This document shows, in pieces, positions 1 through 64,000 of a stretch of 64,000 nucleotides of DNA (position 1 is the stretch's first letter; every line of letters begins with the position of its first letter). The stretch comes from Caulobacter sp. FWC2 (GTDB lineage Bacteria > Pseudomonadota > Alphaproteobacteria > Caulobacterales > Caulobacteraceae). The DNA is taken from NCBI RefSeq assembly GCF_002742625.1, contig NZ_PEBF01000001.1:3286001-3350000 (forward strand), read 5' to 3'. The notes beneath the pieces are model-generated. The model was not told the origin of the DNA, did no database searches, and saw only the letters and a list, made by a program, of their open reading frames with translations. A program made the position numbers and the translations under genes.

Positions 1-135
1 GGACCTCGCCCTTCGACAAGCTCAGGGTGAGGTCCATTGCCAGCGCCGCAGCTCCATCGCTTGCAGTAAGACCTCGCAGAAACGTCTCAGTAGAAACCTC
101 ACCCTGAGCCAGTCCCCCGGGTCCGACCAAAGGTC
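1..135. repeat. Intergenic inverted repeat ahead of malate synthase
   Basis: Positions 1-35 form a hairpin, GGACCTCGCCCT paired with AGGGTGAGGTCC, with one G-T pair. The arm sequence ACCTCACCCTGAGC returns at about 97-110. This looks like a dispersed intergenic palindromic element rather than part of a gene. No gene is visible in 1-183; the only other signal is a weak GGAAAGC ribosome binding site just before the ATG at 184. Confidence 0.5.
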
Positions 136-183
136 GGCCCGAGGATAAACTCCGGGCGGGTTTCGGACCACGGAAAGCTTCCC

Positions 184-1761
184 ATGCCGCTCGACATCGC
201 CGCCAACATCCAGGTCACCGGTCCCGTTGAAGGGCGCGCCGCGGAAGTGCTTACCCCCGAGGCCCTGGCCTTCGTGGCCGACCTGCACCGCCGCTTCGAC
301 GCCCGCCGCCGCGAGCTGTTGGCCGCCCGCCAGGCCCGGCAGGCGCGCTTCGACGGCGGCGAACTGCCCGACTTCCTGGCGCAGACCGCCAACGTCCGCG
401 CCGCCGACTGGAGCGTCGCCCCCGTCCCCGCCGACCTGCTGGACCGCCGCGTCGAGATCACCGGCCCCGTCGACCGCAAGATGATCATCAACGCCCTAAA
501 CTGCGGGGCCAAGGTGTTCATGGCCGACTTCGAGGACGCCACCGCCCCGACCTGGGCCAATGTCGTCGAGGGCCAGGTCAATCTGAAGGACCGCTGGTCC
601 GGCGAACTGACCCATGTCGACGCCAAGTCCGGCAAGGCCTACGCCATGGGTCCGACCCCGGCGGTGCTGAAGATCCGCCCGCGCGGCTGGCACCTGATGG
701 AGCGCCATCTGGAGGTCGACGGCCAGGCCGTGGCCGGAGCGCTGTTCGACTTCGGCCTCTACGCCTTCCACAATGCGAAGGCCGCCATAGCGCAAGGCTC
801 GGGTCCCTATTTCTACCTGCCCAAGCTGGAGAGCCACCAGGAAGCGCGCCTCTGGAACGACGTCTTCGTCCGCGCCCAGGAGGCCCTGGGCCTGCCGGTC
901 GGGACGATCAAGGCCACGGTGCTGATCGAGACCATCCCCGCCGCCTTCGAGATGGACGAGATCCTGTTCGAACTGAAGGACCACATCGTCGGCCTGAACT
1001 GCGGCCGCTGGGACTACATCTTCTCGTTCATCAAGCGCCTGGGCCGCCGCTCTGAGTTCCTGACCCCGGACCGTTCGGCCATGGTCATGGGCAAGGCGTT
1101 CCTGGGCGCCTATTCGCTGAAGCTGATCCAGACCTGCCACCGCCGGGGCGCCTTCGCCATGGGCGGCATGGCGGCCCAGATCCCTGTCAAAGGCGACGAC
1201 GCCGCCAACCAGGCCGCCTTCGCCAAGGTCAAGGCCGACAAGGAGCGCGAGGCTGGCGCCGGTCACGACGGCACCTGGGTCGCCCACCCCGACCTCGTCC
1301 CGGTGGCCATGGAGGTCTTCGACCGCCTGATGCCGGCCGCCAACCAGCGCGACAAGTCGCTGGCGGACGTCTCGATCACCGCCGCTCAGATGCTGGAGCT
1401 GCACGAGGGGGTCCGCACCGAGGCCGGCGTGCGCGAGAACATCCGCGTCGGCGTCCGCTACACCCAGGCCTGGCTGGAAGGCCGAGGCGCCGTGCCGCTC
1501 TACAACCTGATGGAGGACGCGGCAACCGCCGAGATCTGCCGCACGCAGCTGTGGCAATGGATCCGCCTGGGCGCGGCGCTGGACGATGGCCGGGTGCTGA
1601 CCTCGGAGCTGTTCATCGGTCTGTTCACCCAGGAGATGGCCGACCTGCGCCGCGACTTCGGCTCGCCGCGCCTGGAGGCGGCCGCCGAGCTCTTCACGCG
1701 CATGGTGCTGTCCGACAGCCTGGAAGAGTTCCTGACCCTGCCAGCCTACGAACTGATCTAG
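184..1761 (+). CDS. aceB: Malate synthase A
   Basis: A 525-residue protein matching malate synthase A along its length. This enzyme condenses glyoxylate with acetyl-CoA to malate in the glyoxylate shunt. Visible family blocks are RPRGWH near residue 165, a GALFDFGLYAFHNA-type block, a YFYLPKLES block, an IETIPAAFEMDEI block near 249 carrying acidic metal ligands, and the C-terminal NLMEDAATAE signature near 441-450 with the likely catalytic Asp at 445. The length fits the roughly 530 residues usual for the A form; the G form is much longer. Isocitrate lyase is not in the window. A hairpin follows the stop codon, so it is probably transcribed alone. Confidence 0.95.
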   Translation: MPLDIAANIQVTGPVEGRAAEVLTPEALAFVADLHRRFDARRRELLAARQARQARFDGGELPDFLAQTANVRAADWSVAPVPADLLDRRVEITGPVDRKMIINALNCGAKVFMADFEDATAPTWANVVEGQVNLKDRWSGELTHVDAKSGKAYAMGPTPAVLKIRPRGWHLMERHLEVDGQAVAGALFDFGLYAFHNAKAAIAQGSGPYFYLPKLESHQEARLWNDVFVRAQEALGLPVGTIKATVLIETIPAAFEMDEILFELKDHIVGLNCGRWDYIFSFIKRLGRRSEFLTPDRSAMVMGKAFLGAYSLKLIQTCHRRGAFAMGGMAAQIPVKGDDAANQAAFAKVKADKEREAGAGHDGTWVAHPDLVPVAMEVFDRLMPAANQRDKSLADVSITAAQMLELHEGVRTEAGVRENIRVGVRYTQAWLEGRGAVPLYNLMEDAATAEICRTQLWQWIRLGAALDDGRVLTSELFIGLFTQEMADLRRDFGSPRLEAAAELFTRMVLSDSLEEFLTLPAYELI

Positions 1762-1782
1762 CCACGCATGACCGCAAAGAAA

Positions 1783-1804
1783 AAGCCCGGCGAAAGCCGG
1801 GCTT
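1783..1804 (+). terminator. Hairpin after malate synthase
   Basis: AAGCCCGGC-GAAA-GCCGGGCTT lies 20 bases after the aceB stop codon, with an A-rich run before it. On the + strand there is no T-run beyond the stem, so it may be a weak or bidirectional terminator. Confidence 0.5.
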
Positions 1805-1996
1805 GAGGAGTTAGGGAGGAAACGCCCAGGAAGGGCAGAGGCATCAGCCTCACGGGTTGTGATCTATGGTCGACAGAACGCCGTTCAAGGGCCAAGCAGA
1901 AGAAACTTCGGTTTCAACGCGCTTGGCTTGCCGGGGCCGTGTGGTAATGAGCGCGCTCGACGAGTGAGGGCCTGGCCCGAAGCGAGCGCCACGCCC

Positions 1997-4261
1997 ATGT
2001 CCGACCCCGCCGATCCCAACGACATCCCGCCGGCGCCGAAGCCGCGCAAGCCCCGGAAGCCGCGCGCCAAGGCCGCCATGACCTCGGCGGCCGTGCTGCC
2101 CGAGAGTTCGTCCGAGGCCGTCGCGCCCAAGCCGCCTCGCCCGCGCAGGCCGCGCGCGCCCAAGCCGCCGGTGGAGACCGTCGTCGAGACGCCGGAAATC
2201 GTCGAAGAGGTCGCGGCCGCAGAGCCAGCGCCCGAGCCGGTCCTCGAGGCCGAGCCCGACGTCCTGTCCGAGGAAGCCCCCGCCCCCGAGGCCGAGACCG
2301 AGCTGCCGGAAGCTGTCGAGGCGATCCCGGAAGCCGCCCTCTCGCCGGCCGAGCCGGTCGCCGCCGCCAAGCCGCCGATCTGGAAGCGCCCCGCCTGGTT
2401 GATCGGCGCGGCCGCCGCCGTGGTGCTGGCGGTCGTGCTGGTCGCCTCGCTGTTCTGGTCGCTGCCGCTGAGCCGCGCCCTGGAGCCGCTGACCAATTCC
2501 GCCATCGTTCTGGTCGCCGAGGACGGCTCGCCGATCGCCCGGCGCGGTTCCTACAAGGAAGCCCCGATCGATGTCGCCAAGCTGCCGGCCTATGTGCCCG
2601 GCGCCTTCATCGCCATCGAGGACCGCCGCTTCTACAGCCACATGGGCGTCGACCCGAAGGCCATCGCCCGCGCGCTCGGCAAGAACGCCCAGGCCGGCGG
2701 CGTCTCGGAAGGCGGCTCGACCATCACCCAGCAGCTGGCCAAGAACGCCTTCCTGAGCAGCGACCGCAACCTGCGTCGCAAGGCCCAGGAGGCGATGATC
2801 GCGGTCTATCTGGAGGCCCGGCTCTCCAAGGAACAGATCCTGTCGCGCTACCTGTCGTCGGTCTATTTCGGCGACGGCGCCTTTGGCCTGCGCGCCGCGG
2901 CCCGGCACTATTTCGGCAAGCAGCCCGAGCAGCTGTCGATCGGTGAGGCCGCCATGCTCGCCGGCCTGGTCAAGGCCCCGTCCCGCTTGGCGCCGACCAG
3001 CAATATCGAGGGCGCCCGCGAGCGGATGCGCGTGGTGCTGGGCGCCATGGTCGACACCAAGACCATCACCCAGGCCCAGGCCGACGCGGTGGGCGAGGTC
3101 TCGGCCGTCGAGAACCCCGACAAGCTGCCGACCGGCTCGTACTTCGCCGACTGGGCCCTGCCCCAGGCCCGCGCCTCGATCGGCGCCCGCTATGGCGAAA
3201 CCATCGTCAAGACGACCCTGGATCCCGAGCTTCAGGAGAAGGCCGAGAAGATCCTCAACGACTACATCGCCCGCGACGGCAAGGTCCTGAACATCACCCA
3301 GGGCGCCCTGGTGGCCATGCGCAAGGACGGCCGCGTCGTGGCCATGGTCGGCGGCCGCGACTATGGCGCCAGCCAGTTCAACCGCGCCGACGGCGCGCGC
3401 CAGCCGGGCTCGTCGTTCAAGCTGTTCGTCTACCTGGCCGCCCTGCAGTCGGGCATGACCACGACCAGCCCGATCCTCGACACCCCGGTGCAGGTCAGCG
3501 GCTACACGCCCAAGAACCACGAGGGCAAATATCGCGACCGCGAGATCCCGCTGATCAGCGCCTTCGCCGCCTCGTCCAATGTCGCGGCCGTGCGCCTGGC
3601 CCACGATCTCGGCCCGGCCAAGGTGATCAAGGTCGCCCGCCAGCTGGGCGTCACCGAGAAGATCCCCGACGACCTGACCATGGCGCTCGGCACCGGCTCG
3701 ATGAGCCTGACGCGCCTGACCGCCGCCTACGCCTCGATCGCGGCCGGCGAATATCCGATCACGCCGCACGCCTTGGAGACCTTCCAGAAGGGCAAGACCA
3801 CCGCCTATGACCCGAAGGTGCTGACCGGCATGCGCGACCTGCTGCGCTCGGCCACCCATCGCGGCACGGGCCTGGAAGCGGCCATCGACGGCGCCTACGG
3901 CAAGACCGGCACCACCCAGGACTATCACGACGCCCTGTTCGTCGGTTACGTCGACGACCTCGTCGTGGGCGTCTGGGTCGGCAATGACGACAACAGCTCG
4001 ATGAACGGCGTGGTCGGGGGCGGCGAGCCCGCCAAGATCTGGAAGGCCTTCATGCTGTCGGCTCTCGGCCGCAGCGCCGCGCCGACCGTCGTCGAGGATC
4101 CGCTGGACGACCTGGGCCTGCCGCTGGAAGGCGAGATCGGTCCCGACGGCCTGCCGGTCGCCCCGCTGACCGTGCCCACCGATCCGGCGCCACCGCCGCC
4201 GCCCGCCCCCGCCGCGCCGGCCGCCCCCATCGCCCCGCCGCCGCCCGAGCCGCGCGCTTAG
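1997..4261 (+). CDS. Class A penicillin-binding protein (bifunctional transglycosylase/transpeptidase)
   Basis: Peptidoglycan synthase of about 754 residues. It starts with a Pro/Ala/Lys-Arg tail, then a long acidic Ala/Pro/Glu cytoplasmic stretch, then one membrane helix (WLIGAAAAVVLAVVLVASLF) near residue 135. The GT51 transglycosylase domain has its catalytic Glu near residue 208 (IAIEDRRFYSH), followed by GGSTITQQLAKN and YLSSVYFGDGAFG. The transpeptidase domain has SSFK near 472-475, SSN, and KTGT near 636. It ends in a Pro/Ala-rich tail. I chose the ATG at 1997 because the preceding open frame (from 1859) has no membrane-protein character. The family is certain; which of the Caulobacter class A paralogues (PBP1a, PbpC-Z types) this is cannot be decided here. 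Confidence 0.9.
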   Translation: MSDPADPNDIPPAPKPRKPRKPRAKAAMTSAAVLPESSSEAVAPKPPRPRRPRAPKPPVETVVETPEIVEEVAAAEPAPEPVLEAEPDVLSEEAPAPEAETELPEAVEAIPEAALSPAEPVAAAKPPIWKRPAWLIGAAAAVVLAVVLVASLFWSLPLSRALEPLTNSAIVLVAEDGSPIARRGSYKEAPIDVAKLPAYVPGAFIAIEDRRFYSHMGVDPKAIARALGKNAQAGGVSEGGSTITQQLAKNAFLSSDRNLRRKAQEAMIAVYLEARLSKEQILSRYLSSVYFGDGAFGLRAAARHYFGKQPEQLSIGEAAMLAGLVKAPSRLAPTSNIEGARERMRVVLGAMVDTKTITQAQADAVGEVSAVENPDKLPTGSYFADWALPQARASIGARYGETIVKTTLDPELQEKAEKILNDYIARDGKVLNITQGALVAMRKDGRVVAMVGGRDYGASQFNRADGARQPGSSFKLFVYLAALQSGMTTTSPILDTPVQVSGYTPKNHEGKYRDREIPLISAFAASSNVAAVRLAHDLGPAKVIKVARQLGVTEKIPDDLTMALGTGSMSLTRLTAAYASIAAGEYPITPHALETFQKGKTTAYDPKVLTGMRDLLRSATHRGTGLEAAIDGAYGKTGTTQDYHDALFVGYVDDLVVGVWVGNDDNSSMNGVVGGGEPAKIWKAFMLSALGRSAAPTVVEDPLDDLGLPLEGEIGPDGLPVAPLTVPTDPAPPPPPAPAAPAAPIAPPPPEPRA

Positions 4262-4284
4262 AAACAACCCGCGAGGAGACCGAC

Positions 4285-4467
4285 ATGTCCGACGACCGTG
4301 ATCGTGAAGACCTGTCGGCCCTCGCCGACGCCAAGGCCGGCCCCTTCCACGCCCGCGCCGAGGCCAGCGCCACCCGCGCCGGCCTGGTCACCTTCGGGGT
4401 GGTGATGAGCAGCGTGCTGCTCTCGGCGGCGCTGCTGACCTGGGCGGTCCGGCGGCCGGTTCGCTAG
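4285..4467 (+). CDS. Small single-pass membrane protein, unknown function
   Basis: A 60-residue protein with a charged N-terminal half (MSDDRDREDLSALADAKAG), one hydrophobic helix (about residues 34-55, GLVTFGVVMSSVLLSAALLTW) and a short basic end (RRPVR). A GAGGAGACC ribosome binding site precedes the ATG, and the gene lies 23 bases after the penicillin-binding protein, so the two may be co-transcribed. I do not recognise the family. The topology and context only suggest a small envelope-associated protein. Confidence 0.6.
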   Translation: MSDDRDREDLSALADAKAGPFHARAEASATRAGLVTFGVVMSSVLLSAALLTWAVRRPVR

Positions 4468-4470
4468 GAG

Positions 4471-4604
4471 CTCCCTCTCCCATAGGGAGAGGGTCGGGGT
4501 GAGGGGTTACAGCGTCCGACGGAGTGCCGGCACGCCGTCAAGCCTCGTAACCCCTCACCCTCCCACGCTACGCGCGGGCCCCTCCCTCTCCCTAAAGGAG
4601 AGGG
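4471..4604. repeat. Long palindromic intergenic repeat, copy 1
   Basis: About 134 bp running from CTCCCTCTCCCATAGGGAG to CTCTCCCTAAAGGAGAGGG, with internal arms GGGGTGAGGGGTTAC and GTAACCCCTCACCC. A near-identical copy lies at 47418-47553, and shorter relatives lie at 23786-23809 and 47657-47841. It fills the gap between two convergent genes and may act as a bidirectional terminator or an RNA-level element. Confidence 0.8.
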
Positions 4605-4607
4605 ATT

Positions 4608-5012
4608 CTACTCCCCCACCAGCTTCCCCGCCGGCGGCACCCGGACGATGAAGTGGCCCTTCACGCCTTCGGGCCATTGGCGGTACGGGACCACGCCCTC
4701 TTCGCTGGCGGCATAGGCCACGGCATAGTCGACAATGGCGCGCGCGGCCTCGGGCGTCGGTTCGAAGCGGCCCAGCACGTAGCCGATCTTGCCCGGGGCC
4801 CGCAGGTGGATCGAGCAGTGCTGGGCGCAGTTGAACAGGCAGGCCATTTCCTGGATCGCCACGCCAGACCCCGCCGCCGCCTCGCGCAGGGCGGCCGCCA
4901 GCAGCGCGCCGCCACGCAGGCCTTCGGGCGTCTCGCGGTCCTCTTCCGAGACGCGGCAGGTGTTGCAGACCACGACGGCGGTCCCGTCGTCGGCGTCACG
5001 CAAAATACTCAT
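4608..5012 (-). CDS. DUF1636 family protein
   Basis: A 134-residue protein of the DUF1636 type, a small cysteine-rich, ferredoxin-like family often noted near cobalamin genes. The diagnostic features are VCNTCR near residue 16 and the ACLFNCAQHCSIHLRAPGK block near residues 57-75, which together supply the clustered cysteines expected to bind metal or an Fe-S centre. No cobalamin genes lie next to it here, so its role stays open. It stands alone on the minus strand between a palindromic repeat and a convergently arranged neighbourhood. Confidence 0.75.
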   Translation of the reverse strand: MSILRDADDGTAVVVCNTCRVSEEDRETPEGLRGGALLAAALREAAAGSGVAIQEMACLFNCAQHCSIHLRAPGKIGYVLGRFEPTPEAARAIVDYAVAYAASEEGVVPYRQWPEGVKGHFIVRVPPAGKLVGE

Positions 5013-5035
5013 GCCTCGCGCCTAGAGGCTCGGGC

Positions 5036-6520
5036 TCATTTCGGCAAGCTCAACCTATAGACCAGCACCAGGTTGTCGTTGTCGCCGGTCCCGGTGTCGC
5101 CGTGCAGCGAGGCGTCGAAGTCCTGGCCGTTGACGTGGCCCTTGGCCGTGGCGAAGTCGTTGTCCGAGCCGACCAGCAGGAAGACGTCGCCCGTCTTGTC
5201 GAAGGTCGAGCCGATGGCCATGGCCTCCAGCTTCTCCGGCAGGCTGGTCGGGGTCGAGGGCGTGACCGACAGGTTGATCCCGAACTTGGCGAGCTGGACG
5301 GGGTTCAGGATATTGACCAACTCGGCCTGGGCGGCCGGCTTGATGTCGGCGTTCAGCACCCCGTCCTTGGCGATCGGCTTGCCCTCCTGCTCGTAGGGCG
5401 TGCCGGCCAGGTTGGTGGCGGCGGAGAGGTCGACCAGCAGGATGCTCTTGTAGACCGGCGCATTGGCCGTGCCCTTGCCGCGTCCGTTGCCATCGCGCGC
5501 CAGGAGCAGCAGGCGGTCCTCGCTGAGCGCCACGGCCTCGGACTGGGCGGCGGTGACGTCGGCGGCCTGGCCGTCGCCGTTCTCGCGCACGGTCGGCAGT
5601 TGCAGCGCGTAGTGGCCGATCGGGGCCTTGGGCAGCCGGGTCTTGCTGATGTCGTACACCAGCACGCGGGTGTTGTTGCGGGTGGCGTTGTTCGACGAGG
5701 AATCCTGCATCGCGGCGCTCTGCAGCACGGCGATCAGGCGCTTGCCGTCGGGGCTGATGCTCAGGGCCTCAAGGCCCTGGTTGTTGCGGCGGCCCTGCTC
5801 GGGCGCCTTCTCGGCCCCGAAGTTCAGCTGGCCCTTCTTGATCGGCAGCAGCGCCGGGACGGTCTGGATCGCGCCGGTCAGCTTGCCGGTCCTGTCGAAC
5901 AGATAGACGCCCGCCGCATATTCGTCGGAGACGTAGAAGCTGCCGTCCGGCAGGTAGGCGATCGCCTCGCTGTCCAGGCTGAGCTTCCCCGCCCCCTCGC
6001 CGCTGGCCGGCGACGGATAACGGACGCCGTCGCGCTCGACGACGCCCGCGCCCGGATCCATGCCGGTGAACGGCTGGCCGGTCTGATCCTTCAGCAGGAA
6101 GCCGCCGGTCGGGGTGAGAGTCAGGCCCTTGCCGGGAACCAGCTTGATCGCGTGCTCGTGGACGCGGTTGGCGTAGTCGGTGGTGCTCTTGAACGGTCCG
6201 ACATTGTTGGGACCCCGGTCCGGCAGGGTGCGGAGTGTCCCGGTGTAGGAGCCGTCGGCGGCCTTCTTCCAGTTCGACAGCGCCATGCTGGAGAACGAGC
6301 CCAGGCTCTCGCCGTTGAAGTCGCGCGTCGCCGCCGGCAGCCAGCCCACCGCCACCAGGCCGTGATTGACATAGGTCTTGCCGCCGAACTGGACGGTCAC
6401 GTCACCCGGAGTCTTGTCCCAGTGCGCGCTCGTATAGGTCTGGGACTGGGCGGAGGCGCTGGCCGCCAAGGCCAGGGCGGCGAACCCCACAAGGATTCCG
6501 ACAAGGCGACGGCGCGACAT
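5036..6520 (-). CDS. Secreted esterase-like phytase-domain protein
   Basis: A 494-residue protein with a clear signal peptide (MSRRRLVGILVGFAALALAASASAQ), so periplasmic or secreted. The body resembles the esterase-like activity of phytase family, a beta-propeller fold: RTLPDRGPNNVG, then DSEAIAYLPDGSFYVSDEY, then NQGLEALSISPDGKRLIAV and a final KLEAMAIG block. The strong AGGAGCTCTCG ribosome binding site supports this ATG. It is transcribed divergently from a TonB-dependent receptor across a 200-bp spacer with a Pho-box-like repeat. I infer a role in releasing phosphate from an organic phosphate that the receptor imports. The family assignment is good; the substrate is unknown. Confidence 0.75.
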   Translation of the reverse strand: MSRRRLVGILVGFAALALAASASAQSQTYTSAHWDKTPGDVTVQFGGKTYVNHGLVAVGWLPAATRDFNGESLGSFSSMALSNWKKAADGSYTGTLRTLPDRGPNNVGPFKSTTDYANRVHEHAIKLVPGKGLTLTPTGGFLLKDQTGQPFTGMDPGAGVVERDGVRYPSPASGEGAGKLSLDSEAIAYLPDGSFYVSDEYAAGVYLFDRTGKLTGAIQTVPALLPIKKGQLNFGAEKAPEQGRRNNQGLEALSISPDGKRLIAVLQSAAMQDSSSNNATRNNTRVLVYDISKTRLPKAPIGHYALQLPTVRENGDGQAADVTAAQSEAVALSEDRLLLLARDGNGRGKGTANAPVYKSILLVDLSAATNLAGTPYEQEGKPIAKDGVLNADIKPAAQAELVNILNPVQLAKFGINLSVTPSTPTSLPEKLEAMAIGSTFDKTGDVFLLVGSDNDFATAKGHVNGQDFDASLHGDTGTGDNDNLVLVYRLSLPK

Positions 6521-6593
6521 CGAGAGCTCCTGAAAAGATCCTGAGTGTTCTCTGAACCTGGCGCGCTCTTAGGGAGGGTCTGCATAGGTTTTG

Positions 6594-6608
6594 TGACGAC
6601 GGTCGTCA
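6594..6608. promoter_or_regulatory. 15-bp perfect palindrome in divergent promoter region
   Basis: TGACGAC-G-GTCGTCA is a perfect odd palindrome, 74 bases upstream of the phytase-like start and 113 bases upstream of the receptor start. It may be an operator for a dimeric regulator; no matching regulator gene is adjacent. Confidence 0.4.
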
Positions 6609-6624
6609 TACAGACGCAGCCGAA

Positions 6625-6642
6625 CTGTCATCAAGCTGTGGA
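6625..6642 (+). promoter_or_regulatory. Candidate Pho box
   Basis: CTGTCAT-CAAG-CTGTGGA is two 7-base units spaced 11 bases start to start, the arrangement of the PhoB recognition site (CTGTCAT-N4-CTGTCAT). The first unit is perfect and the second matches 4-5 of 7. It sits between a phytase-like gene and a TonB receptor, a fitting location for phosphate-starvation control. Confidence 0.4.
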
Positions 6643-6698
6643 ATAGACGCGACGCTCAACAACAATCGGCGCCGTAGACGGGAATCCGCACGGCGCTC

Positions 6699-6716
6699 GA
6701 TATCCAGGGGGATATC
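6699..6716 (+). promoter_or_regulatory. Hairpin enclosing the receptor ribosome binding site
   Basis: GATATCC-AGGG-GGATATC ends 4 bases before the ATG at 6721. The Shine-Dalgarno sequence AGGGG lies in the loop and right arm, so folding could limit ribosome access. Confidence 0.4.
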
Positions 6717-6720
6717 CGAA

Positions 6721-9084
6721 ATGCTGCTCCGATCCGCCAGCGCGGTGGCTATCGCCGCCTGCCTGATGTTCGCCGCCCAGGCGCAAGCCGCCGAGGTTTT
6801 GGCCGCCGACGCTCCCGCCCCGAAAGCCGCCGACGCGGCCGCCGACGCCAACGAGATCGACGCGCTCATCATCGTCGGTAGCGGCCAGACCCGCTCGGTC
6901 ACCAGCCTGACGCCGTCGAGCCTTGAGGTCCTGCCCCCGGGGACCAGCATCCAGAAGGCCCTGAACTTCCTGCCGGGCGTCAACGCCCAGTCGATCGACG
7001 CCCTGGGCGTCAACGAGCAGTCGCTGTCGCTGCAGGTTCGCGGCTTCAACACCACCCACCTGGGCTATTCGCTGGACGGCATGCCGCTGGGCGACGGCGC
7101 CTACAACAACTACAACGGCCTGACCATCAGCCGGGCGCTGATCTCGGAAAACCTGGGCCGCGCCGATCTGGCCACCGGCATCGCCGGCCTGTCCATCCCC
7201 TCGACCAGCAATCTGGGCGGCGCGCTGATCTACACGTCCAGCGATCCCAAGAAGGACATGGGCGTCTCGATCAACGGCACGGTGGGCAGCGAGGACACCG
7301 CCCGCACCTTCGTGCGCTTCGACACCGGCGAGCACGGCGGCTTCTCGGCCTATCTGTCGGGCCACTACGCCCAGCAGGACCTGTTCGTGAACCAGGGCGC
7401 CTACAACAAGTCGACCGGCAAGCAGTTCAACGGCAAGGCCCAGTACCGCTTCGGCGACAACGTGATCACGGCCTTCGCGGACATCTCGCAGACCAACCAG
7501 GCCGACGACACCTACCTGTCCAAGGACATGGTCACCCGCCTGGGCTGGGACTGGGCCGGCTACGCGCCTAACTGGGACGCCTATGTCAGCCGCGCCGCCT
7601 GCTCGGTGGCGTCGCTGGCCGCCAAGTGCGTCACCTCGACCGCGCCCGAGAAGCTGGCCGACGTGACCTTCACCAACGGCCAGATCCTCCGCAATGACGA
7701 GCTCTACTACCTGGCGGGCGACTTCAAGGTCCGCGAGAACGTCACGGCCCACGTGCAGGTCTATCGCCACACCGACCAAGGCGCGGGCAACAACTTCATC
7801 GCGGGCCTGTCGAACCAGGGCACGACCTCGACCGCCGACGACGTTCCGGTGCAGATCCGCGACACCCGCTACACCATCGACCGCACCGGCGTGGTGGCGA
7901 ACCTGGGCTGGACTCTGGGCTTCAACCACATCCAGGCCGGCGTCTGGCTGGAAGACAACACCAGCAGCGCCGCGCGCTATATCTGGACCAATGTCACGGG
8001 GCCATTCAGCCTGGCCAAGTTCCTGAAGGGCCAGCCCGACACCGCCCAGTGGGTGCAGCAGACCAGCTGGACCACCCAGCAGTTCTACATCCAGGACACG
8101 GTGACCCTGCTGGACGACGCCCTGAGCATCGACTTCGGCTTCAAGAGCACCCACGCCAAGTCCGCGGCGGAAGCGCTTCGCGGCGTCGCCAAGGCCCCGG
8201 TGACGGCGTCCAGCCAGTTCGCCAGCGGCACGCTGTACGCCAAGGACAACTTCCTGCCGGAAATCGGCGCGCGCTACCGCATCGCACCCGGCCATGAAGT
8301 CTTCGCCAGCTACGCCGAGAACATGGCCATGTTCCAGGGCGGCTTCAAACTCGGCCCGCAATCGGTGTCGCAGGCCGTCTGGGACGCCCAGGGCCAGTAC
8401 CTGAAGCCGGAGACCTCCAAGAGCTTCGACGCCGGCTACCGCTATGTGGGCGACAATCTCCAGGTCTCGATCGCGGCCTATGACGTGAAGTTCGAGAACC
8501 GCCTGCTGCAGTACAACCCCTGCCCGACCAACCAGCAGCAGAACCCCGGTTGCGGCAACTCCTTCCACAACGCCGGTGGCGTCACCAGCAAGGGCGCCGA
8601 GATCGGGGTGCTGTGGAAGGCGACCTCATTCCTGAACTGGTACAACTCGGCCTCGTACAACAAGTCGACCTATGACGAAGACCTGAACTGGTGCACGACC
8701 ACCTGCGTGATCAAGGCCACGGCCGGAAAGCAGCAGGTCGATACGCCCAAGACCATGCTGGCCAGCGTGCTGACCTTGAAGCAGGGCGGCTTCTCGGCCT
8801 CGCTGCAAGGCAAGTACACCGGCCGTCGCTACTACACCTACACCAACGACCAGGGCTTCGGCGGCTACACGACCTTCGACCTGGGCGTCAGCTACCGGTT
8901 CAACCCGGTCGGCTTCATGAAGGGCGCCAAGGCGTCGCTGAACGTCACCAACCTGACGGGTGAGCGCCACGCGGCCAACTTCGACAGCAGCGTGTTCGCC
9001 CCGGACGACGCGGCGGGCAGCATCCTGGTGTTCCACTCGTCCGCCCCGCGCCAGGTGTTCGGCACGATCGGGTTTGAGTTCTAA
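6721..9084 (+). CDS. TonB-dependent receptor
   Basis: A 787-residue outer-membrane receptor. It has a signal peptide (cleavage after AQAQA near residue 24), an Ala/Asp-rich linker, a plug domain from about 55 to 180 (GINAQS-like block, LQVRGFNTTHLGYSLDGMPLGD, NLGGALIYTSSDP) and a beta-barrel ending in the typical aromatic residues FGTIGFEF. A C-terminal TonB-dependent block (NLTGERHAANFDSS...PRQVFGTIGFEF) is present. It has no STN domain, so it is unlikely to signal to a sigma factor. It is divergent from a phytase-like esterase, which hints at a phosphorylated substrate, but specificity cannot be read from the sequence. Confidence 0.9.
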   Translation: MLLRSASAVAIAACLMFAAQAQAAEVLAADAPAPKAADAAADANEIDALIIVGSGQTRSVTSLTPSSLEVLPPGTSIQKALNFLPGVNAQSIDALGVNEQSLSLQVRGFNTTHLGYSLDGMPLGDGAYNNYNGLTISRALISENLGRADLATGIAGLSIPSTSNLGGALIYTSSDPKKDMGVSINGTVGSEDTARTFVRFDTGEHGGFSAYLSGHYAQQDLFVNQGAYNKSTGKQFNGKAQYRFGDNVITAFADISQTNQADDTYLSKDMVTRLGWDWAGYAPNWDAYVSRAACSVASLAAKCVTSTAPEKLADVTFTNGQILRNDELYYLAGDFKVRENVTAHVQVYRHTDQGAGNNFIAGLSNQGTTSTADDVPVQIRDTRYTIDRTGVVANLGWTLGFNHIQAGVWLEDNTSSAARYIWTNVTGPFSLAKFLKGQPDTAQWVQQTSWTTQQFYIQDTVTLLDDALSIDFGFKSTHAKSAAEALRGVAKAPVTASSQFASGTLYAKDNFLPEIGARYRIAPGHEVFASYAENMAMFQGGFKLGPQSVSQAVWDAQGQYLKPETSKSFDAGYRYVGDNLQVSIAAYDVKFENRLLQYNPCPTNQQQNPGCGNSFHNAGGVTSKGAEIGVLWKATSFLNWYNSASYNKSTYDEDLNWCTTTCVIKATAGKQQVDTPKTMLASVLTLKQGGFSASLQGKYTGRRYYTYTNDQGFGGYTTFDLGVSYRFNPVGFMKGAKASLNVTNLTGERHAANFDSSVFAPDDAAGSILVFHSSAPRQVFGTIGFEF

Positions 9085-9111
9085 GCGCGCTTACAGCGCT
9101 GCGCTAAATCA

Positions 9112-9143
9112 GGCTCTTCCCCAGCGATGGGGGAGAGCCTTTT
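9112..9143 (+). terminator. Intrinsic terminator after TonB receptor
   Basis: GGCTCTTCCCC-AGCGAT-GGGGGAGAGCC followed by TTTT, 27 bases after the receptor stop codon. The T-run touches the stop codon of the convergent trehalase. Confidence 0.8.
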
Positions 9144-10716
9144 ACTTTGCGGGCTCCATCAAGGCGCGAGCCACGCCGTTGGTCCAGCCGAAGCCGTCCT
9201 GGGTGGGATACTCCCCGCCCCCGCCGGCCTTGGCCTCCTCGACGTCGTACTTCTCCAGCATCTTGCCGCTGGCCTGGTATTCGCGCTCGACCGTGGCCAG
9301 CCAGCGTTTGGCGATCTCGGCGGCCAAGGCGTCCTCGCCGTAGCGGCGCAGCCCCGAGGCCGCGACCCACTGCAACGGCGCCCAGCCATTGGGCGTGTCC
9401 CACTGCTGGCCGGTGCGGACGGTGGTGGTGCGCAGGCCGCCGGGGGCCAGGAGTTCGTCCCAGGCCTTTTGGGCGACGATGTGGGCCTTGCGCGCGTCCG
9501 TCGCGCCGACGAACAGCGGATAGACGGTCGCCGCGCTCAGGTGATCCAGGCGCTGGCCGGTCTTCCACTGATAGTCGAGGAAGGCGCCCTTCGCGGCGTC
9601 CCACAGATAGAAATCGATCGCCTCGGCGCGGGCGAAGGCGCGGTCGTCGAATTCCTTTTCGCAGGCCTTGTCTGCCAGCTTCGCGCAGCCCCTGGCGATC
9701 GCCTTCTCCAGACCGAACATCAGGCTGTTGAGATCGACGGGGAGGATCGCGGTGGTCTGGATCGTCGACAGGCTCGCGCCGTCGGCCATCCAGCGCGAGG
9801 AATAGTCCCAGCCGCTCTCGGCCCCGGCCCGCAGGTCGCGGAAGACCTCGGCCGGCGGACGACCGCTCTTGAGGGCGGTCTCCAGGTCCTCGCGGTAGGA
9901 CTCGTCGCGCGGCGTCGCGCGATCATCCCAGTAGCGGTTGAGGACGACGCCCTTGGCGACGGCGACCACGCGGCGGTGCGCCTGGCCGGGCTTCAGGTCC
10001 TTCTCGCCCTCCATCCAGAAGGCGTGCTCGCGCCGCATCAGGTCGACGCGGGCCTTGATCAGCTTGGGGTCCGTGGCGCGGGACAACCCGACCATGGCGA
10101 AGAAGAACGGCGGCTGCGAGCGGCTCAGATAATAGGTCCGCGCGCCGTTGGGGATATGTCCGTAAGCCGTTATCAGGGCTCCGAAATCATCGATCATGCT
10201 CTCGACCAGATCGTCGCGGCCGTCGGCCTTCAGGCCCAGCATCGTGAAGTAGCTGTCCCAGTAGTAGATCTCGCGGAAGCGCCCGCCGGGCACGACGAAA
10301 GGCTTGTCCATGGCCAGGGCCGAGCCGCCCGCCACGGGCTTGACCGGCGGCCGGGTCAGGTGCGGCCAGAGGGCGGCGATATGGGCCTTGATCGGCGGTC
10401 GCGCGGCGCTGGGCCTGGGCGCGGCGCCAGCCTCGGGAACCACGAAGTTGGCGCTGACGAAGCGCTTCAGCTCGGCGTCGCTAAACCTTGAATGGGCGCG
10501 ATAATCGGCCAGGATCTTCGCTGGGGCGCGCCTCGGGACCGCATCGACGAAGGTCTTGCCGTCGGGAAAGATCCGCCGCGTCTGAACCTGATGGAAGAGG
10601 TCCTGATAAGTGTCCGCCGGCGTTGGGATTTTTGCCGCGCTTTGGGCCGCGTCCTGAGCCTGAGCTGTCGAGGCCAGGGTCAGGGCGGCAAGCGTCGCGG
10701 CGATCAGACGGACCAT
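9142..10716 (-). CDS. treA: Periplasmic trehalase (GH37)
   Basis: A 524-residue glycoside hydrolase family 37 trehalase, which hydrolyses trehalose to two glucose. Both trehalase signatures are present: PGGRFREIYYWDSY at about 143-156 and QWDTPNGWAP near 436. The likely general acid Asp is in ESGWD near 302 and the catalytic base Glu in GGGEYPTQDGFGW near 502. The signal peptide MVRLIAATLAALTLASTAQA indicates export. I chose the ATG at 10716, with GAGG seven bases upstream, over an in-frame TTG at 10728. It is downstream of, and parallel to, a TonB receptor gene, with a short hairpin between, so it may be co-transcribed with the sigma/FecR/receptor set. Confidence 0.92.
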   Translation of the reverse strand: MVRLIAATLAALTLASTAQAQDAAQSAAKIPTPADTYQDLFHQVQTRRIFPDGKTFVDAVPRRAPAKILADYRAHSRFSDAELKRFVSANFVVPEAGAAPRPSAARPPIKAHIAALWPHLTRPPVKPVAGGSALAMDKPFVVPGGRFREIYYWDSYFTMLGLKADGRDDLVESMIDDFGALITAYGHIPNGARTYYLSRSQPPFFFAMVGLSRATDPKLIKARVDLMRREHAFWMEGEKDLKPGQAHRRVVAVAKGVVLNRYWDDRATPRDESYREDLETALKSGRPPAEVFRDLRAGAESGWDYSSRWMADGASLSTIQTTAILPVDLNSLMFGLEKAIARGCAKLADKACEKEFDDRAFARAEAIDFYLWDAAKGAFLDYQWKTGQRLDHLSAATVYPLFVGATDARKAHIVAQKAWDELLAPGGLRTTTVRTGQQWDTPNGWAPLQWVAASGLRRYGEDALAAEIAKRWLATVEREYQASGKMLEKYDVEEAKAGGGGEYPTQDGFGWTNGVARALMEPAK

Positions 10717-10740
10717 GCAGGACCTCAACTCAAATCAATC

Positions 10741-10783
10741 AAGCCGTCTCCCCGGCCTTCGCCGGGGAGATCGGGGTCGGGTT
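10741..10783. repeat. Short hairpin repeat between receptor and trehalase
   Basis: CTCCCCGG-CCTTCG-CCGGGGAG inside a GC-rich tract resembling the element at 34148-34272. It may attenuate transcription from the receptor gene into the trehalase gene. Confidence 0.5.
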
Positions 10784-10788
10784 AAGGC

Positions 10789-13362
10789 TTAGAAATTATA
10801 CCCCACCGACAGCCGCACCGACCGACCCAGGATCGGGCGGGCGTTGGCGCCGCTGGTGGAACGTGGATCGCCCTCGGTCAGGCCATGGCTGTCGGTCAGA
10901 TTGTCGGCGGCCACCTGGACGCTGAAGTCGCCAACGTTGAAGATCGCGCCCAGGTCGACCTTGGTATAGCCCTTGAGCTTCTGGGTGTTGGCGTTGTCGC
11001 CCCAGCGATCGTCGACCGCGCTGACCGTGCCGTAGAACGTGGTCGCCACCGAACCCAGCTGGACGTCATAGCTGGGCGTGAAGCGGATCTGCCAGTCGGG
11101 CTGGCGCTGGGCGCTCTTGCCCTGGTTGGCCGGAATCGAGGATTTCTTGATCTCGGTCTTCTGCAGCGTGCCGTTCAGGGCCAGCGACAGGCCGAAGTCC
11201 GAGCGCCAGCGGCCGTCCAGCTCCAGGCCGTGGGCCTTGTTGGAGTTGGTCTCCAGCGTGCCGCCGACATCGGCGAACTTGGCCCCGTCGAAGGTGTTGG
11301 CGAAGCCCGTGGCGTAGAGCTCGAACGGGCCCGAGCGCAGCTTGTAGCCCAGCTCGTACTGCTTGACGCTCAGGGTGTCGGTCAGGTTTTCGCGGAAGTT
11401 GTCGAAGCTGGGGAACTTGTAGCCCTTGGAGTAGCGGGCGAACACGCCGGACATTTCGTTGAGGTCGTAGTTCAGGCCGACCGTGTACGAGGTCTTGGAC
11501 TGGCTGTAGTCGACGGTGCGAAGGGCCAGGCCGTCCGGATAGCCGTTGCCGTCGTCGACCACATAGTCGGTCTGGAATTTCTCGCGGCGCACCCCGACGT
11601 CCAGGCGCAGCGGCTCGATGATCTGCCAAGAGTCGGCCAGGTAGACGGCGTTGACCTTGCCGTCGCCGTTCGACAGCAGGCCATAGGCCCAGCAGCCCGA
11701 GCCGCTGCCTGCCGTCGTCAGGTTGGCGCACGAGACGTTGGCGGCCAGGTAGTCGCCATTGGCCTTCACCTGCATCGGCTTGAAGTTGCCGATGGTCCAG
11801 AAGTCGTCCGACGAGAAGCTGGAGGCGTAGTAGCCGGCCGAGATCGAGTGAGCGCCGACCTTCTTGTTGATGCTGAAGTCGTTGGTCAGGGCCTGAATCT
11901 GCTTCTCGACGATCCACGCGCCCCAGTTCTGCACGTAGTCGCCGGTCCCCAGGGCCGTGCCGCCTCGGGTGCGCACCGGGCCGCCGATCACGGTGGCTAC
12001 CGAGGCGGCCGTCACCGCCCCGCCGTCGGGCACCAGGCCATAGGTGTTGGCGTCGCCCTTGGTGAAGCTGAAGCGGTCTCGGATCGTCCAGCCATCGCCG
12101 AAGTCATGCTCGAAGCTGCCGCCGGCCACATAGCCCTTCCAGCCCCGGCCATCGGCCAGGTCGAAGCTGCGGGTCGCGCCATTGGCGTGGACCTGCAGGG
12201 TCTGCTGGCGCGAAAGCTCGCCCAGCTGGGTGTATTCGCCCTTGTCGATGCCGGGCACATTGATCGCGAACGGCAGATACCAGGCGCCGTGGTCGTCGGT
12301 GAAGCGGGCGTAGAGATTGACCTTGCCGTGCTCCAGCCGCTTGGTCAGGTTGACCGTGAACTGCTGGCCCTTCTCGTTGTCGAACTGGGTGTCGCGCACG
12401 CCCGGCGAGCGGGTCACGTAGCCGCCGGCCATGAAATAGAGGTCGTCGGCCAGCTTGCCGCTCATCACCCCGTCGATCCGGCGCAGGCCGTAGTCGGAGG
12501 TCGTGGCCTTGACCAGACCCTTGGTCTGCTCGCCGCCTTCCTTGAGCATGAAGTTGGTCGTCAGGCCCGGCTGGCCGTTCGAGAAGATCGGGTTGGGACC
12601 GCCGCGCAGGGCTTCCATCCGCGAGATCGTCTCGTCGACGCGGAAGATCGACGAGTTTTCCAGGAACGACAGGGTTGAGGGCGGATAGATCGGCGCGCCC
12701 TGCAGCTGGATGGTCAGGAACTCGGCGTCGCCGGTGGCGGGAAAGCCGCGCACGAAGACGTTGGCGCCGGCCACGCCGCCCGAGGTCTCGACCCAGACGC
12801 CGGGCACCAGGCTCAGCAGCTCCGCGCTGCTCTTGGGCGAGGCCTTGAGGATGTCCTGGGCATTGACCGTGGTGACCGCGAAGCTGGCCGACAGCTTGTC
12901 GATGCCGGCGCCGCCGGGCGTGCCGACCACGATCACCTCGTCGACCTGGGCGGGCTCTTCCGGACGGCTTTGTTCTACGGCGGTGGCGGGCGCGGCGGCC
13001 TGACCCGCAGCGCTGGCCGAGACCAGGAGCGGTCGTTCGCGGATGGCGTAAACGCCGCTGGCGGTGGGCTGGGCCACTAGGTTGGAGCTCGACAGCAGGC
13101 GCGTCAGACCCTCGTCGGCCGAATAGGCGCCTTTCAGCTTCGGCGCGCGCTTGCCCCGCGTCAGGTTCTCGTCGAAGGCTAACTGCTTGCCCGAGGCCCG
13201 GCCGAAGGCGCGCAGGGCGCCCGACAGGTCCTGGGCCGGAATGTCGAAAGTTCGCTCCGGGGCTTGCTCAGCGCGGGCCTGCGCCGCGACGGGCGCGGCC
13301 AAGGCCATCAGCACGGCCGCCGAAGCGCCCAGCAGCCAGCGTTGCTCGAAAGACTTGCTCAT
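10789..13362 (-). CDS. FecA-like TonB-dependent receptor with STN signalling domain
   Basis: An 857-residue outer-membrane receptor with a signal peptide (to about residue 30) and an N-terminal STN domain at about 38-110 (RTFDIPAQDLSGALRAFG...GVYAI). A TonB box-like VDEVIVVG near 140 leads into the plug (NVFVRGFPATGDAEFLTIQLQG), then a large barrel ending RSVRLSVGYNF. The STN domain touches FecR-type anti-sigma factors, and exactly such a gene lies 58 bases upstream, preceded by an ECF sigma factor. A GAGGGAGGG ribosome binding site supports the start. Typical cargo for such triplets is a ferric siderophore, but sugars are also known; nothing here decides it. Confidence 0.92.
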   Translation of the reverse strand: MSKSFEQRWLLGASAAVLMALAAPVAAQARAEQAPERTFDIPAQDLSGALRAFGRASGKQLAFDENLTRGKRAPKLKGAYSADEGLTRLLSSSNLVAQPTASGVYAIRERPLLVSASAAGQAAAPATAVEQSRPEEPAQVDEVIVVGTPGGAGIDKLSASFAVTTVNAQDILKASPKSSAELLSLVPGVWVETSGGVAGANVFVRGFPATGDAEFLTIQLQGAPIYPPSTLSFLENSSIFRVDETISRMEALRGGPNPIFSNGQPGLTTNFMLKEGGEQTKGLVKATTSDYGLRRIDGVMSGKLADDLYFMAGGYVTRSPGVRDTQFDNEKGQQFTVNLTKRLEHGKVNLYARFTDDHGAWYLPFAINVPGIDKGEYTQLGELSRQQTLQVHANGATRSFDLADGRGWKGYVAGGSFEHDFGDGWTIRDRFSFTKGDANTYGLVPDGGAVTAASVATVIGGPVRTRGGTALGTGDYVQNWGAWIVEKQIQALTNDFSINKKVGAHSISAGYYASSFSSDDFWTIGNFKPMQVKANGDYLAANVSCANLTTAGSGSGCWAYGLLSNGDGKVNAVYLADSWQIIEPLRLDVGVRREKFQTDYVVDDGNGYPDGLALRTVDYSQSKTSYTVGLNYDLNEMSGVFARYSKGYKFPSFDNFRENLTDTLSVKQYELGYKLRSGPFELYATGFANTFDGAKFADVGGTLETNSNKAHGLELDGRWRSDFGLSLALNGTLQKTEIKKSSIPANQGKSAQRQPDWQIRFTPSYDVQLGSVATTFYGTVSAVDDRWGDNANTQKLKGYTKVDLGAIFNVGDFSVQVAADNLTDSHGLTEGDPRSTSGANARPILGRSVRLSVGYNF

Positions 13363-13420
13363 ACGTCCCTCCCTCGCGCCGCTTGTTCTGTGTATCGGCG
13401 CTTTTGGTCAGTTAGACGCC

Positions 13421-14521
13421 TCACTCCACGGAGGACTCACCACCGACGGTGAAGTTTTTTGGCTGGCGCTGGAAGGCGCGCAAAACGGTCTCGCCGCCCT
13501 GCCCGTTGACGGCGCGCACGGGCAGCACCGCGGTGACGCCGTCGACGAAGGCGCGGGTGTCGCCCGAAGTGAAGACGCCGCTGATCCGCAAGGCGGCCAC
13601 GCTGGGATCGCCGATCCGCAGCTTCTCGCGGGCGTAGCGATTGACCCGCTCGACGGCCAGGCTCATCGGCTCGTCCTGGAACACCAGCTGGCCGCTTTCC
13701 CACGCGGCGGCGCGGTTCGGATCGGCCGGGGCGACCGAGGCGGCCTCGGAATTGATCTGGGCGACCAGCTCGTGATCGGGCGTCAGCGACTTTTCGGTCG
13801 GCGCGCCATTGACCCTCAGCAGCGGCGGCGGACGCCCCTTGGCGCCCTCCCCGTCCAGCACCGCGACGTGGCCTTCGTAGAGCACCACCCGCATCTGGTC
13901 GGCGACGCGTTCGACGCTGAAGGTGGTGCCGGTGGCGACCACCAGCTTGCCGCCGGCCGCGACCGAGAACGGCCGCAACGGATCCTTGGCCACCGCGAAC
14001 TTGGCGCGGCCCTGCTCTAGCCACAGCCGGCGGCGGTCGCCGTCATAGCGGACCTTCAGCACCGTGGCGGCGTCCAGCGACACGCGCGAGCCGTCGGCCA
14101 GCTCGACGATGCGCCGCTCGCCTTCGGTGGTGCGATAGACGTCCGGCAGGCTCGATCGCCAGGCGAAACCACTGCCCAGGGCGATGGCGGCGACCACGGC
14201 GGCCGCAACGCTCCAGATGGCGACGCGCGGGCCGGGCTTGCGCGCCCATTGGCGACGCTGGGCGCGGCGCAGGTCGTTCAGGGCCTCGCCGCGCAGGGCG
14301 ATCATGCCGGGATGCGAAGCCTGCTCGTCCACCGCCCGCCAGGCGGCGACGGCGTCGTCCAGCAGTTCGCGATGCGAAGGATCGGCGGCGAACCATGCGT
14401 CCAGCGCCAGTTGCTCGGCCGGCGTCAGCTCACCCTCCGACAGGAGCACGCACCACTCGGCGGCCTGATCCAAGGAGAGATCGAGGGCGAGATCCATCTT
14501 GTCGTCCATGGGGATGCTCAT
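13421..14521 (-). CDS. fecR: FecR-family anti-sigma factor / transmembrane sensor
   Basis: A 366-residue FecR-type protein. The cytoplasmic N-terminal DUF4880-like part (about 15-60, AAEWCVLLSEGELTPAEQLALDAWFAADPSH) should bind the sigma factor. One membrane helix follows (near 100-118, VAIWSVAAAVVAAIALGSGF), then a periplasmic FecR domain (YRTTEGERRIVELADGSRVSLDAAT...) that would read the receptor's STN domain. Its start codon overlaps the stop codon of the sigma gene by an ATGA junction at 14518-14521, so the two are translationally coupled. A second in-frame ATG lies at 14509. Confidence 0.9.
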   Translation of the reverse strand: MSIPMDDKMDLALDLSLDQAAEWCVLLSEGELTPAEQLALDAWFAADPSHRELLDDAVAAWRAVDEQASHPGMIALRGEALNDLRRAQRRQWARKPGPRVAIWSVAAAVVAAIALGSGFAWRSSLPDVYRTTEGERRIVELADGSRVSLDAATVLKVRYDGDRRRLWLEQGRAKFAVAKDPLRPFSVAAGGKLVVATGTTFSVERVADQMRVVLYEGHVAVLDGEGAKGRPPPLLRVNGAPTEKSLTPDHELVAQINSEAASVAPADPNRAAAWESGQLVFQDEPMSLAVERVNRYAREKLRIGDPSVAALRISGVFTSGDTRAFVDGVTAVLPVRAVNGQGGETVLRAFQRQPKNFTVGGESSVE

Positions 14522-15057
14522 TCGCCCGCCCTCAGCGTGCGCGTCAGGTGGCCCATGGCCTTGAGGATGTGTTTCTGCACGCCGCTGGTGGTCATGCCGT
14601 AAAGCGTGGCGAGTTCGGCCTGCTTCATGCCTTCCAGGCGGTAGAGCAGGAAGATGGCGCGGGTCCGGTCGGGCAGCTCCCGCAGGGCCCGCGACACCGC
14701 GCCCAGGTCCTCGCGGCCCTGCAGGATGCGGGCGGGGTCCAGAGGCTCCTGGTCGAAGGTCTCGCCCGCCACGGCGGCGCGATAGCTGGCCCGCACCCGC
14801 TCGCGCCGCTGGCGGTCGCGCAGCAGGTTGGCGGCCATCTGGAAGATATAGGCGTCGGCGTTCTCCATGGCGGGGTCCTCGACCCGCGCCAGCTTGGCGA
14901 ACAACTCCTGGGTCATGTCCTCGGCGTCGCTGTGGGTCGCGGCGCGGCGCATGAAGAAGGCCATCAGCGCTGGCCTGTAGCGCCGATCCAACCCTCGAAG
15001 ATCGTGTGGCGCGACCTGCCGCACGGCGAAACCCTCATGACTGCTCACGACAGTCAT
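14518..15057 (-). CDS. ECF RNA polymerase sigma factor, FecI-like
   Basis: About 179 residues with ECF region 2 (YRPALMAFFMRRAATHSDAEDMTQELFAKLAR) and region 4 (LPDRTRAIFLLYRLEGMKQAELATLYGMTTSGVQKHI). It is first in a sigma - FecR - STN receptor operon and should direct transcription of the receptor when cargo binds. The ATG at 15057 is preferred because homologues begin close to the region 2 block, but an in-frame GTG at 15081 is possible. A 25-bp inverted repeat covers the ATG, suggesting control at the start site. Confidence 0.88.
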   Translation of the reverse strand: MTVVSSHEGFAVRQVAPHDLRGLDRRYRPALMAFFMRRAATHSDAEDMTQELFAKLARVEDPAMENADAYIFQMAANLLRDRQRRERVRASYRAAVAGETFDQEPLDPARILQGREDLGAVSRALRELPDRTRAIFLLYRLEGMKQAELATLYGMTTSGVQKHILKAMGHLTRTLRAGE

Positions 15058-15059
15058 GA
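15035..15059. promoter_or_regulatory. 9-bp inverted repeat over the sigma factor start codon
   Basis: TCATGACTG-CTCACGA-CAGTCATGA has perfect 9-bp arms. On the minus strand the right arm contains the proposed ATG (15057). It could be an operator or an mRNA hairpin that hides the start codon. Confidence 0.45.
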
Positions 15060-15314
15060 CGCACAACGCGCCGGAACGCACACCACGGCCGGCGAAAGTT
15101 TTTCGCGGGACGGGCAGAACCCCGCGCCATGGCGCGGCCGGCGGGCCGCTTGCGCTGGAGGGTCGTTTCCCGAGACGGCGATGGATTTGTTCAAGCGCCG
15201 AGCGCCAAGCCCCCTTTAAGCCGGCCTCATGACCCGGCGTTCGCCTGCCTCGCCACCCAGCCTCTCGCCCCGCGTCCGTCCGCGCGCTACAGCTTGGGCG
15301 ACAAGGAAGGCGGC

Positions 15315-16892
15315 ATGAGTCATCCCGGTATAGACAGCCTGCGACCGCACGAGCGGCCGATGTTCCCCGGCTCGCCGGCGACGCCCGACTTCGCGCTGCC
15401 CGTCCGCGTCGCCTATGGCTGCGTCGGGGTGCTTCTGGCCTTCACCAGCGCCATGGGCACGGCCCTGATCACGGTGAACCTGCCCAGCATCCAGGGCACG
15501 CTAGGGCTGGATCCGGCCCAGGCCTCGTGGCTGCCCACCGCCTATGTGATGACCTCGGTCTCGATGAACCTGATCCTGGTGAAGTTTCGCCAGCAGTACG
15601 GGCTGCGGCTGTTCGTCCAACTGGCGCTGGGGACCTATCTGGCCGCTGCCGTGGCGCACCTGTTCGTCAACGACTTCGCCTCGGCCTTGGTCGTGCGCGC
15701 CGCCAGCGGTGTCGCCGCCGCACCCCTGACCACCCTGGCGACCTTCTACCTGCTGCAAGCCTTCCCGGCGGCGCGGCGGTTGTCGGCCTTCGTGCTGGCC
15801 TTCGGGGTGCCGCTGGTCGCCACGCCCCTCGCCCGCTGCATTTCGCCCGACCTGCTTGAGCTGGGCCAGTGGCGAACGCTCTATCTGTTGGAGCTGGCCC
15901 TCGTCCTGATAACGCTCTCGGCGGTCCTGGCCCTGCGCCTGCCGCCATCCGAGCGGCTGAAGGTGTTCGAGTGGGCCGACTTCGTCACCTATCCCCTGAT
16001 CGCCATAGGCCTGGCCCTGGTCTGCGCCGTGCTGGGCCAGGGACGGTTGGAGTGGTGGTTCTCGACCCCGTGGCTGGGCGTGGCCCTGGCCGTGGCGGCC
16101 GTGCTGATCATCGCGGCCCTGACGCTGGAATGGCATCGGAAGAATCCACTGCTGGACCTGCGCTGGGCGATCACGCCGGACTTCATCGGTTTCATCCTGA
16201 TCGCCTTCCTGACCCGCGTGCTGCTGATCGAACAGAACGGCGGCGCGGCGGGTCTTCTGACCGTCCTGGGCATGGGACAGGAGCAAACCCGAAGCCTTTA
16301 TGTCGTGATCGCCTTGGCGACCCTGGCCGGCGCCGTCGTCGGCGCCCTGACGATCAGCCCCAAGACCGTATTCTTCCAGATCATGGTCGCGGTGGTGCTG
16401 ATAGGCGCCGCGGCCTATATCGACAGCCATTCCAACAACCTGACACGCCCGGCCCAGCTCTATGTCAGCCAGGCCATGCTGGGCTTCGCCACGGCCCTGG
16501 TCCTGGCCCCCACCCTGCTGATCGGTTTTGTCCAGGTGCTACAGCGCGGCTGGCGCTCGTTCCCGACCCTGATCGTCTCGTTCGCCGTGGCCCAGAACCT
16601 CGGCGCCCTATTCTCCGCCGCGCTGTCCCAGACCTTCCAGTACGACCGGATGCGCTTTCACTACGCCCATCTGGTCGGCCAACTGGACCCCACCGTCCCC
16701 TTCGTCGCCGATCGGCTGCGCGCCGGCCCGGCAGCCATCGTCGGCCAGGCGACGCGCGAGGCCAACATCCTGGCCTACAACGACCTTTTCCTGCTCCTGT
16801 TCGTCATCGCCGTGCTGACCCTGGTCGGCACCGCGATCTTCACGCTCCGCGCCATCGCCAAGATGAAAGCCGCGCAAAGGGCCGCCTCATGA
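15315..16892 (+). CDS. MFS efflux transporter, DHA2/EmrB type
   Basis: A 525-residue, highly hydrophobic major facilitator protein consistent with the 14-helix DHA2 family. Helix 1 contains VAYGCVGVLLAFTSAMGTALITVNLPSIQGTLG, followed by the usual AQASWLPTAYVMTSV block of helix 2. It should pump drugs or other amphiphiles using the proton gradient. The start at 15315 has an AAGGAAGG ribosome binding site; the longer open frame from 15129 lacks one and encodes an Arg/Pro-rich stretch. Its stop codon overlaps the start of the HlyD gene (ATGA), and NodT follows the same way, so this is a three-gene tripartite efflux operon. No cognate local regulator is visible. Confidence 0.9.
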   Translation: MSHPGIDSLRPHERPMFPGSPATPDFALPVRVAYGCVGVLLAFTSAMGTALITVNLPSIQGTLGLDPAQASWLPTAYVMTSVSMNLILVKFRQQYGLRLFVQLALGTYLAAAVAHLFVNDFASALVVRAASGVAAAPLTTLATFYLLQAFPAARRLSAFVLAFGVPLVATPLARCISPDLLELGQWRTLYLLELALVLITLSAVLALRLPPSERLKVFEWADFVTYPLIAIGLALVCAVLGQGRLEWWFSTPWLGVALAVAAVLIIAALTLEWHRKNPLLDLRWAITPDFIGFILIAFLTRVLLIEQNGGAAGLLTVLGMGQEQTRSLYVVIALATLAGAVVGALTISPKTVFFQIMVAVVLIGAAAYIDSHSNNLTRPAQLYVSQAMLGFATALVLAPTLLIGFVQVLQRGWRSFPTLIVSFAVAQNLGALFSAALSQTFQYDRMRFHYAHLVGQLDPTVPFVADRLRAGPAAIVGQATREANILAYNDLFLLLFVIAVLTLVGTAIFTLRAIAKMKAAQRAAS

Positions 16893-17980
16893 CCGACGCA
16901 ACCGCTCCATCTCCCGAAGCCGCCGAGGCCCTGCGCCGCCCGACGCACGTCAGCCCCCGGACCCTGGCCATCGCTGTCACCGCCGCCGTCGCGGCCGTGC
17001 TGGTGATCCTGTTCGTCTGGCGGCTGCCGCCGTTCGCCACGACCTTGCAGGTGACCGAGAACGCCTATGTGCGCGGCCAGGTCACGGTGATGGCCCCGCA
17101 GGTCAACGGCTACGTGGTCGAAGTGGCGGTGCAGGACTTCGACCGCGTCAAGCAGGGCCAGATCCTGGCCCGGATCGACGACCGTATCTACAAGGCCCGC
17201 GTCGAGCAGGCCAAGGCGACCCTGGCCGCGCGCGAGGCGGATCTGGCCAATGCCGACCAGGCCGAGCGGGCCCGCGCCGCCGCGCTTCTGGGCCGCGAGG
17301 CCGAGCAGGCCTCCGCCCAGGCCCAGGCCGCCCGGGCCCGTGCGGACCTGGCCCGCATCCAAGACTTGGCCTCAGACGGCTCGGTGTCGCTGCGCGAGCG
17401 CGATCAGGCCGTGGCCACTCTGCGCCAGACAGAGGCCGCAGTACGCCAGACCGCCGCCGGCGGCGAGATCGCCCGCCAGGACATCCGCTCGGTCGCCGTC
17501 TCGCGCGATGGCCTGAAGGCCGCCGTCGAGGCCGCCCGCGCCGCCCTGCGCCTGGCCCAGATCGACCTGGACAACACCGTCATCCGCGCCCCGCGCGACG
17601 GCCAGCTGGGCGAGGTCTCCGTGCGCCTGGGCCAGTATGTCTCGGCCGGCACGCAGCTGCTGGCGCTGGTCCCCGCCCGCCTGTGGGTGACGGCCAACTA
17701 CAAGGAGGCCCAGACTGCCCGCATGGCCGTCGGCCAGCCGGTGACCTTCACGGTCGACGCCCTGGGCAAGGCGAAGCTGCGCGGCGTGGTCGAGGACCTC
17801 GCGCCCGCCACCGGCTCGGAGTTCGCGGTGATCAAGCCCGAGAACGCCACCGGCAACTTCGTGAAGGTCTCTCAGCGCATCCCGGTCAAGATCGTCATCA
17901 GCCCCAACCAGCCCCTGGCCGCGCGCCTGCGGCCGGGCATGTCGGTGGTCACCAAGGTCGACACCAAGGGCGGCCGCTGA
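16889..17980 (+). CDS. HlyD/EmrA-type membrane fusion protein
   Basis: A 363-residue periplasmic adaptor anchored by one N-terminal helix (about 25-45, IAVTAAVAAVLVILFVW). A biotinyl-lipoyl domain follows (ENAYVRGQVTVMAPQVNGYV...VKQGQILARIDDR), then a long Ala/Glu/Arg coiled-coil hairpin (about 95-225), the second lipoyl half (IDLDNTVIRAPRDGQLGEV) and a beta-barrel (VTANYKEAQTARMAVGQPV). It bridges the MFS pump to the outer-membrane channel encoded next. Both gene junctions overlap (ATGA before, TGATG after). Confidence 0.92.
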   Translation: MTDATAPSPEAAEALRRPTHVSPRTLAIAVTAAVAAVLVILFVWRLPPFATTLQVTENAYVRGQVTVMAPQVNGYVVEVAVQDFDRVKQGQILARIDDRIYKARVEQAKATLAAREADLANADQAERARAAALLGREAEQASAQAQAARARADLARIQDLASDGSVSLRERDQAVATLRQTEAAVRQTAAGGEIARQDIRSVAVSRDGLKAAVEAARAALRLAQIDLDNTVIRAPRDGQLGEVSVRLGQYVSAGTQLLALVPARLWVTANYKEAQTARMAVGQPVTFTVDALGKAKLRGVVEDLAPATGSEFAVIKPENATGNFVKVSQRIPVKIVISPNQPLAARLRPGMSVVTKVDTKGGR

Positions 17981-19353
17981 TGCGCCCGCTGCTACCTCTG
18001 TTCCTGGCCGGTGTGGCGCTGTCGGCCTGTGCGACCACCGCCACGCCGGAGCGCCCCGCCTCCCCAGTCCCGCCGCCGACCGCCTGGCGCACGCCGCCGC
18101 CCAATCCTCAGGGCGCGCTCGCCGCCGACTGGTGGACGCTGCTGGGCGATGCCCAGCTCAACGCGCTGGTCGACAAGGCCCTGGCCCGCAACGCCGACAT
18201 CGCCCTGGCCACGGCGAGGGTCGACGAGGCCCGCGCCCTGTCCCGCGCCGCCCATTCCGCCCTGTTGCCCACGGTCGACGCCGTGGCCGGCCTCCAGGGG
18301 TCGCGCCAGCTGGACGCCTTCGGCCGCTCCTACGAGTCGACCGCCGAGCAGGTCGGGCTGCGCGTCGCCTATGAGGTCGACCTGTGGGGCCGGGTCCGCG
18401 ACCTGGACGCCGCCGGCCGCGCCAGCCTGCAGGCCAGCGCCGCCGCCCGCGACAGTGTTCGCCTGGCCGTCGCCGCCACCGTGGCGCGGGCCTATGTCGG
18501 GCTGCTGTCGCTGGACGCCCAGCTGGCCGTCGCCAAGCAGACCATCGCCGCCCGCGAGGCCGGCCTGCACGTGATCACGCGCCGCGAAGGGGCCGGCTAC
18601 TCCACCAAGCTGGAACGCGACCAGGCCCAGGCCGAGCTGGCCGGGGTCCGCCGGCAGGTCCCGGCGCTTGAACTCGCCATCGCCCGCCTGGAGGCCTCGA
18701 TCAGCGCCCTGACCGGCGATCCGCCCGGCCCCGTGGCGCGCGGCGGCGACCTCGCTGGCCTGCTGAAGACCCCGATCCCGGTCGAGGCCCCGGCCAGCCT
18801 GCTGGCCCGCCGCCCCGACATCGCCCAGGCCCAGGACAGCCTGATCGCCGCCGACGCCAGCCTGGCCGCCTCGCGCGCCCAGCTCCTGCCGCAGCTGCGC
18901 CTGTCGGTCTCGGCCGACCGCGTGTTCACCGACGCCCTGCCCAATCCGGTCGCCCTGTGGAACGTCGGGGCGGGCCTGGCCCAACCGCTCTTCAACGGCG
19001 GCCGGCTGAAGGCCCAGGTCCAGGCCTCGCAGGCTCGCAAGGCCCAGGCGGCGGCCAGCTATCGCGGCGTGGTGCTGAACGCCTTCGCCGAGACCGAGAC
19101 CGCCCTGCGCGCCGTCGACGCCCTGCAGCGCCAGGAGCGCGAGATCGCCGCCCAGCGCGCCGCCATCGCCGAGGCCGCCCGCCGCGCCAAGGACCGCTAT
19201 CGCGCCGGCTACGCCTCGTACCTGGAGCAGATCGACGCCGAGCGCGGCCTGCTGGCCGCCGACCAGGCGGTGATCCAGGCCCGCGAGGGCCGCGCCGTCG
19301 CCGCCATCGACCTGGCCCGCGCCCTGGGCGGCGGGTGGACGCCGACGCCGTAG
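17980..19353 (+). CDS. NodT-type outer-membrane efflux lipoprotein
   Basis: A 457-residue TolC-like outer-membrane factor with a lipoprotein signal (MRPLLPLFLAGVALSAC, lipobox LSAC, Cys near 17). Two outer-membrane efflux repeats are visible: one with DWWTLLGDAQLNALVDKALARN and YEVDLWGRVRDLDAAG, and a second with LLARRPDIAQAQDSLIAADASL and LFNGGRLKAQVQAS. It completes the tripartite pump with the preceding MFS and HlyD proteins; its ATG overlaps the HlyD stop codon. The gene ends 38 bases before arsR, with no clear terminator between. Confidence 0.9.
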   Translation: MRPLLPLFLAGVALSACATTATPERPASPVPPPTAWRTPPPNPQGALAADWWTLLGDAQLNALVDKALARNADIALATARVDEARALSRAAHSALLPTVDAVAGLQGSRQLDAFGRSYESTAEQVGLRVAYEVDLWGRVRDLDAAGRASLQASAAARDSVRLAVAATVARAYVGLLSLDAQLAVAKQTIAAREAGLHVITRREGAGYSTKLERDQAQAELAGVRRQVPALELAIARLEASISALTGDPPGPVARGGDLAGLLKTPIPVEAPASLLARRPDIAQAQDSLIAADASLAASRAQLLPQLRLSVSADRVFTDALPNPVALWNVGAGLAQPLFNGGRLKAQVQASQARKAQAAASYRGVVLNAFAETETALRAVDALQRQEREIAAQRAAIAEAARRAKDRYRAGYASYLEQIDAERGLLAADQAVIQAREGRAVAAIDLARALGGGWTPTP

Positions 19354-19370
19354 GCCTTGAGCGCCGCTAA

Positions 19371-19400
19371 CATTTCCATTATTCGAGAAATATGGAAATG
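19371..19400. promoter_or_regulatory. ArsR-type operator overlapping arsR start codon
   Basis: CATTTCCAT and ATGGAAATG form perfect 9-bp inverted arms around TATTCGAGAAAT. The right arm is the arsR start codon region itself (ATG at 19392, with a second ATG at 19398). The centre resembles ATTCG-containing arsenic operators. It predicts autorepression of arsR-aqpS-arsC. Confidence 0.6.
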
Positions 19401-19727
19401 AATCGTGCGATCGAACGGCTGTCGGCGCTGGCGCATCCCGCCCGTCTGGCCGCCTTCCGGCTGCTGATCAAGGCCGGTCCCGAGGGGCTGCCGGCCGGCG
19501 AGATCGCTCGCCTGACCGGCGCGCCGCCCAGCACCCTGTCCAGCCAACTGGCGATCCTGGAGCGCTCGGGCCTGACCCGTTCACGCCGCGACGGCCGCTC
19601 GATCCTGCACGCCGCCGCCTATGCTGCGATGGGCGACCTGATCGCCTATCTGGCCCAGGACTGCTGCGAGGGCGCGCCGGAAGCCTGCGTGCCGACCACG
19701 GCCTTCACGTGCAAGGTCCCGACGTGA
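19392..19727 (+). CDS. arsR: ArsR-family arsenite-responsive repressor
   Basis: A 111-residue winged-helix repressor. The core is LSALAHPARLAAFRLLIKAG, the recognition region TGAPPSTLSSQLAILERSGL, and the wing SRRDGRSILH. It lacks the classic ELCVCDL Cys motif of E. coli ArsR but carries cysteines near the C-terminus (DCCEGAPEAC, about residues 91-100), a known alternative As(III) site in this family. Gene context makes the identity firm: it leads an operon with an aquaporin-type channel (GTGA overlap) and an arsenate reductase. A palindromic operator covers its own start. Confidence 0.88.
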   Translation: MEMNRAIERLSALAHPARLAAFRLLIKAGPEGLPAGEIARLTGAPPSTLSSQLAILERSGLTRSRRDGRSILHAAAYAAMGDLIAYLAQDCCEGAPEACVPTTAFTCKVPT

Positions 19728-20386
19728 CCCTCGCCCGACGCATCGCCGCCGAGGCCTTGGGAACCGCCCTCCTGCTGGCCGTCGTCGTCGGCTCGGGGAT
19801 CATGGGCGAGCGCTTGGCCGGGGGGAACGTCGCCATCGCCCTGCTGGGCAACACGCTCGCCACCGGCGCGGCCCTGGTGGTGCTGATCACGATCTTCGGA
19901 CCCGTCAGCGGCGCGCACTTCAATCCGGTCGTGACCCTGGTCATGACGGCGCGTCGCGAGATCGCCCACTGGCCTGCGGCGCTCTACGTCGTCGCCCAGA
20001 TCGCCGGCGCCCTGGCCGGCGTCTGGATCGCCCACGCGATGTTCGGTCAGGCGATCCTGCAGGTCTCGACCCACGCCCGCGATGGTGGCGCTCAAGTGCT
20101 GTCGGAGGCCGTCGCCACCTTCGGCCTGATGGCGACGATCCTGGGGACCTCGCGGTTCCGGCCGGAGGCTACGGCCGTCTGCGTCGGGCTTTACATCACC
20201 GCCGCCTACTGGTTCACCGCCTCGACGTCGTTCGCCAATCCGGCGGTGACCCTGGCGCGGAGCCTGACCGACACCTTCTCCGGCATCGCGCCCGCCTCGA
20301 TCCCGGGCTTCGTCCTGGGTCAGTTGGTCGGCGCGGCCGCCGCCGTCGCCGTCTTCGACTGGATGTTCAAGCAGGAGCCCGCATGA
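19724..20386 (+). CDS. aqpS: Aquaporin-family channel of the arsenic operon (AqpS-like)
   Basis: A MIP-family channel of about 220 residues. It has the two half-helix signatures, GAHFNPVVTL near 66 (NPV in place of NPA) and FANPAVTLAR near 176 (NPA kept), in a six-helix hydrophobic protein. Located between arsR and arsC, it fits the Sinorhizobium-type arrangement in which arsenite made by ArsC leaves by downhill flow through an aquaglyceroporin. I chose GTG 19724, which overlaps the arsR stop codon as GTGA; an in-frame GTG at 19709 would add five residues. No ArsB or Acr3 pump is in the operon. Confidence 0.82.
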   Translation: MTLARRIAAEALGTALLLAVVVGSGIMGERLAGGNVAIALLGNTLATGAALVVLITIFGPVSGAHFNPVVTLVMTARREIAHWPAALYVVAQIAGALAGVWIAHAMFGQAILQVSTHARDGGAQVLSEAVATFGLMATILGTSRFRPEATAVCVGLYITAAYWFTASTSFANPAVTLARSLTDTFSGIAPASIPGFVLGQLVGAAAAVAVFDWMFKQEPA

Positions 20387-20796
20387 CCGCCCCCTCTTTC
20401 CCCGTCACGATCTACCACAACCCCAAATGCGGCACCTCGCGCAACGTCGTGGCCATGGTCGAGGCGGCGGGCTACACGCCGACCGTCGTCGAGTATCTGA
20501 AGGCCGGCTGGACCCGTGAGCTGCTGCTGGAGCTTTCCGCGCGCTCGGGCCTGTCGATGCGCGCCCTGATGCGCGAGAAGGGCACGCCCGCCGAGGAGTT
20601 GGGCCTGCTGGCCGAGGGCGTCTCGGACGACGCCATCCTGGCGGCCATGGTCGAGCACCCGATCCTGGTCAATCGCCCGATCGTCTCGACCCCCAAGGGC
20701 GTGGTCCTGGCCCGTCCGTCGGAGACGGTCTACGACGTGCTCGAACACGCGCCGGCAAGCTTCACCAAGGAAGACGGCGAGATTGTCGAGCGCTGA
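20383..20796 (+). CDS. arsC: Arsenate reductase, glutaredoxin-type ArsC
   Basis: A 137-residue thioredoxin-fold arsenate reductase. IYHNPKCGTSRN near residues 10-21 holds the catalytic Cys, the motif of the glutathione/glutaredoxin-dependent ArsC class. LIVNRPIV-like PILVNRPIVSTPKG near 94-108 supplies the conserved Arg. It reduces arsenate to arsenite, which the adjacent channel can release. The ATG overlaps the aqpS stop codon (ATGA). It is followed by pstS after 123 bases. Confidence 0.93.
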   Translation: MTAPSFPVTIYHNPKCGTSRNVVAMVEAAGYTPTVVEYLKAGWTRELLLELSARSGLSMRALMREKGTPAEELGLLAEGVSDDAILAAMVEHPILVNRPIVSTPKGVVLARPSETVYDVLEHAPASFTKEDGEIVER

Positions 20797-20837
20797 CCCG
20801 CGCGATATCGTCCGCCTACGGATACTGTGTCGCAAAA

Positions 20838-20855
20838 CTGTCGCGGAACCGTGAC
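20838..20855 (+). promoter_or_regulatory. Candidate Pho box before pstS
   Basis: CTGTCGC-GGAA-CCGTGAC is two 7-base units spaced 11 bases, 5 of 7 and 4 of 7 matches to CTGTCAT. It ends 64 bases before the pstS ATG. It can also be read as an imperfect inverted repeat, so the assignment is tentative. Confidence 0.35.
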
Positions 20856-20919
20856 AAAAGCCCTTGCATTGCTCCGGCAGGGTCCCACCGTCCCCCCGGA
20901 CCACATAGGATTTGACGAC

Positions 20920-21960
20920 ATGAACAAGCTCCTTGGCGCGGTCGCGACGATCGCCCTGCTCGCGGTCGCCGACCAGGCTCACGCCGCCCGTGACTACGTC
21001 TGGGCCGCCGGCTCCTCGACCGTCTTCCCGTTCTCCACGCGCGTCGCCGAAAACTTCTCGAAGAAGACCGGCAAGAAGTCGCCCAAGATCGAGAGCCTCG
21101 GCACCGGCGGCGGCATCAAGATGTTCTGCGGCGGCGCCGGCGAACAGTTCCCCGACATCGCAAACGCCTCGCGTCCGATGAAGAAGTCCGAGTTCCTGGC
21201 CTGCCAGAAGGCCGGCGTAAAGGACATCGTCGAGATCAAGATCGGCTTCGACGGCATCGTCGTGGCGTCCGACAAGAAGTCGCCGGACTACAACTTCAAG
21301 CTCGAGCAGCTCTATATGGGCCTGGCCGACCAGAGCGCTAAGGGCACGGCGACCGTCAAGAACCCCTACAAGACCTGGAAGGACGTCAACGGCGCCCTGC
21401 CGGCCAACCGCATCTTGGTGTACGGCCCGCCGCCGACCTCGGGCACCCGTGACGCCTTCGTCGAGCTGGCCATGGAGGGCGGCGCGTCGAAGATCCCGTT
21501 CCTGGCCGCGCTAAAGAAGTCGGACGAGAAGAAGTTCAAGGCCACCGTCTCGCCGATGCGCACCGACGGCGGCTGGGTCGACGCGGGCGAGAACGACAAC
21601 GCCATCGTCGGCACCATCGAGAAGACCCCGAACGCTCTCGGCGTGTTCGGCTACTCGTTCCTGGAAGAGAACGCCTCGCGCATCAAGGGCGCGGCGGTCA
21701 ACGGCGTGAAGCCGACTGCGGCTGCGATCGCCAGCGGCCAGTATCCGCTGTCGCGCTCGCTCTACATCTACGTGAAGAAGTCGCAGGTCGGCGTGACGCC
21801 GGGCCTGAAGGACTTCGTCGCCGAGTTCGTGTCGGACTCGGCCACGGGTCGCGGCGGCTACCTGCAAGGCCGCGGTCTGATCCCACTGCCGCCGGCGGTG
21901 CACGCCCAAATGAAGGCCAAGGCGGGCGCCATGCCGGCCATGGGCGCGCCGAAGGAATAA
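20920..21960 (+). CDS. pstS: Phosphate-binding periplasmic protein PstS
   Basis: A 346-residue periplasmic phosphate-binding protein with signal peptide MNKLLGAVATIALLAVADQAHA. Phosphate-contact motifs are visible: AGSSTVFPFS near 26-35, a GTGGGIKMFC loop near 60-70, and PPTSGTRDAF near 170-180. The ATG at 20920 has an AGGA ribosome binding site; an upstream in-frame GTG at 20827 lies before the candidate Pho box and is rejected. The gene is not followed by pstCAB, so the transporter core must be elsewhere. Its place next to the arsenic operon is suggestive, because arsenate enters through Pst systems. A strong terminator follows. Confidence 0.92.
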   Translation: MNKLLGAVATIALLAVADQAHAARDYVWAAGSSTVFPFSTRVAENFSKKTGKKSPKIESLGTGGGIKMFCGGAGEQFPDIANASRPMKKSEFLACQKAGVKDIVEIKIGFDGIVVASDKKSPDYNFKLEQLYMGLADQSAKGTATVKNPYKTWKDVNGALPANRILVYGPPPTSGTRDAFVELAMEGGASKIPFLAALKKSDEKKFKATVSPMRTDGGWVDAGENDNAIVGTIEKTPNALGVFGYSFLEENASRIKGAAVNGVKPTAAAIASGQYPLSRSLYIYVKKSQVGVTPGLKDFVAEFVSDSATGRGGYLQGRGLIPLPPAVHAQMKAKAGAMPAMGAPKE

Positions 21961-21985
21961 GGTTCTCTTCGGACCTGAGTTTGGG

Positions 21986-22015
21986 AAAGGCGGTCGCTCC
22001 TGCGGCCGCCTTTTT
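21986..22015 (+). terminator. Intrinsic terminator after pstS
   Basis: AAAGGCGG and CCGCCTTT flank an inner TCGC/GCGG pairing, followed by a T-run (22011-22015). It lies 26 bases after the pstS stop codon, just before the convergent GFA gene. Confidence 0.85.
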
Positions 22016-22390
22016 CTATTCCGGCTTCTCCCAGGACGGTCGGTCGGGAAGAAACTCATCGAAGCTGACCCGCGCGCCGGGATCGTCGTCCAGGCAGCTG
22101 GCGGCGATGGCCAGGATCCGGCCGCTGTCGGGATCGCCCAGCGCGGTTCCGCAGCGCCTGCAGAAGCTCCGCGTGAAGCGGAACGGTGGCTTGGGGCGGT
22201 AGCGGGTCAACAGTTCCTGCCCCGCCAGCCAGTGGAACGCCTCGGCCCGGACATAGGCGTAGACGCCCGAACCGGCCTTGCGGCACCGCGAGCAGTGGCA
22301 GGTTCCCATCAGCAACGGCGGCTCGAACAACTCGAAGCGAACGCCGCCGCACAGGCAGCTCCCCTTGATGGTCGCGCTCTTGATCGCCAA
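22016..22390 (-). CDS. GFA (glutathione-dependent formaldehyde-activating) family protein
   Basis: A 124-residue zinc-binding protein of the GFA family. Zinc ligands appear as SCLCGGVRF near 11-19, CHCSRCRKAGSG near 31-42 and FCRRCGT near 76-82. The family is named for an S-hydroxymethylglutathione synthase, but most members have no proven activity. It sits alone and convergent with pstS. The family is confident; function is open. Confidence 0.85.
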   Translation of the reverse strand: MAIKSATIKGSCLCGGVRFELFEPPLLMGTCHCSRCRKAGSGVYAYVRAEAFHWLAGQELLTRYRPKPPFRFTRSFCRRCGTALGDPDSGRILAIAASCLDDDPGARVSFDEFLPDRPSWEKPE

Positions 22391-22533
22391 TGGGCGTCTC
22401 CCTGATCACCCAACCATTTGAGTGACCGAGGGAAATTGCGCCTCCCCTGCCGCCAGCTATGTGTCAGCAGGGTGATCGGGCGGGTGAGCCAGGTTGTCGC
22501 AGTTCCGCCGCGCCCGCTCCGCGATAGAGGCCC

Positions 22534-23559
22534 CTAGTCCTCCTGCAAGCTCGCCAGAGTCGTCGAGAACGCCGCGCGGAAGCCTTCCGGGTCGTAGCTC
22601 AGTTCGGCGGCGCCCTCGCCGGTCAGCCCGCGCCGCAGGAGTTTCGATCCGAAGCCATTCTTCTTCGGCGCGATCACCTCGGGCCCGCCCCGCTCGATCC
22701 AGGTCAAGACCAGCCGGCTGTCGGCGACGTCCCAATGAACGGCCACTCCGCCTTCCGCGACCGATAGGGCCCCGTACTTGAAGGCGTTGGTCGCCAGTTC
22801 ATGGATCACCAGCGACACCGCCTGCGCGACCCGGGGCGACAAAACCACGGGCGATCCCGAAAGTTCGACCCGCTCGCTGGTCAGATGGCTCAGCGCCAGC
22901 GAGATGACCTCGCCCAGGTCTCCGCCATGCCCGGAGCTCTTCTGCAAGGCCTGCTGCGCGCGGGCCAGCGCCAGCAAGCGTTCCTCGAAGCGATCCACCG
23001 ACTCGCGATCGGCCACATCCTTGAGACTTTGGCGCGCGACGGACTGAACCAGGGCCAGCGTGTTCTTGACGCGGTGGCCGCTTTCCTCGACCAGCAGCTG
23101 CCGGTGCCGCTCCGCCTTCACCCGCCCCGTCGTCTCGATCGCGATATCCAGCATGCCCATGATCCGCTCGCCATCCCGAAGCGGGCTGTAGGAGAAGGTC
23201 CAATAGGTCTCCTCGGGCGCGCCCCAACGCTCCACGACGAGCGGCAAATCCTCAAGGTACACCCGCTCGCCGTCCAAGGCCTGTTTGATCAGTGGTCGGA
23301 TATCGTCCCAGACCTCTCGCCAGACGACATCGATCGGCTGGCCCAGCGCGCCGGGGTGCCTGGCGCCCAGAAACGGAATATAGGCCGCGTTATAGAGCAG
23401 CGTCTGCTCGGCGCCCCAGGTCGCGCAGGCGGCGAAACCCGTTCCCATCAGGATCTGATATGTCGTCAGCAGGGCCGGAGACCACGAGTCCACAGGACCC
23501 AAAGGGGTGCTGGCCCAGTCGAACTCATCAATGGATTTCGGCATAGGACACGATCGCAT
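22534..23559 (-). CDS. HWE-family sensor histidine kinase with PAS domain
   Basis: A 341-residue cytoplasmic kinase without membrane helices. An N-terminal PAS-like sensor spans about 20-145. The HWE dimerisation/phosphoacceptor block ESGHRVKNTLALVQSVARQ has His162. The ATP-binding part shows HELATNAFKYGAL (253-265) and the family-defining W-x-E as WIE near 287-289. HWE kinases are common in alphaproteobacteria and often act in light, stress or general stress networks. No response regulator is adjacent, so it is an orphan kinase. The start may instead be the ATG at 23544; neither has a strong ribosome binding site. Confidence 0.88.
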   Translation of the reverse strand: MRSCPMPKSIDEFDWASTPLGPVDSWSPALLTTYQILMGTGFAACATWGAEQTLLYNAAYIPFLGARHPGALGQPIDVVWREVWDDIRPLIKQALDGERVYLEDLPLVVERWGAPEETYWTFSYSPLRDGERIMGMLDIAIETTGRVKAERHRQLLVEESGHRVKNTLALVQSVARQSLKDVADRESVDRFEERLLALARAQQALQKSSGHGGDLGEVISLALSHLTSERVELSGSPVVLSPRVAQAVSLVIHELATNAFKYGALSVAEGGVAVHWDVADSRLVLTWIERGGPEVIAPKKNGFGSKLLRRGLTGEGAAELSYDPEGFRAAFSTTLASLQED

Positions 23560-23653
23560 TTGGCCAGACGGTCGGCACTGGTTTCGACCTGGCCTCGAAA
23601 CACTCTATGGACCAATCCTTATGGTCAAGCCTAGGTATTCCAGGTGGAATGCC

Positions 23654-23673
23654 CGCGATTTGCCGCCTGAGCG
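23654..23673. promoter_or_regulatory. Inverted repeat upstream of the HWE kinase
   Basis: GGTATTCCA-GG-TGGAATGCC, 9-bp arms with one G-T mismatch, 95 bases upstream of the kinase start. It is a possible operator. The surrounding gap 23560-23875 otherwise contains only the hairpin at 23786-23809. Confidence 0.3.
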
Positions 23674-23785
23674 AAGGTGTGAAAACGCAAGGATATGAGC
23701 GTTGGCACAAGGCTGCGAGGGCTAAGGTCCGATGCTGGGGCCGGGAGCAATAGCCGTTTTCGACCCGTAGCGGATCCTAGAAACC

Positions 23786-23809
23786 CTCTCCCTATGGGAG
23801 AGGGAGCAT
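23786..23809. repeat. Short hairpin of the CCCTCTCCC repeat family
   Basis: CCCTCTCCC-TA-TGGGAGAGGG, the same arm sequence as the ends of the long repeats at 4471-4604 and 47418-47553. It lies between two genes that both read leftward. Confidence 0.6.
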
Positions 23810-23875
23810 GTCCGCCAACCACCCCGAGCAGACGTCCAAAACGTCCGCTGGCAGCACAGGCAAATGCCTCCGCGC

Positions 23876-24220
23876 CTACCGCGTCCGCGAGGTCATGCCC
23901 GCCGCGGCCGCGTCGTCCGCGACCTGCGGGTCCAGCGTTGGCGCGGGGCTGGGCTGGCGGTCGGCGGGCATGGCGCTGACGGGAGCGTCGGCGACCGGAG
24001 CCGGGGTCTCGACCTTGTGCGGCGCGGGCTGGGACGAGGTCGACTTGGCGGCCATGGCGGCGGAGGCGGCGTCATCGGCGGCGGTGCGGGTCTCGGACGG
24101 ACCATCCTCGTAGCCGCCGTCGCCGGCGGTCAGGAACAGGATCGCGCCGAACGTCGCCAGGACGCCGATGATGAAGCCGAGAAACACCCAACCGAACGGA
24201 TTGCCGCGACGCTCGCTCAT
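23876..24220 (-). CDS. Single-pass membrane protein with Ala/Pro-rich tail, unknown function
   Basis: A 114-residue protein with a short basic start (MSERRGNPFG), one membrane helix at about 11-32 (WVFLGFIIGVLATFGAILFLTAG), then a disordered Ala/Pro/Asp-rich tail expected in the periplasm. I do not recognise a family. The acceptable start, clear topology and coding-like composition support it as a real gene. It is upstream of nothing obvious; the neighbouring HWE kinase is 316 bases downstream in the same orientation. Confidence 0.6.
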   Translation of the reverse strand: MSERRGNPFGWVFLGFIIGVLATFGAILFLTAGDGGYEDGPSETRTAADDAASAAMAAKSTSSQPAPHKVETPAPVADAPVSAMPADRQPSPAPTLDPQVADDAAAAGMTSRTR

Positions 24221-24315
24221 GTGACGGGATTCCCTGACGCCGAAGTAAGCCGGCTACCATGCTCTAAACGCTTGAACTAGAGCTTGGTTACCCGTTTCGG
24301 CCTATGCGGGAAAGG

Positions 24316-24960
24316 TCAGGTGCCCGACCACTGGCGAACCGGCCCGACGTCGACGTGGACGAAGTTGCTGGTCGGGTAGTAGCCGACGCCGCCGCGCCCG
24401 AGGTCCAGGGCCGCGGCCCGGAGGTAGCGCAGGTCGACGTCTTCGAGGAACACGTCCATGGCCTTGCCGTCCATGTGCAGGCTGCGCTTGGCCACCTCGC
24501 CGCTGCGCTCGGACAGCAGCTTGTTGGTGGCCGGCGAGCGATAGCCGGAGATGATCTGGAACGGCGACTTGCTCTGGGTCTTGGCCCGGATCTGGTCGAG
24601 GATGTCGTAGAGGCCCGTATCCATCGGATGGGTCTCGTCGTTGCGATAGTCGCGCAGCACCTTGTTCAGGGCCTGGACGGCGTCGGGCACGTAGTCGCCC
24701 TTGTCCCAGTAGACCGCTTCCAGCTTCTCGTCGGTGTGGATGTTGCGCAGGTGGACCCAGCGCGGCTCGACGGCCGTGTTGGCGGCGAAGCTCTCGACCG
24801 GGGTCGGCCGCAAGCCTACCGGTGGAACCGAAGCGGCCGGCGGGATTTTCCCTTCCAGGATCTGGCCGATGATGTCGTCATCGGCCCGAGCGTCCGCGAC
24901 CGGCAGCAGGCCGGCGCCAAGCACGCCAAGCCCCATACGAAGCAGCTTACGTCGATCCAT
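24316..24960 (-). CDS. DUF882 / peptidase M15-like exported protein (YcbK-like)
   Basis: A 214-residue protein with a twin-arginine-like leader (MDRRKLLRMGLGVLGAGLLPVADARA), so probably Tat-exported. The DUF882 domain resembles M15 zinc D,D-carboxypeptidases: FQIISGYRSPATN near 133, SLHMDGKAMDVFL near 159 with His and Asp ligands, and a final FVHVDVG near 201 with the last His. E. coli YcbK/MepK of this fold cleaves cross-links in peptidoglycan. The next gene on the same strand encodes an L,D-transpeptidase, consistent with a paired wall-remodelling role. Confidence 0.82.
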   Translation of the reverse strand: MDRRKLLRMGLGVLGAGLLPVADARADDDIIGQILEGKIPPAASVPPVGLRPTPVESFAANTAVEPRWVHLRNIHTDEKLEAVYWDKGDYVPDAVQALNKVLRDYRNDETHPMDTGLYDILDQIRAKTQSKSPFQIISGYRSPATNKLLSERSGEVAKRSLHMDGKAMDVFLEDVDLRYLRAAALDLGRGGVGYYPTSNFVHVDVGPVRQWSGT

Positions 24961-25017
24961 GCGTACGCCCTATCCCGACACTAAGGTCGGGGAGGACATC
25001 CTAAAAACGTCGGGAGA

Positions 25018-26568
25018 TCAAGCTGAGCCGGGACGAAGTGCGGCGATACGCTGCACCAGTTCGCGATCCCAGCCGTATGGGTCCTCGCGGAAATTGACCT
25101 GCCCGTCGGGGGTCACATAGGCCGTCCAGTACAGCAGGAACACCGCGATCTGCTGCGGCAGCTTGGCCCGCACGGTGTCGCCCGAGGCCAGGGTCTCGTC
25201 GATCTTTTCCGGCGTCCAGGTCGCATCGCCGGCCAGCAGGGCCTTGGCCAGCTCGACCGGCTTTTGCAGGCGCACGCACCCGTGGCTAGCCAGGCGGCTG
25301 AAGCTGTCGAAGCGCGCCCGGCTGGGCGTGTCGTGCAGATAGACGCCGTAGGGGTTGTTGAAGTCGAACTTCAGCTTGCCCAGCGCGGCCTTGGGGCCGG
25401 CCTTCTGCTGCAGGCGCGAGCCGCCATCGCCGGTCGGGATGACGATGAAGTCGTTGCGGCTGAAATAGCCCGGACTCTTGCGCTCCTTGGGCCACAGCTC
25501 CTTGGTCGCGATCGAGGACGGCACGTTCCACGGCGGGTTCAGGACGATCGAGTGGATCATCGACGTCAGCATCGGTGTCTCGTCGCCGGGACGGCCGGTG
25601 ACCGCGCGCATGGTCAGGGTCGGGGTGTCGTGGCTGAACACCGACAGGATGGCGGCGGCGACATTGACCTGGATGCGATCGGCCGGCAGCACCTGGGGCA
25701 GCCAGCGCCAGCGCTCCATGTTGGCGGTGATCTGGTCGATGCGGCGTTCGACCGGCGTGTTCAGCGCGTCCAGCGTGGCCTTGTTGACGATGCCGGTGGG
25801 ATTGAGGCCGAAGCGCTTCTGGGCGCGCTGCACGGCCTGGGTCAGGGCGACGTCGAAGACCGGCGCGGCGTCGACGGCGACGGTCGGATCCTCGGCGGCC
25901 AGGCGGGCCTCCAGCGCCACGACGCGCGGACCCGTTGAGCCTTCCTTCAGCTCCGGACCGGCGGCCAGCAGCGCCCACCCGCCCCTGGCGGCGATGTCGC
26001 GATAGGTGACCAGGCCCTTCTGCAGGGTCTGGTAGCCGGTATAGGGCGGCGGCAGCGTCCCCAGCCACGCGGCCAGGCGGTCCTGCTGGACGGCGGCGTA
26101 GAATTCGGGCGCGGGATCATAGGCGGCGGGACGCAGGCCCCACTCGTTCATGAAGCCGCTGACCGGCAAGCGGCCCGAGCGCACGGCGCGGGCATAGGCC
26201 AGGGTCAGGTTGATCAGTTGGGTCTGGCCGACGATCCGGGCCATGGCGTCCCGCGACTGCAGCTGGGCGATCGCCTGGTCCGGCGCGAAGGCCCCAGGCT
26301 CGAAGCCATGCAGATAGGCGTCGCTCAGCACCTGACGCAGCAGGTCGATCTGCTCGGACCGCAGCTGGATGTTGGAAGAGTCCGGCGGGATCACCGACGC
26401 CCGGGGGGCCTGGATCTGTGGGACCGACTGAGGCGCCATCTGGGGAGCACGGCCGCCCGCCAGGGGCGGACGCTGCGACTGACCCATCGACGGTTGAGCT
26501 TGCGCGACCTCCAGGGACAGCAGGCTTATCGCCGCCGCCAGGACGCCGCAGGATCTCGAAACTCGCAT
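25018..26568 (-). CDS. L,D-transpeptidase (YcbB/LdtD type)
   Basis: About 516 residues with signal peptide MRVSRSCGVLAAAISLLSLEVAQAQ, then a scaffold region, a peptidoglycan-binding motif near 200-240 (GSTGPRVVALEARLAAEDP...) and a C-terminal YkuD catalytic domain. The catalytic block is ASHGCVRLQKP with the nucleophile Cys, preceded by the conserved YLHDTPSRARFDS. It forms 3-3 cross-links in peptidoglycan. I chose ATG 26568 because an upstream in-frame extension to 26721 would bury the signal peptide. It lies upstream of the DUF882 gene in the same direction, separated by about 57 bases. Confidence 0.88.
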   Translation of the reverse strand: MRVSRSCGVLAAAISLLSLEVAQAQPSMGQSQRPPLAGGRAPQMAPQSVPQIQAPRASVIPPDSSNIQLRSEQIDLLRQVLSDAYLHGFEPGAFAPDQAIAQLQSRDAMARIVGQTQLINLTLAYARAVRSGRLPVSGFMNEWGLRPAAYDPAPEFYAAVQQDRLAAWLGTLPPPYTGYQTLQKGLVTYRDIAARGGWALLAAGPELKEGSTGPRVVALEARLAAEDPTVAVDAAPVFDVALTQAVQRAQKRFGLNPTGIVNKATLDALNTPVERRIDQITANMERWRWLPQVLPADRIQVNVAAAILSVFSHDTPTLTMRAVTGRPGDETPMLTSMIHSIVLNPPWNVPSSIATKELWPKERKSPGYFSRNDFIVIPTGDGGSRLQQKAGPKAALGKLKFDFNNPYGVYLHDTPSRARFDSFSRLASHGCVRLQKPVELAKALLAGDATWTPEKIDETLASGDTVRAKLPQQIAVFLLYWTAYVTPDGQVNFREDPYGWDRELVQRIAALRPGSA

Positions 26569-26710
26569 CACCGTCGAACTGCCCGCCCGTACATACCCGC
26601 GGCCAGACCGCGTTAAGGTTTCCAGATGGCCGACCTCGGCCCCCCGCGTCAACGAAGGTAGCGTGAAGGGCGAACCCTCCCGCGTCTCCTGAAGACGTTT
26701 TCCAACAACA

Positions 26711-26736
26711 GGAACCCGCAAGCCACACCGTCGGTT
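26711..26736 (+). promoter_or_regulatory. Possible general-stress (EcfG/SigT-type) promoter
   Basis: GGAAC at 26711-26715 and GGTT at 26733-26736 are separated by 17 bases, close to the alphaproteobacterial EcfG consensus GGAAC-N16/17-CGTT. It would start transcription about 40 bases before the GH15 gene at 26781. The -10 matches three of four bases, so it is tentative. Confidence 0.35.
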
Positions 26737-26780
26737 TCATTCAAAACGGGGACCGCCGGAAAACGAACCGGCCAAAGGCG

Positions 26781-28592
26781 ATGGACAAGGCTTTGCATCA
26801 GAAGACTCTCGACCTGTATCCGATCGGCAATTGCGCCGTCAGCGCGTTGATCGACACCCACGGCCGCTTCGTCTGGGGCTGCGCCCCGCGCGTGGATTCC
26901 GATCCCGTGTTCAGCGCCCTGCTCGACAATGCCGACATCGAGGGCGTCGAGGCCAAGGGCGTCTGGGACGTGCAGGTCGATCGCCGGGCCGAGACGCGCC
27001 AGGGCTATCTGCGCAACACGCCGATCCTGCGCACCGAGATCGCCGACGAGGACGGGGCGCGGTTCGAGATCCTCGACTTCGCCCCCCGCTACCAGCAGTT
27101 CGGACGCACCTTCCGCCCCACCGCCTTCATCCGCCTGATCCGGCCGATCGTCGGCGTGGCCCGGATCACCCTGCGCCTGAGGCCCACCGCCGGCTGGGGC
27201 GCCAAGGTCGCCGAGCACACCTCGGGCTCCAACCACATCCGCTATCTGTGCTCGGACATGACCCTGCGCCTGACCACCGACGCGCCGGTCTCGCACATCC
27301 TGGAAGAGCGCACGTTCCGGCTGGAGCGGCCGATCGCCATGTATCTCGGGGCCGACGAGGGCTTCGACGCCAATATCGGCGCGACCTGTGAGCGGATGCT
27401 GCGCGAGACCGACGCTTACTGGAAGCACTGGGTGCGCGGCCTGGCCGTGCCGCTGGACTGGCAGACGGCGGTGATCCGCGCGGCCATCACCCTCAAGCTC
27501 TGCATGCACGAGGAGACGGGCGCCATCGTCGCGGCCCTGACCACCTCGATCCCCGAACACGCCGACAGCGGCCGCAACTGGGACTATCGCTACTGCTGGC
27601 TGCGCGACGCCTATTACGTGGTCCAGGCCCTGAACCGGCTGGGCGCGGTCGATATCCTGGAGAACTATCTGGGCTATCTGCGCAATATCGTCGACCGGGC
27701 CGGCGGCGGCCATATCCAGCCGCTGTTCGGGGTCGGCTTCGAGGAGGTGCTGACCGAGCGCTTCGCCCCCGACCTGCCCGGCTATCGCGGCATGGGCCCC
27801 GTCCGGGTGGGCAACCAGGCCTTCGAGCACATCCAGAACGACGTCTACGGCCAGATCGTCCTGTCGACCGTCCAGGCCTTCTTCGACGAGCGCCTGCTGC
27901 GCCCCGCCACGGTCGAGGACTTCGAAGCCCTGGAGCCTGTGGGCGAACGGGCCTTCCAGCTGCACGACCAGCCCGACGCCAGCCTGTGGGAGTTCCGGGG
28001 CCGGGCCAATGTTCACACCTACTCCTCGGCCATGTGCTGGGCAGCCTGCGACCGCCTGGGCAACGCCGCCGAGAAGCTGGGGCTGAAGGACAAGGCCGCC
28101 CTTTGGAACGGCCGCGCCGCCCAGGCGCGCAAGGTCATCGAGGATCGCGCCTGGAACGACGAGCTGGGCCGCTTCGCCGCCACCTTCGAGGGCGCCGAAC
28201 TGGACGCCTCCCTGCTGCAGCTCGTGGACCTGCGCTTCCACACAGCCGACGACCCGCGCAATGTCGCCACGCTGAAGGCGGTCGAGGACGGGCTGCGGCG
28301 CGGGGCTTATTTGCTGCGCTACGCCACCCCAGACGACTTCGGCTCGCCGCAGACGGCGTTCAACATCTGCACCTTCTGGCTGATCGAGGCCCTGCACATG
28401 TCCGGCCGCTCGGACGAGGCGCGCGCGCTGTTCGAGGACATGCTGTCGCGCCGCACCGGCGCGGGACTGCTGTCCGAGGACATCGGCTTCGCCGACGGCG
28501 AGCTGTGGGGCAACTATCCCCAGACCTATTCGCTAGTGGGCCTGATCAATTGCGCTGTGCTGCTGAGCCGTCCCTGGACGTCGGTCCGCTAG
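26781..28592 (+). CDS. GH15 glycoside hydrolase (glucoamylase/trehalase-like)
   Basis: A 603-residue cytoplasmic family 15 glycosidase with no signal peptide. It has an N-terminal beta domain (YPIGNCAVSALIDTHGRFVWGCAPR), then an alpha/alpha barrel with GRNWDYRYCWLRDAYYV near 267, WEFRGRANVHTYSSAMCWAACDR with the probable acid Glu near 402, and the closing block LLSEDIGFADGELWGNYPQTYSLVGLI with the second acidic residue. GH15 members include glucoamylases and true trehalases. The otsB-otsA genes 3 kb downstream in the same direction favour a role around trehalose or storage glucan turnover; substrate is not proven. Confidence 0.88.
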   Translation: MDKALHQKTLDLYPIGNCAVSALIDTHGRFVWGCAPRVDSDPVFSALLDNADIEGVEAKGVWDVQVDRRAETRQGYLRNTPILRTEIADEDGARFEILDFAPRYQQFGRTFRPTAFIRLIRPIVGVARITLRLRPTAGWGAKVAEHTSGSNHIRYLCSDMTLRLTTDAPVSHILEERTFRLERPIAMYLGADEGFDANIGATCERMLRETDAYWKHWVRGLAVPLDWQTAVIRAAITLKLCMHEETGAIVAALTTSIPEHADSGRNWDYRYCWLRDAYYVVQALNRLGAVDILENYLGYLRNIVDRAGGGHIQPLFGVGFEEVLTERFAPDLPGYRGMGPVRVGNQAFEHIQNDVYGQIVLSTVQAFFDERLLRPATVEDFEALEPVGERAFQLHDQPDASLWEFRGRANVHTYSSAMCWAACDRLGNAAEKLGLKDKAALWNGRAAQARKVIEDRAWNDELGRFAATFEGAELDASLLQLVDLRFHTADDPRNVATLKAVEDGLRRGAYLLRYATPDDFGSPQTAFNICTFWLIEALHMSGRSDEARALFEDMLSRRTGAGLLSEDIGFADGELWGNYPQTYSLVGLINCAVLLSRPWTSVR

Positions 28593-28683
28593 ACTTGCCG
28601 AGCCGTGTTGCGGCTTTGACATCCAGCCGTCACAACTCGCGGGCAACTGCGGAGCTGGGACGCTCGAAAATCGGAGACGCTCT

Positions 28684-31602
28684 TTGTTGAGCCGCAAACT
28701 GGCCTTGGCCGGCGCCCTGAGCTGTGTGGCCGCGAGCGCCCACGCTCAGGCGACCAAGCCCGCTGTCCCCGCCCCCGCCGAGCAACCCGCCAAGCCGGCC
28801 GCCAAGCCGCCCGTCACGCCCGAAGACCTCGACACCGAGGTCGAGGCCGTCACCATCACGGCCAGCGGCAAGGCCTATGGCGCGGTGATGGGCGACATCC
28901 CGCCGGAAGAGACCTTCAGCGCCGCCGACGTGCGGTCGTTCGGGGTCTCGTCGATCACCGACCTGCTGACCGAGCTGACGCCCCAGACCACCAGCGGCCT
29001 GGGCGGCGATCCGGTCGTGCTGCTGAATGGCCGCCGAATCTCCGGCATGGGCGAGATCCGCGACATCCCGACCGAGGCCATCCAGCGCGTCGAGATCCTG
29101 CCCGAGGAGGTCGCGCTCAAATACGGCTACTCGGCCGACCAGAAGGTCGTGAACGTCGTGCTGCGCCAGCGCTTCCGCGCCGCCACGGTCGAGGGTCAGG
29201 TCGGCGGCTCCACGGCGGGCGGCCAGCTCAGCGAGATGGGCAACTACAGCCGCCTGCAGCTGAACCGCCAGGGCCGCACCAACATCGCGGTGAAGGTGCA
29301 GAACAGCGACCGGCTGCTGGAAAGCGACCGCGACCTGATCAGCCGCACCGACAGCGGCCTCTATGACCTGGTGGGCAATATCGGCCCCGCCCTGCCCGGC
29401 GCGACGCAGATCGACCCGGCCTTCAGCGCCCTGGTCGGAACGCCCGTCACCGTGGCCGGCGTGCCGGGCTCGGCGGCCAGCGGTCGCCCTGCCCTGTCGG
29501 CCTTCGCACCGAACGTGGCCAACACCAGCGACCTTTCGGACAGCCGCACCCTGCTGCCCGAAAACCAGCAGCTGAGCATCAACAGCGTCACCAACCGCTA
29601 CATCCTCGACAATGTCTCGGCGACCTTGAACCTGGGCCTGACCGCCTCCCGCAGCAATTCGCTGCTGGGCCCGGCGCGGGCGCGGTTGCTGATCCCCGCC
29701 GGCGATCCGTTCTCGCCGTTCAGCCAGACCGTGGCGCTGTATCGCTATCTGGGCGAGCTGGCGCCGCTGGAACAGACCAACCAAAACCTCGCGGGTCACG
29801 CCGGGTTCACCCTGAACCGCGACACCGAGACCCTGCGCCTGTCGCTGACCGGCAATTATGACCACGCGATCAGCAAGACGCAGACGGACCGGAGCGCGGA
29901 CCTGACCGGCGTCCAGACCCGCCTGACGGCGCTGGATCCGACCCTGAACCCGTTCGCGCCGCTATCGGGCCTGTCCCTGACGCAAGACCGCGCCCGCTCG
30001 ACCACCGACACGGCGGACCTGCAGTTCGTCGCCAACGGCGCGCTCGCCAAGCTCAAGGCCGGGGATCTGTCGACCACTTTCAAGCTGGGCGTCAGCGGCA
30101 CGAAGCTGGACGCCAGGTCGTTCCGCAACGGCGTTGAGGCCGACAGCGATCAGTCGCGCGGCGATATCAGCACCCAGGTCAGCTTCGACCTGCCGCTGGC
30201 CAGCCGGCGCAAGGGCGTGCGGGCCGGGATCGGCGACCTGTCCGCCAACCTCAACCTGGCCGCACGCCAGGTCTCGGACTTCGGGACCCTGACCACGCTC
30301 GGCGGCGGCCTGAACTGGTCGCCGGTCAAGCCAGTCAGCTTCATCGTCTCGATGACCCGCCAGGAGAACGCCCCCAGCATCGCCCAGTTGGGCAATCCGC
30401 TGGTCACCACCCCGAACGCCCAGGTCTTCGACTATGTGCGCGGGGTCAGCGTCAACCTCACCCGCGTCAGCGGCGGCAATCCCAACCTGCGGGCCGAGGA
30501 GCGCAACGTCCTGAAGCTGGGCGCCAGCTTCAAGCCCGAGAAGATCCAGGGCCTGTCCCTCACCGCCAACTACACCCGCACCCGCATCGACAACCCGGTG
30601 GCCGGCTTCCCGGCCGCGACGGCGGCGGTCGAGGCGGCCTTCCCCGACCGATTCACGCGCGACGCCGACGGAAACCTGACCCGCATCGACAGCCGCCCGG
30701 TCAACTTCGCCAAGCGCGAGAGCGAGCAGATTCGCTGGGGCCTGAACTTCTCGCGCCAGATCGGCAAGACCCCGCCCCCGCCGCCCGGCGGCTGGCGCGA
30801 ACGGCAAGGCGGCGGCCAAGGCGTCGGCGGGCAGCGTCAGGACGGATCGACCGTTCCTGGCGCCGAGCTGCTGCGTCGCTCGCCTGGCGGCGCCACGGGC
30901 GAACCCACCCGGGCGCCGCAACCTGACGACCAGGCACAAAACCAGCAACCGCAGCAGAACCCGCCCGCCCAGACCGGCGAGGAGCCGTCGCGCCCGACCT
31001 TCGGCGACCGGGGCGGCGGCGGCGATGGTCCCCGCTTCGGCGGTGGTGATGGCGGCGGCGGGCGCGGCGGTGGCGGCGGCTTCGGCGGCCGGGGCGGCGG
31101 CGGCAATCCGCGCGCCACGCGGCTGCAGTTGGCGCTGTTCCACACCCTCCACCTGCGCGAGCGGGTGACCATCGCCGACGGCGTTCCGGCGCTCGACCTG
31201 CTGGACGGCGACGTCCTGGGCTCGGGCGGCGGCCAGCCGCGCAACGAGGTCGAGGCCCAGGCGGGGATCACCCGCTACGGCCTGGGCGCGCGCGTCTCGG
31301 CCAACTGGCAGAGCGCCACCCACGTCCGCGCGGGCCTGGGCGGAGCGTCGACCGATCTGGACTTCTCGGACCTGGCGACGATCAACCTGCGCCTGTTCGC
31401 CGATCTGGGCGTGCGGCGAGAGCTGGTCCAGGCGCACCCGATCCTGCGAGGGACGCGCCTGACGTTCGCGATCAACAACCTGTTCGACCAACAGCAGACC
31501 GTGCGCGACGCCACCGGCGCGGTCCCCCTGACCTACCAGCCCGACTACCTGAACCCGCGCGGTCGAGTCGTGTCGTTCAACGTCCGTAAGCTGCTGTTCT
31601 AG
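28684..31602 (+). CDS. TonB-dependent receptor-like outer-membrane protein with Gly/Pro-rich insert
   Basis: A 972-residue outer-membrane protein. It has a signal peptide (SRKLALAGALSCVAASAHAQ), a Pro/Ala linker, a plug domain at about 60-170 (DLLTELTPQTTSGLGGDPVVLLNGRRISGMGEIRDIPTEAIQRVEIL) and a barrel ending VVSFNVRKLLF. Residues about 695-808 are an unusual Pro-, Gln/Asn- and then Gly/Arg-rich low-complexity insert, including Gly-only runs, just before the last strands. The start is TTG 28684 or the next TTG 28687, with GGAG upstream; no ATG fits. It sits between GH15 and otsB, so it splits the trehalose-related genes. Cargo is unknown. Confidence 0.85.
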   Translation: MLSRKLALAGALSCVAASAHAQATKPAVPAPAEQPAKPAAKPPVTPEDLDTEVEAVTITASGKAYGAVMGDIPPEETFSAADVRSFGVSSITDLLTELTPQTTSGLGGDPVVLLNGRRISGMGEIRDIPTEAIQRVEILPEEVALKYGYSADQKVVNVVLRQRFRAATVEGQVGGSTAGGQLSEMGNYSRLQLNRQGRTNIAVKVQNSDRLLESDRDLISRTDSGLYDLVGNIGPALPGATQIDPAFSALVGTPVTVAGVPGSAASGRPALSAFAPNVANTSDLSDSRTLLPENQQLSINSVTNRYILDNVSATLNLGLTASRSNSLLGPARARLLIPAGDPFSPFSQTVALYRYLGELAPLEQTNQNLAGHAGFTLNRDTETLRLSLTGNYDHAISKTQTDRSADLTGVQTRLTALDPTLNPFAPLSGLSLTQDRARSTTDTADLQFVANGALAKLKAGDLSTTFKLGVSGTKLDARSFRNGVEADSDQSRGDISTQVSFDLPLASRRKGVRAGIGDLSANLNLAARQVSDFGTLTTLGGGLNWSPVKPVSFIVSMTRQENAPSIAQLGNPLVTTPNAQVFDYVRGVSVNLTRVSGGNPNLRAEERNVLKLGASFKPEKIQGLSLTANYTRTRIDNPVAGFPAATAAVEAAFPDRFTRDADGNLTRIDSRPVNFAKRESEQIRWGLNFSRQIGKTPPPPPGGWRERQGGGQGVGGQRQDGSTVPGAELLRRSPGGATGEPTRAPQPDDQAQNQQPQQNPPAQTGEEPSRPTFGDRGGGGDGPRFGGGDGGGGRGGGGGFGGRGGGGNPRATRLQLALFHTLHLRERVTIADGVPALDLLDGDVLGSGGGQPRNEVEAQAGITRYGLGARVSANWQSATHVRAGLGGASTDLDFSDLATINLRLFADLGVRRELVQAHPILRGTRLTFAINNLFDQQQTVRDATGAVPLTYQPDYLNPRGRVVSFNVRKLLF

Positions 31603-31610
31603 CGACGTCT

Positions 31611-31746
31611 GCGCCCCCTCCGTCACGCTGCGTGCCCGCAGCGCGCCACCTCCCCCGTTTCCCGGGTGAGGGAGGAAGAGACCTCTCCTGCCCCGCTTGC
31701 GGGGGAGGTGGCGCGGCGCCGATAGGCGACGTGACGGAGGGGGCGC
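31611..31746. repeat. Nested 136-bp palindromic repeat
   Basis: Outer arms GCGCCCCCTCCGTCAC (31611-31626) and its exact complement (31731-31746) enclose a second perfect 15-bp pair, GCGCCACCTCCCCCG (31643-31657) with its complement at 31700-31714. It begins 9 bases after the receptor stop codon and ends 122 bases before otsB. It could stop transcription and insulate otsB-otsA. Confidence 0.8.
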
Positions 31747-31868
31747 TCCCCCTCCGCCCGCCCGCAATCAGCGACGCAAAATCCCGTGAGCTTCACCGCC
31801 TCGCGGGATCGAACCGGGCCTTCCGGCGTTCTTGGCGCATGTTGCTTATTGATGAGGGGGTTCTCGCC

Positions 31869-32663
31869 ATGACCGCGGCTCACACGGTCTCGCGCCTGGA
31901 ATCTGTCGATCTCGCGCCCCCGCCTATCGCGTTGCCGCGCCGATCGGCGCTGTTTCTCGACCTCGACGGCACGCTGGCGCCGATCATGCCGCGTCCCGAC
32001 GACGTGGGTCCCGATCCACGCCGCGCGCGGGTCCTGGCGCGTCTGCGCGACGCGTTGGATGACCGCGTGGCGGTGGTCAGCGGCCGGGCCCTGACCAATC
32101 TCGACTACATCCTGGACGGCGCCATTCCAGCGATCGGCGCCGTTCACGGCCTGGTGCGCCGCAGCGCCGATGGCCAGGTGGTCGAGCGCGAGCCCCACGC
32201 CGGCCTGGCCGACGCCCGCCGCATCCTGGTCGAGCTGGCGCACTGCGAGCGCGGCCTGCTGTTCGAGGACAAGGGCCTGTCCGTCGCCCTGCACTACCGC
32301 AACGCCCCCGCCTGCGCCGAGGCGGTGATCGAGGCCGGCGAGCGCCTGTCGCAGTCCACCGGCCTTGTCCTGCAGCTGGGCGACATGGTCGTCGAACTGC
32401 GCACGCCCGGCGCCGACAAGGGGGCGGCCGTGACCGCCTTTCTGCGCGAGGCCCCGTTCCTGGGATCGACGCCGATCTTCGTCGGCGACGACCTCACCGA
32501 CGAGGACGGCTTCGCCGCCGTCAACCGCCTGGGCGGGTTCGGCGTCCTGGTCGGCGCGCCCCGCCCGACGGAGGCCCGCTATCACCTCAAGGACACCAAG
32601 GCCGTGTTCACCTGGCTGGAGGGCCTCGCCGCGCCCCAAGGTGCTGTCGAGGTCACCGCATGA
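31869..32663 (+). CDS. otsB: Trehalose-6-phosphate phosphatase
   Basis: A 264-residue HAD-superfamily phosphatase that makes trehalose from trehalose-6-phosphate. Motif I is FLDLDGTLAPI near 38 (DxDGT), motif II VVSGR near 72, and motif IV FVGDDLTDEDGF near 208. I chose ATG 31869 because GAGGGGG lies eight bases upstream; an ATG at 31839 in frame is possible. Its stop codon overlaps the otsA start (ATGA at 32660-32663), so the pair is translationally coupled. Trehalose is an osmotic and desiccation protectant. Confidence 0.92.
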   Translation: MTAAHTVSRLESVDLAPPPIALPRRSALFLDLDGTLAPIMPRPDDVGPDPRRARVLARLRDALDDRVAVVSGRALTNLDYILDGAIPAIGAVHGLVRRSADGQVVEREPHAGLADARRILVELAHCERGLLFEDKGLSVALHYRNAPACAEAVIEAGERLSQSTGLVLQLGDMVVELRTPGADKGAAVTAFLREAPFLGSTPIFVGDDLTDEDGFAAVNRLGGFGVLVGAPRPTEARYHLKDTKAVFTWLEGLAAPQGAVEVTA

Positions 32664-34138
32664 GCCGGCTGATCGTCGTTTCCAACCGCGTCAATCCGCC
32701 GAACCCGGCGGAGGGCGGCGAAGGCAGCGTCGGGGGCCTGGCCATGGCCCTGGCCGCGGCCCTGCGCGAATATTCCGGCATCTGGTTCGGCTGGAGCGGC
32801 AAGACCATCCCGGAGTTCACCGGTCAGCTGAACATGCAGCGGATCGAGGGCGTCACGGTCGCCACCGTCGACCTCGAGGAGACCGACTACCAGGAGTATT
32901 ACAACGGCTACGCCAACAAGACGCTGTGGCCGCTATTCCACTATCGCGTCGACCTGACCGCCTATGACCGCTCGTTCGGCGAGGGCTATGACCGGGTCAA
33001 CAAGCGCTTCGCCGAGACCCTGCTGCCGCTGATCGAGCCGGACGACATCGTCTGGGTCCACGACTACCACCTGATCCCGGTCGCCCGGGAGCTGCGGCGG
33101 ATGGGCGTGACCAACCGGATCGGCTTCTTCCTGCACATCCCCTGGCCGGCCCATCAGCTGGTCACCACCCTGCCGCGCCACAAGGCGCTGGTGGAGGCGC
33201 TGTTCCACTACGACCTGATCGGCTTCCAGACCGAGGAGTCGCTCCAGGCCTTCGAGGGCTACGTGTTCTCGGAGGTAAACGGCCGCAAGAACGAGCGCGG
33301 CGAACTGGTCGCCTTCGGCCAGCGCACCTGCGCCGCCGCCTTCCCGATCGGCGTCGACGCGGCCGACTTCGCCCAGATCGTCCAGGGCGAGAACGCCCGC
33401 AAGGTCTACGACCGGATGATGGCCCACAGCGTCTTCCGCAAGATGATCGTCGGCGTCGATCGCCTGGACTATTCCAAAGGACTGGAAGAGCGGCTGATCG
33501 GCTTCGAGCGGTTCCTGCACGACCATCCGGACATGGTGCGCGACGTCATGCTGCTGCAGATCGCCCCGATCTCGCGCGACGAGGTCGAGGCCTATCAGGA
33601 TCTGCGCGCGCGGCTGGACGGCCTGATCGGCCGGATCAACGGCGCCTATGCCGAGATGGACTCCACGCCGATCCGCTATGTGAACCGCTCCTATCGCCGC
33701 GACGAGCTAGCCGGGATCTACCGCGCCAGCCGCGCGGCCCTAGTCACACCCCTGCGCGACGGCATGAACCTGGTGGCCAAGGAATATGTCGCGGCCCAGA
33801 ACCCGGACGATCCCGGCGTGCTGATCCTGTCACGCTTCGCCGGCGCGGCGCGGCAGATGAAGGACGCCCTGATCATCAACCCCAACAGCCCGGAGGAGAT
33901 CTCCGACGCGCTGGAGCGGGCCTTGTCGATGGAGCTGCCCGAACGCCGGCGCCGCTGGGAAGCGCTGTTCGACAATGTCAGCCGCGAGGACGTCACCGCC
34001 TGGCGCGACGACTTCGTCACCGCCTTGCGCGCGCGGCCGGGACCGGATGGGGATAAACCTGAAAAGCCGGTGCTGACGCTGGACGTGGCGGCCAAGGCGC
34101 TGAAGGCCGGGCCTGAAGCGAGCGCGATGCGGGCTTAG
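32660..34138 (+). CDS. otsA: Trehalose-6-phosphate synthase
   Basis: A 492-residue GT20 glycosyltransferase joining UDP-glucose and glucose-6-phosphate. The N-terminal loop is NRVNPPNPAEGGEGSVGGLA, followed by WFGWSGK, VWVHDYHLIPVARELR, GFFLHIPWPA, VGVDRLDYSKGLEERL near 265 with the UDP-glucose Arg and Lys, and RDGMNLVAKEYVA near 363. Length is normal for the family. It starts inside the otsB stop codon. Confidence 0.95.
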   Translation: MSRLIVVSNRVNPPNPAEGGEGSVGGLAMALAAALREYSGIWFGWSGKTIPEFTGQLNMQRIEGVTVATVDLEETDYQEYYNGYANKTLWPLFHYRVDLTAYDRSFGEGYDRVNKRFAETLLPLIEPDDIVWVHDYHLIPVARELRRMGVTNRIGFFLHIPWPAHQLVTTLPRHKALVEALFHYDLIGFQTEESLQAFEGYVFSEVNGRKNERGELVAFGQRTCAAAFPIGVDAADFAQIVQGENARKVYDRMMAHSVFRKMIVGVDRLDYSKGLEERLIGFERFLHDHPDMVRDVMLLQIAPISRDEVEAYQDLRARLDGLIGRINGAYAEMDSTPIRYVNRSYRRDELAGIYRASRAALVTPLRDGMNLVAKEYVAAQNPDDPGVLILSRFAGAARQMKDALIINPNSPEEISDALERALSMELPERRRRWEALFDNVSREDVTAWRDDFVTALRARPGPDGDKPEKPVLTLDVAAKALKAGPEASAMRA

Positions 34139-34147
34139 CCGAAACCG

Positions 34148-34272
34148 TTTTCCCCGGCGAACGCCGGGGCCCAGATACCAGAACGCCCGCAGTCTGGTCA
34201 GGATCGCGGGCGTTTCTGCATGCGCCTCACAGCCGTACGATCTGGGTCCCGGCCTTCGCCGGGAAGATCGGC
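34148..34272. repeat. Palindromic repeat between otsA and the BlaI-type gene
   Basis: CCCCGGCG-AAC-GCCGGGG and then CCAGAT at one end is mirrored by ATCTGGG and CCCGGCC-TTCG-CCGGG at the other, with an inner pair AACGCCCG / CGGGCGTT. It lies between convergent genes and could end both transcripts. Confidence 0.7.
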
Positions 34273-34280
34273 GGTGGGGA

Positions 34281-34646
34281 TTACTTCTCCGCCATCCCGT
34301 CGATCAGCGTCTTCAGCTTCTCCACCTCATCGGCGCGCAGCGGGCGGTGCTGGGCGAAGTGGCTGATCAGCGGGGCCAGCTGGCCTTCGAACAGGCGGTC
34401 CAGCAGGCCCTGGCTTTCGGAATGGACATAGGCGCTGCGGTCGATCAGCGGCCGATAGCCGTGCTTGCCATCGGCGCGCTCGGACTTGATCGCCTTCTTC
34501 TTCAGCAAGCGGTTGATCAGCGTCTTGACGGTGGCCTCGCCCCAGTCCTGGGACGCGCCGACCTCGGCCACCAGGTCGTCAGCCGACATCGGCTGGCGGC
34601 GCCAGAGGGCTTCCATGACATGCGCTTCGGCGGCGGTGATGTGCAT
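34281..34646 (-). CDS. BlaI/MecI/CopY-family transcriptional repressor
   Basis: A 121-residue winged-helix repressor. It begins ITAAEAHVMEALWRRQPMSADDLVAEVG, has the recognition part WGEATVKTLINRLLKKKAIKSER, and ends with the helical dimerisation tail. In beta-lactam systems the partner is the membrane sensor-protease BlaR1, but none is adjacent. A TTAC-ATCC-GTAA palindrome lies five bases before the ATG. Its target could be itself and unlinked genes such as copper or beta-lactamase loci. Confidence 0.85.
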   Translation of the reverse strand: MHITAAEAHVMEALWRRQPMSADDLVAEVGASQDWGEATVKTLINRLLKKKAIKSERADGKHGYRPLIDRSAYVHSESQGLLDRLFEGQLAPLISHFAQHRPLRADEVEKLKTLIDGMAEK

Positions 34647-34651
34647 GACAC

Positions 34652-34663
34652 TTACATCCGTAA
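34652..34663. promoter_or_regulatory. Putative autoregulatory operator of the BlaI-type gene
   Basis: TTAC-ATCC-GTAA, directly upstream of the start codon. Its TACA half resembles BlaI/MecI sites (TACA/TGTA). It is short and tentative. Confidence 0.35.
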
Positions 34664-34809
34664 TTCATCGGGGACGCTATACCCGCTATTACGCGTGTCA
34701 AGCCGCGTCTGGCGCGTAGCTCTGGGGGAGGCCCGCCAGCAGGGGCTCGGGCTGGATCAGCTCGGGCGCCGCCGCGCGTGTCACGTCGACGTTCGCGCCT
34801 CATTGTCAA

Positions 34810-34824
34810 TGACACCGGTTTCCA
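34810..34824 (+). promoter_or_regulatory. Uronate-type LacI operator before the hydratase-transporter pair
   Basis: TGACACCGGTTTCCA, a palindrome centred on CCGG. The left half TGACACC is identical to the sites at 50678 and 58329. It lies 77 bases before the hydratase GTG. Confidence 0.65.
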
Positions 34825-34900
34825 CTAGAGACTCCCCAAACCTGTGACCATGGCCCGCCAAGCGGGACCTGTGCCGAATATGCGAGGGAGGACTAGCGGC

Positions 34901-35725
34901 GTGACCGTTTCTGAGGCCGATAGCGAGGTTTTCGCCCCCGCGGCCATTGCTCCCCAATTCGTCAAGGCCCGCCAAGAGGGCGTCAGCGTCCCCGGCTATC
35001 CGGGCGGGGTGATTCCCTCGACCATGGCCGAAGGCTACGCCGTCCAGGATCTGGCCATCGCCGCCTGGCCGGACGAGCTGGTCGGCTGGAAGGTCGGCCT
35101 GGTGCCGCCGCAGCATCGCGAGCGCCTGGGCGTCGACCGCCTGGCCGGCTGCATCTTCAAGTCCAAGGTCCAGGACGCCTCGACCGACGGCCAGCCTAAT
35201 AAATTCCGCGCTATCGACGGCGGCTTCTGCGCCGTCGAGGCCGAGTTCATCGTCCGCCTGGGCAAGGACGCGCCCGCCGACAAGACTCAGTGGACCGCCG
35301 AAGAGGCCGCCGAGTATGTCGGCGAACTGCTGGTCGGCGTCGAGATCGCCGGCAGCCCGCTGAAGACCATCAACGCCCTGGGCCCGACGGTCGTGGCCTC
35401 GGACTTCGGCAACAACGATGGTCAGATCATTGGTCAGGCCATTTCCAACTGGCGTGACATCGCCTGGGAGGATATGCCGGTCGAGACCATCATCAACGGC
35501 AAGTCGCTGGGCACGGCCTCGGCCGCGACCATCCCCGGCTCTCCGCTGGCCGCCCTGGCCTTCCTGCTCGGAACGGTCGCCGCGCGCGGCAAGCCGCTGA
35601 AGAAGGGCATGATCGTCACCACCGGCGCCACCACCGGCATCCACGACGTGGTCGCCGGCGATGTCGCCCATGTAAGCTTCGGCCCGTACGGAACCGTGGA
35701 CTGCATCGCCGTCCCGGCCAAATAA
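34901..35725 (+). CDS. FAH-family 2-keto-4-pentenoate hydratase-like enzyme
   Basis: A 274-residue protein of the fumarylacetoacetase/2-keto-4-pentenoate hydratase family. Conserved features include WKVGLVPPQHRERLGVDRLAGCIF, the acidic metal-binding block GFCAVEAEFIVRLG near 103, GVEIAGSPLKTINALG, and the closing KKGMIVTTGATTGIHDVVAGD. Hydratases of this fold act on 2-keto-enoic acids, and relatives dehydrate 2-keto-3-deoxy sugar acids. I chose GTG 34901 with GAGGGAGG upstream. It is 23 bases before a hexuronate-type transporter and behind a uronate-type operator, so I infer a role in sugar acid breakdown rather than aromatic degradation. Confidence 0.8.
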   Translation: MTVSEADSEVFAPAAIAPQFVKARQEGVSVPGYPGGVIPSTMAEGYAVQDLAIAAWPDELVGWKVGLVPPQHRERLGVDRLAGCIFKSKVQDASTDGQPNKFRAIDGGFCAVEAEFIVRLGKDAPADKTQWTAEEAAEYVGELLVGVEIAGSPLKTINALGPTVVASDFGNNDGQIIGQAISNWRDIAWEDMPVETIINGKSLGTASAATIPGSPLAALAFLLGTVAARGKPLKKGMIVTTGATTGIHDVVAGDVAHVSFGPYGTVDCIAVPAK

Positions 35726-35748
35726 GAAGACCATAAGGGGAAGGACGC

Positions 35749-37029
35749 GTGTCCATGGACTTTTCGAAAGCGCCCGCCCCGTCCGAAAAGATCGGACGGT
35801 ACCGTTGGGTGATCGTCAGCCTGCTGTTCGCGGCGATGGTCATCAACTACGTCGATCGCCAGACGATCGGCCTGCTGAAAGCGGACCTGTCGAAGGAATT
35901 CGGCTGGGACGAGACCCACTACGCCGACCTCGTGTTCTACTTCCAGATGGCGTACGCGATCGCGTACCTGGCCTGGGGCAAGATCATGGACAAGATCGGG
36001 GCCCGCTGGGGCTTCGGCGTCGCGTTCGCGATCTGGCAGATCGCCCACATCGCCCACGCGGCGGCGGCCGGCTTCGGCGGCTTCGTGGCCGCCCGCATGG
36101 GCCTGGGCATCGGTGAAGCCGGCGGCTTCCCCGGCGGCATCAAGGCCGTGGCCGAGTGGTTCCCGAAGAAGGAACGCGCCTTCGCCACCGGCCTGTTCAA
36201 CGCTGGCACCAATATCGGCGCCATCGTCACGCCGCTGGTCGTTCCCGGCATCGTCCTGGCGTTCGGCTGGCAGATGGCCTTCATCGTCACCGGCATCGCC
36301 GGCCTGGTCTGGCTGCCGATCTGGTTGCTGGTCTATCGCCGCCCGCGCGAGCAGAAGAACCTGGGCGCCGCAGAGCTGGCCTATATCGAGCAGGATCCGG
36401 CCGACCCCGTCGAGAAGATCGGCTGGGCCAAGCTGCTGACCAAGCGCGAGACCTGGGCCTTCGCCCTGGGCAAGTTCCTGATCGACCCGATCTGGTGGAT
36501 GTTCCTGTTCTGGCTGCCGGACTTCCTGGGCAAGCGCTACGGCCTGGACCTGAAGTCGTTCGGCCCGCCGCTGATCGCCATCTATCTGCTGAGCGACGTC
36601 GGTTCGGTCGCCGGCGGCTGGATGTCGTCGACCCTGATGAAGAACGGCGCCACCATCAACAAGGCCCGCAAGCTGACCATGCTGGTCTGCGCCCTGCTGG
36701 CCGTGCCGGTGATGTTCGCCGCCAAGGCCGACAGCGTCTGGCTGGCCGTGCTGATCATCGGCGTCGCCACCGCGGCGCACCAGGGCTTCTCGGCCAACCT
36801 CTACACCCTGCCGTCGGACGTGTTCCCGCGCGCCGCGGTCGGCTCGGTCGTCGGTATCGGCGGCATGCTGGGCGCCTTCGGGGGCATGGCCTTCTCGAAG
36901 TACATCGGCAAGGTCCTGGACCAGATCGGCAGCTACACCCCGATCTTCATCGTCGCCGGCAGCGCCTATCTGATCGCCCTGCTGGTCATCCACCTGCTGA
37001 CACCCAAGATGGAGCCGGTGAAGATCTAG
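35749..37029 (+). CDS. exuT: MFS transporter, hexuronate (ExuT)-like
   Basis: A 426-residue, 12-helix major facilitator of the anion:cation symporter group. It opens YRWVIVSLLFAAMVINYVDRQTIGLL, shows the helix 4-5 block RMGLGIGEAGGFPGGIKAVAEWFPKKERAFATGLFNAGTNIGAIV, and is closest in character to hexuronate transporters. It should import galacturonate or glucuronate with protons. The start may be GTG 35749 or ATG 35755, behind AAGGGGAAGGA. It shares a promoter with the hydratase gene, and the upstream operator matches those of the uronate cluster at 48-61 kb. A strong terminator follows. Confidence 0.82.
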   Translation: MSMDFSKAPAPSEKIGRYRWVIVSLLFAAMVINYVDRQTIGLLKADLSKEFGWDETHYADLVFYFQMAYAIAYLAWGKIMDKIGARWGFGVAFAIWQIAHIAHAAAAGFGGFVAARMGLGIGEAGGFPGGIKAVAEWFPKKERAFATGLFNAGTNIGAIVTPLVVPGIVLAFGWQMAFIVTGIAGLVWLPIWLLVYRRPREQKNLGAAELAYIEQDPADPVEKIGWAKLLTKRETWAFALGKFLIDPIWWMFLFWLPDFLGKRYGLDLKSFGPPLIAIYLLSDVGSVAGGWMSSTLMKNGATINKARKLTMLVCALLAVPVMFAAKADSVWLAVLIIGVATAAHQGFSANLYTLPSDVFPRAAVGSVVGIGGMLGAFGGMAFSKYIGKVLDQIGSYTPIFIVAGSAYLIALLVIHLLTPKMEPVKI

Positions 37030-37058
37030 CCGATCGAAACCGCACCGAAACGACGAAG

Positions 37059-37085
37059 GGCCGGGGAGCAATCCCCGGCCTTTTT
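37059..37085 (+). terminator. Intrinsic terminator after exuT
   Basis: GGCCGGGGA-GCAA-TCCCCGGCC followed by TTTTT: a perfect 9-bp stem and T-run, 30 bases after the exuT stop codon. It ends the operon just before the next gene at 37101. Confidence 0.93.
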
Positions 37086-37100
37086 CGTTAGAAGGCGGTC

Positions 37101-38156
37101 ATGGCCGCCTCCCCTCTCCACGTCGCGCCCCTCAAAGTGGCTCTGGTCGGCTACGGCTATGTCGGCAAGACCTTCCACGCCCCGCTGATCGCCGCGACGC
37201 CGGGCCTTTCGTTGCACACGGTAGTGTCCAGCGATCCGGCCAAGGTCGCCGCCGACTTTCCGGACGTCCGCGTCGTCGCCGAGCTCGAGGCGGCCCTGGC
37301 CGATCCCGCCATCGACCTGGTGGTCATCGCCACCCCCAACGCCCTGCACGCGCCCCAGGCGATCGCCGCGCTGAACGCCGGCAAGGCCGTCGTCGTCGAC
37401 AAGCCCTTCGCCGTCACCGCCGCCGAGGCCCAGACCATGGCCGATGCCGCCAAGGCCGCCGGCAAGCTGCTGGCCGTGTTCCACAACCGCCGCTGGGACA
37501 GCGACTTTCTCACCCTCCAGCGCTTGATGGCTGAGGGCGTCCTGGGCGAGATCGTCCAGTTCGAGAGCCATTTCGACCGCTTTCGCCCCGTGGTGCGCGA
37601 CCGCTGGCGCGAGCGGGCCGGCCCGGGCGCCGGCGCCTGGATGGACCTTGGCCCCCACCTGCTGGACCAGTCCCTCGCCCTGTTCGGCCAGCCCCTGGCC
37701 ATCGCCGCCGATATCGGCGTGCAGCGTCACGGCGCGGGCGCGGACGACTATTTCCACGTCACCCTGCGCTATCCGGTCCTGCGGGTGATCCTGCACGGCA
37801 GCCTGCTGACCGCCGCCGCCGACCTGCGCCTGGCCGTCCACGGCACCAAGGCCAGCTTCGTCAAACACGGCCTCGACCCGCAGGAGGGCCAGTTGAAGGC
37901 TGGCATGACTCCGGGCGCGGCCGGCTATGGCGTCGACGCCCGCCCGGGCGTGCTGACCACGGTGGAGAACGACGCCCAGGTCCACGCTCCCGTCCCGCCC
38001 GAACCGTCGGACTATCGATCCTTCTACGCCGGCGTTCGCGACGCCGTACTCCACGGCGCCGCCTCCCCCGTGCCGGTGGAGCAGGCGCTACGGGCGATGG
38101 CGCTGCTGGAACTGGCCCAGCGCGCTTCGGACGAACGGCGAGAGCTGCCGATTTAG
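37101..38156 (+). CDS. Gfo/Idh/MocA-family oxidoreductase
   Basis: A 351-residue NAD(P)-dependent oxidoreductase. The nucleotide-binding start is VALVGYGYVGKTFHAPLIAATPG, with the next block DLVVIATPNALHAPQAIAALNAGKAVVVDKPFAVT (the EKP of the family is DKP here) and the substrate block GAWMDLGPHLLDQSLALFG near 180. It most resembles the YdgJ/IolW subgroup acting on inositols or sugars. It follows the exuT terminator, so it is probably a separate transcription unit, possibly with the next sugar dehydrogenase 51 bases on. Confidence 0.85.
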   Translation: MAASPLHVAPLKVALVGYGYVGKTFHAPLIAATPGLSLHTVVSSDPAKVAADFPDVRVVAELEAALADPAIDLVVIATPNALHAPQAIAALNAGKAVVVDKPFAVTAAEAQTMADAAKAAGKLLAVFHNRRWDSDFLTLQRLMAEGVLGEIVQFESHFDRFRPVVRDRWRERAGPGAGAWMDLGPHLLDQSLALFGQPLAIAADIGVQRHGAGADDYFHVTLRYPVLRVILHGSLLTAAADLRLAVHGTKASFVKHGLDPQEGQLKAGMTPGAAGYGVDARPGVLTTVENDAQVHAPVPPEPSDYRSFYAGVRDAVLHGAASPVPVEQALRAMALLELAQRASDERRELPI

Positions 38157-38207
38157 CCGCCCGAACCGGGTAGCCCCCGCCCCGAAAACCCGCTTAACCT
38201 GCCGCCC

Positions 38208-39443
38208 ATGCGCGCTTCCTTGCTCACCGCCTCCGCCGCCCTCGCCGCCGCTCTGGTCGCCTGTGGTCCCGCTCCCGCCCAGACCCAGGCCGGAGCGCCC
38301 GTCGAGAGCCGCCCGGCCAATGCGCCCGGCCAGAAGCCGGCCTTCGTGGGCCAAACCCGCGCGCCGGGCCTGAACTCCGGCGTGGTTGGCCAGTACACGA
38401 CCCTGGCCAGCGGCCTCTCCCACCCGTGGGGCATGGCCTTCCTGCCCACTGGCGACCTCCTGTTGACCGAGCGGGCGGGACGCCTGCGGATCTTCGGCAA
38501 GGACGGCAAGCTGTCGCCGGCCGTCCAGGGCCTGCCGGCGGTGTTCGCCGAGGGTCAGGGGGGCCTGCTGGGCGTGGCCCTGGACCCCGCCTACGCCAAG
38601 AACGGCCTGGTCTACTGGGCCTATGCAGAAGCCGACGGCGGCGTGAACGGCACGGCCGTGGCGCGCGGCAAACTCGTCTTAAGCGCCCCTGGGGGTCCTG
38701 CCCCGAAACTGGAGAACGTCCAGGTCCTCTGGCGCCAGGCGCCGAAGATGGACAGCGCCCTGCACTTCGGCGGCCGCCTGGTGTTCGCCAAGGATGGCAC
38801 GCTGTTCATCACCACCGGCGAGCGTTCGATCCTGGAGGGCCGCGTCCAAGCCCAGCACCTGGACGCCACGCTCGGCAAGGTGATCCGCATCAACGCCGAC
38901 GGCTCGATCCCCAAGGACAACCCGTTCGTGAAGACGCCCGGCGCCAAGCCGGAGATCTGGTCGCTGGGCCACCGCAACCTGCAGGCCGCCGCCCTCGATC
39001 CCAGCGGCAGGCTGTGGACCGTCGAGCACGGCGCGCGCGGCGGCGACGAACTGAACCACCCCGAGGCCGGCAAGAACTACGGCTGGGCCACGATCACCTA
39101 TGGCGAGGAATATTCCGGCAAGCCGATCGGCGACGGCGTCACCGCCAAGCCCGGCATGGAGCAGCCGGTCTACTACTGGGACCCGGTGATCGCCCCCTCG
39201 GGCATGGCCTTCTACGAGTCCAACCTGTTCCCGGCCCTGAAAGGCAGCGTGCTGATCGGCTCGCTGAGGGAAAAGCACGTCGACCGCCTGGTCCTCAAGG
39301 ACGGCAAGGTCGTCGGCGAGGAACGCCTGTTCACCGACATCGGCGGCCGCGTGCGCGACGTCGCCGTCGGCCCGGACGGCGCGATCTATGTCCTGACCGA
39401 CGAGGAAGACGGCAAGCTGATCAAGGTGACGCCGAAGGGGTGA
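38208..39443 (+). CDS. PQQ-dependent aldose sugar dehydrogenase-like protein
   Basis: A 411-residue exported six-bladed beta-propeller of the soluble glucose/aldose sugar dehydrogenase (YliI/Asd) family. The leader [20 protein letters not shown] contains a plausible lipobox (LVAC). Typical blocks are [26 protein letters not shown] near 65, [65 protein letters not shown] near 247, and a last blade with [23 protein letters not shown]. It probably oxidises sugars in the periplasm with PQQ; the natural substrate is unknown. Confidence 0.87.
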
Positions 39444-39590
39444 GGCGCTGGGGCTTCGACCTTTCACGCTTGTAACTTGATCGTTGTTCACCGGCCGACG
39501 CAACCTTGTCTGGCCTGGTCCGCGAGGAGCGGGTTCGCCAGCGTGCCTGTGTCGCGCGGGTATTCTGCAGCCCCACGCCAGCGAGTCATC

Positions 39591-41641
39591 TTGCAGCCTT
39601 CTTCAATCGCTCCGCCTCCCAGCCTCACCCTCGGCGCGCGTCAGACCGGCTGGCGTGGAATGGCTTTGGTTGTCGCCCTTGGCGTCCTGGTCACGACGCC
39701 GGGCGTCGCGATCGGCGGATCACAGCCGACCAAGGCCGCAGCCGTCGCGGTCATAGGCGTCGATACGCCGCTCAAGACCCTGAACGGGACGGGGCTGGTC
39801 GCCCCGCGGGATGGTCCGTCCGCAAGACTTCCGGCGAGATCCGTCTGGACGCGCCGGAGAGCGGGTCTTCGATCCTGGTATCCGACACGGTCGGCGGCGA
39901 GGCCGATGCGGCGGTGGCGGCTGCCTGGGCGGCCTATAGACCCGCCGCCGCGCCGGCCTTGGCGGGCGCGAAGGATCGTCCGGTTCGCGACGGGTGGGAC
40001 CAGATCCGGGTCTACAGCTACCGACCGCCGGCCGGCGAGGCGCGCACGGTCTGGGCTCGCGCGCTGCGCAAGGGCGACCGCTGGACCGTGGTCCTCCTCG
40101 ACATGGCCGACGACGTTCTGGAAAAGCGCGATTCCCAGGTCGAGGTGATCCTCAATAAGCTGCTGCCCGCCGGCTATGCGCGCGAGACCTTCGCCGGACG
40201 ACCGGCGCACAAGATCGACGCGGCGCGTCTGGCCGCCTTGACGGACCTGATCGAAACCGCGCGGGCCGACCTCGACATCCCCGGCGTCGGCTTTGGCCTG
40301 ATCCAGGACGACAAGATCCTGTTCGAGGGCGGCTTTGGCGTGCGCGAGCTGGGCAAGACAGCGCCCGTCGACGCCGACACCGCCTTCATGATCGGCTCGA
40401 ACGGCAAGGCCCTGACCACCCTGATGCTGGCCAAGCTGGTCGAACAGGGGAAGATGGACTGGGAGACGCCCGTCTCGTCGCTTTGGCCGGCGTTCCGTCT
40501 GGGCGACGCCGCGACGACGGCGAAGGTGCGGGTCAAGCATCTGGTCTGCGCCTGCACGGGCCTCCCCCGGCAGGACCTGCCGTGGCTCTTCCAAGGCGAC
40601 CAGGCGCAGGCCTCGACGGTGCTGACCTGGCTGTCGACGATGCAGCCGACCAGCGGCTTTGGCGACCTCTACCAATACTCCAATCTGCTCGCGGCCTCGG
40701 GCGGCTATCTGGGCGCCCACGTCCGCGAACCCAATCGCGAGCTGGGCGCGGCCTATGACGCGGCCATGCAGGCCCTGGTGTTCGATCCGCTGGGCATGTC
40801 GCGTACGACCTTCGACTACGCCACGGCCCTGGCGGGCGACCACGCCGCGCCGCACGCGCTGGACATCGATGGCCGCCAGCAGGTCGCCGTCATGGGGCTG
40901 AACGCGGCCGGCATCCCCTCGCGCCCTGACGGCGGCGAATGGAGCACGACGCGCGACATGCTGCGCTATGTGCGGATGGAACTGGCCAAGGGGCGGCTGC
41001 CGAACGGCGAGCGCTACATCGCCGAGGCGCCCCTGCTGGCGCGCCGCATCGCTCAGGTCACTGAAGGCAGCGACGAATATTACGGCATGGGCCTGAAGAT
41101 CGACCGCATCTGGGGCGTGCCGGTCATCCACCATGGCGGCACACAGTACGGCTATCGCGCCGATATGATCTGGCTGCCCGATCAGGGCGTCGGCGCGGTC
41201 ATCCTGACAAATTCCGACTCTGGCGCGGCGTTACGCTCGGCGTTCCGGCGGCGGCTTCTGGAGGTTCTGTTCGACGGCGAACCCCGGGCGGCGGCCGACC
41301 TGGCCAACTACGGCAAGGCCTTCAAGGCCAGCCGCGGCGAAGGCCGCCAGACCCTGACCGCGCCCGCTGACCGCGCGGTCGCCGAAAAGCTCGCGGCCCG
41401 TTACGCCAACGCCGACCTGGGCGATCTCCTCGTCCGGCGTGAGGGCGAAAAGACGGTGTTCGACTTCGGCGGCTGGGCCAGCGAGGTCGCCAGCCGCAAG
41501 AACGACGACGGAACCGTCACCTTCGTCACCATCACACCGGGCGCGGACGGCTACGAGTTCGAGCTCGCCGACGATCCCCAGGGCCGAGGTCTTATCATCC
41601 GCGAAGCGCCGCGCGCCTATCGGTTCGCGGAGAGGCGCTGA
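39591..41641 (+). pseudogene. Serine hydrolase (class C beta-lactamase/PBP fold), apparent frameshift near N-terminus
   Basis: A beta-lactamase-fold serine hydrolase of about 680 residues when repaired. The body shows SNGK (the SxxK nucleophile motif), YSN (YxN) and HGG in the KTG position. The N-terminal part, with hydrophobic leader MALVVALGVLVTTPGVAIGG starting at 39660, is in another frame from the main body. One base seems missing near 39806 (CCCCGCGGG where CCCCGGCGGG would join VAP to AGWSVRKTSGE). The start could be TTG 39591 or ATG 39660. Either the gene is broken or it is a sequencing error; the rest of the frame is intact to the stop codon, so damage would be recent. Confidence 0.6.
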
Positions 41642-41737
41642 GGCGAAGGCGCCCGTCGACGCGCCCTCCAACGTTCGTGAGGCCGCCTCCGCCCCCAAAC
41701 CTCCCTCCCCCGCCACGAACTCTGCTATCAATTCCCC

Positions 41738-43285
41738 ATGCAGCGCAGGCGAAGCATCCTCATCGTGGGCGGCGGGACGGCGGGGTGGCTGACGGCCGCC
41801 TATCTGGCCAAGGCCTTGCGGGCAGCCGACCGGGGCGACCTGTCGATCACCCTGCTGGAGTCGCCCGACATCGGCATCGTCGGGGTCGGCGAGGCCACCT
41901 TCCCCACCATCCGCAACACCCTGCGGTTCCTGGGGATCGACGAGGCGCGGTTCATTCGCGAGACCTCGGCGACCTTCAAGCAGGGCATCCGCTTCGTCGA
42001 CTGGGCGGAGGCGCCGACGGACGGCCGCCACGAGAGCTTCTTCCATCCGTTCGAGGCGCCGTTCTCGACCGAGGGGACCAGCCTGGCCCCCTACTGGTTG
42101 CTGCAGAGCGAGGCGACGCGCGCGCCGTTCGCCGAGGCGGTGACCATCCAGGCCCGCGTCGCCGACGCCGCCCGCGCGCCCAAGCGGCCGCACGAGAGCG
42201 ATTTTTCGGGCCCGCTGAACTACGCCTACCACTTCGACGCCGCCAAGCTGGCCCAGGTGCTGGCCGAGCGGGCTCGCGAGCTGGGCGTGCGCCACCTGCG
42301 CGGCGCCGTCTCCGACACGATCCTGGACGAGACCGGCGCCATCGCCCGGATCACGTCACCCGAGCATGGCGAACTGACGGCCGACCTCTATGTCGACTGC
42401 TCGGGCTTCCGCGCCGAGCTGATCGGCAAGGCCCTGGGTTCGCCGTTCAAGTCGGTCAAGCCGATCCTGTTCGCCGACCGGGCGCTGGCCTGCCATACGC
42501 CCTATGAGCGCCCCGACGGGCCGATCCAGAGCTACACGGTCGCCACCGCTCACGAGGCCGGCTGGATCTGGGACATCGGCCTGGTCGGCGCGCGCGGCGT
42601 CGGCTGCGTCTATTCCAGCGACCACATGGACGACGCCCGCGCCGAGACGGTGCTGCGGGACCATGTGGGCGGGGCGAAGATCGAGGCCCGCAAGATCAGC
42701 TTCGACGCCGGCTATCGCGAGCAGCAATGGATCGGCAACTGCGTCGCGGTGGGCCTGTCGGCCGGCTTCCTGGAGCCGCTGGAATCCACCGGCGTGGTGC
42801 TGATCGAGGCGGCCGTGGCGATGATCGCCGAGCTGTTCCCGCACAACGGCCCGGTCAGCGCCCCGGCCCGGCGCTTCAACGCGCTGATGGCGGCGCGCTA
42901 TGACAACATCATCGTCTTCCTGAAGCTGCACTACGCGCTCAGCCGCCGGACCGAGCCGTTCTGGCGCGCGAACCGGGATCCCGCCTCGATCCCGGAGCGG
43001 CTGGCCGAGCTCTTGGAGCAGTGGCGCTATCGGCCGCCGGCGCGGTTCGACTTCATCTTGGATCTCGAGACCTTCGCCTTCTTCAACTACCAGTACATTC
43101 TCTACGGTATGGGCTTCAAAACCGACCTGGGCGACGCCGCGGGCGAGTTCCCGGACGTGGCCGCGGCCGCCAAGCTGTTCGCCAAGATCCGCGGCTTCGC
43201 CGACCGCGCCACTCAGGACCTGCCCAGCCACCGCGACCTGATCGCCCAGATCAATCGCTTCGGCTTCGCGCCGGAGCAGGTCTAG
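41738..43285 (+). CDS. Flavin-dependent tryptophan halogenase-like protein
   Basis: A 515-residue flavoprotein of the tryptophan 7-halogenase family. The FAD-binding start is ILIVGGGTAGWLTAAYLAKAL, then VGVGEATFPTIRNTLRFLGI, the catalytic Lys near residue 81 (TSATFKQGIRFVDW), and the EPLESTG block near 350 that holds the active-site Glu. The hallmark GWxWxIP appears as GWIWDIG near 275, with Pro replaced by Gly. Such proteins are abundant in Caulobacterales, often near TonB receptors, and their true substrates are mostly unknown. Here the neighbours are a serine hydrolase and an ArsR-type gene. Halogenase activity should not be assumed. Confidence 0.85.
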   Translation: MQRRRSILIVGGGTAGWLTAAYLAKALRAADRGDLSITLLESPDIGIVGVGEATFPTIRNTLRFLGIDEARFIRETSATFKQGIRFVDWAEAPTDGRHESFFHPFEAPFSTEGTSLAPYWLLQSEATRAPFAEAVTIQARVADAARAPKRPHESDFSGPLNYAYHFDAAKLAQVLAERARELGVRHLRGAVSDTILDETGAIARITSPEHGELTADLYVDCSGFRAELIGKALGSPFKSVKPILFADRALACHTPYERPDGPIQSYTVATAHEAGWIWDIGLVGARGVGCVYSSDHMDDARAETVLRDHVGGAKIEARKISFDAGYREQQWIGNCVAVGLSAGFLEPLESTGVVLIEAAVAMIAELFPHNGPVSAPARRFNALMAARYDNIIVFLKLHYALSRRTEPFWRANRDPASIPERLAELLEQWRYRPPARFDFILDLETFAFFNYQYILYGMGFKTDLGDAAGEFPDVAAAAKLFAKIRGFADRATQDLPSHRDLIAQINRFGFAPEQV

Positions 43286-43336
43286 CCAACTCTCGCCAGG
43301 TCGCCCCTTGCGCGTCGCGAGGCCTCGCGCTAACAC

Positions 43337-43352
43337 TGAACCAGATGGTTCA
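43337..43352. promoter_or_regulatory. Palindromic operator over the ArsR-SRPBCC start codon
   Basis: TGAACCA-GA-TGGTTCA has perfect 7-bp arms. The ATG at 43345 is within it. It is a likely autorepression site for the ArsR-type gene. Confidence 0.6.
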
Positions 43353-43698
43353 TTATTCTTCCCCCTCCGGCCTCGACGCCGCGTTCGCCGCCCTCTCGGA
43401 CCCCACCCGACGCGGCGTGCTGGAGCAGCTCGGCCGTTCGGACGCTTCGATCACGGAGCTGGCCGACAAGTTCCACATGACCCTGACGGGCATGAAGAAG
43501 CACGTCGGAGTCCTGGAAGACGCCGGCTTCGTCACGACCCAGAAGGTCGGGCGGGTGCGGACCTGCCGGCTGGGCCAACGCCGGCTGGAGGAAGAGGCCG
43601 CCTGGATCGAGACCTACCGCCAGCTGTGGGCCAGGCGCTTCGACGCGCTGGACCACGTGGTCGAAGCATTGATGCGCAAGGAGAAGATGGATGAGTAA
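43345..43698 (+). CDS. ArsR-family transcriptional regulator (paired with SRPBCC protein)
   Basis: A 117-residue winged-helix regulator: LDAAFAALSDPTRRGVLEQLG, recognition part MTLTGMKKHVGVLEDAGFV, and a C-terminal helix ending MRKEKMDE. It has no cysteine metal site, and belongs to the ArsR subgroup that travels with an SRPBCC/AHSA1 protein. The partner gene starts inside the end of this one (8-base overlap). A palindrome covers the start codon. The longer open frame from 43021 is the continuation into the preceding halogenase and is not used. Confidence 0.87.
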   Translation: MVHYSSPSGLDAAFAALSDPTRRGVLEQLGRSDASITELADKFHMTLTGMKKHVGVLEDAGFVTTQKVGRVRTCRLGQRRLEEEAAWIETYRQLWARRFDALDHVVEALMRKEKMDE

Positions 43699-44158
43699 CC
43701 CCACCACAATCGAACGAAGATCCGACCGTGAGTTCGTCGTCACGCGCCTGTTCAACGGCCCGCCGCGCATCGTGTTCGAGGCCTGGACCAAGCCCGAGCT
43801 GATGCAGCTGTGGTGGGCGCCCAAGTCGTTGGGCGTGCCGCTCTGGTCCTGCGAAATGGATGTCCGCGTCGGCGGCGGCTACCGCATGGCGTTCGGCCGC
43901 GACGCCGAGAACACCATGGCCTTCTTCGGCCGCTACCTCGAAGTCGAGCCGCCCTCCCGCCTTGTCTGGACCAATGACGAAAGCGAGGACGCCGCCGTGA
44001 CCACGGTGACCTTCGAGGACCGCGACGGCCAGACGCTGCTGACCGTCCACGAGCTCTACCCCAGCAAGGCGGCGCTCGAGGCCCAGGCGGGCGGGGAGCA
44101 AGGCCTGCCCGAGCAGTTCGAGCAGCTGGACGCTCTGCTGGTCACCCTGGCGGCGTAA
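43691..44158 (+). CDS. SRPBCC (AHSA1-like) domain protein
   Basis: A 155-residue START-like protein of the AHSA1 type: REFVVTRLFNGPPRIVFEAWTKPELMQLWWAPKSLG at the start, a DVRVGGGYRMAF block, then the ligand-cavity strands and a C-terminal helix (GLPEQFEQLDALLVTLAA). The fold binds small hydrophobic ligands. It is translationally coupled to the ArsR-type regulator, a common pairing whose ligand is generally unknown. Confidence 0.87.
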   Translation: MSNPTTIERRSDREFVVTRLFNGPPRIVFEAWTKPELMQLWWAPKSLGVPLWSCEMDVRVGGGYRMAFGRDAENTMAFFGRYLEVEPPSRLVWTNDESEDAAVTTVTFEDRDGQTLLTVHELYPSKAALEAQAGGEQGLPEQFEQLDALLVTLAA

Positions 44159-44167
44159 CAGGTGAAG

Positions 44168-44191
44168 CTCCCTCCCCCTTGTGGGGAGGGA
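44168..44191. terminator. Hairpin between convergent SRPBCC and antiporter genes
   Basis: CTCCCTCCCC-CTTG-TGGGGAGGGAG, a 10-bp stem without a strong T-run, in the 47-base gap between convergent genes. It may end both transcripts. Confidence 0.5.
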
Positions 44192-44205
44192 GACCGCAGA
44201 AGCGA

Positions 44206-45570
44206 CTAGGCCCGCGCGGCGTCCGGCACGGCGTCCAGCTCGCCCGACTCGCGGGCCTTCTTGCCGTAGACCGCCTCGAACAGCGGGGTGGCCATCACGG
44301 TGGTGACGATCGCCATCAGCACCAGCATGGCGAACAGGGTCGGGCCGATGATGCCCTTCTGCAGGCCGATATTGATGATGATCAGCTCCATCAGGCCGCG
44401 CGAGTTCATCAGGGCGCCGATGCCCATGGCGGTGTTGTGCTTCTCGCCCGCCAGGCGCGCGGCGACATAACAGGCCACGCCCTTGGCCAGGATCGAGGCC
44501 AGCAGAACCCCCACCGCGATCAGCAGCAGGGTCGGCGAGTTGACCATGTCCAGGCGCGTGTTCAGGCCCGAATAGGTGAAGAACATCGGCAGCAGCAGCA
44601 CGACGGCGACCGGCTCGACCTTCTTCTTCAGCTCCTCGACGAACAGGCCGCGCGGCATGACCGCGCCCAGCATGAAGCCGCCGAAGATGGCGTGAATGCC
44701 GACCGCGTCCATCAGGAAGGCCGACAGGCAGAACAGCATCAGGGTGATGGCCATGACCGTCGGGGTCATCTCGCCGGCCTTGTCGACCATGCGCCCTAGC
44801 GGGGCCAGCAGCTTGCGGCCGAAGACGGTCAGGAACAGGGCGTAGGTGACGCCGCCGCCGATCGCCAGCACCGCCACGCCGGGTCCGCCGCCGAAGGTCG
44901 CCAGCACGATGGCCAGCACGCACCACGAGCAGGCGTCGTCGAACGCTCCGGCCGTCAGGGACAGGGTGCCCAGCGAGGTGTTCTGCAAGCCGCGCTCATT
45001 GATGATCCGGGCCAGCATCGGGAAGGCGGTCAGGGCGATGCAGGCGCCCATGAACAGGGTGGCGTTGGCGACGCTGATGGTGGGCGCGAACAGGCCTGGA
45101 ACCTTCAGCAGCAACGGGGTGATGGCCACGGCCACCAGGAACGGCACGAGGATGCCGGCCAGCGACACGCTGAACGCGCTCCTGGCCTTGGCCCGGAAGT
45201 GCTCGACCTTGAAGGTCGTGCCGACCAGGAACATGTACAGCCCCACGCCCAGCTGCGAGCCCACATAGAGGACGGTCTTGGTCTCCTTGGGGAACAGGGC
45301 CAGCTGGAAGTCGGGGAACAGCAGGCCCAGCAGAGACGGGCCCAGGACCACCCCGGCGATCATCTCGCCCACCACCTGCGGCTGGGCCAGCAGCTTCTGC
45401 CCTAGCCAGCCGACCACCCGGCAGGCCAGCAGGATCACCGCCAGTTGCAGGAAGAAGTGCACCGAAAAGTCGCTCGGCGCGTAGCTGTGGGCGGCGGCCT
45501 TGGTGGCGGGGCCGTGCGGCGACAGCACGTCGGCCAAGGTGGCGAGCGTGCTCGCGAGGATGTCTGACAC
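44206..45570 (-). CDS. Cation:proton antiporter, CPA2 family
   Basis: A membrane protein of about 454 residues with around 12 helices, of the CPA2 (KefB/NhaP-like) family. Features include GEMIAGVVLGPSLLG near 63, TAFPMLARIINERGL, and AGAFDDACSWCVLAIV with the paired Asp residues of the ion site near 210. No RCK/TrkA-N domain follows the membrane part, unlike KefB/KefC. I chose GTG 45570 because the open frame upstream to 45756 carries non-conserved Arg/Gln-rich sequence. It exchanges K+ or Na+ for protons; the ion is not determined. Confidence 0.85.
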   Translation of the reverse strand: MSDILASTLATLADVLSPHGPATKAAAHSYAPSDFSVHFFLQLAVILLACRVVGWLGQKLLAQPQVVGEMIAGVVLGPSLLGLLFPDFQLALFPKETKTVLYVGSQLGVGLYMFLVGTTFKVEHFRAKARSAFSVSLAGILVPFLVAVAITPLLLKVPGLFAPTISVANATLFMGACIALTAFPMLARIINERGLQNTSLGTLSLTAGAFDDACSWCVLAIVLATFGGGPGVAVLAIGGGVTYALFLTVFGRKLLAPLGRMVDKAGEMTPTVMAITLMLFCLSAFLMDAVGIHAIFGGFMLGAVMPRGLFVEELKKKVEPVAVVLLLPMFFTYSGLNTRLDMVNSPTLLLIAVGVLLASILAKGVACYVAARLAGEKHNTAMGIGALMNSRGLMELIIINIGLQKGIIGPTLFAMLVLMAIVTTVMATPLFEAVYGKKARESGELDAVPDAARA

Positions 45571-45724
45571 TGGAGTTCGCCCCCGAAATGGATCGTCTTG
45601 GCTTTGCGCCTTGAGCCCATGCAAGGCGAAGATCGGCACGGAGCGCAATCTGGAACCCACGTTTTTGACATGGCCGTCAGTCGATTGTTTTCGTTGTCCA
45701 TTTTTTGTTGCCGGAACGCCACTA

Positions 45725-45742
45725 TGTAGTAACGTACCTACA
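45725..45742. promoter_or_regulatory. Inverted repeat before the antitoxin gene
   Basis: TGTAG-TAACGTAC-CTACA, 7 of 9 base pairs symmetric, 35 bases before the antitoxin ATG. It is a probable binding site for the Phd-type antitoxin. Confidence 0.5.
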
Positions 45743-45776
45743 GACAGCCTTGTCATTTTCCGGCGGTGAGCAAGCC

Positions 45777-46028
45777 ATGAAGGTCCTGACGAGCCGCGAA
45801 TTCAACCAGGATGTCAGCCAGGCCAAGCGCGCGGCGCGACTCGAGCCGGTGTTCGTCACCGACCGCGGCCGGCCCACCCACGTGCTGATGAGTGTCGAGA
45901 CCTACCGCCGGCTGAGCGGCCAGACCGAGACCATCGTTGACCTCCTGGCCATGCCCGGCGTGGCGTCGATCGACCCGCCGCGCTCGACCGAGACCTGGAG
46001 CCGCTGGGAAGCGGAGGACGGCGGCTGA
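45777..46028 (+). CDS. Phd/YefM-family antitoxin
   Basis: An 83-residue antitoxin. The N-terminal DNA-binding half is MKVLTSREFNQDVSQAKRAARLEPVFVTDRGRPTHVLMSVETYRRL, the Phd/YefM fold; the acidic, aromatic C-terminal tail (STETWSRWEAEDGG) is the part expected to block the toxin. Its stop codon overlaps the toxin start (TGATG). It should repress its own promoter at the repeat 35 bases upstream. Confidence 0.9.
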   Translation: MKVLTSREFNQDVSQAKRAARLEPVFVTDRGRPTHVLMSVETYRRLSGQTETIVDLLAMPGVASIDPPRSTETWSRWEAEDGG

Positions 46029-46528
46029 TGCACCTGCTGGACACCGACCTCGTCTTCGAGCTGCGCAACGCCAAGGCGGGCGCGACCGATGCGGGCCTGG
46101 CCGCCTGGGCCGGCGCGGCGCCGCGCTCCAGCCTGTTCATCTCGGCCCTGACCCTGCTGGAACTGGAGACGGCGGCGGCCCGCGCCGAGCGCAGGGACAA
46201 GGTCCAGGGGCCTCGACTGCGCGAATGGCTGGACAGCCGCGTGCTTCCCGCCTTCGACGGCCGCGTGCTGGCGATCGACGCCGCCGTGGTCCGCCGCCGG
46301 ACCCATGTTCCGCTGACGGACGGTCGCGACGCCCTGCTGGCCGCCACCGCCCTGGAGCACGGCCTGACCCTGGCCACGCGCGACACGGCCACCTACGCCA
46401 AGGTCCCGCGCCTGAAGCTGTTCAATCCCTGGGGCTTCAAGCCCGAGGCGCTGGACGACGACGAGGACTGGGGCCAGGCCGCCAAGGCCGGCACGCAGTG
46501 GCTGCGCAACATCTTCGTCCGGGGCTGA
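46028..46528 (+). CDS. vapC: PIN-domain toxin (VapC/FitB type)
   Basis: A 166-residue PIN-domain ribonuclease. Acidic metal ligands are visible as LLDTDLVFEL near 3-12, the second Glu in SALTLLELETAAA near 38-50, and DGRDALLAATALEHGLTLATRD near 97-118. It likely cleaves tRNA or rRNA to stop growth when the antitoxin is lost. The C-terminal extension beyond the PIN core (residues 130-166, with an acidic run) is longer than in many VapC. It partners with the Phd-type antitoxin. Confidence 0.88.
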   Translation: MHLLDTDLVFELRNAKAGATDAGLAAWAGAAPRSSLFISALTLLELETAAARAERRDKVQGPRLREWLDSRVLPAFDGRVLAIDAAVVRRRTHVPLTDGRDALLAATALEHGLTLATRDTATYAKVPRLKLFNPWGFKPEALDDDEDWGQAAKAGTQWLRNIFVRG

Positions 46529-46532
46529 GGCC

Positions 46533-47252
46533 CTACTGAACGCCCGTCACGTCGCTGGCGGCGACCCGCACGGTCATCGTGAACGGCGCGAGCGGAGCAT
46601 CGACGCGCGGCGTCGGGGCCTGCGCTTCGGCCGCGACCAAGACCGGCGCGGGCTCGGCGGCGACCAGCGCCGGCGGCGGCGCGGGCTTGGCGGCGACGAA
46701 CACCAGGCGGTTCCCCTTGCAGGTCCCGGCGTTGTACAGCCCCTTCAGATAGCCGCGCCGCACGAAGCCGGCCTTGATGGCGTCGCGGACCATCTGGTCA
46801 TGGCGCTCGGCCCCGGTCAGGCGACGGACCCAGCCGCGCATCGGGATCACGTCTGTGATCGTGCTGGCCACCACGCCCAGGACCGGCCGCGTCATGCCGC
46901 CCTGCTCGTCTTTCTTGTCCTCGTCGCGGTCGTCATAGTCGTCGCCGAGAACCTCGTCGAACCGCGCGATCTCGGCCTTAAGCGGCCCGCAGCCGGGCGA
47001 CGGCGGGGCGTAGGGGTCGGTCTGGGCCTTCTTCAGCAGGTCGGGGATGTCCGAGCGCACCAGATTGATGTCGCGCAACGGCGCGGCGACGGCCGAGCCG
47101 AGGCTGTCGGTATTGGCCTCGGCGGAGGTCTGGGGAGCCTTCTGCCGCTTGCCTGCCAGAGCGGTGTCGGCGGCGCCCACACCCACGCAGAGCGCCAGCA
47201 AGGCGGCGCCGACCGTTCGGGTGGATATGAGGACTGGCGACGTCATGTCCAT
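46533..47252 (-). CDS. Exported protein of unknown function
   Basis: A 239-residue protein with a signal peptide (MTSPVLISTRTVGAALLALCVGVGAADTALA, from the second ATG at 47246). It has a central part with one CGPLKAEIARFDEVLG block and acidic DDYDDRDEDKKDEQ run (about 100-118), then RPVLGVVASTITDVIPMRGWVRRLTG and an Ala/Pro-rich end. I do not recognise a family. It may be a small periplasmic or outer-membrane-associated protein. It is convergent with the PIN toxin, with a 4-base gap. Confidence 0.65.
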   Translation of the reverse strand: MDMTSPVLISTRTVGAALLALCVGVGAADTALAGKRQKAPQTSAEANTDSLGSAVAAPLRDINLVRSDIPDLLKKAQTDPYAPPSPGCGPLKAEIARFDEVLGDDYDDRDEDKKDEQGGMTRPVLGVVASTITDVIPMRGWVRRLTGAERHDQMVRDAIKAGFVRRGYLKGLYNAGTCKGNRLVFVAAKPAPPPALVAAEPAPVLVAAEAQAPTPRVDAPLAPFTMTVRVAASDVTGVQ

Positions 47253-47417
47253 GAGCTCGCACGATTAAACCACGCCGCATCAACCCGGGAATCGGCCCGG
47301 CCGTTCCGCCAGGCGCGCGAACGTGAACGGCGGAGGTCCCAGCGCCGCCGCCCAGCGCCACATCGGGCGCCGGAAGCGGACCTATTCAGAGTCATCGATG
47401 GGTGGATGTCGGACATG

Positions 47418-47553
47418 CTCCCTCTCCCATAGGGAGAGGGCTGGGGTGAGGGGTTACAGCGCTCGACTGAGTGCCGGCACGCCGTCAAACCTCGTAACCC
47501 CTCACCCTCCCACCGCTGCGCGGCGGGCCCCTCCCTCTCCCTAAAGGAGAGGG
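47418..47553. repeat. Long palindromic intergenic repeat, copy 2
   Basis: Over 90 percent identical to the repeat at 4471-4604, including the outer CTCCCTCTCCC arms, GGGGTGAGGGGTTACAGCG, GTGCCGGCACGCCGTCAA and the closing CTCTCCCTAAAGGAGAG. It is within a gene-free stretch (47253-48322). Confidence 0.85.
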
Positions 47554-47656
47554 GCTCAAGATCGCCTAAGGGTCGGGAACAGAAATTGGATCCGTCGCTA
47601 AAAGCGGACATCCTGCCTATCGGGCGCGCGAACACCCGTCCGAGCGCGGGGTTTGA

Positions 47657-47841
47657 AACCCTCTCTCTTTGAGAGAGGCAGGGGCCCGCGCCGCAAGGCG
47701 TGGGAGGGTGAGTGGTTAGGCGAAGCCGGTGGCCGATGTGGGCAAGCCTCTGAATATCCTGAGTTTATTCGGCTAAAGGTGTAACCACTCACCCTCCCAT
47801 GCTGCGCATGGGCCCCTCCCTCTCTCAAAGAGAGAGGGTTG
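47657..47841. repeat. Long palindromic repeat, related form
   Basis: About 185 bp with outer arms AACCCTCTCTCTTTGAGAG and CTCTCAAAGAGAGAGGGTT and inner arms GGGAGGGTGAGTGGTTA and TAACCACTCACCCTCCC. It is built like the repeat at 47418-47553, but with a different centre and T/A-altered arm tips. Confidence 0.8.
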
Positions 47842-48322
47842 CTGTGGGGCACGAGCGTTCGCCCCTCCCCGTCCCCGGTCCCAAAACCTGCCGTATCCTC
47901 TATCCACCTCGAAGCACTGGGGAGGGCGCGCGGCCAGCTACCTTCGCGGCTTTGGGGGGCGGTCGAGCGGGCGTGCTCGTCGGCGCGGGGGAGACTCCGC
48001 AACTGCATCCTTCTGGCGGCGGTCGGCCCTGGAACACAGAAACGACGTGGGATGTGGACCGACGGCGCGACGGGGGAGTTGAAAGGCTCCTGTCCGGGAC
48101 CGGGCTTCGCGGCCCGGCCCGCCTGTCGGAGGCTTCAAGGGCGATCAGGCGCGAACAGCGTCGGCGCGCCACGCTTCCGGATAACGATCGCGCGGGGCGC
48201 TGAGCTTCGTCGAAACGGTATTTTCTCCATCTGCTCCGGGCGAGGCCCGGGCGCCCCGCTCCCCTCCCCACTCCCTCCGCCGCGCCGCGCCGGAGCGCAT
48301 CGACCTGCCTGGAGAAGAGCTC
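47842..48322. other. Unexplained gene-free stretch with stable hairpin
   Basis: I find no convincing gene here. Several open frames on both strands are Arg/Pro/Gly-rich without ribosome binding sites. A stable GC hairpin (about 48092-48118, CCGGGACCGGGC-TTCGC-GGCCCGGCCC) is visible. It may hold a non-coding RNA, a decayed gene or only regulatory DNA for the small gene at 48323. Confidence 0.4.
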
Positions 48323-48508
48323 ATGCCGCGCCGTCACAGCCCCATTCCGCCTGACACCGCCTGGCCGCCGGCCCGTAAGGCGCAGCTGCGGCGGAACGTC
48401 TGGAAGAAGATGCGGAAGTTCCGCGCCTCGGCCGAATACGCGCGGATGGTCGCCAAAGAAAAAGCCCCCGGCCTTTCGACCGGGGGCTCATCATCGTCCG
48501 AGGACTGA
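48323..48508 (+). CDS. Small basic protein, unknown function
   Basis: A 61-residue, strongly basic protein (PARKAQLRRNVWKKMRKFRASAEYARMVAKEK) with GGAGAAGAGCTC directly before the ATG, a good ribosome binding site. The last third overlaps the hairpin that ends kdgK on the other strand, so its C-terminus is shaped by a terminator. No family recognised. Confidence is limited because it is short. Confidence 0.4.
   Translation: MPRRHSPIPPDTAWPPARKAQLRRNVWKKMRKFRASAEYARMVAKEKAPGLSTGGSSSSED
48455..48488 (-). terminator. Intrinsic terminator after kdgK
   Basis: On the minus strand AGCCCCCGG-TCGAAAGG-CCGGGGGCT is followed by TTTTTCTTT, 25 bases after the kdgK stop codon. It overlaps the 3' end of the small gene on the + strand. 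Confidence 0.85.
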
Positions 48509-48512
48509 AGGC

Positions 48513-49619
48513 CTAGCGAATGACCCGCGCGCCCTTGCCCTTCATCACGGCCTCGACTTCCGCCTGGCGCACCATCGAGGTGTCGCCCGGGGTGGTCATG
48601 GCCAGGGCGCCGTGGGCCGCGCCGTACTCGACGGCGGCCTGGGGACCCTTGCCTTCCATGAAGCCGAAGGCCAGGCCCGAGGCGAAGCCGTCGCCGCCGC
48701 CGACGCGGTCATAGATCTCGAGGTTCTCGCGCATCATCGAGGCGTAGAACTCGCCGCCGGCGTACAGGATCGCCGACCAGTCGTTGACCGAGGCGGTCTT
48801 GGCGTTGCGCAGGGTGGTGGCGGCGACCTTGAAGTTCGGGAACTGCTTCACAGCGGTCTCGATCATCTTCTTGAAGTTGGCCGGGTCGATCGAGCTGATG
48901 TGCTCGTCCAGGCCCTCGACTTCAAAGCCCAGGCAGGCGGTGAAGTCTTCTTCGTTGCCGATCATCACGTCGACATACTGGGCGATGTGACGGTTGACCT
49001 TCTGCGCGCCTTCCTTGCCGCCCTGCGACTTCCACAGCGAGGCGCGGTAGTTCAGGTCGTAGGAGATGACGGTGCCGTACTTGCGGGCGACTTCCACGGC
49101 TTCGATCACGGCTTCGGCCGTGTTCGAGGCCAGGGCCGCGAAGATGCCGCCGGTGTGGAACCAGCGCACGCCTTCTTCGCCGAACAGCTTTTCCCAGTTC
49201 ACTTCACCGGGGCGGATCTGCGAGGCGGCCGAGTGACCCCGGTCCGAGCAGCCGAGGGCCGGACGAACGCCGAAGCCCTTTTCGGTGAAGTTCAGGCCGA
49301 CGCGGGTGTTGCGGCCCAGGCCGTCGAAGTCGCGCCAGATGACGTGCGAGGTGTCGACGCCGCCTTGCATCATCAGGTCCTCGACCAGCCAGCCCAGGTC
49401 GTTGACCGGCAGGGCCGTGACGGCGGTCGAGCGCTTGCCCCAGCACTTCTTGAAGGCGCGGGCGACGTTGTATTCGCCGCCGCCTTCCCAGACCTGGAAC
49501 TGGCGGGCGTTGCGAACCCGGCCGAAGCCCGGGTCGAAGCGCAGCATCACTTCACCGAAGGACGCGCAGTCCCACTTGGTTTCCGAAGCCGGGCGGATGT
49601 TGAGGATATTGTCGGTCAT
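48513..49619 (-). CDS. kdgK: 2-keto-3-deoxygluconate kinase (PfkB family)
   Basis: A 368-residue ribokinase-family sugar kinase. The start GEVMLRFDPGFGRVRNARQFQVWEGGGEYNVA carries the PfkB substrate loop. The catalytic block is DRVGGGDGFASGLAFGF near 313 (GGGD in place of the usual GAGD, catalytic Asp kept). It phosphorylates 2-keto-3-deoxy-D-gluconate to KDPG, the joint end of the galacturonate, glucuronate and pectin routes. It follows eda with the start codon immediately after the eda stop codon, so the two form one operon. Confidence 0.88.
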   Translation of the reverse strand: MTDNILNIRPASETKWDCASFGEVMLRFDPGFGRVRNARQFQVWEGGGEYNVARAFKKCWGKRSTAVTALPVNDLGWLVEDLMMQGGVDTSHVIWRDFDGLGRNTRVGLNFTEKGFGVRPALGCSDRGHSAASQIRPGEVNWEKLFGEEGVRWFHTGGIFAALASNTAEAVIEAVEVARKYGTVISYDLNYRASLWKSQGGKEGAQKVNRHIAQYVDVMIGNEEDFTACLGFEVEGLDEHISSIDPANFKKMIETAVKQFPNFKVAATTLRNAKTASVNDWSAILYAGGEFYASMMRENLEIYDRVGGGDGFASGLAFGFMEGKGPQAAVEYGAAHGALAMTTPGDTSMVRQAEVEAVMKGKGARVIR

Positions 49620-50297
49620 TTAGGCCTTCCCACGAACCTTCTTGATCAGGTCAACAGTCTCGCGGACCTTCTTGGTGATGCCCGCGTAGTCCTTGGCGTC
49701 CAGCAGCTCTTGCGTGATCAGCTTGGAGCCCATGCCGGCGGCGACGATGCCCGCGCCGAACCACTTCTTGACCGAGGCTTCGTCCGGATCGACGCCGCCC
49801 GTCGGCATGATGCGGGTCCAGGGCATCGGGCCCAGCACCGCCTTGACGAAGTCCGGGCCGCCGACCGACGAGCCGGGGAACACCTTGACGATCTCGCAGC
49901 CCAGTTCTTCGGCGTACGAGATTTCCGAGGCCGAACCGCAGCCCGGCGAATACGGGATCTTGCGGCGGTTGCAGACCTTGGCGACGTCGGCGTTGAGGAT
50001 CGGGCCGACGACGAACTTGGCGCCGTTGGCGATGTAGATGCCGGCGGTCGGGGCGTCGACGATCGAGCCCACGCCCATGATCACGCGCGGATCGGCCTCG
50101 TGGAAGTAACGGGTCACTTCGTAGAAGACGTGGCTGGCGAAGTCGCCGCGGTTGGTGAACTCGATGCAGGGCGCGCCGCCGTCGGCGCAGGCCTGGATCA
50201 CGGCCTTACAGACCTCGACGTCCGGGTGATAGAAAACCGGGATGACACCCTGGTCCATCAGGGCGGTCAGCACCGCCATACGGTCTTTTACCATCAT
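49620..50297 (-). CDS. eda: KDPG aldolase (2-dehydro-3-deoxyphosphogluconate aldolase)
   Basis: A 225-residue class I aldolase cleaving KDPG to pyruvate and glyceraldehyde-3-phosphate. The conserved Glu lies in APCIEFTNRG near 48, the Schiff-base Lys in CEIVKVFPGS near 138, and the phosphate loop in MPTGGVDPDEASVKKWFGAG near 160. The start is ATG 50297 with GGAAGGAG upstream. First gene of eda-kdgK, preceded by a leader of several hundred bases containing three ACCGGT-centred sites. Confidence 0.93.
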   Translation of the reverse strand: MMVKDRMAVLTALMDQGVIPVFYHPDVEVCKAVIQACADGGAPCIEFTNRGDFASHVFYEVTRYFHEADPRVIMGVGSIVDAPTAGIYIANGAKFVVGPILNADVAKVCNRRKIPYSPGCGSASEISYAEELGCEIVKVFPGSSVGGPDFVKAVLGPMPWTRIMPTGGVDPDEASVKKWFGAGIVAAGMGSKLITQELLDAKDYAGITKKVRETVDLIKKVRGKA

Positions 50298-50487
50298 AGA
50301 CTCCTTCCCGAAGGATCGATCTTGCGCGGAGGGCCTGTTGGGCCGCCGCGCGTGGAAGATTTCGCCGGAATTGGCTCAGGGCGATCCCTTAGACCGCGTT
50401 GCCGACGAGCGCCACACCGGGCTTGCCGCAACGTCAAACTAAGGGGTCGAGAGGGCGTATTGAGTGCGCGAGAATGGGAGCCAGTGG

Positions 50488-50501
50488 CTGAACCGGTTTC
50501 C
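50488..50501. promoter_or_regulatory. Weak ACCGGT-centred site in the eda leader
   Basis: CTGAACCGGTTTCC. The right half GGTTTCC equals that of the site at 34810, but the left half matches only 3-4 of 7. It lies 190 bases before the eda start. Confidence 0.3.
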
Positions 50502-50677
50502 GCTAAATCTCTGGTCTCGTTTCCATCCCCGAACGTTTTTCCTTCGGCCGCCTCGCCCCGCTCCAGACGCAAAAGTGAGGGCGCCGGTATGACCCGACGC
50601 CCCGGAAGTTTGCGCAGGAGCGAGCTCAAAGAGCCGCGAACGAAACGGACCGACCACGACGCCGAACCGAAACGTCT

Positions 50678-50691
50678 TGACACCGGTGTCA
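50678..50691. promoter_or_regulatory. LacI-type operator 1 upstream of eda-kdgK
   Basis: TGACACCGGTGTCA, a perfect 14-bp palindrome, the best copy of the motif in the window. It lies 381 bases upstream of eda, the nearest gene reading away from it. Confidence 0.7.
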
Positions 50692-50704
50692 CGGAAAACC
50701 GGAA

Positions 50705-50721
50705 AAGTGGCCAGGCCACTT
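50705..50721. promoter_or_regulatory. 17-bp perfect palindrome between the two operators
   Basis: AAGTGGCC-A-GGCCACTT, perfect, centred midway between the operators at 50678 and 50722. It may bind a different regulator or help a DNA bend or loop. Confidence 0.45.
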
Positions 50722-50735
50722 CGCCACCGGTGTCA
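50722..50735. promoter_or_regulatory. LacI-type operator 2 upstream of eda-kdgK
   Basis: CGCCACCGGTGTCA: right half GGTGTCA perfect, left half 5 of 7. The centre lies 44 bases from the operator at 50678. Confidence 0.55.
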
Positions 50736-50808
50736 TGAGGAGATAACCAGAAACCGCCAGGGAGCGCAAGCGCCGTTGGGAGGGGAAATCGCGAGCGCTA
50801 ACCGTTTG

Positions 50809-50842
50809 AAAAAATGCGGCTTCGCGGCTTGGAAGAGCCGCG
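50809..50842 (-). terminator. Probable terminator after ppc
   Basis: On the minus strand CGCGGCT-CTTCCA-AGCCGCG and a second GAAGCCGC are followed by ATTTTTTC. It starts 28 bases after the ppc stop codon. Confidence 0.55.
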
Positions 50843-50869
50843 CTCCCCCAAGCCCTTGCCCGGCAAGGA

Positions 50870-53599
50870 TCAGCCCGTATTCCGCAAGCCCGCCGCGATG
50901 CCGGCCACGGTCAGCTGGATGGCCAGGCGCAGCTCCTCGTCGGCCTCCCCTGCCCGGCGGCGCGACAGCAGTTCCAGCTGCAGGTGGTTCAGCGGGTCCA
51001 CCGAACGGCTGGCCAGGGTCACCGACTCGGCTAGGTCCGGCTGGTTGTCGAGCAGGCTCGAACCGCCCCGGATCTCCAGGGCGATGCGCGAGGCCGCGTC
51101 GTGTTCGCGCTGGATGGTCGCGAAGATGCGCTCGGCATTGGCCTTGTCCGGCGACAGGGCCGTGTACCGGGCCGCGATGCCCATGTGGCTCTGGGCCAGG
51201 GCCAGCTCCATGTTCGACAGCAGCGAGGCGAAGAAGTCGAAATTGCCGGCCAGGTCGCGCAGTTGCTCGACCGACAGGTTGGCCCGCTCGACGCCCGAGG
51301 CGAAACCGTACCAGCCCGGCAGCATGAATCGGGCCTGCGACCAGGAAAACACCCACGGGATGGCCCGCAGGTCCTCGATCTTGCGGCTGGCGGTGCGGCT
51401 GGCCGGACGGCTGCCGATGTTGAGGCCCACGATCTCGCTGATCGGCGTGACCGACCAGAAGAAGTCCTCGAACGCCGGATCGTCGTACACCAGGGCGCGG
51501 AAGCCGTGGAACGACGCCTCGGCCAGGGCGGTCATGGCCGCCTCGACCTTGGGATCGGGCTTTTGGACCGGGCGCTCGCTGGACATCAGCACGGCGGCGG
51601 CCAGGCCGTCGAGGTTGCGGCGGGCGGTGGGCTGGTCGCCGAAGCGGCGGGCGATCATCTCGCCCTGCTCGGTCATGCGGATGCGGCCCTGCACGGTGCC
51701 GGCCGGCTGGGCCAGCACGGCCTCGGCGGCGGGACCACCGCCCCGCCCGACGCTGCCGCCGCGACCGTGGAACAGCTGCAGGCCGACGCCCATCCGGTCG
51801 GCCTCGAACGCCAGGGCCGAGGCGCCGCGCGCCACACCCCGGCGGCTGGCGACGTACCCGCCGTCCTTGTTGCTGTCGGAGTAGCCGAGCATGATTTCCT
51901 GCACCGGCCGGTCGCCCAGGATGGTCCGCGACAGCGGCAGTTCCAGCCACTGGCGCAGCACGGCGGGGCCATTCTCCAGGTCGCCGATGGTCTCGAACAG
52001 CGGTGCAACCTTGACCGAAGCGCGCGGCGCCGCCCCGCCCCAGACCATCCCGACCTGCTTGAGCAGGACCAGCGGCTCGAGGATGTCCGACAGGGTCGCG
52101 GCCTTCGAGATGATGTACGCCCCGATGCAGCCATGGCCGTAGTCGCGAACCGCCTGGGCGGCGGCGCTCATCGTGGCCAGCTCCTTGGTCGTCTCCTCGC
52201 TATAGGCGGTGAACGGCGAGACCAGGGGGCGCTGGTGCGACAGCTCCTCGATCAGGACCTTGCAGCGGGCCTCCTCGTCGAGCTTGAGGTAGGAGACGCC
52301 CGTACCGGCCCGTTGGAACAGCTCGTCGACGGTCCGTTCGTGGACGTCGGCGTTCTGGCGCAGATCGAGGCTCATCAGGTGGAAGCCGCAGGCCTTGGCC
52401 ACCTCAACCAGGGTGCGCAGGGTCGAGCCGACCAGACGCTCGCCGCCGTTGCGCTCCAGGCTGTCGATGATGACGGTCAGGTCGGCGACGAAAGCATCCG
52501 GATGACCATAGGCCTCGACCTCGGTGGCGCCGGTGGCGTAGGCGACCGGCGCGCCGGTCAGCTTCTGCGACACGGCGGTCAGGCGGTCGAAGACCAGCTC
52601 CAGCGCCAGGCGATAGGGCTCGTCAAGACGATGGATCGACGGATCACGGGTCTGGGCGGCCAGGGCCAGCAGCTCGTTCGAGACCGGCGTATAGGCGGTC
52701 GAGACGGCGAGATTGGACCACAGCTTGCGCACCTCACCGGCGTACCAGTCGAGGATCACCCGGGACTGGCTGGCGAAGGCCAGCTTCAGGGTCTCGCCAT
52801 TGACGCCGGGGTGGCCGTCGCGGTCGCCGCCCAGCCAAGAGCCCATCTTCAGCAGCGGCGCGAGGTGACCGTGCGAGCCGATCTTGGCCGTCCAGTCGCC
52901 ATACAGGTCGATGATCGCCGGCAGGATCGAGGTGCGGACGATCGACAGGGCGTTGCGGATCTCGTCCTTCACGGTGATGCGCTCGGGACGGTACAGGCGG
53001 GTGCGCCACATCAGGGCGATCTCGCGGAACAGGCCCTCGCGGATCTCGGCGTCCAGGTCCGGCGGCAGGTGGTGGCGGCGCAGCGCCATCAGGCGCGAGA
53101 TCTCGGTCTCGCGGTCGACCATGCTGCGGCGACGGACCTCCGTCGGGTGGGCGGTGAGAACCGGCACCACGTTCATGGCGGCGAAGACCTTGGCCAGCTC
53201 CGCGTCGGTCTTGCCGTGGGCCTTCAGCACCTTGACGGCGTCGATCAGGGTGCGCGGACGCTCGTCGCCCGGCTGGGCGTCGGCCTCGGCGTGGCGGCGG
53301 CGGCCGGCGACGTCCTCGCCGATATTGGCCAGCAGCGAGTGGCTGGCGAAGGCGCGGGCCAGAAACACGGCCTGGTCGTTGCTGAGGTCGGCGAACAGGT
53401 GGTCGAGGACCGGCGAGTCGCCGGTCTCCTCGTCCTCGCGAGAGGCGGCCTTGCGGGCCTTGGCCACCAGGGCGGCGGCCTCCTCGCCCTCAAGGTAGGT
53501 GATCGCCTCGCTCAGGAGGTCGCTCAGCAGGTTGGCGTTCTGGCGGACGTGACGGCTGGTGGGACGGTCGACATCGATCGACAGGGCCGGATTGCGCAT
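50870..53599 (-). CDS. ppc: Phosphoenolpyruvate carboxylase
   Basis: A 909-residue enzyme adding bicarbonate to PEP to give oxaloacetate, refilling the TCA cycle. Conserved blocks are VLTAHPTEVRRR near 148 with the catalytic His, GSWLGGDRDGHPGVN near 240, MLGYSDSNKDGGY near 560, and the mobile loop FHGRGGSVGRGGGP near 600. The C-terminus is conserved through AIQLTVAGIAAGLRNTG. Length is typical. The start has a GGAG ribosome binding site. It splits the uronate genes but has no operator of that type before it. Confidence 0.96.
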   Translation of the reverse strand: MRNPALSIDVDRPTSRHVRQNANLLSDLLSEAITYLEGEEAAALVAKARKAASREDEETGDSPVLDHLFADLSNDQAVFLARAFASHSLLANIGEDVAGRRRHAEADAQPGDERPRTLIDAVKVLKAHGKTDAELAKVFAAMNVVPVLTAHPTEVRRRSMVDRETEISRLMALRRHHLPPDLDAEIREGLFREIALMWRTRLYRPERITVKDEIRNALSIVRTSILPAIIDLYGDWTAKIGSHGHLAPLLKMGSWLGGDRDGHPGVNGETLKLAFASQSRVILDWYAGEVRKLWSNLAVSTAYTPVSNELLALAAQTRDPSIHRLDEPYRLALELVFDRLTAVSQKLTGAPVAYATGATEVEAYGHPDAFVADLTVIIDSLERNGGERLVGSTLRTLVEVAKACGFHLMSLDLRQNADVHERTVDELFQRAGTGVSYLKLDEEARCKVLIEELSHQRPLVSPFTAYSEETTKELATMSAAAQAVRDYGHGCIGAYIISKAATLSDILEPLVLLKQVGMVWGGAAPRASVKVAPLFETIGDLENGPAVLRQWLELPLSRTILGDRPVQEIMLGYSDSNKDGGYVASRRGVARGASALAFEADRMGVGLQLFHGRGGSVGRGGGPAAEAVLAQPAGTVQGRIRMTEQGEMIARRFGDQPTARRNLDGLAAAVLMSSERPVQKPDPKVEAAMTALAEASFHGFRALVYDDPAFEDFFWSVTPISEIVGLNIGSRPASRTASRKIEDLRAIPWVFSWSQARFMLPGWYGFASGVERANLSVEQLRDLAGNFDFFASLLSNMELALAQSHMGIAARYTALSPDKANAERIFATIQREHDAASRIALEIRGGSSLLDNQPDLAESVTLASRSVDPLNHLQLELLSRRRAGEADEELRLAIQLTVAGIAAGLRNTG

Positions 53600-53715
53600 G
53601 CACGAACTCCAGGAGCGGCCGGGGCCGTTCGGGACGGAAAGGGATCACGAGAAAGCGTCGGCGACGCAGGATCGATCCCGGCCGCTAACGCTGCGGCGCC
53701 CTCTAGCGCGCTTCA

Positions 53716-53737
53716 CCGGGCGGGAAAACCCGCCCGG
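53716..53737. terminator. Strong hairpin between kduD and ppc
   Basis: CCGGGCGGG-AAAA-CCCGCCCGG, a perfect 9-bp stem, 46 bases after the kduD stop codon. No T-run follows in either direction, so it may be a processing or partial termination site. Confidence 0.4.
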
Positions 53738-53782
53738 CACGATGGTTGCGCTACCATCGCATTTTTGCGTGGATTTGTTTCG

Positions 53783-54553
53783 TTAGCGCGCCAGCCAACC
53801 GCCATCCACGGGCAAAGTAATGCCCTGGACGTAGTCAGCGGCCGACGAGGCCAGGAACACAGCGGCGCCGCCGATGTCCTCCGGACGCCCCCAGCGGCCG
53901 GCCGGGATGCGAGCCAGAATCGAGGCGTTGCGGTCGGCGTCGGCGCGCAGGGCTTCGGTGTTGTTGGTGTCGAAATAGCCCGGCGCGATGGCGTTGACGT
54001 TGATGCCCTTGGCCGCCCACTCGTTGGCCAGGATCTTGGTCAGGCCGGCCAGGCCCGACTTGGCGGCGGTGTAAGACGGGACGCGGATGCCGCCCTGGAA
54101 CGAGAGCAGCGAGGCGATATTGATCACCTTGGCGGTCACGCCGTTCACGGGACCCTGCTTCAGCGCCTGCTTGGCGAACGCCTGGGTCAGGAAGAAGACG
54201 ACCTTCAGGTTGGTGTCCATCACCGCGTCCCAGTCGGCTTCCGAGAACTCGATCGAGTCGGCGCGACGGATGATGCCGGCGTTGTTGACCAGGATGTCGA
54301 CCTTGCCGAACGCGGCCACGGTCTCATCGACAACGCGCTGCACGGGCTCGGTCGAGCCGAAGTCGGCCTTGATCGAAAGGAACTTGCGGCCCAGGGCCTC
54401 GACGGCTTTCTGGGTCTCGGTCGGCTCACTGCGGCCCGCGGCGGCGATGTCCGCGCCGGCGGCGGCCAGGGCGACGGCGATCCCTTGCCCGATGCCGGTG
54501 TTAGCGCCAGTGACGAGCGCGACCTTGCCTTCGAGGCTGAACGGATTGGCCAT
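53783..54553 (-). CDS. kduD: 2-dehydro-3-deoxy-D-gluconate 5-dehydrogenase
   Basis: A 256-residue short-chain dehydrogenase. Cofactor site VALVTGANTGIGQGIAVALAAAGADI, NNAGI near 90, and the catalytic Ser and YxxxK as INIASLLSFQGGIRVPSYTAAKSG near 145-165. The start MANPFSLEGKVALVTGANTGIGQ is typical of KduD. It reduces 3-deoxy-D-glycero-2,5-hexodiulosonate to KDG with NAD(P)H, after KduI. Third gene of uxaC-kduI-kduD, separated from kduI by a palindromic repeat. Confidence 0.88.
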   Translation of the reverse strand: MANPFSLEGKVALVTGANTGIGQGIAVALAAAGADIAAAGRSEPTETQKAVEALGRKFLSIKADFGSTEPVQRVVDETVAAFGKVDILVNNAGIIRRADSIEFSEADWDAVMDTNLKVVFFLTQAFAKQALKQGPVNGVTAKVINIASLLSFQGGIRVPSYTAAKSGLAGLTKILANEWAAKGINVNAIAPGYFDTNNTEALRADADRNASILARIPAGRWGRPEDIGGAAVFLASSAADYVQGITLPVDGGWLAR

Positions 54554-54581
54554 GGTGCTGATTTCCTGATCCTAAATCTTG

Positions 54582-54692
54582 TCATCCCGGAAGCCTCGAA
54601 GAGGCTGTCCGGGACCCGGGGGCCGGCGCACTGCCAATGGCCCCTGGGTCCCGGGTCTACGCTTCGCTCCGCCCGGGATGACAAGCTAAGAG
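54582..54692. repeat. Palindromic repeat inside the uxaC-kduI-kduD operon
   Basis: CTTGTCATCCCGG and CCCGGGATGACAAG form the outer arms, with inner GGGACCCGGGGGCC and GGCCCCTGGGTCCC. It fills the 156-base gap between kduI and kduD, and could stabilise upstream mRNA or reduce kduD expression. Confidence 0.75.
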
Positions 54693-54709
54693 CGGATGAC
54701 CTCGCGGTC

Positions 54710-55552
54710 CTACTTCAGCTGGCAGATGTCCAGCACGTTCATGTCGGTATAGTCGAGGTTCTCGCCACCCATCGCCCAGATGAAGGTGTAGTTGGCGGTG
54801 CCCGAGCCCATGTGGATCGACCACGGCGGGCTCATCACGGCTTCCTCGTTGGCGATGACGATGTGACGCATCTCGTCCGGCTCGCCCATGTAGTGGAAGA
54901 CCCGGTCGTTCTCGCCCAGACCGAAGTAGAAATAGGCTTCCGAGCGGCGGTCGTGCAGGTGGGGCGGCATGGTGTTCCAGACGCTGCCCGGCTTCAGCAC
55001 CGTCATGCCCAGCAGCAGCTGAGCCGACTTGCAGGTCGTCGGGACGATGTACTGGTAGATCGTGCGCTCGTTGCTGGTCTCCAGCGCGCCGCGCTCCAGG
55101 GCCACGGCATCGGCGAAGGCCAGCTTCTTGGTTTCGAACGAAGCGTGAGCCGGCAGGCTGACCAGGTAGAAGCGCGCGGCGGCGCCGTCGACGCCTTCGA
55201 AGGTCACGTCCTTGGCGCCCATGGTGACGTACAGGCCGTCACGCGGAACGATCTCATAGACAACGCCGTCGACGGTGATCTTGCCGGTGGTCTCGCCCAC
55301 ATTGATCACGCCCAGTTCGCGGCGCTCCAGGAACGGGTGGCCGGCGGCCGAGGCCGGCTGGGTCTGGTCGGGCAGCTTGACGGCGGCGGTGGCCACGACG
55401 CCGCCGACGACAAAGCGTTCGGCGTGGTTGTAGGTCAGGACGATCTGGCCGTCCTGGAACAGGCCGTCCATCAGATAGCGCTCGCGCAGGTCGTCATTGC
55501 TGACCGCGAACATCATGTCCGGATGGGTGGCGTGGTAGGTCTTGGCGAACAT
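54710..55552 (-). CDS. kduI: 5-dehydro-4-deoxy-D-glucuronate isomerase
   Basis: A 280-residue cupin-fold isomerase. KduI signatures are [39 protein letters not shown], and the metal site [18 protein letters not shown] near 197-214 with two His and one Glu, followed by a final His in [18 protein letters not shown]. It converts 4-deoxy-L-threo-5-hexosulose uronate, from unsaturated pectin oligomers, to the substrate of KduD. Second gene after uxaC, 24 bases downstream. Confidence 0.93.
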
Positions 55553-55576
55553 CGGGAAGTCTCCGGAAAGGTGTTC

Positions 55577-57040
55577 TTATTCGGCGGCCGCGCGCAGCGT
55601 GGTGGGGCGAGCCCAGTCCGGACGCTGGTCGAGCTTGTAGGCCTTCTTAGGCAGGTTGTACGTCAGATCGACGATCAGCTCCTCGGCCTCGACCAGGTCC
55701 ATCCGGTGCTCGGCGACCATGCGGGCGAGGAACGAGGAGTCGACGCGACGCGCCACGTCGTGGCGGGCCGGGATCGACAGGAAGGCGCGGGTGTCGTCGT
55801 TGAAGCCGACGGTGTTGTAGAAGCCGGCGGTCTCGGTGACCTGCTCGCGGAAGCGCATCATGCCTTCCGGGCTGTCGTGGAACCACCAGGACGGACCCAG
55901 CTTCAGCACCGGATAGTGGCCGGCCAGCGGGGCCAGCTCGCGGCTGTAGACGGTCTCGTCCAGGGTGAACAGGATCACCGACAGGCGCGGATCGTTGCCC
56001 AGGCGGCCCAGCAGCGGCTTCAACGCCGAAACGTACTCGGTGCGCATCGGGATGTCGGCGCCCTTGTCGCGACCGTGCGACGCCAGCAGGCCGGCATTGT
56101 GGTTGCGGTGAGAGCCCGGGTGGATCTGCATGACCAGCCCATCGTCCAGGCTCATCTTGGCCATTTCGGTCAGCATGTGGGCGCGGAACAGCTCGGCCTT
56201 TTCAGGCGTGACGTCACCCTTCACCAGGCTCTGGAAAAGCGCCTCGGCCTCGACGTCCGACAGGTCGGCGGTGGCGGCCGTCGGGTGGCCGTGGTCGGAC
56301 GAGGTGGCGCCGGCGTCGATAAAGGCCGCCCGGCGCAGGCGGTGCGCTTCGAGGTAGCTCTTCCAGCTGTAGACGTCCTGACCCGACACCTCGGCGAAGC
56401 GTTCGAAGGCGCGCGGGCTACGCTCGTCCTCGAAGTCGATGACCGCGTCGGGACGGTAGGCGGTGATGACGTGGCCGCCCCACCCGCTCTCGCGGATGGC
56501 CTGGTGGTGCTTCAGGCTCTCGTGCGGCCCCTCGGTGGTGGCCAGGGTCTCGATGTTGAAGCGGTCGAACAGGGCGCGCGGGCGGAAGGCGTCCGTGGCG
56601 AGGGCTTCGTTGATGCGGTCGAAATAGTCGTTGGCGTTCGAGGCCTCGAGGAACTCGGTGAAGCCGAACACCTTGGAGAACACGTGGTTCAGCCAGATCC
56701 ACGACGGCGTGCCGCGGAAGAGGTGGAAGTTGCTGGCGAACAGCTTCCAGGCCGCGCGCGGATCGGTGTCCGGAACACCGGCCTTGGAACGCACCTTCAG
56801 CGCGTCGAGGCTGATGCCCTGGCTGTAGAGCATACGGTAGAGATAGTGGTCCGGCGCCAGCAGCAGGTCGGTGGCGTCCTGGAAGGGCTCGTTCGTGGCG
56901 AACCACGACGGATCGGTGTGCCCGTGCGGGCTGATGATCGGCAGGTCCTTGACCAACGCATACAGGCCACGCGCGTAAGAGCGCGTCGTGGCGTCCGCCG
57001 GAAACAGGCGATCCTCGTGGAAATTCAGCGGTCTGGGCAT
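55577..57040 (-). CDS. uxaC: Glucuronate/galacturonate isomerase
   Basis: A 487-residue amidohydrolase-fold uronate isomerase. Typical parts are LPIISPHGHTDPSWFA near 33 (metal His pair), DLLLAPDHYLYRMLYSQG, LATTEGPHESLKHHQAIRESGW near 168, GLVMQIHPGSHRNHN near 308, and FLARMVAEHRMDLVEAEELI at the end. It converts D-glucuronate to D-fructuronate and D-galacturonate to D-tagaturonate. First gene of the leftward operon with kduI and kduD, with the uronate-type operator 60 bases before it. Confidence 0.95.
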   Translation of the reverse strand: MPRPLNFHEDRLFPADATTRSYARGLYALVKDLPIISPHGHTDPSWFATNEPFQDATDLLLAPDHYLYRMLYSQGISLDALKVRSKAGVPDTDPRAAWKLFASNFHLFRGTPSWIWLNHVFSKVFGFTEFLEASNANDYFDRINEALATDAFRPRALFDRFNIETLATTEGPHESLKHHQAIRESGWGGHVITAYRPDAVIDFEDERSPRAFERFAEVSGQDVYSWKSYLEAHRLRRAAFIDAGATSSDHGHPTAATADLSDVEAEALFQSLVKGDVTPEKAELFRAHMLTEMAKMSLDDGLVMQIHPGSHRNHNAGLLASHGRDKGADIPMRTEYVSALKPLLGRLGNDPRLSVILFTLDETVYSRELAPLAGHYPVLKLGPSWWFHDSPEGMMRFREQVTETAGFYNTVGFNDDTRAFLSIPARHDVARRVDSSFLARMVAEHRMDLVEAEELIVDLTYNLPKKAYKLDQRPDWARPTTLRAAAE

Positions 57041-57099
57041 TCTACGCTTCCTCTTCCCAACGTCAGGACGGCCTCGCAGCGGGCTGTCGTGACGCGCTT

Positions 57100-57113
57100 G
57101 GTAACCGGTGTCA
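57100..57113. promoter_or_regulatory. LacI-type operator before uxaC
   Basis: GGTAACCGGTGTCA (with T before it, TGGTAACC), the same motif as at 58329 read in the other direction. It lies in the gap between the LacI gene end (57158) and the uxaC start (57040). Confidence 0.7.
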
Positions 57114-57157
57114 CGACGCGTTGCAAGAAAGGAGGCAGGCGTCGCGGCGGGTTGTCC

Positions 57158-58234
57158 TCAGGACTTCGGCGGCGCGGCCGAGGACTCCCGCAGGACAAGA
57201 TACGGGATCGTGCTGGCGGGATCACGCGCTTCGCGATTTTCCCGTCCGATCAGCTTTTCGGCGGCCATACGGCCAACCTCCCGCGTCGGGATGTGGATCG
57301 TGGTCAGCGGCGGCCACACGGCTTGGGCGATCTGGAAGTCGTCGAAGCCGACGACGGTCAGATCCTCGGGCACCCGCAGCCCCGCGCGCCGCGCCGCCTG
57401 CAGCGCGCCGGCGGCCATTTCGTCGTTGCCGCAGAAGATGGCGGTGGGACGCGGCTCCATGGCCAGCAGCGCCTCGCCGCACGCCAGGCCGGACTCGAAG
57501 GTATAGGCGCCCTGGACCACATAGTCGGGCTTCAACTCGACCCCGGCCTTCTGGAGCACATCCTCAAGCCCGCCCCTGCGTTCGTGCGAGGACCGGAAGT
57601 TGGGCAGACCGCTGATGAAGCCGATCAGCGTGTGACCCAGGTCGATCAGGTGCTGGCCCATCACCTCCCCGCCCATGCGGTCGTGACCGACGATCATGTG
57701 CTCGGGCTTGTCCAGCTCGACCGAGGCGATGCGGATATAGGCGCAGCCGATCTCGTTCAGCAGCTTGGCGACCCGCTCGTCCTCGGACACCGACGGCGGC
57801 AGCACGACGCCGAACAGCTTCTGGCGCTCCACGAAGGCGCGGATGTCGGTCAGGAAGGTCGGGCTGGCGCGGTTGCAGGGGTGAACGACCAGCTCGAAGC
57901 CCGAACCGCGCATGCCGTCCAGCAGGCCCAGCTGCATGTTGACGACATATTGCGGGTTGGGGTTGTCGTAGATCATGCCGATCAGGAACGAGCGGCGGAA
58001 CGCCAGGCCCCGCGCCTGCGGATCGGGCGCATAGCCCCACTCGGCGATCACCGCCTCGATGCGCTCGCGCGTCTCGTCACGAACGAAGGGAGACTGGTTG
58101 ATGACGCGTGAAACGGTCTTCTTGGACACCCCGGCAAGCCTGGCGATGTCGTTGATCGTGGCTCGCTTGCGACCACCCTCGACGCTGCTCTCTGGATCTT
58201 CCGGGGACGAGGAAGGCGTCTTCGAAGAGTTCAC
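57158..58234 (-). CDS. LacI-family transcriptional regulator of uronate use
   Basis: About 358 residues. Ser/Pro-rich start, then the helix-turn-helix ATINDIARLAGVSKKTVSRVINQSPFVRDETRERI with the hinge helix RGLAFRRS, and a periplasmic-binding-protein-like effector domain (YVVNMQLGLLDGMRGSGFELVV...PTAIFCGNDEMAAGAL...TVVGFDDFQIAQAVWPPLTTI). I chose GTG 58234 with GGAAA upstream; an in-frame TTG at 58297 is possible. It is divergent from uxaA across a motif copy, and followed by another before uxaC, so it is the probable reader of the shared palindrome. Likely inducer: a uronate or KDG-type intermediate. Confidence 0.88.
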   Translation of the reverse strand: MNSSKTPSSSPEDPESSVEGGRKRATINDIARLAGVSKKTVSRVINQSPFVRDETRERIEAVIAEWGYAPDPQARGLAFRRSFLIGMIYDNPNPQYVVNMQLGLLDGMRGSGFELVVHPCNRASPTFLTDIRAFVERQKLFGVVLPPSVSEDERVAKLLNEIGCAYIRIASVELDKPEHMIVGHDRMGGEVMGQHLIDLGHTLIGFISGLPNFRSSHERRGGLEDVLQKAGVELKPDYVVQGAYTFESGLACGEALLAMEPRPTAIFCGNDEMAAGALQAARRAGLRVPEDLTVVGFDDFQIAQAVWPPLTTIHIPTREVGRMAAEKLIGRENREARDPASTIPYLVLRESSAAPPKS

Positions 58235-58328
58235 GGCGTTTCCAAGCAGCTTTAAGCGTTGTCTTTTGTCATACTCTAGCCGCGCTGGCGTCGCCAACCT
58301 AGGACGAAACGCCCGCTTTTGGGGTGAC

Positions 58329-58342
58329 TGACACCGGTTACC
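58329..58342. promoter_or_regulatory. LacI-type operator between the regulator gene and uxaA
   Basis: TGACACCGGTTACC (then A). It is between the divergent LacI gene and uxaA, 95 bases from one start and 55 from the other, and could repress both. Confidence 0.7.
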
Positions 58343-58396
58343 ATGTCACTACGCACTGAAAACGACGACACGAAACTCGGCGGCGAAGACCAAACC

Positions 58397-59905
58397 ATGA
58401 CCGATACGACCCTGGCGCCTCGCGAATCGATCCACCCCGTCGACCCACGCGACCACGTGGCCACCGCCCTGCGCGACCTCGTGGCCGGCGAAGTCCTGGA
58501 CCTGCACGGCCAGACGATCACCGTGCGCGCCGATATCCCCAAGGGCCACAAGATCGCTATTCGCGATGCCAGCGCTGGCGCCGACGTCCTTAAGTACGGA
58601 TGGCCGATCGGCCGGGCCACGGCCGACATCGCCGTCGGCGACCATGTCCACGTCCACAATGTCGCGACCCGCCTGGAAGGCGTCGAGGGCTACAGCTTCG
58701 CCCCGACCGCTCCGGAGCCGCACGCCGAGCCCGCCGCTCGCACCTTCGACGGCTATCGCCGCAAGAACGGCCGAGCCGGCACCCGCAACGAGATCTGGGT
58801 GCTGTGCACCGTCGGCTGCGTCGCCAACACAGCCCGCCGCATCGCCGAGAAGGCCAACGCCCACTTCGCCGGCCGCGTCGATGGCGTCTACGCTTTCCCC
58901 CACCCGTTCGGCTGCTCGCAGCTGGGCGATGACCTGACCCACACCCGCAGCCTGATCGCCGGCCTGGCCGCCCACCCCAACGCCGGCGGCGTGCTGATCC
59001 TGGGCCTGGGCTGCGAGAACAATCAGCTGAAGGCCCTGCTGGACAGCGCGCCGGACATCGACCGCGAGCGTCTCCGCAGCTTCACGACCCAGATGGTCGA
59101 GGATGAATTCGAGGACGGTCTCGCCGCGATCGAGGCCCTGGTCGAGATCGCCGAGAAGGACAGGCGCGAGCCGATCCCGGTTTCCGAACTGATCGTCGGT
59201 CTCAAGTGCGGCGGCTCGGACGGCTTCTCGGGCGTCACCGCCAACCCGCTGGTCGGCCGCATCGCCGACAAGGTCGCCGACGCCGGCGGCACCCCGGTCC
59301 TGACCGAGATTCCGGAGGTCTTCGGGGCCGAGAACGTGCTGCTGCAGCGCGCCGCCAGCCGCGAGATCTTCGATCAGGCCGTCGGGGTGATCGACGACTT
59401 CAAGCGCTACTTCATCGACAACAACCAGCCGATCTACGAGAACCCCTCGCCCGGCAACATCGCCGGCGGCATCACCACGCTGGAGGAGAAGTCCCTGGGC
59501 GCGGTGCAGAAGGGCGGCCGGGCTCAACTGGTCGAGGTGCTGCGCTACGGCGAACGCGTCGGCCCCCACGGCCTGACCCTGCTGGAGGCTCCTGGCAATG
59601 ACGCGGTCTCGTCGACGGCCCTGACCGCCGCCGGCGCGACGGTGATTCTGTTCACCACCGGCCGCGGCACGCCGCTGGGCTTCCCGGCCCCGACGCTGAA
59701 GATCGCCTCGAACTCGGGCCTGGCCCAGCGCAAGCCCGGCTGGATCGACTTCGACGCCGGCCAGGTGCTGGAAGGTGTCTCGATGGACGACGCGGCTGAC
59801 CGACTGATGGACCTCGTGGTCGACACCGCCTCCGGCAAGGCCACCAAGGCCGAGCTGAACGGCGAACGCGAGATCGCCATCTGGAAGTCCGGCGTGACCC
59901 TCTAA
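58397..59905 (+). CDS. uxaA: Altronate dehydratase
   Basis: A 502-residue dehydratase with both parts of the UxaA family. The N-terminal SAF domain is DHVATALRDLVAGEVL...IPKGHKIAIRD, and the C-terminal part has RAGTRNEIWVLCTVGCVANTARRIA, GLGCENNQLKALL, GLKCGGSDGFSGVTANPLVG, and GAQ/ALTAAGATVILFTTGRGTPLGFPAPTLKIASN. It dehydrates D-altronate to KDG. The start is ATG 58397, since an earlier in-frame ATG at 58343 sits inside the operator. Followed by the uxuB-like gene after 86 bases. Confidence 0.93.
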   Translation: MTDTTLAPRESIHPVDPRDHVATALRDLVAGEVLDLHGQTITVRADIPKGHKIAIRDASAGADVLKYGWPIGRATADIAVGDHVHVHNVATRLEGVEGYSFAPTAPEPHAEPAARTFDGYRRKNGRAGTRNEIWVLCTVGCVANTARRIAEKANAHFAGRVDGVYAFPHPFGCSQLGDDLTHTRSLIAGLAAHPNAGGVLILGLGCENNQLKALLDSAPDIDRERLRSFTTQMVEDEFEDGLAAIEALVEIAEKDRREPIPVSELIVGLKCGGSDGFSGVTANPLVGRIADKVADAGGTPVLTEIPEVFGAENVLLQRAASREIFDQAVGVIDDFKRYFIDNNQPIYENPSPGNIAGGITTLEEKSLGAVQKGGRAQLVEVLRYGERVGPHGLTLLEAPGNDAVSSTALTAAGATVILFTTGRGTPLGFPAPTLKIASNSGLAQRKPGWIDFDAGQVLEGVSMDDAADRLMDLVVDTASGKATKAELNGEREIAIWKSGVTL

Positions 59906-59909
59906 AAAA

Positions 59910-59941
59910 TGGTCAGGCCAATTGCCAGACTTGTCAGACTA
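59910..59941 (+). promoter_or_regulatory. Two FadR/UxuR-type GntR boxes before uxuB
   Basis: TTGTCAGACTA (59931-59941) fits the FadR-subfamily consensus TNGTNNNACNA exactly. TGGTCAGGCCA (59910-59920) fits except for one base. They are spaced 21 bases, two helical turns. No GntR-type gene is in the window. Confidence 0.4.
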
Positions 59942-59991
59942 CCGCATTTAGGCAACCGACCCTTCCGTTACGAAACTCCAGGCGTGCTCCC

Positions 59992-61440
59992 TTGACGGCT
60001 TCTCCCACGACCTCCCCCGCCCTGCGTCTGAGCGCGACCAGCTATCCGGGGGCGATCCCCGGCACGGCGCTGCCGACCTATGACCGTGACAAGGTGCAGG
60101 TTGGCGTCGTCCACTTCGGCCCCGGCGCCTTCCACCGCGCCCACCAGGCCTTCTATTTCGACCAGCTTCTGACGACCGATCCGCGCTGGGGGATCTGCGC
60201 CGTCTCTCTGAAGAGCCCGGGCGTCCGCGACGCCCTGCAGCCGCAGGACGGCCTATACACCCTGGCGCAGCTGGACGCCGAGACCACCTTCCGCATTGTC
60301 GGCTCGATCGTCGAGGTGCTGGTCGCGCCGGAAGATCCGCCTTCGGTCTTCGCCCGTCTGGCGGCCCCTACCACCCGCATGGTCACCCTGACGGTGACTG
60401 AAAAGGGCTACACCCTGTCGGTCGAGGGCGGCCTCGACGAGAAGCATCCGGACATCGTCCACGACCTGGCCCATCCGCGCGAACCCAAGAGCGCCGTGGG
60501 CTACATCGTCGAAGGCCTGCGCCGCCGGTTCGCGGCCAGCCTGCCGCCCTACGCCGTCGTGGCCTGCGACAACCTCGCCGACAACGGCTGGCGTCTGAAA
60601 GCGGCCGTGGTCGCCTTCGCCGCCAAGATCGACGCCGATCTGGCCGCCTGGATCGACGCCGAGGGCAGCTTCCCGCGCACCATGGTCGACAGCATCACCC
60701 CCGCCACCGACGACACCTTGCGAGCGCGAGTCCAGACCGCCACCGGCCTGGAAGACGCCTGGCCGATCCAGCGCGAAGCCTTCACCCAGTGGGTGGTCGA
60801 GGACGTGCTTCCCGCCGACGCGCCGGACCTGTCCAGCGTCGGGGGCATCCTGACCGACGACGTGCGCGGTTTCGAGCGCGCCAAGCTGCGCCTGCTGAAC
60901 GGCGTCCACTCGACCCTGGCCTATGCCGGCATCCTGCGCGGCCACGAGACGGTGTTCGAGGCGGTCAGCGATCCGGCGCTGGAAGCCTTAGCCCGCGACC
61001 TGATGGCCAAGGACATCATCCCGACCCTGACGGCGCCGCGCGGCCTGGATCTGGCCGACTACGCCGAGGCGATCCTGGCCCGCTTCCGCAATCCCGAAAT
61101 CCGCCACTACCTGGCGCAGATCGCCTGGGACGGCACCCAGAAGCTGCCCTTCCGCATCCTGGGCACGCTGACGGAAACCCTGGAAGCCGGCCGTTCGATC
61201 GAGCGTTTGGCGATACCGCTGGCGGCCTGGATGCGCTTCATCGCCCTGCGCGCCAAGACCGGCGAGGCGATCACCGATCCGCTGGCCGACAAGCTGACCG
61301 AGATCGGCGTGGGCGTCACCGGCGACGCCAACACCGACGTGGCGGCCTTCCTGGCCTTGGACACCGTGTTCCCGGCGGCCTTGACCTCGAACCCGACCTT
61401 CGTCGCGGCGATCGAGAAGGCCTACGCCGACCTCGGCTAA
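59992..61440 (+). CDS. uxuB: Mannitol dehydrogenase-family uronate reductase (fructuronate/tagaturonate)
   Basis: A 482-residue polyol-specific long-chain dehydrogenase. It has the signature VGVVHFGPGAFHRAHQAFYFDQLL near 33, the SITPATDD block, a DNLADNGWRLK block near 189, and the Lys-containing FERAKLRLLNGVHSTLAYAG near 289 (catalytic). The family includes fructuronate reductase (UxuB), tagaturonate reductase (UxaB) and mannitol dehydrogenase. The upstream uxaA implies altronate, which would ask for tagaturonate reduction, though the sequence is more UxuB-like. The start is TTG 59992. Its end overlaps the convergent sugar transferase gene by four bases. Confidence 0.8.
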   Translation: MTASPTTSPALRLSATSYPGAIPGTALPTYDRDKVQVGVVHFGPGAFHRAHQAFYFDQLLTTDPRWGICAVSLKSPGVRDALQPQDGLYTLAQLDAETTFRIVGSIVEVLVAPEDPPSVFARLAAPTTRMVTLTVTEKGYTLSVEGGLDEKHPDIVHDLAHPREPKSAVGYIVEGLRRRFAASLPPYAVVACDNLADNGWRLKAAVVAFAAKIDADLAAWIDAEGSFPRTMVDSITPATDDTLRARVQTATGLEDAWPIQREAFTQWVVEDVLPADAPDLSSVGGILTDDVRGFERAKLRLLNGVHSTLAYAGILRGHETVFEAVSDPALEALARDLMAKDIIPTLTAPRGLDLADYAEAILARFRNPEIRHYLAQIAWDGTQKLPFRILGTLTETLEAGRSIERLAIPLAAWMRFIALRAKTGEAITDPLADKLTEIGVGVTGDANTDVAAFLALDTVFPAALTSNPTFVAAIEKAYADLG

Positions 61441-61997
61441 CGCGTAACACCTCGAGCGGTCAGCACCGGCACGACGGTGCTGACCATGATCTCCAGGTCG
61501 AACAGGAACGAGCGCCGGGCGAGATACTCGGCGTCCAGCGCCACCTTGTCCGGGATGGCCAGCTCGTCGCGGCCGTTGATCTGCGCCCAGCCGGTGACGC
61601 CGGGCCGCAGGACATCGACGCCGGCGGCCTTGCGGGCGGCGATCAGGTCGTCCTGATTGAACAGCGCCGGGCGCGGCCCGACCAGGCTCATCTGGCCCAC
61701 CAGCACGCTCCACAACTGCGGCAGCTCGTCTAGGCTGAGCTTGCGCATCAGCGGCCCCAGCGGCGTCAGCCAGCGGTCCGGGTTCTCCAGCAGATGCGTG
61801 GCGACCTCGGGCGTGTCGATCCGCATGGTCCGGAACTTGGGCATGGCGAAAAGCGCGGAGCCTCGGCCCACGCGCTGCGACCAGTAGAGCCCCGGCCCGG
61901 GCGAAGTCAGGCGCACCAGCAGCCACAACCCGGCGAGCGGCAGGGCCAGGACGATCAGGCCTAGCGCCGCCGCCGTGAAATCAAAGGCGCGCTTCAC
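61437..61997 (-). CDS. Minimal sugar-phosphate (polyprenyl) transferase
   Basis: A 186-residue phosphoglycosyl transferase of the bacterial sugar transferase family (PglC/WcaJ catalytic core). It has one N-terminal re-entrant helix (RAFDFTAAALGLIVLALPLAGLWLLVRLTSPGPGLYWSQRVG), then FAMPKFRTMRID, the catalytic DE in KLSLDELPQLWSVLVGQMSLVGPRP near 88-112, and LRPGVTGWAQINGRDEL near 130. It moves a sugar-1-phosphate onto undecaprenyl phosphate to start a polysaccharide or glycan. It lies 8 bases after the coiled-coil gene and is probably co-transcribed. Confidence 0.88.
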   Translation of the reverse strand: MKRAFDFTAAALGLIVLALPLAGLWLLVRLTSPGPGLYWSQRVGRGSALFAMPKFRTMRIDTPEVATHLLENPDRWLTPLGPLMRKLSLDELPQLWSVLVGQMSLVGPRPALFNQDDLIAARKAAGVDVLRPGVTGWAQINGRDELAIPDKVALDAEYLARRSFLFDLEIMVSTVVPVLTARGVTR

Positions 61998-62005
61998 CTT
62001 AAGGC

Positions 62006-64000
62006 TCAGCCGAGATCGCCGCTGGCCGCGTCAAGCAGCAGGTAGGCCCGGCCAGCGTCCGACGACAGCAGCGCCGCCAGCAGGAAGCCTTCGCGATCCT
62101 GGCCAGCCGCCTCGTCGATCATGCTCGCGTAACGCTTCAGGAAGCGCTCGGTATTGGCCTTCAACGTCGAGTCGGAGAACAGGCGGCGGACCAGGCGACG
62201 GATGGCGGCGGGCGCCAGTCGCTTGACCACCTCGCGGGCCCCGCCATCGTCACGCGTCTGCAGGGCCGCGGCGATCTCGTCGATCCGGCCGCGCGGCAGC
62301 AGGGCGTGCGGATCAATCCCCATGGCCGTGATCTCGGCGGAGAGCCTCTCGCCCAAGGCGGCGTCGCCCGGAGAGCTGTTCTCGATACCGGCCAGCAGGT
62401 TGCGCCAGCTCCAGCCGCCCTCGCCCTCCGGTTCGGACGCCGACTGCGCTGGCGTCTGCTTGCGGGCGGAGGCTTGCTCGAACACCGAACGGAACTCTTG
62501 GTCGGTCGCCGTTGGCGTCAGGCGCAGGCGGCGACGGTCGGTCGGCGGCTCGTCCTCGTCGTCGAAAACGGCCATCGGCAGCGGTTCGGGCTGGGAAGGC
62601 GGCGGCGCGGGGCGCGCACGGCTGACCGGGGCCTGGGTCGGGGCGGCGCGGGCGGCGATGGTCGAGGCGCTGGACGCGGTGACGGCCCCGGCCGCCTCGC
62701 TCAGCATCTCGTAATTGCGGCGGACGCGCTCCTGGAAAGCCTGGTCGATCGCGGCCGTCTCCTCGGCGGTGCGGCGGATGGCGTTCATCAGATGCTCGAC
62801 GCCCTGCTCGATGGATACGCGGACTTCGGCGGCCTTCTGCAGAGCCTCGGCTGGCAGGTCGGCGGTGCGTTTGCCGATCTCGGCCAGCATCGTCTCCAGT
62901 TCGTCCAGCGTGCCGCGGGCCGCCTGCACCGAGTCCGCCAGCTTCTGCGAGGTGCGCGCCCCGGCTTGCTCGACCATCTGGGCCGAGTGCTCGATGATGT
63001 CGCGCGCCTCCTCCATGCGGGATTCGAACACCGCGTCGGCCTTCTGGCCGGCGGCGAAGGCGATCTCGTTCAGTTGGTCGACGCGGCTGCGGGCGGCCTC
63101 GACGCGAGCCTCCACGCCCTCGGCCGCCTTCAACGCCGACTCGGCCATGGCCTCCATGGCCGCCTTCAGCTCGTCCTCCAGCAGGGTGCGCTGGTTCTCG
63201 GCGACGTCGCCGATGGTCTCGAGCGTCTTCTTGGCGTTGTCGGCCAGGATCTCGCGCTGGCTGACAGCGCCCTCGGCCAGTTCGCGGAACTGGTCGGCGG
63301 CCGCGCTGATGAGGCCGCGCAGGATCTCCGCGCCCATGGCGGCGGCGTCCGACAGTTCGGTGGCGCCGACACGGGTATAGGCGACGAACTCGGTGAGCTG
63401 AGCGGTGCGAGTCTCGGCCTCGGAGGCGAAGTCCTCCTGGTCCGAGCGCAGGGCCTGGCTGATCTCGACGAGCGCGGCGCGCTGGGCGGCCAGGCTCTTC
63501 TCGACCGACGAGACCTGGTCGCCAACGCCGTGGCCGGCGGTCTCCAGCCGAGCGATCTGGCGCGACAGGTCCTCGGCCCCGACGCGGGCGGCGTCCGAGG
63601 CTTCGGCGGCGGCGGCCGCCAGGTCGGCGGCGCGGGCCGCCAGGGCGGCTTCTGCTTCGCGCAGCTGGGTCTCGGCCAGATCGGAGGCCTCGGCCACCAT
63701 GCGGGCCTGGCTGCCGATCGCGTCGACCACCGCCGTGGAGCGGGCGTCCAGGGACTGCGACAGGGTCTCCATGGCCGTACGCTCGTGGCCCAGCCCTTGG
63801 GCCAGTTGCTTGGCCATCTTGGCGGAGTCGGCAGCGGCCTCGGCGAGGCGCCCGGTCTCCTCGGCCAGGGCCTGGCGCAGCGAGACGATGTGCTCACGCG
63901 CCCGCTGGGCGGCGTTGGCGGCGTCATCGACGCCTTGGCGCAGGGCGTCTACCGCGCTGGACGCACCGACGGCGGCCAGAGCGGCCGGGGTGACGATGCG
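62006..64000 (-). CDS. tipN: Coiled-coil cell-polarity protein, TipN-like (partial, 5' end outside window)
   Basis: The C-terminal 664 codons of a long coiled-coil protein; the frame is open to the window edge, so the start is missing. The visible part is nearly all Ala/Glu/Arg/Ser-rich heptads (about residues 1-430 of the fragment). A low-complexity Pro/Thr linker follows, then a C-terminal globular part ending LLAALLSSDAGRAYLLLDAASGDLG. Caulobacter TipN is a new-pole landmark of about 890 residues with two N-terminal membrane helices and a long coiled coil; size, composition and the neighbouring uronate genes agree. Identity rests on this resemblance and gene order recalled from Caulobacter, not on a comparison. 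Confidence 0.65.
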   Translation of the reverse strand, partial: RIVTPAALAAVGASSAVDALRQGVDDAANAAQRAREHIVSLRQALAEETGRLAEAAADSAKMAKQLAQGLGHERTAMETLSQSLDARSTAVVDAIGSQARMVAEASDLAETQLREAEAALAARAADLAAAAAEASDAARVGAEDLSRQIARLETAGHGVGDQVSSVEKSLAAQRAALVEISQALRSDQEDFASEAETRTAQLTEFVAYTRVGATELSDAAAMGAEILRGLISAAADQFRELAEGAVSQREILADNAKKTLETIGDVAENQRTLLEDELKAAMEAMAESALKAAEGVEARVEAARSRVDQLNEIAFAAGQKADAVFESRMEEARDIIEHSAQMVEQAGARTSQKLADSVQAARGTLDELETMLAEIGKRTADLPAEALQKAAEVRVSIEQGVEHLMNAIRRTAEETAAIDQAFQERVRRNYEMLSEAAGAVTASSASTIAARAAPTQAPVSRARPAPPPSQPEPLPMAVFDDEDEPPTDRRRLRLTPTATDQEFRSVFEQASARKQTPAQSASEPEGEGGWSWRNLLAGIENSSPGDAALGERLSAEITAMGIDPHALLPRGRIDEIAAALQTRDDGGAREVVKRLAPAAIRRLVRRLFSDSTLKANTERFLKRYASMIDEAAGQDREGFLLAALLSSDAGRAYLLLDAASGDLG

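Follow-up and report, generated by a model that had tools for sequence, protein, structure and literature searches.

Genes and operator sites of the locus

The window analysed here, the whole 64,000-nucleotide stretch of Caulobacter sp. FWC2 DNA, carries uronate genes at several separated places. On the plus strand, a gene for a 274-aa protein of the fumarylacetoacetate-hydrolase superfamily (34901..35725), 2-keto-4-pentenoate hydratase-like by NCBIfam PRK11342 (3e-13, 49.7 bits; cutoff, 350), PDB 1sv6 (8.1e-9), and Pfam FAA_hydrolase (1.1e-5), is followed by an exuT-like MFS transporter gene (35749..37029, profile searches). The minus strand carries a kdgK-like sugar kinase gene (48513..49619, no NCBIfam cutoff reached); eda, for a KHG/KDPG aldolase (49620..50297; PRK07114, 4e-113); ppc, for PEP carboxylase (50870..53599), also the neighbour in the relatives' loci L033 and L034; kduD (53783..54553; TIGR01832, 9.4e-128); kduI (54710..55552; PRK00924, 4.8e-117); uxaC (55577..57040; PRK02925, 5.7e-173); and the gene of a LacI-family regulator (57158..58297, Pfam), whose exact start codon is uncertain. 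On the plus strand again lie a uxaA-like gene of the altronate/galactarate dehydratase family (58397..59905; Pfam GD_AH_C, 8.6e-99) and a uxaB/uxuB-like tagaturonate/fructuronate reductase gene (59992..61440, no NCBIfam cutoff reached).

A preliminary description had placed copies of one palindrome at 34810, 50678, 50722, 57100, and 58329, and all five coordinates were right. The site search found the perfect palindrome TGACACCGGTGTCA at 50678..50691 (minus strand, no mismatch) and the second operator of this pair, 44 nt away, at 50722..50735 (minus strand, two mismatches). The operator before uxaC (57100..57113, minus strand, three mismatches), which reads TGACACCGGTTACC in the coding sense, and the one between lacI and uxaA (58329..58342, plus strand, three mismatches), whose strong half is upstream of uxaA, lie on either side of lacI, as had been described; ppc and a Phd/PIN toxin-antitoxin pair are indeed present as unrelated genes between the loci. 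The fifth operator, TGACACCGGTTTCC (34810..34823, plus strand, two mismatches, strong half upstream), fills the 17-nt spacer between TTGTCA and TAGAGA, which may form a promoter (34803..34831, plus strand) as read from the sequence; TTGTCA and the operator recur in most Caulobacter rows among the 34 of 53 rows listed. That all sites lie upstream of uronate genes held for the uxaC and uxaA sites but not for 50678 and 50722; these stand 380 and 424 nt away from the ORF of eda, and a conserved RNA-like unit lies in the gap. Similarly, the first gene downstream of 34810 encodes the hydratase-related protein, not a transporter; the exuT-like gene comes next, and an operator of its own was absent in 32/32 relatives' loci.

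All five sites share the centre ACCGGT and thus agree with the LacI/GalR rule of an even palindromic operator with a central CG, as worded in the available part of PMC4052901. Their number in the window, taken alone, is poor evidence: 2.17 sites were expected (SD 1.54), and at least five appeared in 6 of 100 shuffles, a count that would suit chance matches in a GC-rich genome. A footprint matrix built solely from the five window sites (threshold 14 bits) detected these five alone in the window, a circular recovery of its own input, and its mirror detected none. Conservation of the five sites, by comparison among relatives, is convincing. Sites of at least 14 bits were found before the orthologues of uxaC (46/46 loci), uxaA (44/44), and the 274-aa gene (52/53), before TonB receptors related to that of locus L112 (37/41), and before pectate lyase (21/27), whereas the mirror matrix gave 0, 1, 0, 1, and 0, respectively; these counts include related and partly duplicate genomes. 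For uxaC, uxaA, and the 274-aa gene, the strong half lay upstream in 142/142 best sites. The weak-half palindrome GGWAACCGGTTWCC was rejected as a stand-alone operator, as it was not enriched (44 versus 51 in the control). Conservation, the mirror controls, and co-occurrence with the regulator (below) leave chance a negligible probability; for the five sites it is refuted by the footprints, and we regard them as real.

One LacI-family regulator and its distribution with the motif

The protein encoded by lacI has the N-terminal helix-turn-helix (PF00356, 1.8e-20, residues 46-91) and the C-terminal periplasmic-binding-protein-like sensor domain (PF13377, 1.4e-37) of the LacI/GalR family. As for membership in the ExuR/KdgR/UxaR/UxuR groups, none of the NCBIfam models listed for it reached its cutoff. 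The recognition helix SKKT was found in 78/80 aligned orthologues; of the other two, one has SKRT and one locus is cut before the helix. Furthermore, at least four half-site matches occurred in 81/82 genomes of the family with the LacI orthologue versus 3/67 without it. The mean was 13.65 matches in the 82 genomes with the orthologue, the window's own included (reversed control, 1.13), and 1.13 in the 67 without (control, 0.94). The same difference was observed within genera, with means of 7.7 (15 genomes with the orthologue) versus 0.9 (12 without) in genus g3 and 12.1 (7 with) versus 0.8 (20 without) in genus g7. Genomes G042, G080, and G090 are exceptions that carry 4-6 matches without the regulator, and G078 has the regulator, including the SKKT helix, and only 2 matches. 

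It is well supported that one LacI-family regulator serves these sites, by predicted binding, because the motif tracks the orthologue and conserved operators precede uxaC, uxaA, and the 274-aa gene. The genome encodes 14 LacI-type proteins, and one paralogue, whose helix-turn-helix is at 4047874, has a similar site, AGACACCGGTGTCG, 279 bp away, so a different regulator, such as another LacI paralogue, might occupy the operators instead. However, the SKKT helix is absent from the other 13 proteins, the motif co-occurs with this orthologue within genera, and operators still lie on either side of lacI in relatives as distant as L060 (54% identity), which makes another regulator very improbable.

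Across the 5.5-Mb genome, the motif with at most two mismatches occurs at 36 places and the reversed pattern at 6. TonB-dependent receptor genes and pectate lyase, 0.16-1.9 Mb off, have conserved sites before them as well, and a local regulon was therefore rejected. The compact regulon with one local repressor of the preliminary description thus kept its single LacI regulator, in agreement with co-occurrence, footprints, and the SKKT helix, but lost its compactness. At a second TonB receptor, a site was present in 7/7 relatives scanned (identity at least 79%). Among adjacent operators, 55/68 non-redundant pairs were 30-35 apart; peaks of tandem-site spacing at 13, 22, and 32 bp are given in the available part of PMC4052901. 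A site at 1333973 before a 624-aa gene was found in 4/4 close relatives and 0/14 more distant rows, and that at 4023661 (alginate lyase/GH88) was rejected as a conserved member (GH88, 0/27 at 14 bits; lyase, 0/5 close relatives). As to equal abundance in unrelated intergenic regions, which the preliminary description had set against its own proposal, the motif does also stand before unrelated genes and within coding sequence. Among the sites examined for conservation, those of the two TonB receptors and of pectate lyase are kept, and 4023661 is not.

The available parts of the literature on uronate regulons contained no description of this regulon; TGACACCGGTGTCA was absent from the literature searched, and shorter forms matched unrelated papers only. 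The LacI uronate regulators ExuR, KdgR, UxaR, and UxuR (Ravcheev et al. 2014, PMC4052901), which form six groups in the part available, share with the present case the LacI family, an even palindrome centred on CG, sites in tandem, and uronate genes; the same part names Caulobacter only for the GluR and BglR regulons and mentions neither TonB receptors nor RNAs as targets. Loci for carbohydrate utilisation that include TonB receptors, common to Xanthomonas and Caulobacter (Blanvillain et al. 2007, PMC1790865, available part), likewise combine a repressor, an inner-membrane carrier, a TonB receptor, and a catabolic enzyme, whereas the members of the present regulon are scattered across the chromosome, and no such motif appears in that part of PMC1790865.

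An RNA-like element upstream of eda

In the interval that separates eda from the operator pair, alignment, folding, and reading-frame analysis delimited an RNA-like module on the minus strand (50571..50663), comprising a hairpin, the core TCGCTCCTGCGCAAAC (50608-50623), a GC-rich hairpin (50579-50603), and a short T run (50571-50574). Conserved promoter-like boxes for this unit, TTGCGC (50764-50769) and TTATCT (50741-50746) separated by 17 nt, lie at 50741..50769 (minus strand); a strict sigma-70 scan did not call them. The core was present in 24/24 Caulobacter lacI loci holding eda (22 exact, 2 with one change), and its exact form occurred 30 times in the 2.67 Mb searched, always either at this position or in the 3' UTR of a receptor gene that precedes eda. 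The C. vibrioides loci L001 and L021 have both the operators and the element. Fold z values were -5.5 for the window and -2.7, -5.0, and -4.0 for three other rows. In the 24 aligned rows, 99.5% of cells were paired, with changes on both sides in only 1/17 pairs. Frames were open in 5, 0, and 5 of 26 relatives with negative codon scores in every frame, and the window's own element has one stop-free frame with a strongly negative score; the element is apparently non-coding. The covariance model also matched receptor 3' UTRs on both strands, indicating that part of those matches is mere GC-rich hairpin. A base-pairing scan of 222 start regions with 20 shuffled seeds gave no signal above the shuffled level.

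As the element lies upstream of eda on the same strand and has a terminator-like hairpin, it might be a long 5' leader of eda-kdgK with an attenuator, through which the operators would control eda; read-through is possible, since a strict terminator scan of the unit found nothing. Against this, the stretch beyond the hairpin varies in length and sequence until, some 150 nt ahead of eda, a conserved promoter-like block of its own starts (TTGACG...GCGGTCTAAGG). Moreover, in another Caulobacter clade a TonB-receptor gene under operator control lies immediately upstream of eda, and its 3' UTR, past the stop codon, holds a matching core and hairpin. The leader is thus unlikely, at perhaps one chance in four.

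The order OP-OP-receptor-core-eda-kdgK was found in L146, L147, L148, L150, L152, and L154, and the order ppc-OP-OP-receptor in L033/L034; operators and receptor stay together in more distant relatives. In a LacI tree, one branch (97/95) sets the RNA-bearing rows apart from the rest, and another (95/94) does so for the four receptor-core rows. The element probably represents a small RNA under LacI control, a candidate remnant of a TonB-receptor transcription unit. Going further is tentative and has somewhat less than even odds: a receptor gene may have lost its coding sequence and kept its promoter, operator pair, and 3' UTR, yielding a small RNA that is induced by uronate and has a core resembling an anti-Shine-Dalgarno sequence, while the other clade would release a matching RNA from receptor mRNA, and the repressor would thereby steer translation of other mRNAs during pectin use.

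Small RNAs derived from 3' UTRs are a known class; the recA 3' UTR RNA CCNA_R0132 is named in the available part of PMC6237742. Like them, the present element has a match at the end of a protein-coding gene, in another Caulobacter clade, but in the window no such coding sequence is left and the unit retains promoter, operators, and 3' end. With MmgR and the alphaR8 small RNAs SisA-D of C. crescentus (Vogt et al. 2025, PMC12559287) it has in common a weak hairpin, a single-stranded anti-Shine-Dalgarno-like stretch, and a putative terminator. It was nevertheless rejected as an alphaR8 (MmgR/Sis, RF00519) member, as it scored 20.6 bits against a gathering score of 41 and has UCGCUCCUGCGCAAAC instead of the core UUUCCUCCCU defined in the available part of PMC12559287, which reports no conserved motif upstream of sisA-D; the alphaR8 covariance model gave 0 matches at gathering score in 6 relatives' loci. 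The available parts of PMC12559287, PMC11005374, PMC6237742, PMC4287350, and PMC4117421 name no RNA at this place; it may already sit in the dataset of 133 C. crescentus ncRNAs that one of them reports.

Proposed mechanism and meaning

Taken as a whole, a chromosome-wide LacI regulon with an RNA-like unit from a receptor remnant is, at a probability of about 0.78, our explanation of the locus; its regulon part, for which binding and repression are predicted, is highly probable, and its RNA-unit part, a predicted transcript, is somewhat better than an even bet. The LacI-family protein (57158-58297) would repress a pectin/uronate regulon, its dimer presumably binding TGACACC-GGTnnCn operators at the promoters of the putative operons uxaC-kduI-kduD and uxaA-uxaB, of the 274-aa gene with exuT, of several TonB-dependent receptors, and of pectate lyase; lacI itself is probably also a target. 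Release would come from an intermediate of uronate breakdown, our guess being 2-keto-3-deoxygluconate, where the two branches meet. The pair 50678/50722 would act not directly on eda but on the short RNA-like transcription unit, which in this lineage may be the leftover promoter, operator pair, and 3' UTR of a TonB-receptor unit, and eda-kdgK seems to be served by a separate conserved promoter region.

For an oligotrophic model genus, this provides a map, open to testing, of how the uptake of pectin fragments across the outer membrane may be coupled to the breakdown of uronates. Should the RNA unit prove to be expressed, one could trace in it a small-RNA gene born from the loss of protein-coding sequence, with other states of the locus persisting in living relatives.

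Site counts and the probable regulator

A motif search of the window placed the five sites at 34810, 50678, 50722, 57100, and 58329, as the preliminary description had stated. Their number is unconvincing by itself, because with up to three mismatches 2.17 sites are expected by chance in the window and at least five were reached in 6 of 100 shuffles. Judged by its lacI protein, the genome (5.5 Mb, two contigs) has its nearest named relatives in Caulobacter. Across it, 36 places matched with at most two mismatches versus 6 for the reversed pattern, and the half-site TGACACCGGTNNC had 19 matches versus 2 for its reversed control.

We then related the motif to the LacI-family protein encoded at 57158-58297 (minus strand). 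Its orthologue, called at a best E of ≤5e-100 (best match in any other genome, 3.8e-77), occurs in 82 of 149 family genomes, own genome included, leaving 67 without it. Half-site matches averaged 13.65 in genomes with the orthologue and 1.13 in those without (reversed-pattern controls, 1.13 and 0.94), and at least four matches were found in 81/82 versus 3/67 genomes. This statistic ignores the tree, but the same difference was present inside two genera (g3 and g7), indicating that shared ancestry alone is insufficient to explain the association. The three exceptions lacking the orthologue (G042, G080, and G090) carry 4-6 matches; conversely, genome G078 has two matches only, despite an orthologue with the SKKT recognition helix. 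This helix is SKKT in 78 of 80 aligned orthologues and SKRT in one, while one locus ends before it, and the remaining 13 LacI proteins encoded in the own genome all lack SKKT. At C1:4047595 of that genome, AGACACCGGTGTCG is flanked by a TonB receptor and by a LacI paralogue whose helix reads SPKT, so that cross-talk may occur.

Conservation and form of the operators

Upstream regions of relatives of eight proteins, from named and unnamed loci, were scanned at ≥14 bits with a matrix built from the five window sites only and with its mirror as control; own loci and loci with too little upstream sequence were excluded. Counting loci rather than independent genomes (some species apparently entered twice, as a named locus and as a genome handle), sites preceded uxaC in 46/46, uxaA in 44/44, and the 274-aa gene in 52/53 loci, with 0, 1, and 0 mirror hits. 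For eda, sites occurred in 24/32 loci, including 24/24 Caulobacter lacI loci (mirror, 0); in the remaining eight, a receptor gene stands ahead of eda, and the operators are upstream of that gene. Relatives of the locus L112 TonB receptor had sites in 37/41 loci (mirror, 1) and pectate lyase in 21/27 (mirror, 0). No site was found before exuT itself (0/32) or GH88 (0/27), and the mirror gave 0 for both. A second TonB receptor (genome 1478405) kept its site in all seven relatives scanned at ≥79% identity, and in 39/41 rows when own and distant receptors were included. In 80 named lacI loci, the matrix found 127 sites in 35 Caulobacter, 83 in 23 other, mostly alphaproteobacterial, and 45 in 22 Luteimonas/Lysobacter and other gammaproteobacterial loci, versus 3, 1, and 1 for the mirror.

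Before uxaC, uxaA, and the 274-aa gene, all 142 best sites at ≥14 bits have their strong half, TGACACC, on the upstream side and their weaker half on the downstream side; at receptors, eda, and pectate lyase, polarity is mixed. At the 274-aa gene (34901-35725, plus strand), the operator at 34810 occupies the spacer of a promoter-like TTGTCA-17-TAGAGA, and its weak half may at the same time belong to the promoter. Repression on promoter-overlapping operators and release by an effector are standard for the LacI family; here, the LacI dimer would repress in this way and would be released by a uronate intermediate. Among 68 non-redundant adjacent operator pairs (≤120 nt apart), 55 are spaced 30-35 nt, most commonly 32-33, and the window pair 50678/50722 is one of four spaced 44 nt. 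A spacing peak at 32 bp is described for LacI-family sites generally in PMC4052901.

The 274-aa protein, encoded before exuT, belongs to the 2-keto-4-pentenoate hydratase/FAH superfamily, and gene and operator are kept together as far as Luteimonas; the protein is not known to match any step of the uronate pathway. Elsewhere in the window lie a Phd/YefM antitoxin and PIN toxin pair (45777-46528) and a tryptophan-halogenase family protein (41765-43285).

Likely members outside the window

We looked at 18 of the 33 out-of-window places with at most two mismatches and at three half-site places. Matches lie beside TonB-receptor loci at 1467042, 1478218 (with GH88 and rhamnosidase genes), 4687332/4687364 (paired), and 1333973 (behind a gene for a 624-aa protein), and beside pectate lyase (3502791), alginate lyase with GH88 (4023661, site not conserved), and carboxylesterase (716413). 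Further matches had seemingly unrelated neighbours (bipA, rpoD, chemotaxis/HSP70, and a LamG/biotin-carboxylase gap) or fell inside coding sequence. Conservation was tested at five remote places (4687332 with 4687364, 3502791, 4023661, 1478218, and 1333973). The regulon behind the sites is real, and its extent was underestimated when it was described as compact and local: because of the motif matches at remote receptor and pectate-lyase loci and their conservation tests, we regard it as chromosome-wide, with TonB receptors and pectate lyase among its members.

The 624-aa protein (C1:1333960; L103 and L274-L290) had no match in Pfam or NCBIfam, and in about ten relatives its gene has a GH88 gene as a neighbour no more than ~6 kb away. 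GGAAACCGGTTTCC occurs ~500 nt before another TonB receptor at C1:533200 and in three relatives (L265, L268, and L270).

The conserved module between ppc and eda

The double site 50678/50722 had been assigned to eda, a misassignment given that the sites lie 380 and 424 nt away with a conserved module between (50571-50663, minus strand). Read from the operator pair toward eda, the module comprises a hairpin GCGGCUC-UUU-GAGCUCGC, a core UCGCUCCUGCGCAAAC, within which UCGCUCCUGCGCA is invariant in 24/24 aligned rows, then a second, GC-rich hairpin, and finally a brief run of T. The core is present in all 24 Caulobacter lacI loci holding eda (exact in 22; a single change each in L013 and L030) and also in L003, a locus truncated before eda. 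Ahead of the first operator of the pair stands a promoter-like TTGCGC-17-TTATCT, and between module and eda a variable sequence is followed by a separate conserved promoter-like block. Over 26 module rows the three frames were stop-free in 5, 0, and 5, the window's own row having one stop-free frame, and the codon-use score was negative in every frame; the module thus looks non-coding. Several results weigh against reading the unit as an RNA gene: strict promoter and terminator scans at this RNA-like unit found nothing, a target scan for the putative RNA gave no signal, and covariation was slight, with one pair changed on both sides.

The module scored 20.6 against Rfam suhB/mmgR (alphaR8), and because this is below the gathering score of 41 and the core UUUCCUCCCU, given for alphaR8 in PMC12559287, is absent, we did not place it there. 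A separate suhB/mmgR small RNA at 1769-1843 (minus strand; 59 bits) adjoins a malate synthase gene and is likely a sibling of SisA-D.

Exact cores (one or two T mid-core) occurred 30 times in 2.67 Mb of sequence searched: 27 at the ppc-eda spot (four of which come from overlapping copies of the window's own location) and the other three in the 3′ UTR of an operator-controlled receptor located immediately ahead of eda, in L146, L148, and L269 (L269 duplicates the L146 place). Core variants occupy the receptor 3′ UTR in L147, L149, L150, L152, and L154, whereas L151 has a looser form there; a covariance model matched receptor 3′ UTRs weakly (≤28 bits, partly by the hairpin alone). In L141, L143, and L144, CCUCCCC stretches (UUUCCUCCCC in L143/L144), close to the alphaR8 core, follow the receptor stop codon, and a terminator-like hairpin comes next in the 3′ UTR.

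Gene order is ppc-operator-operator-receptor in L033/L034 and ppc-operator-operator-module-eda-kdgK, with the receptor absent, in the window lineage; an operator pair also precedes a related receptor in L042, L043, L046, L049, L052, L070, and at least three Maricaulis loci. In a 43-row LacI tree, a single branch (97/95) sets apart the 16 module rows, a second (95/94) does so for four rows from receptor-core genomes (eda neighbour checked for all but G100), and L033/L034 make up a third group. The tree has midpoint rooting only, and it gives no firm fork order among the three. Because the module group has operator-pair receptors on several of its sides, the simplest reading, though not proof, is that the window lineage lost the receptor coding sequence.

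Caulobacter edd is located in another operon. That operon, zwf-pgl-edd-glk, is given without eda in PMC4052901. Should the window eda act in glucose catabolism too, it would make sense for it to have its own promoter.
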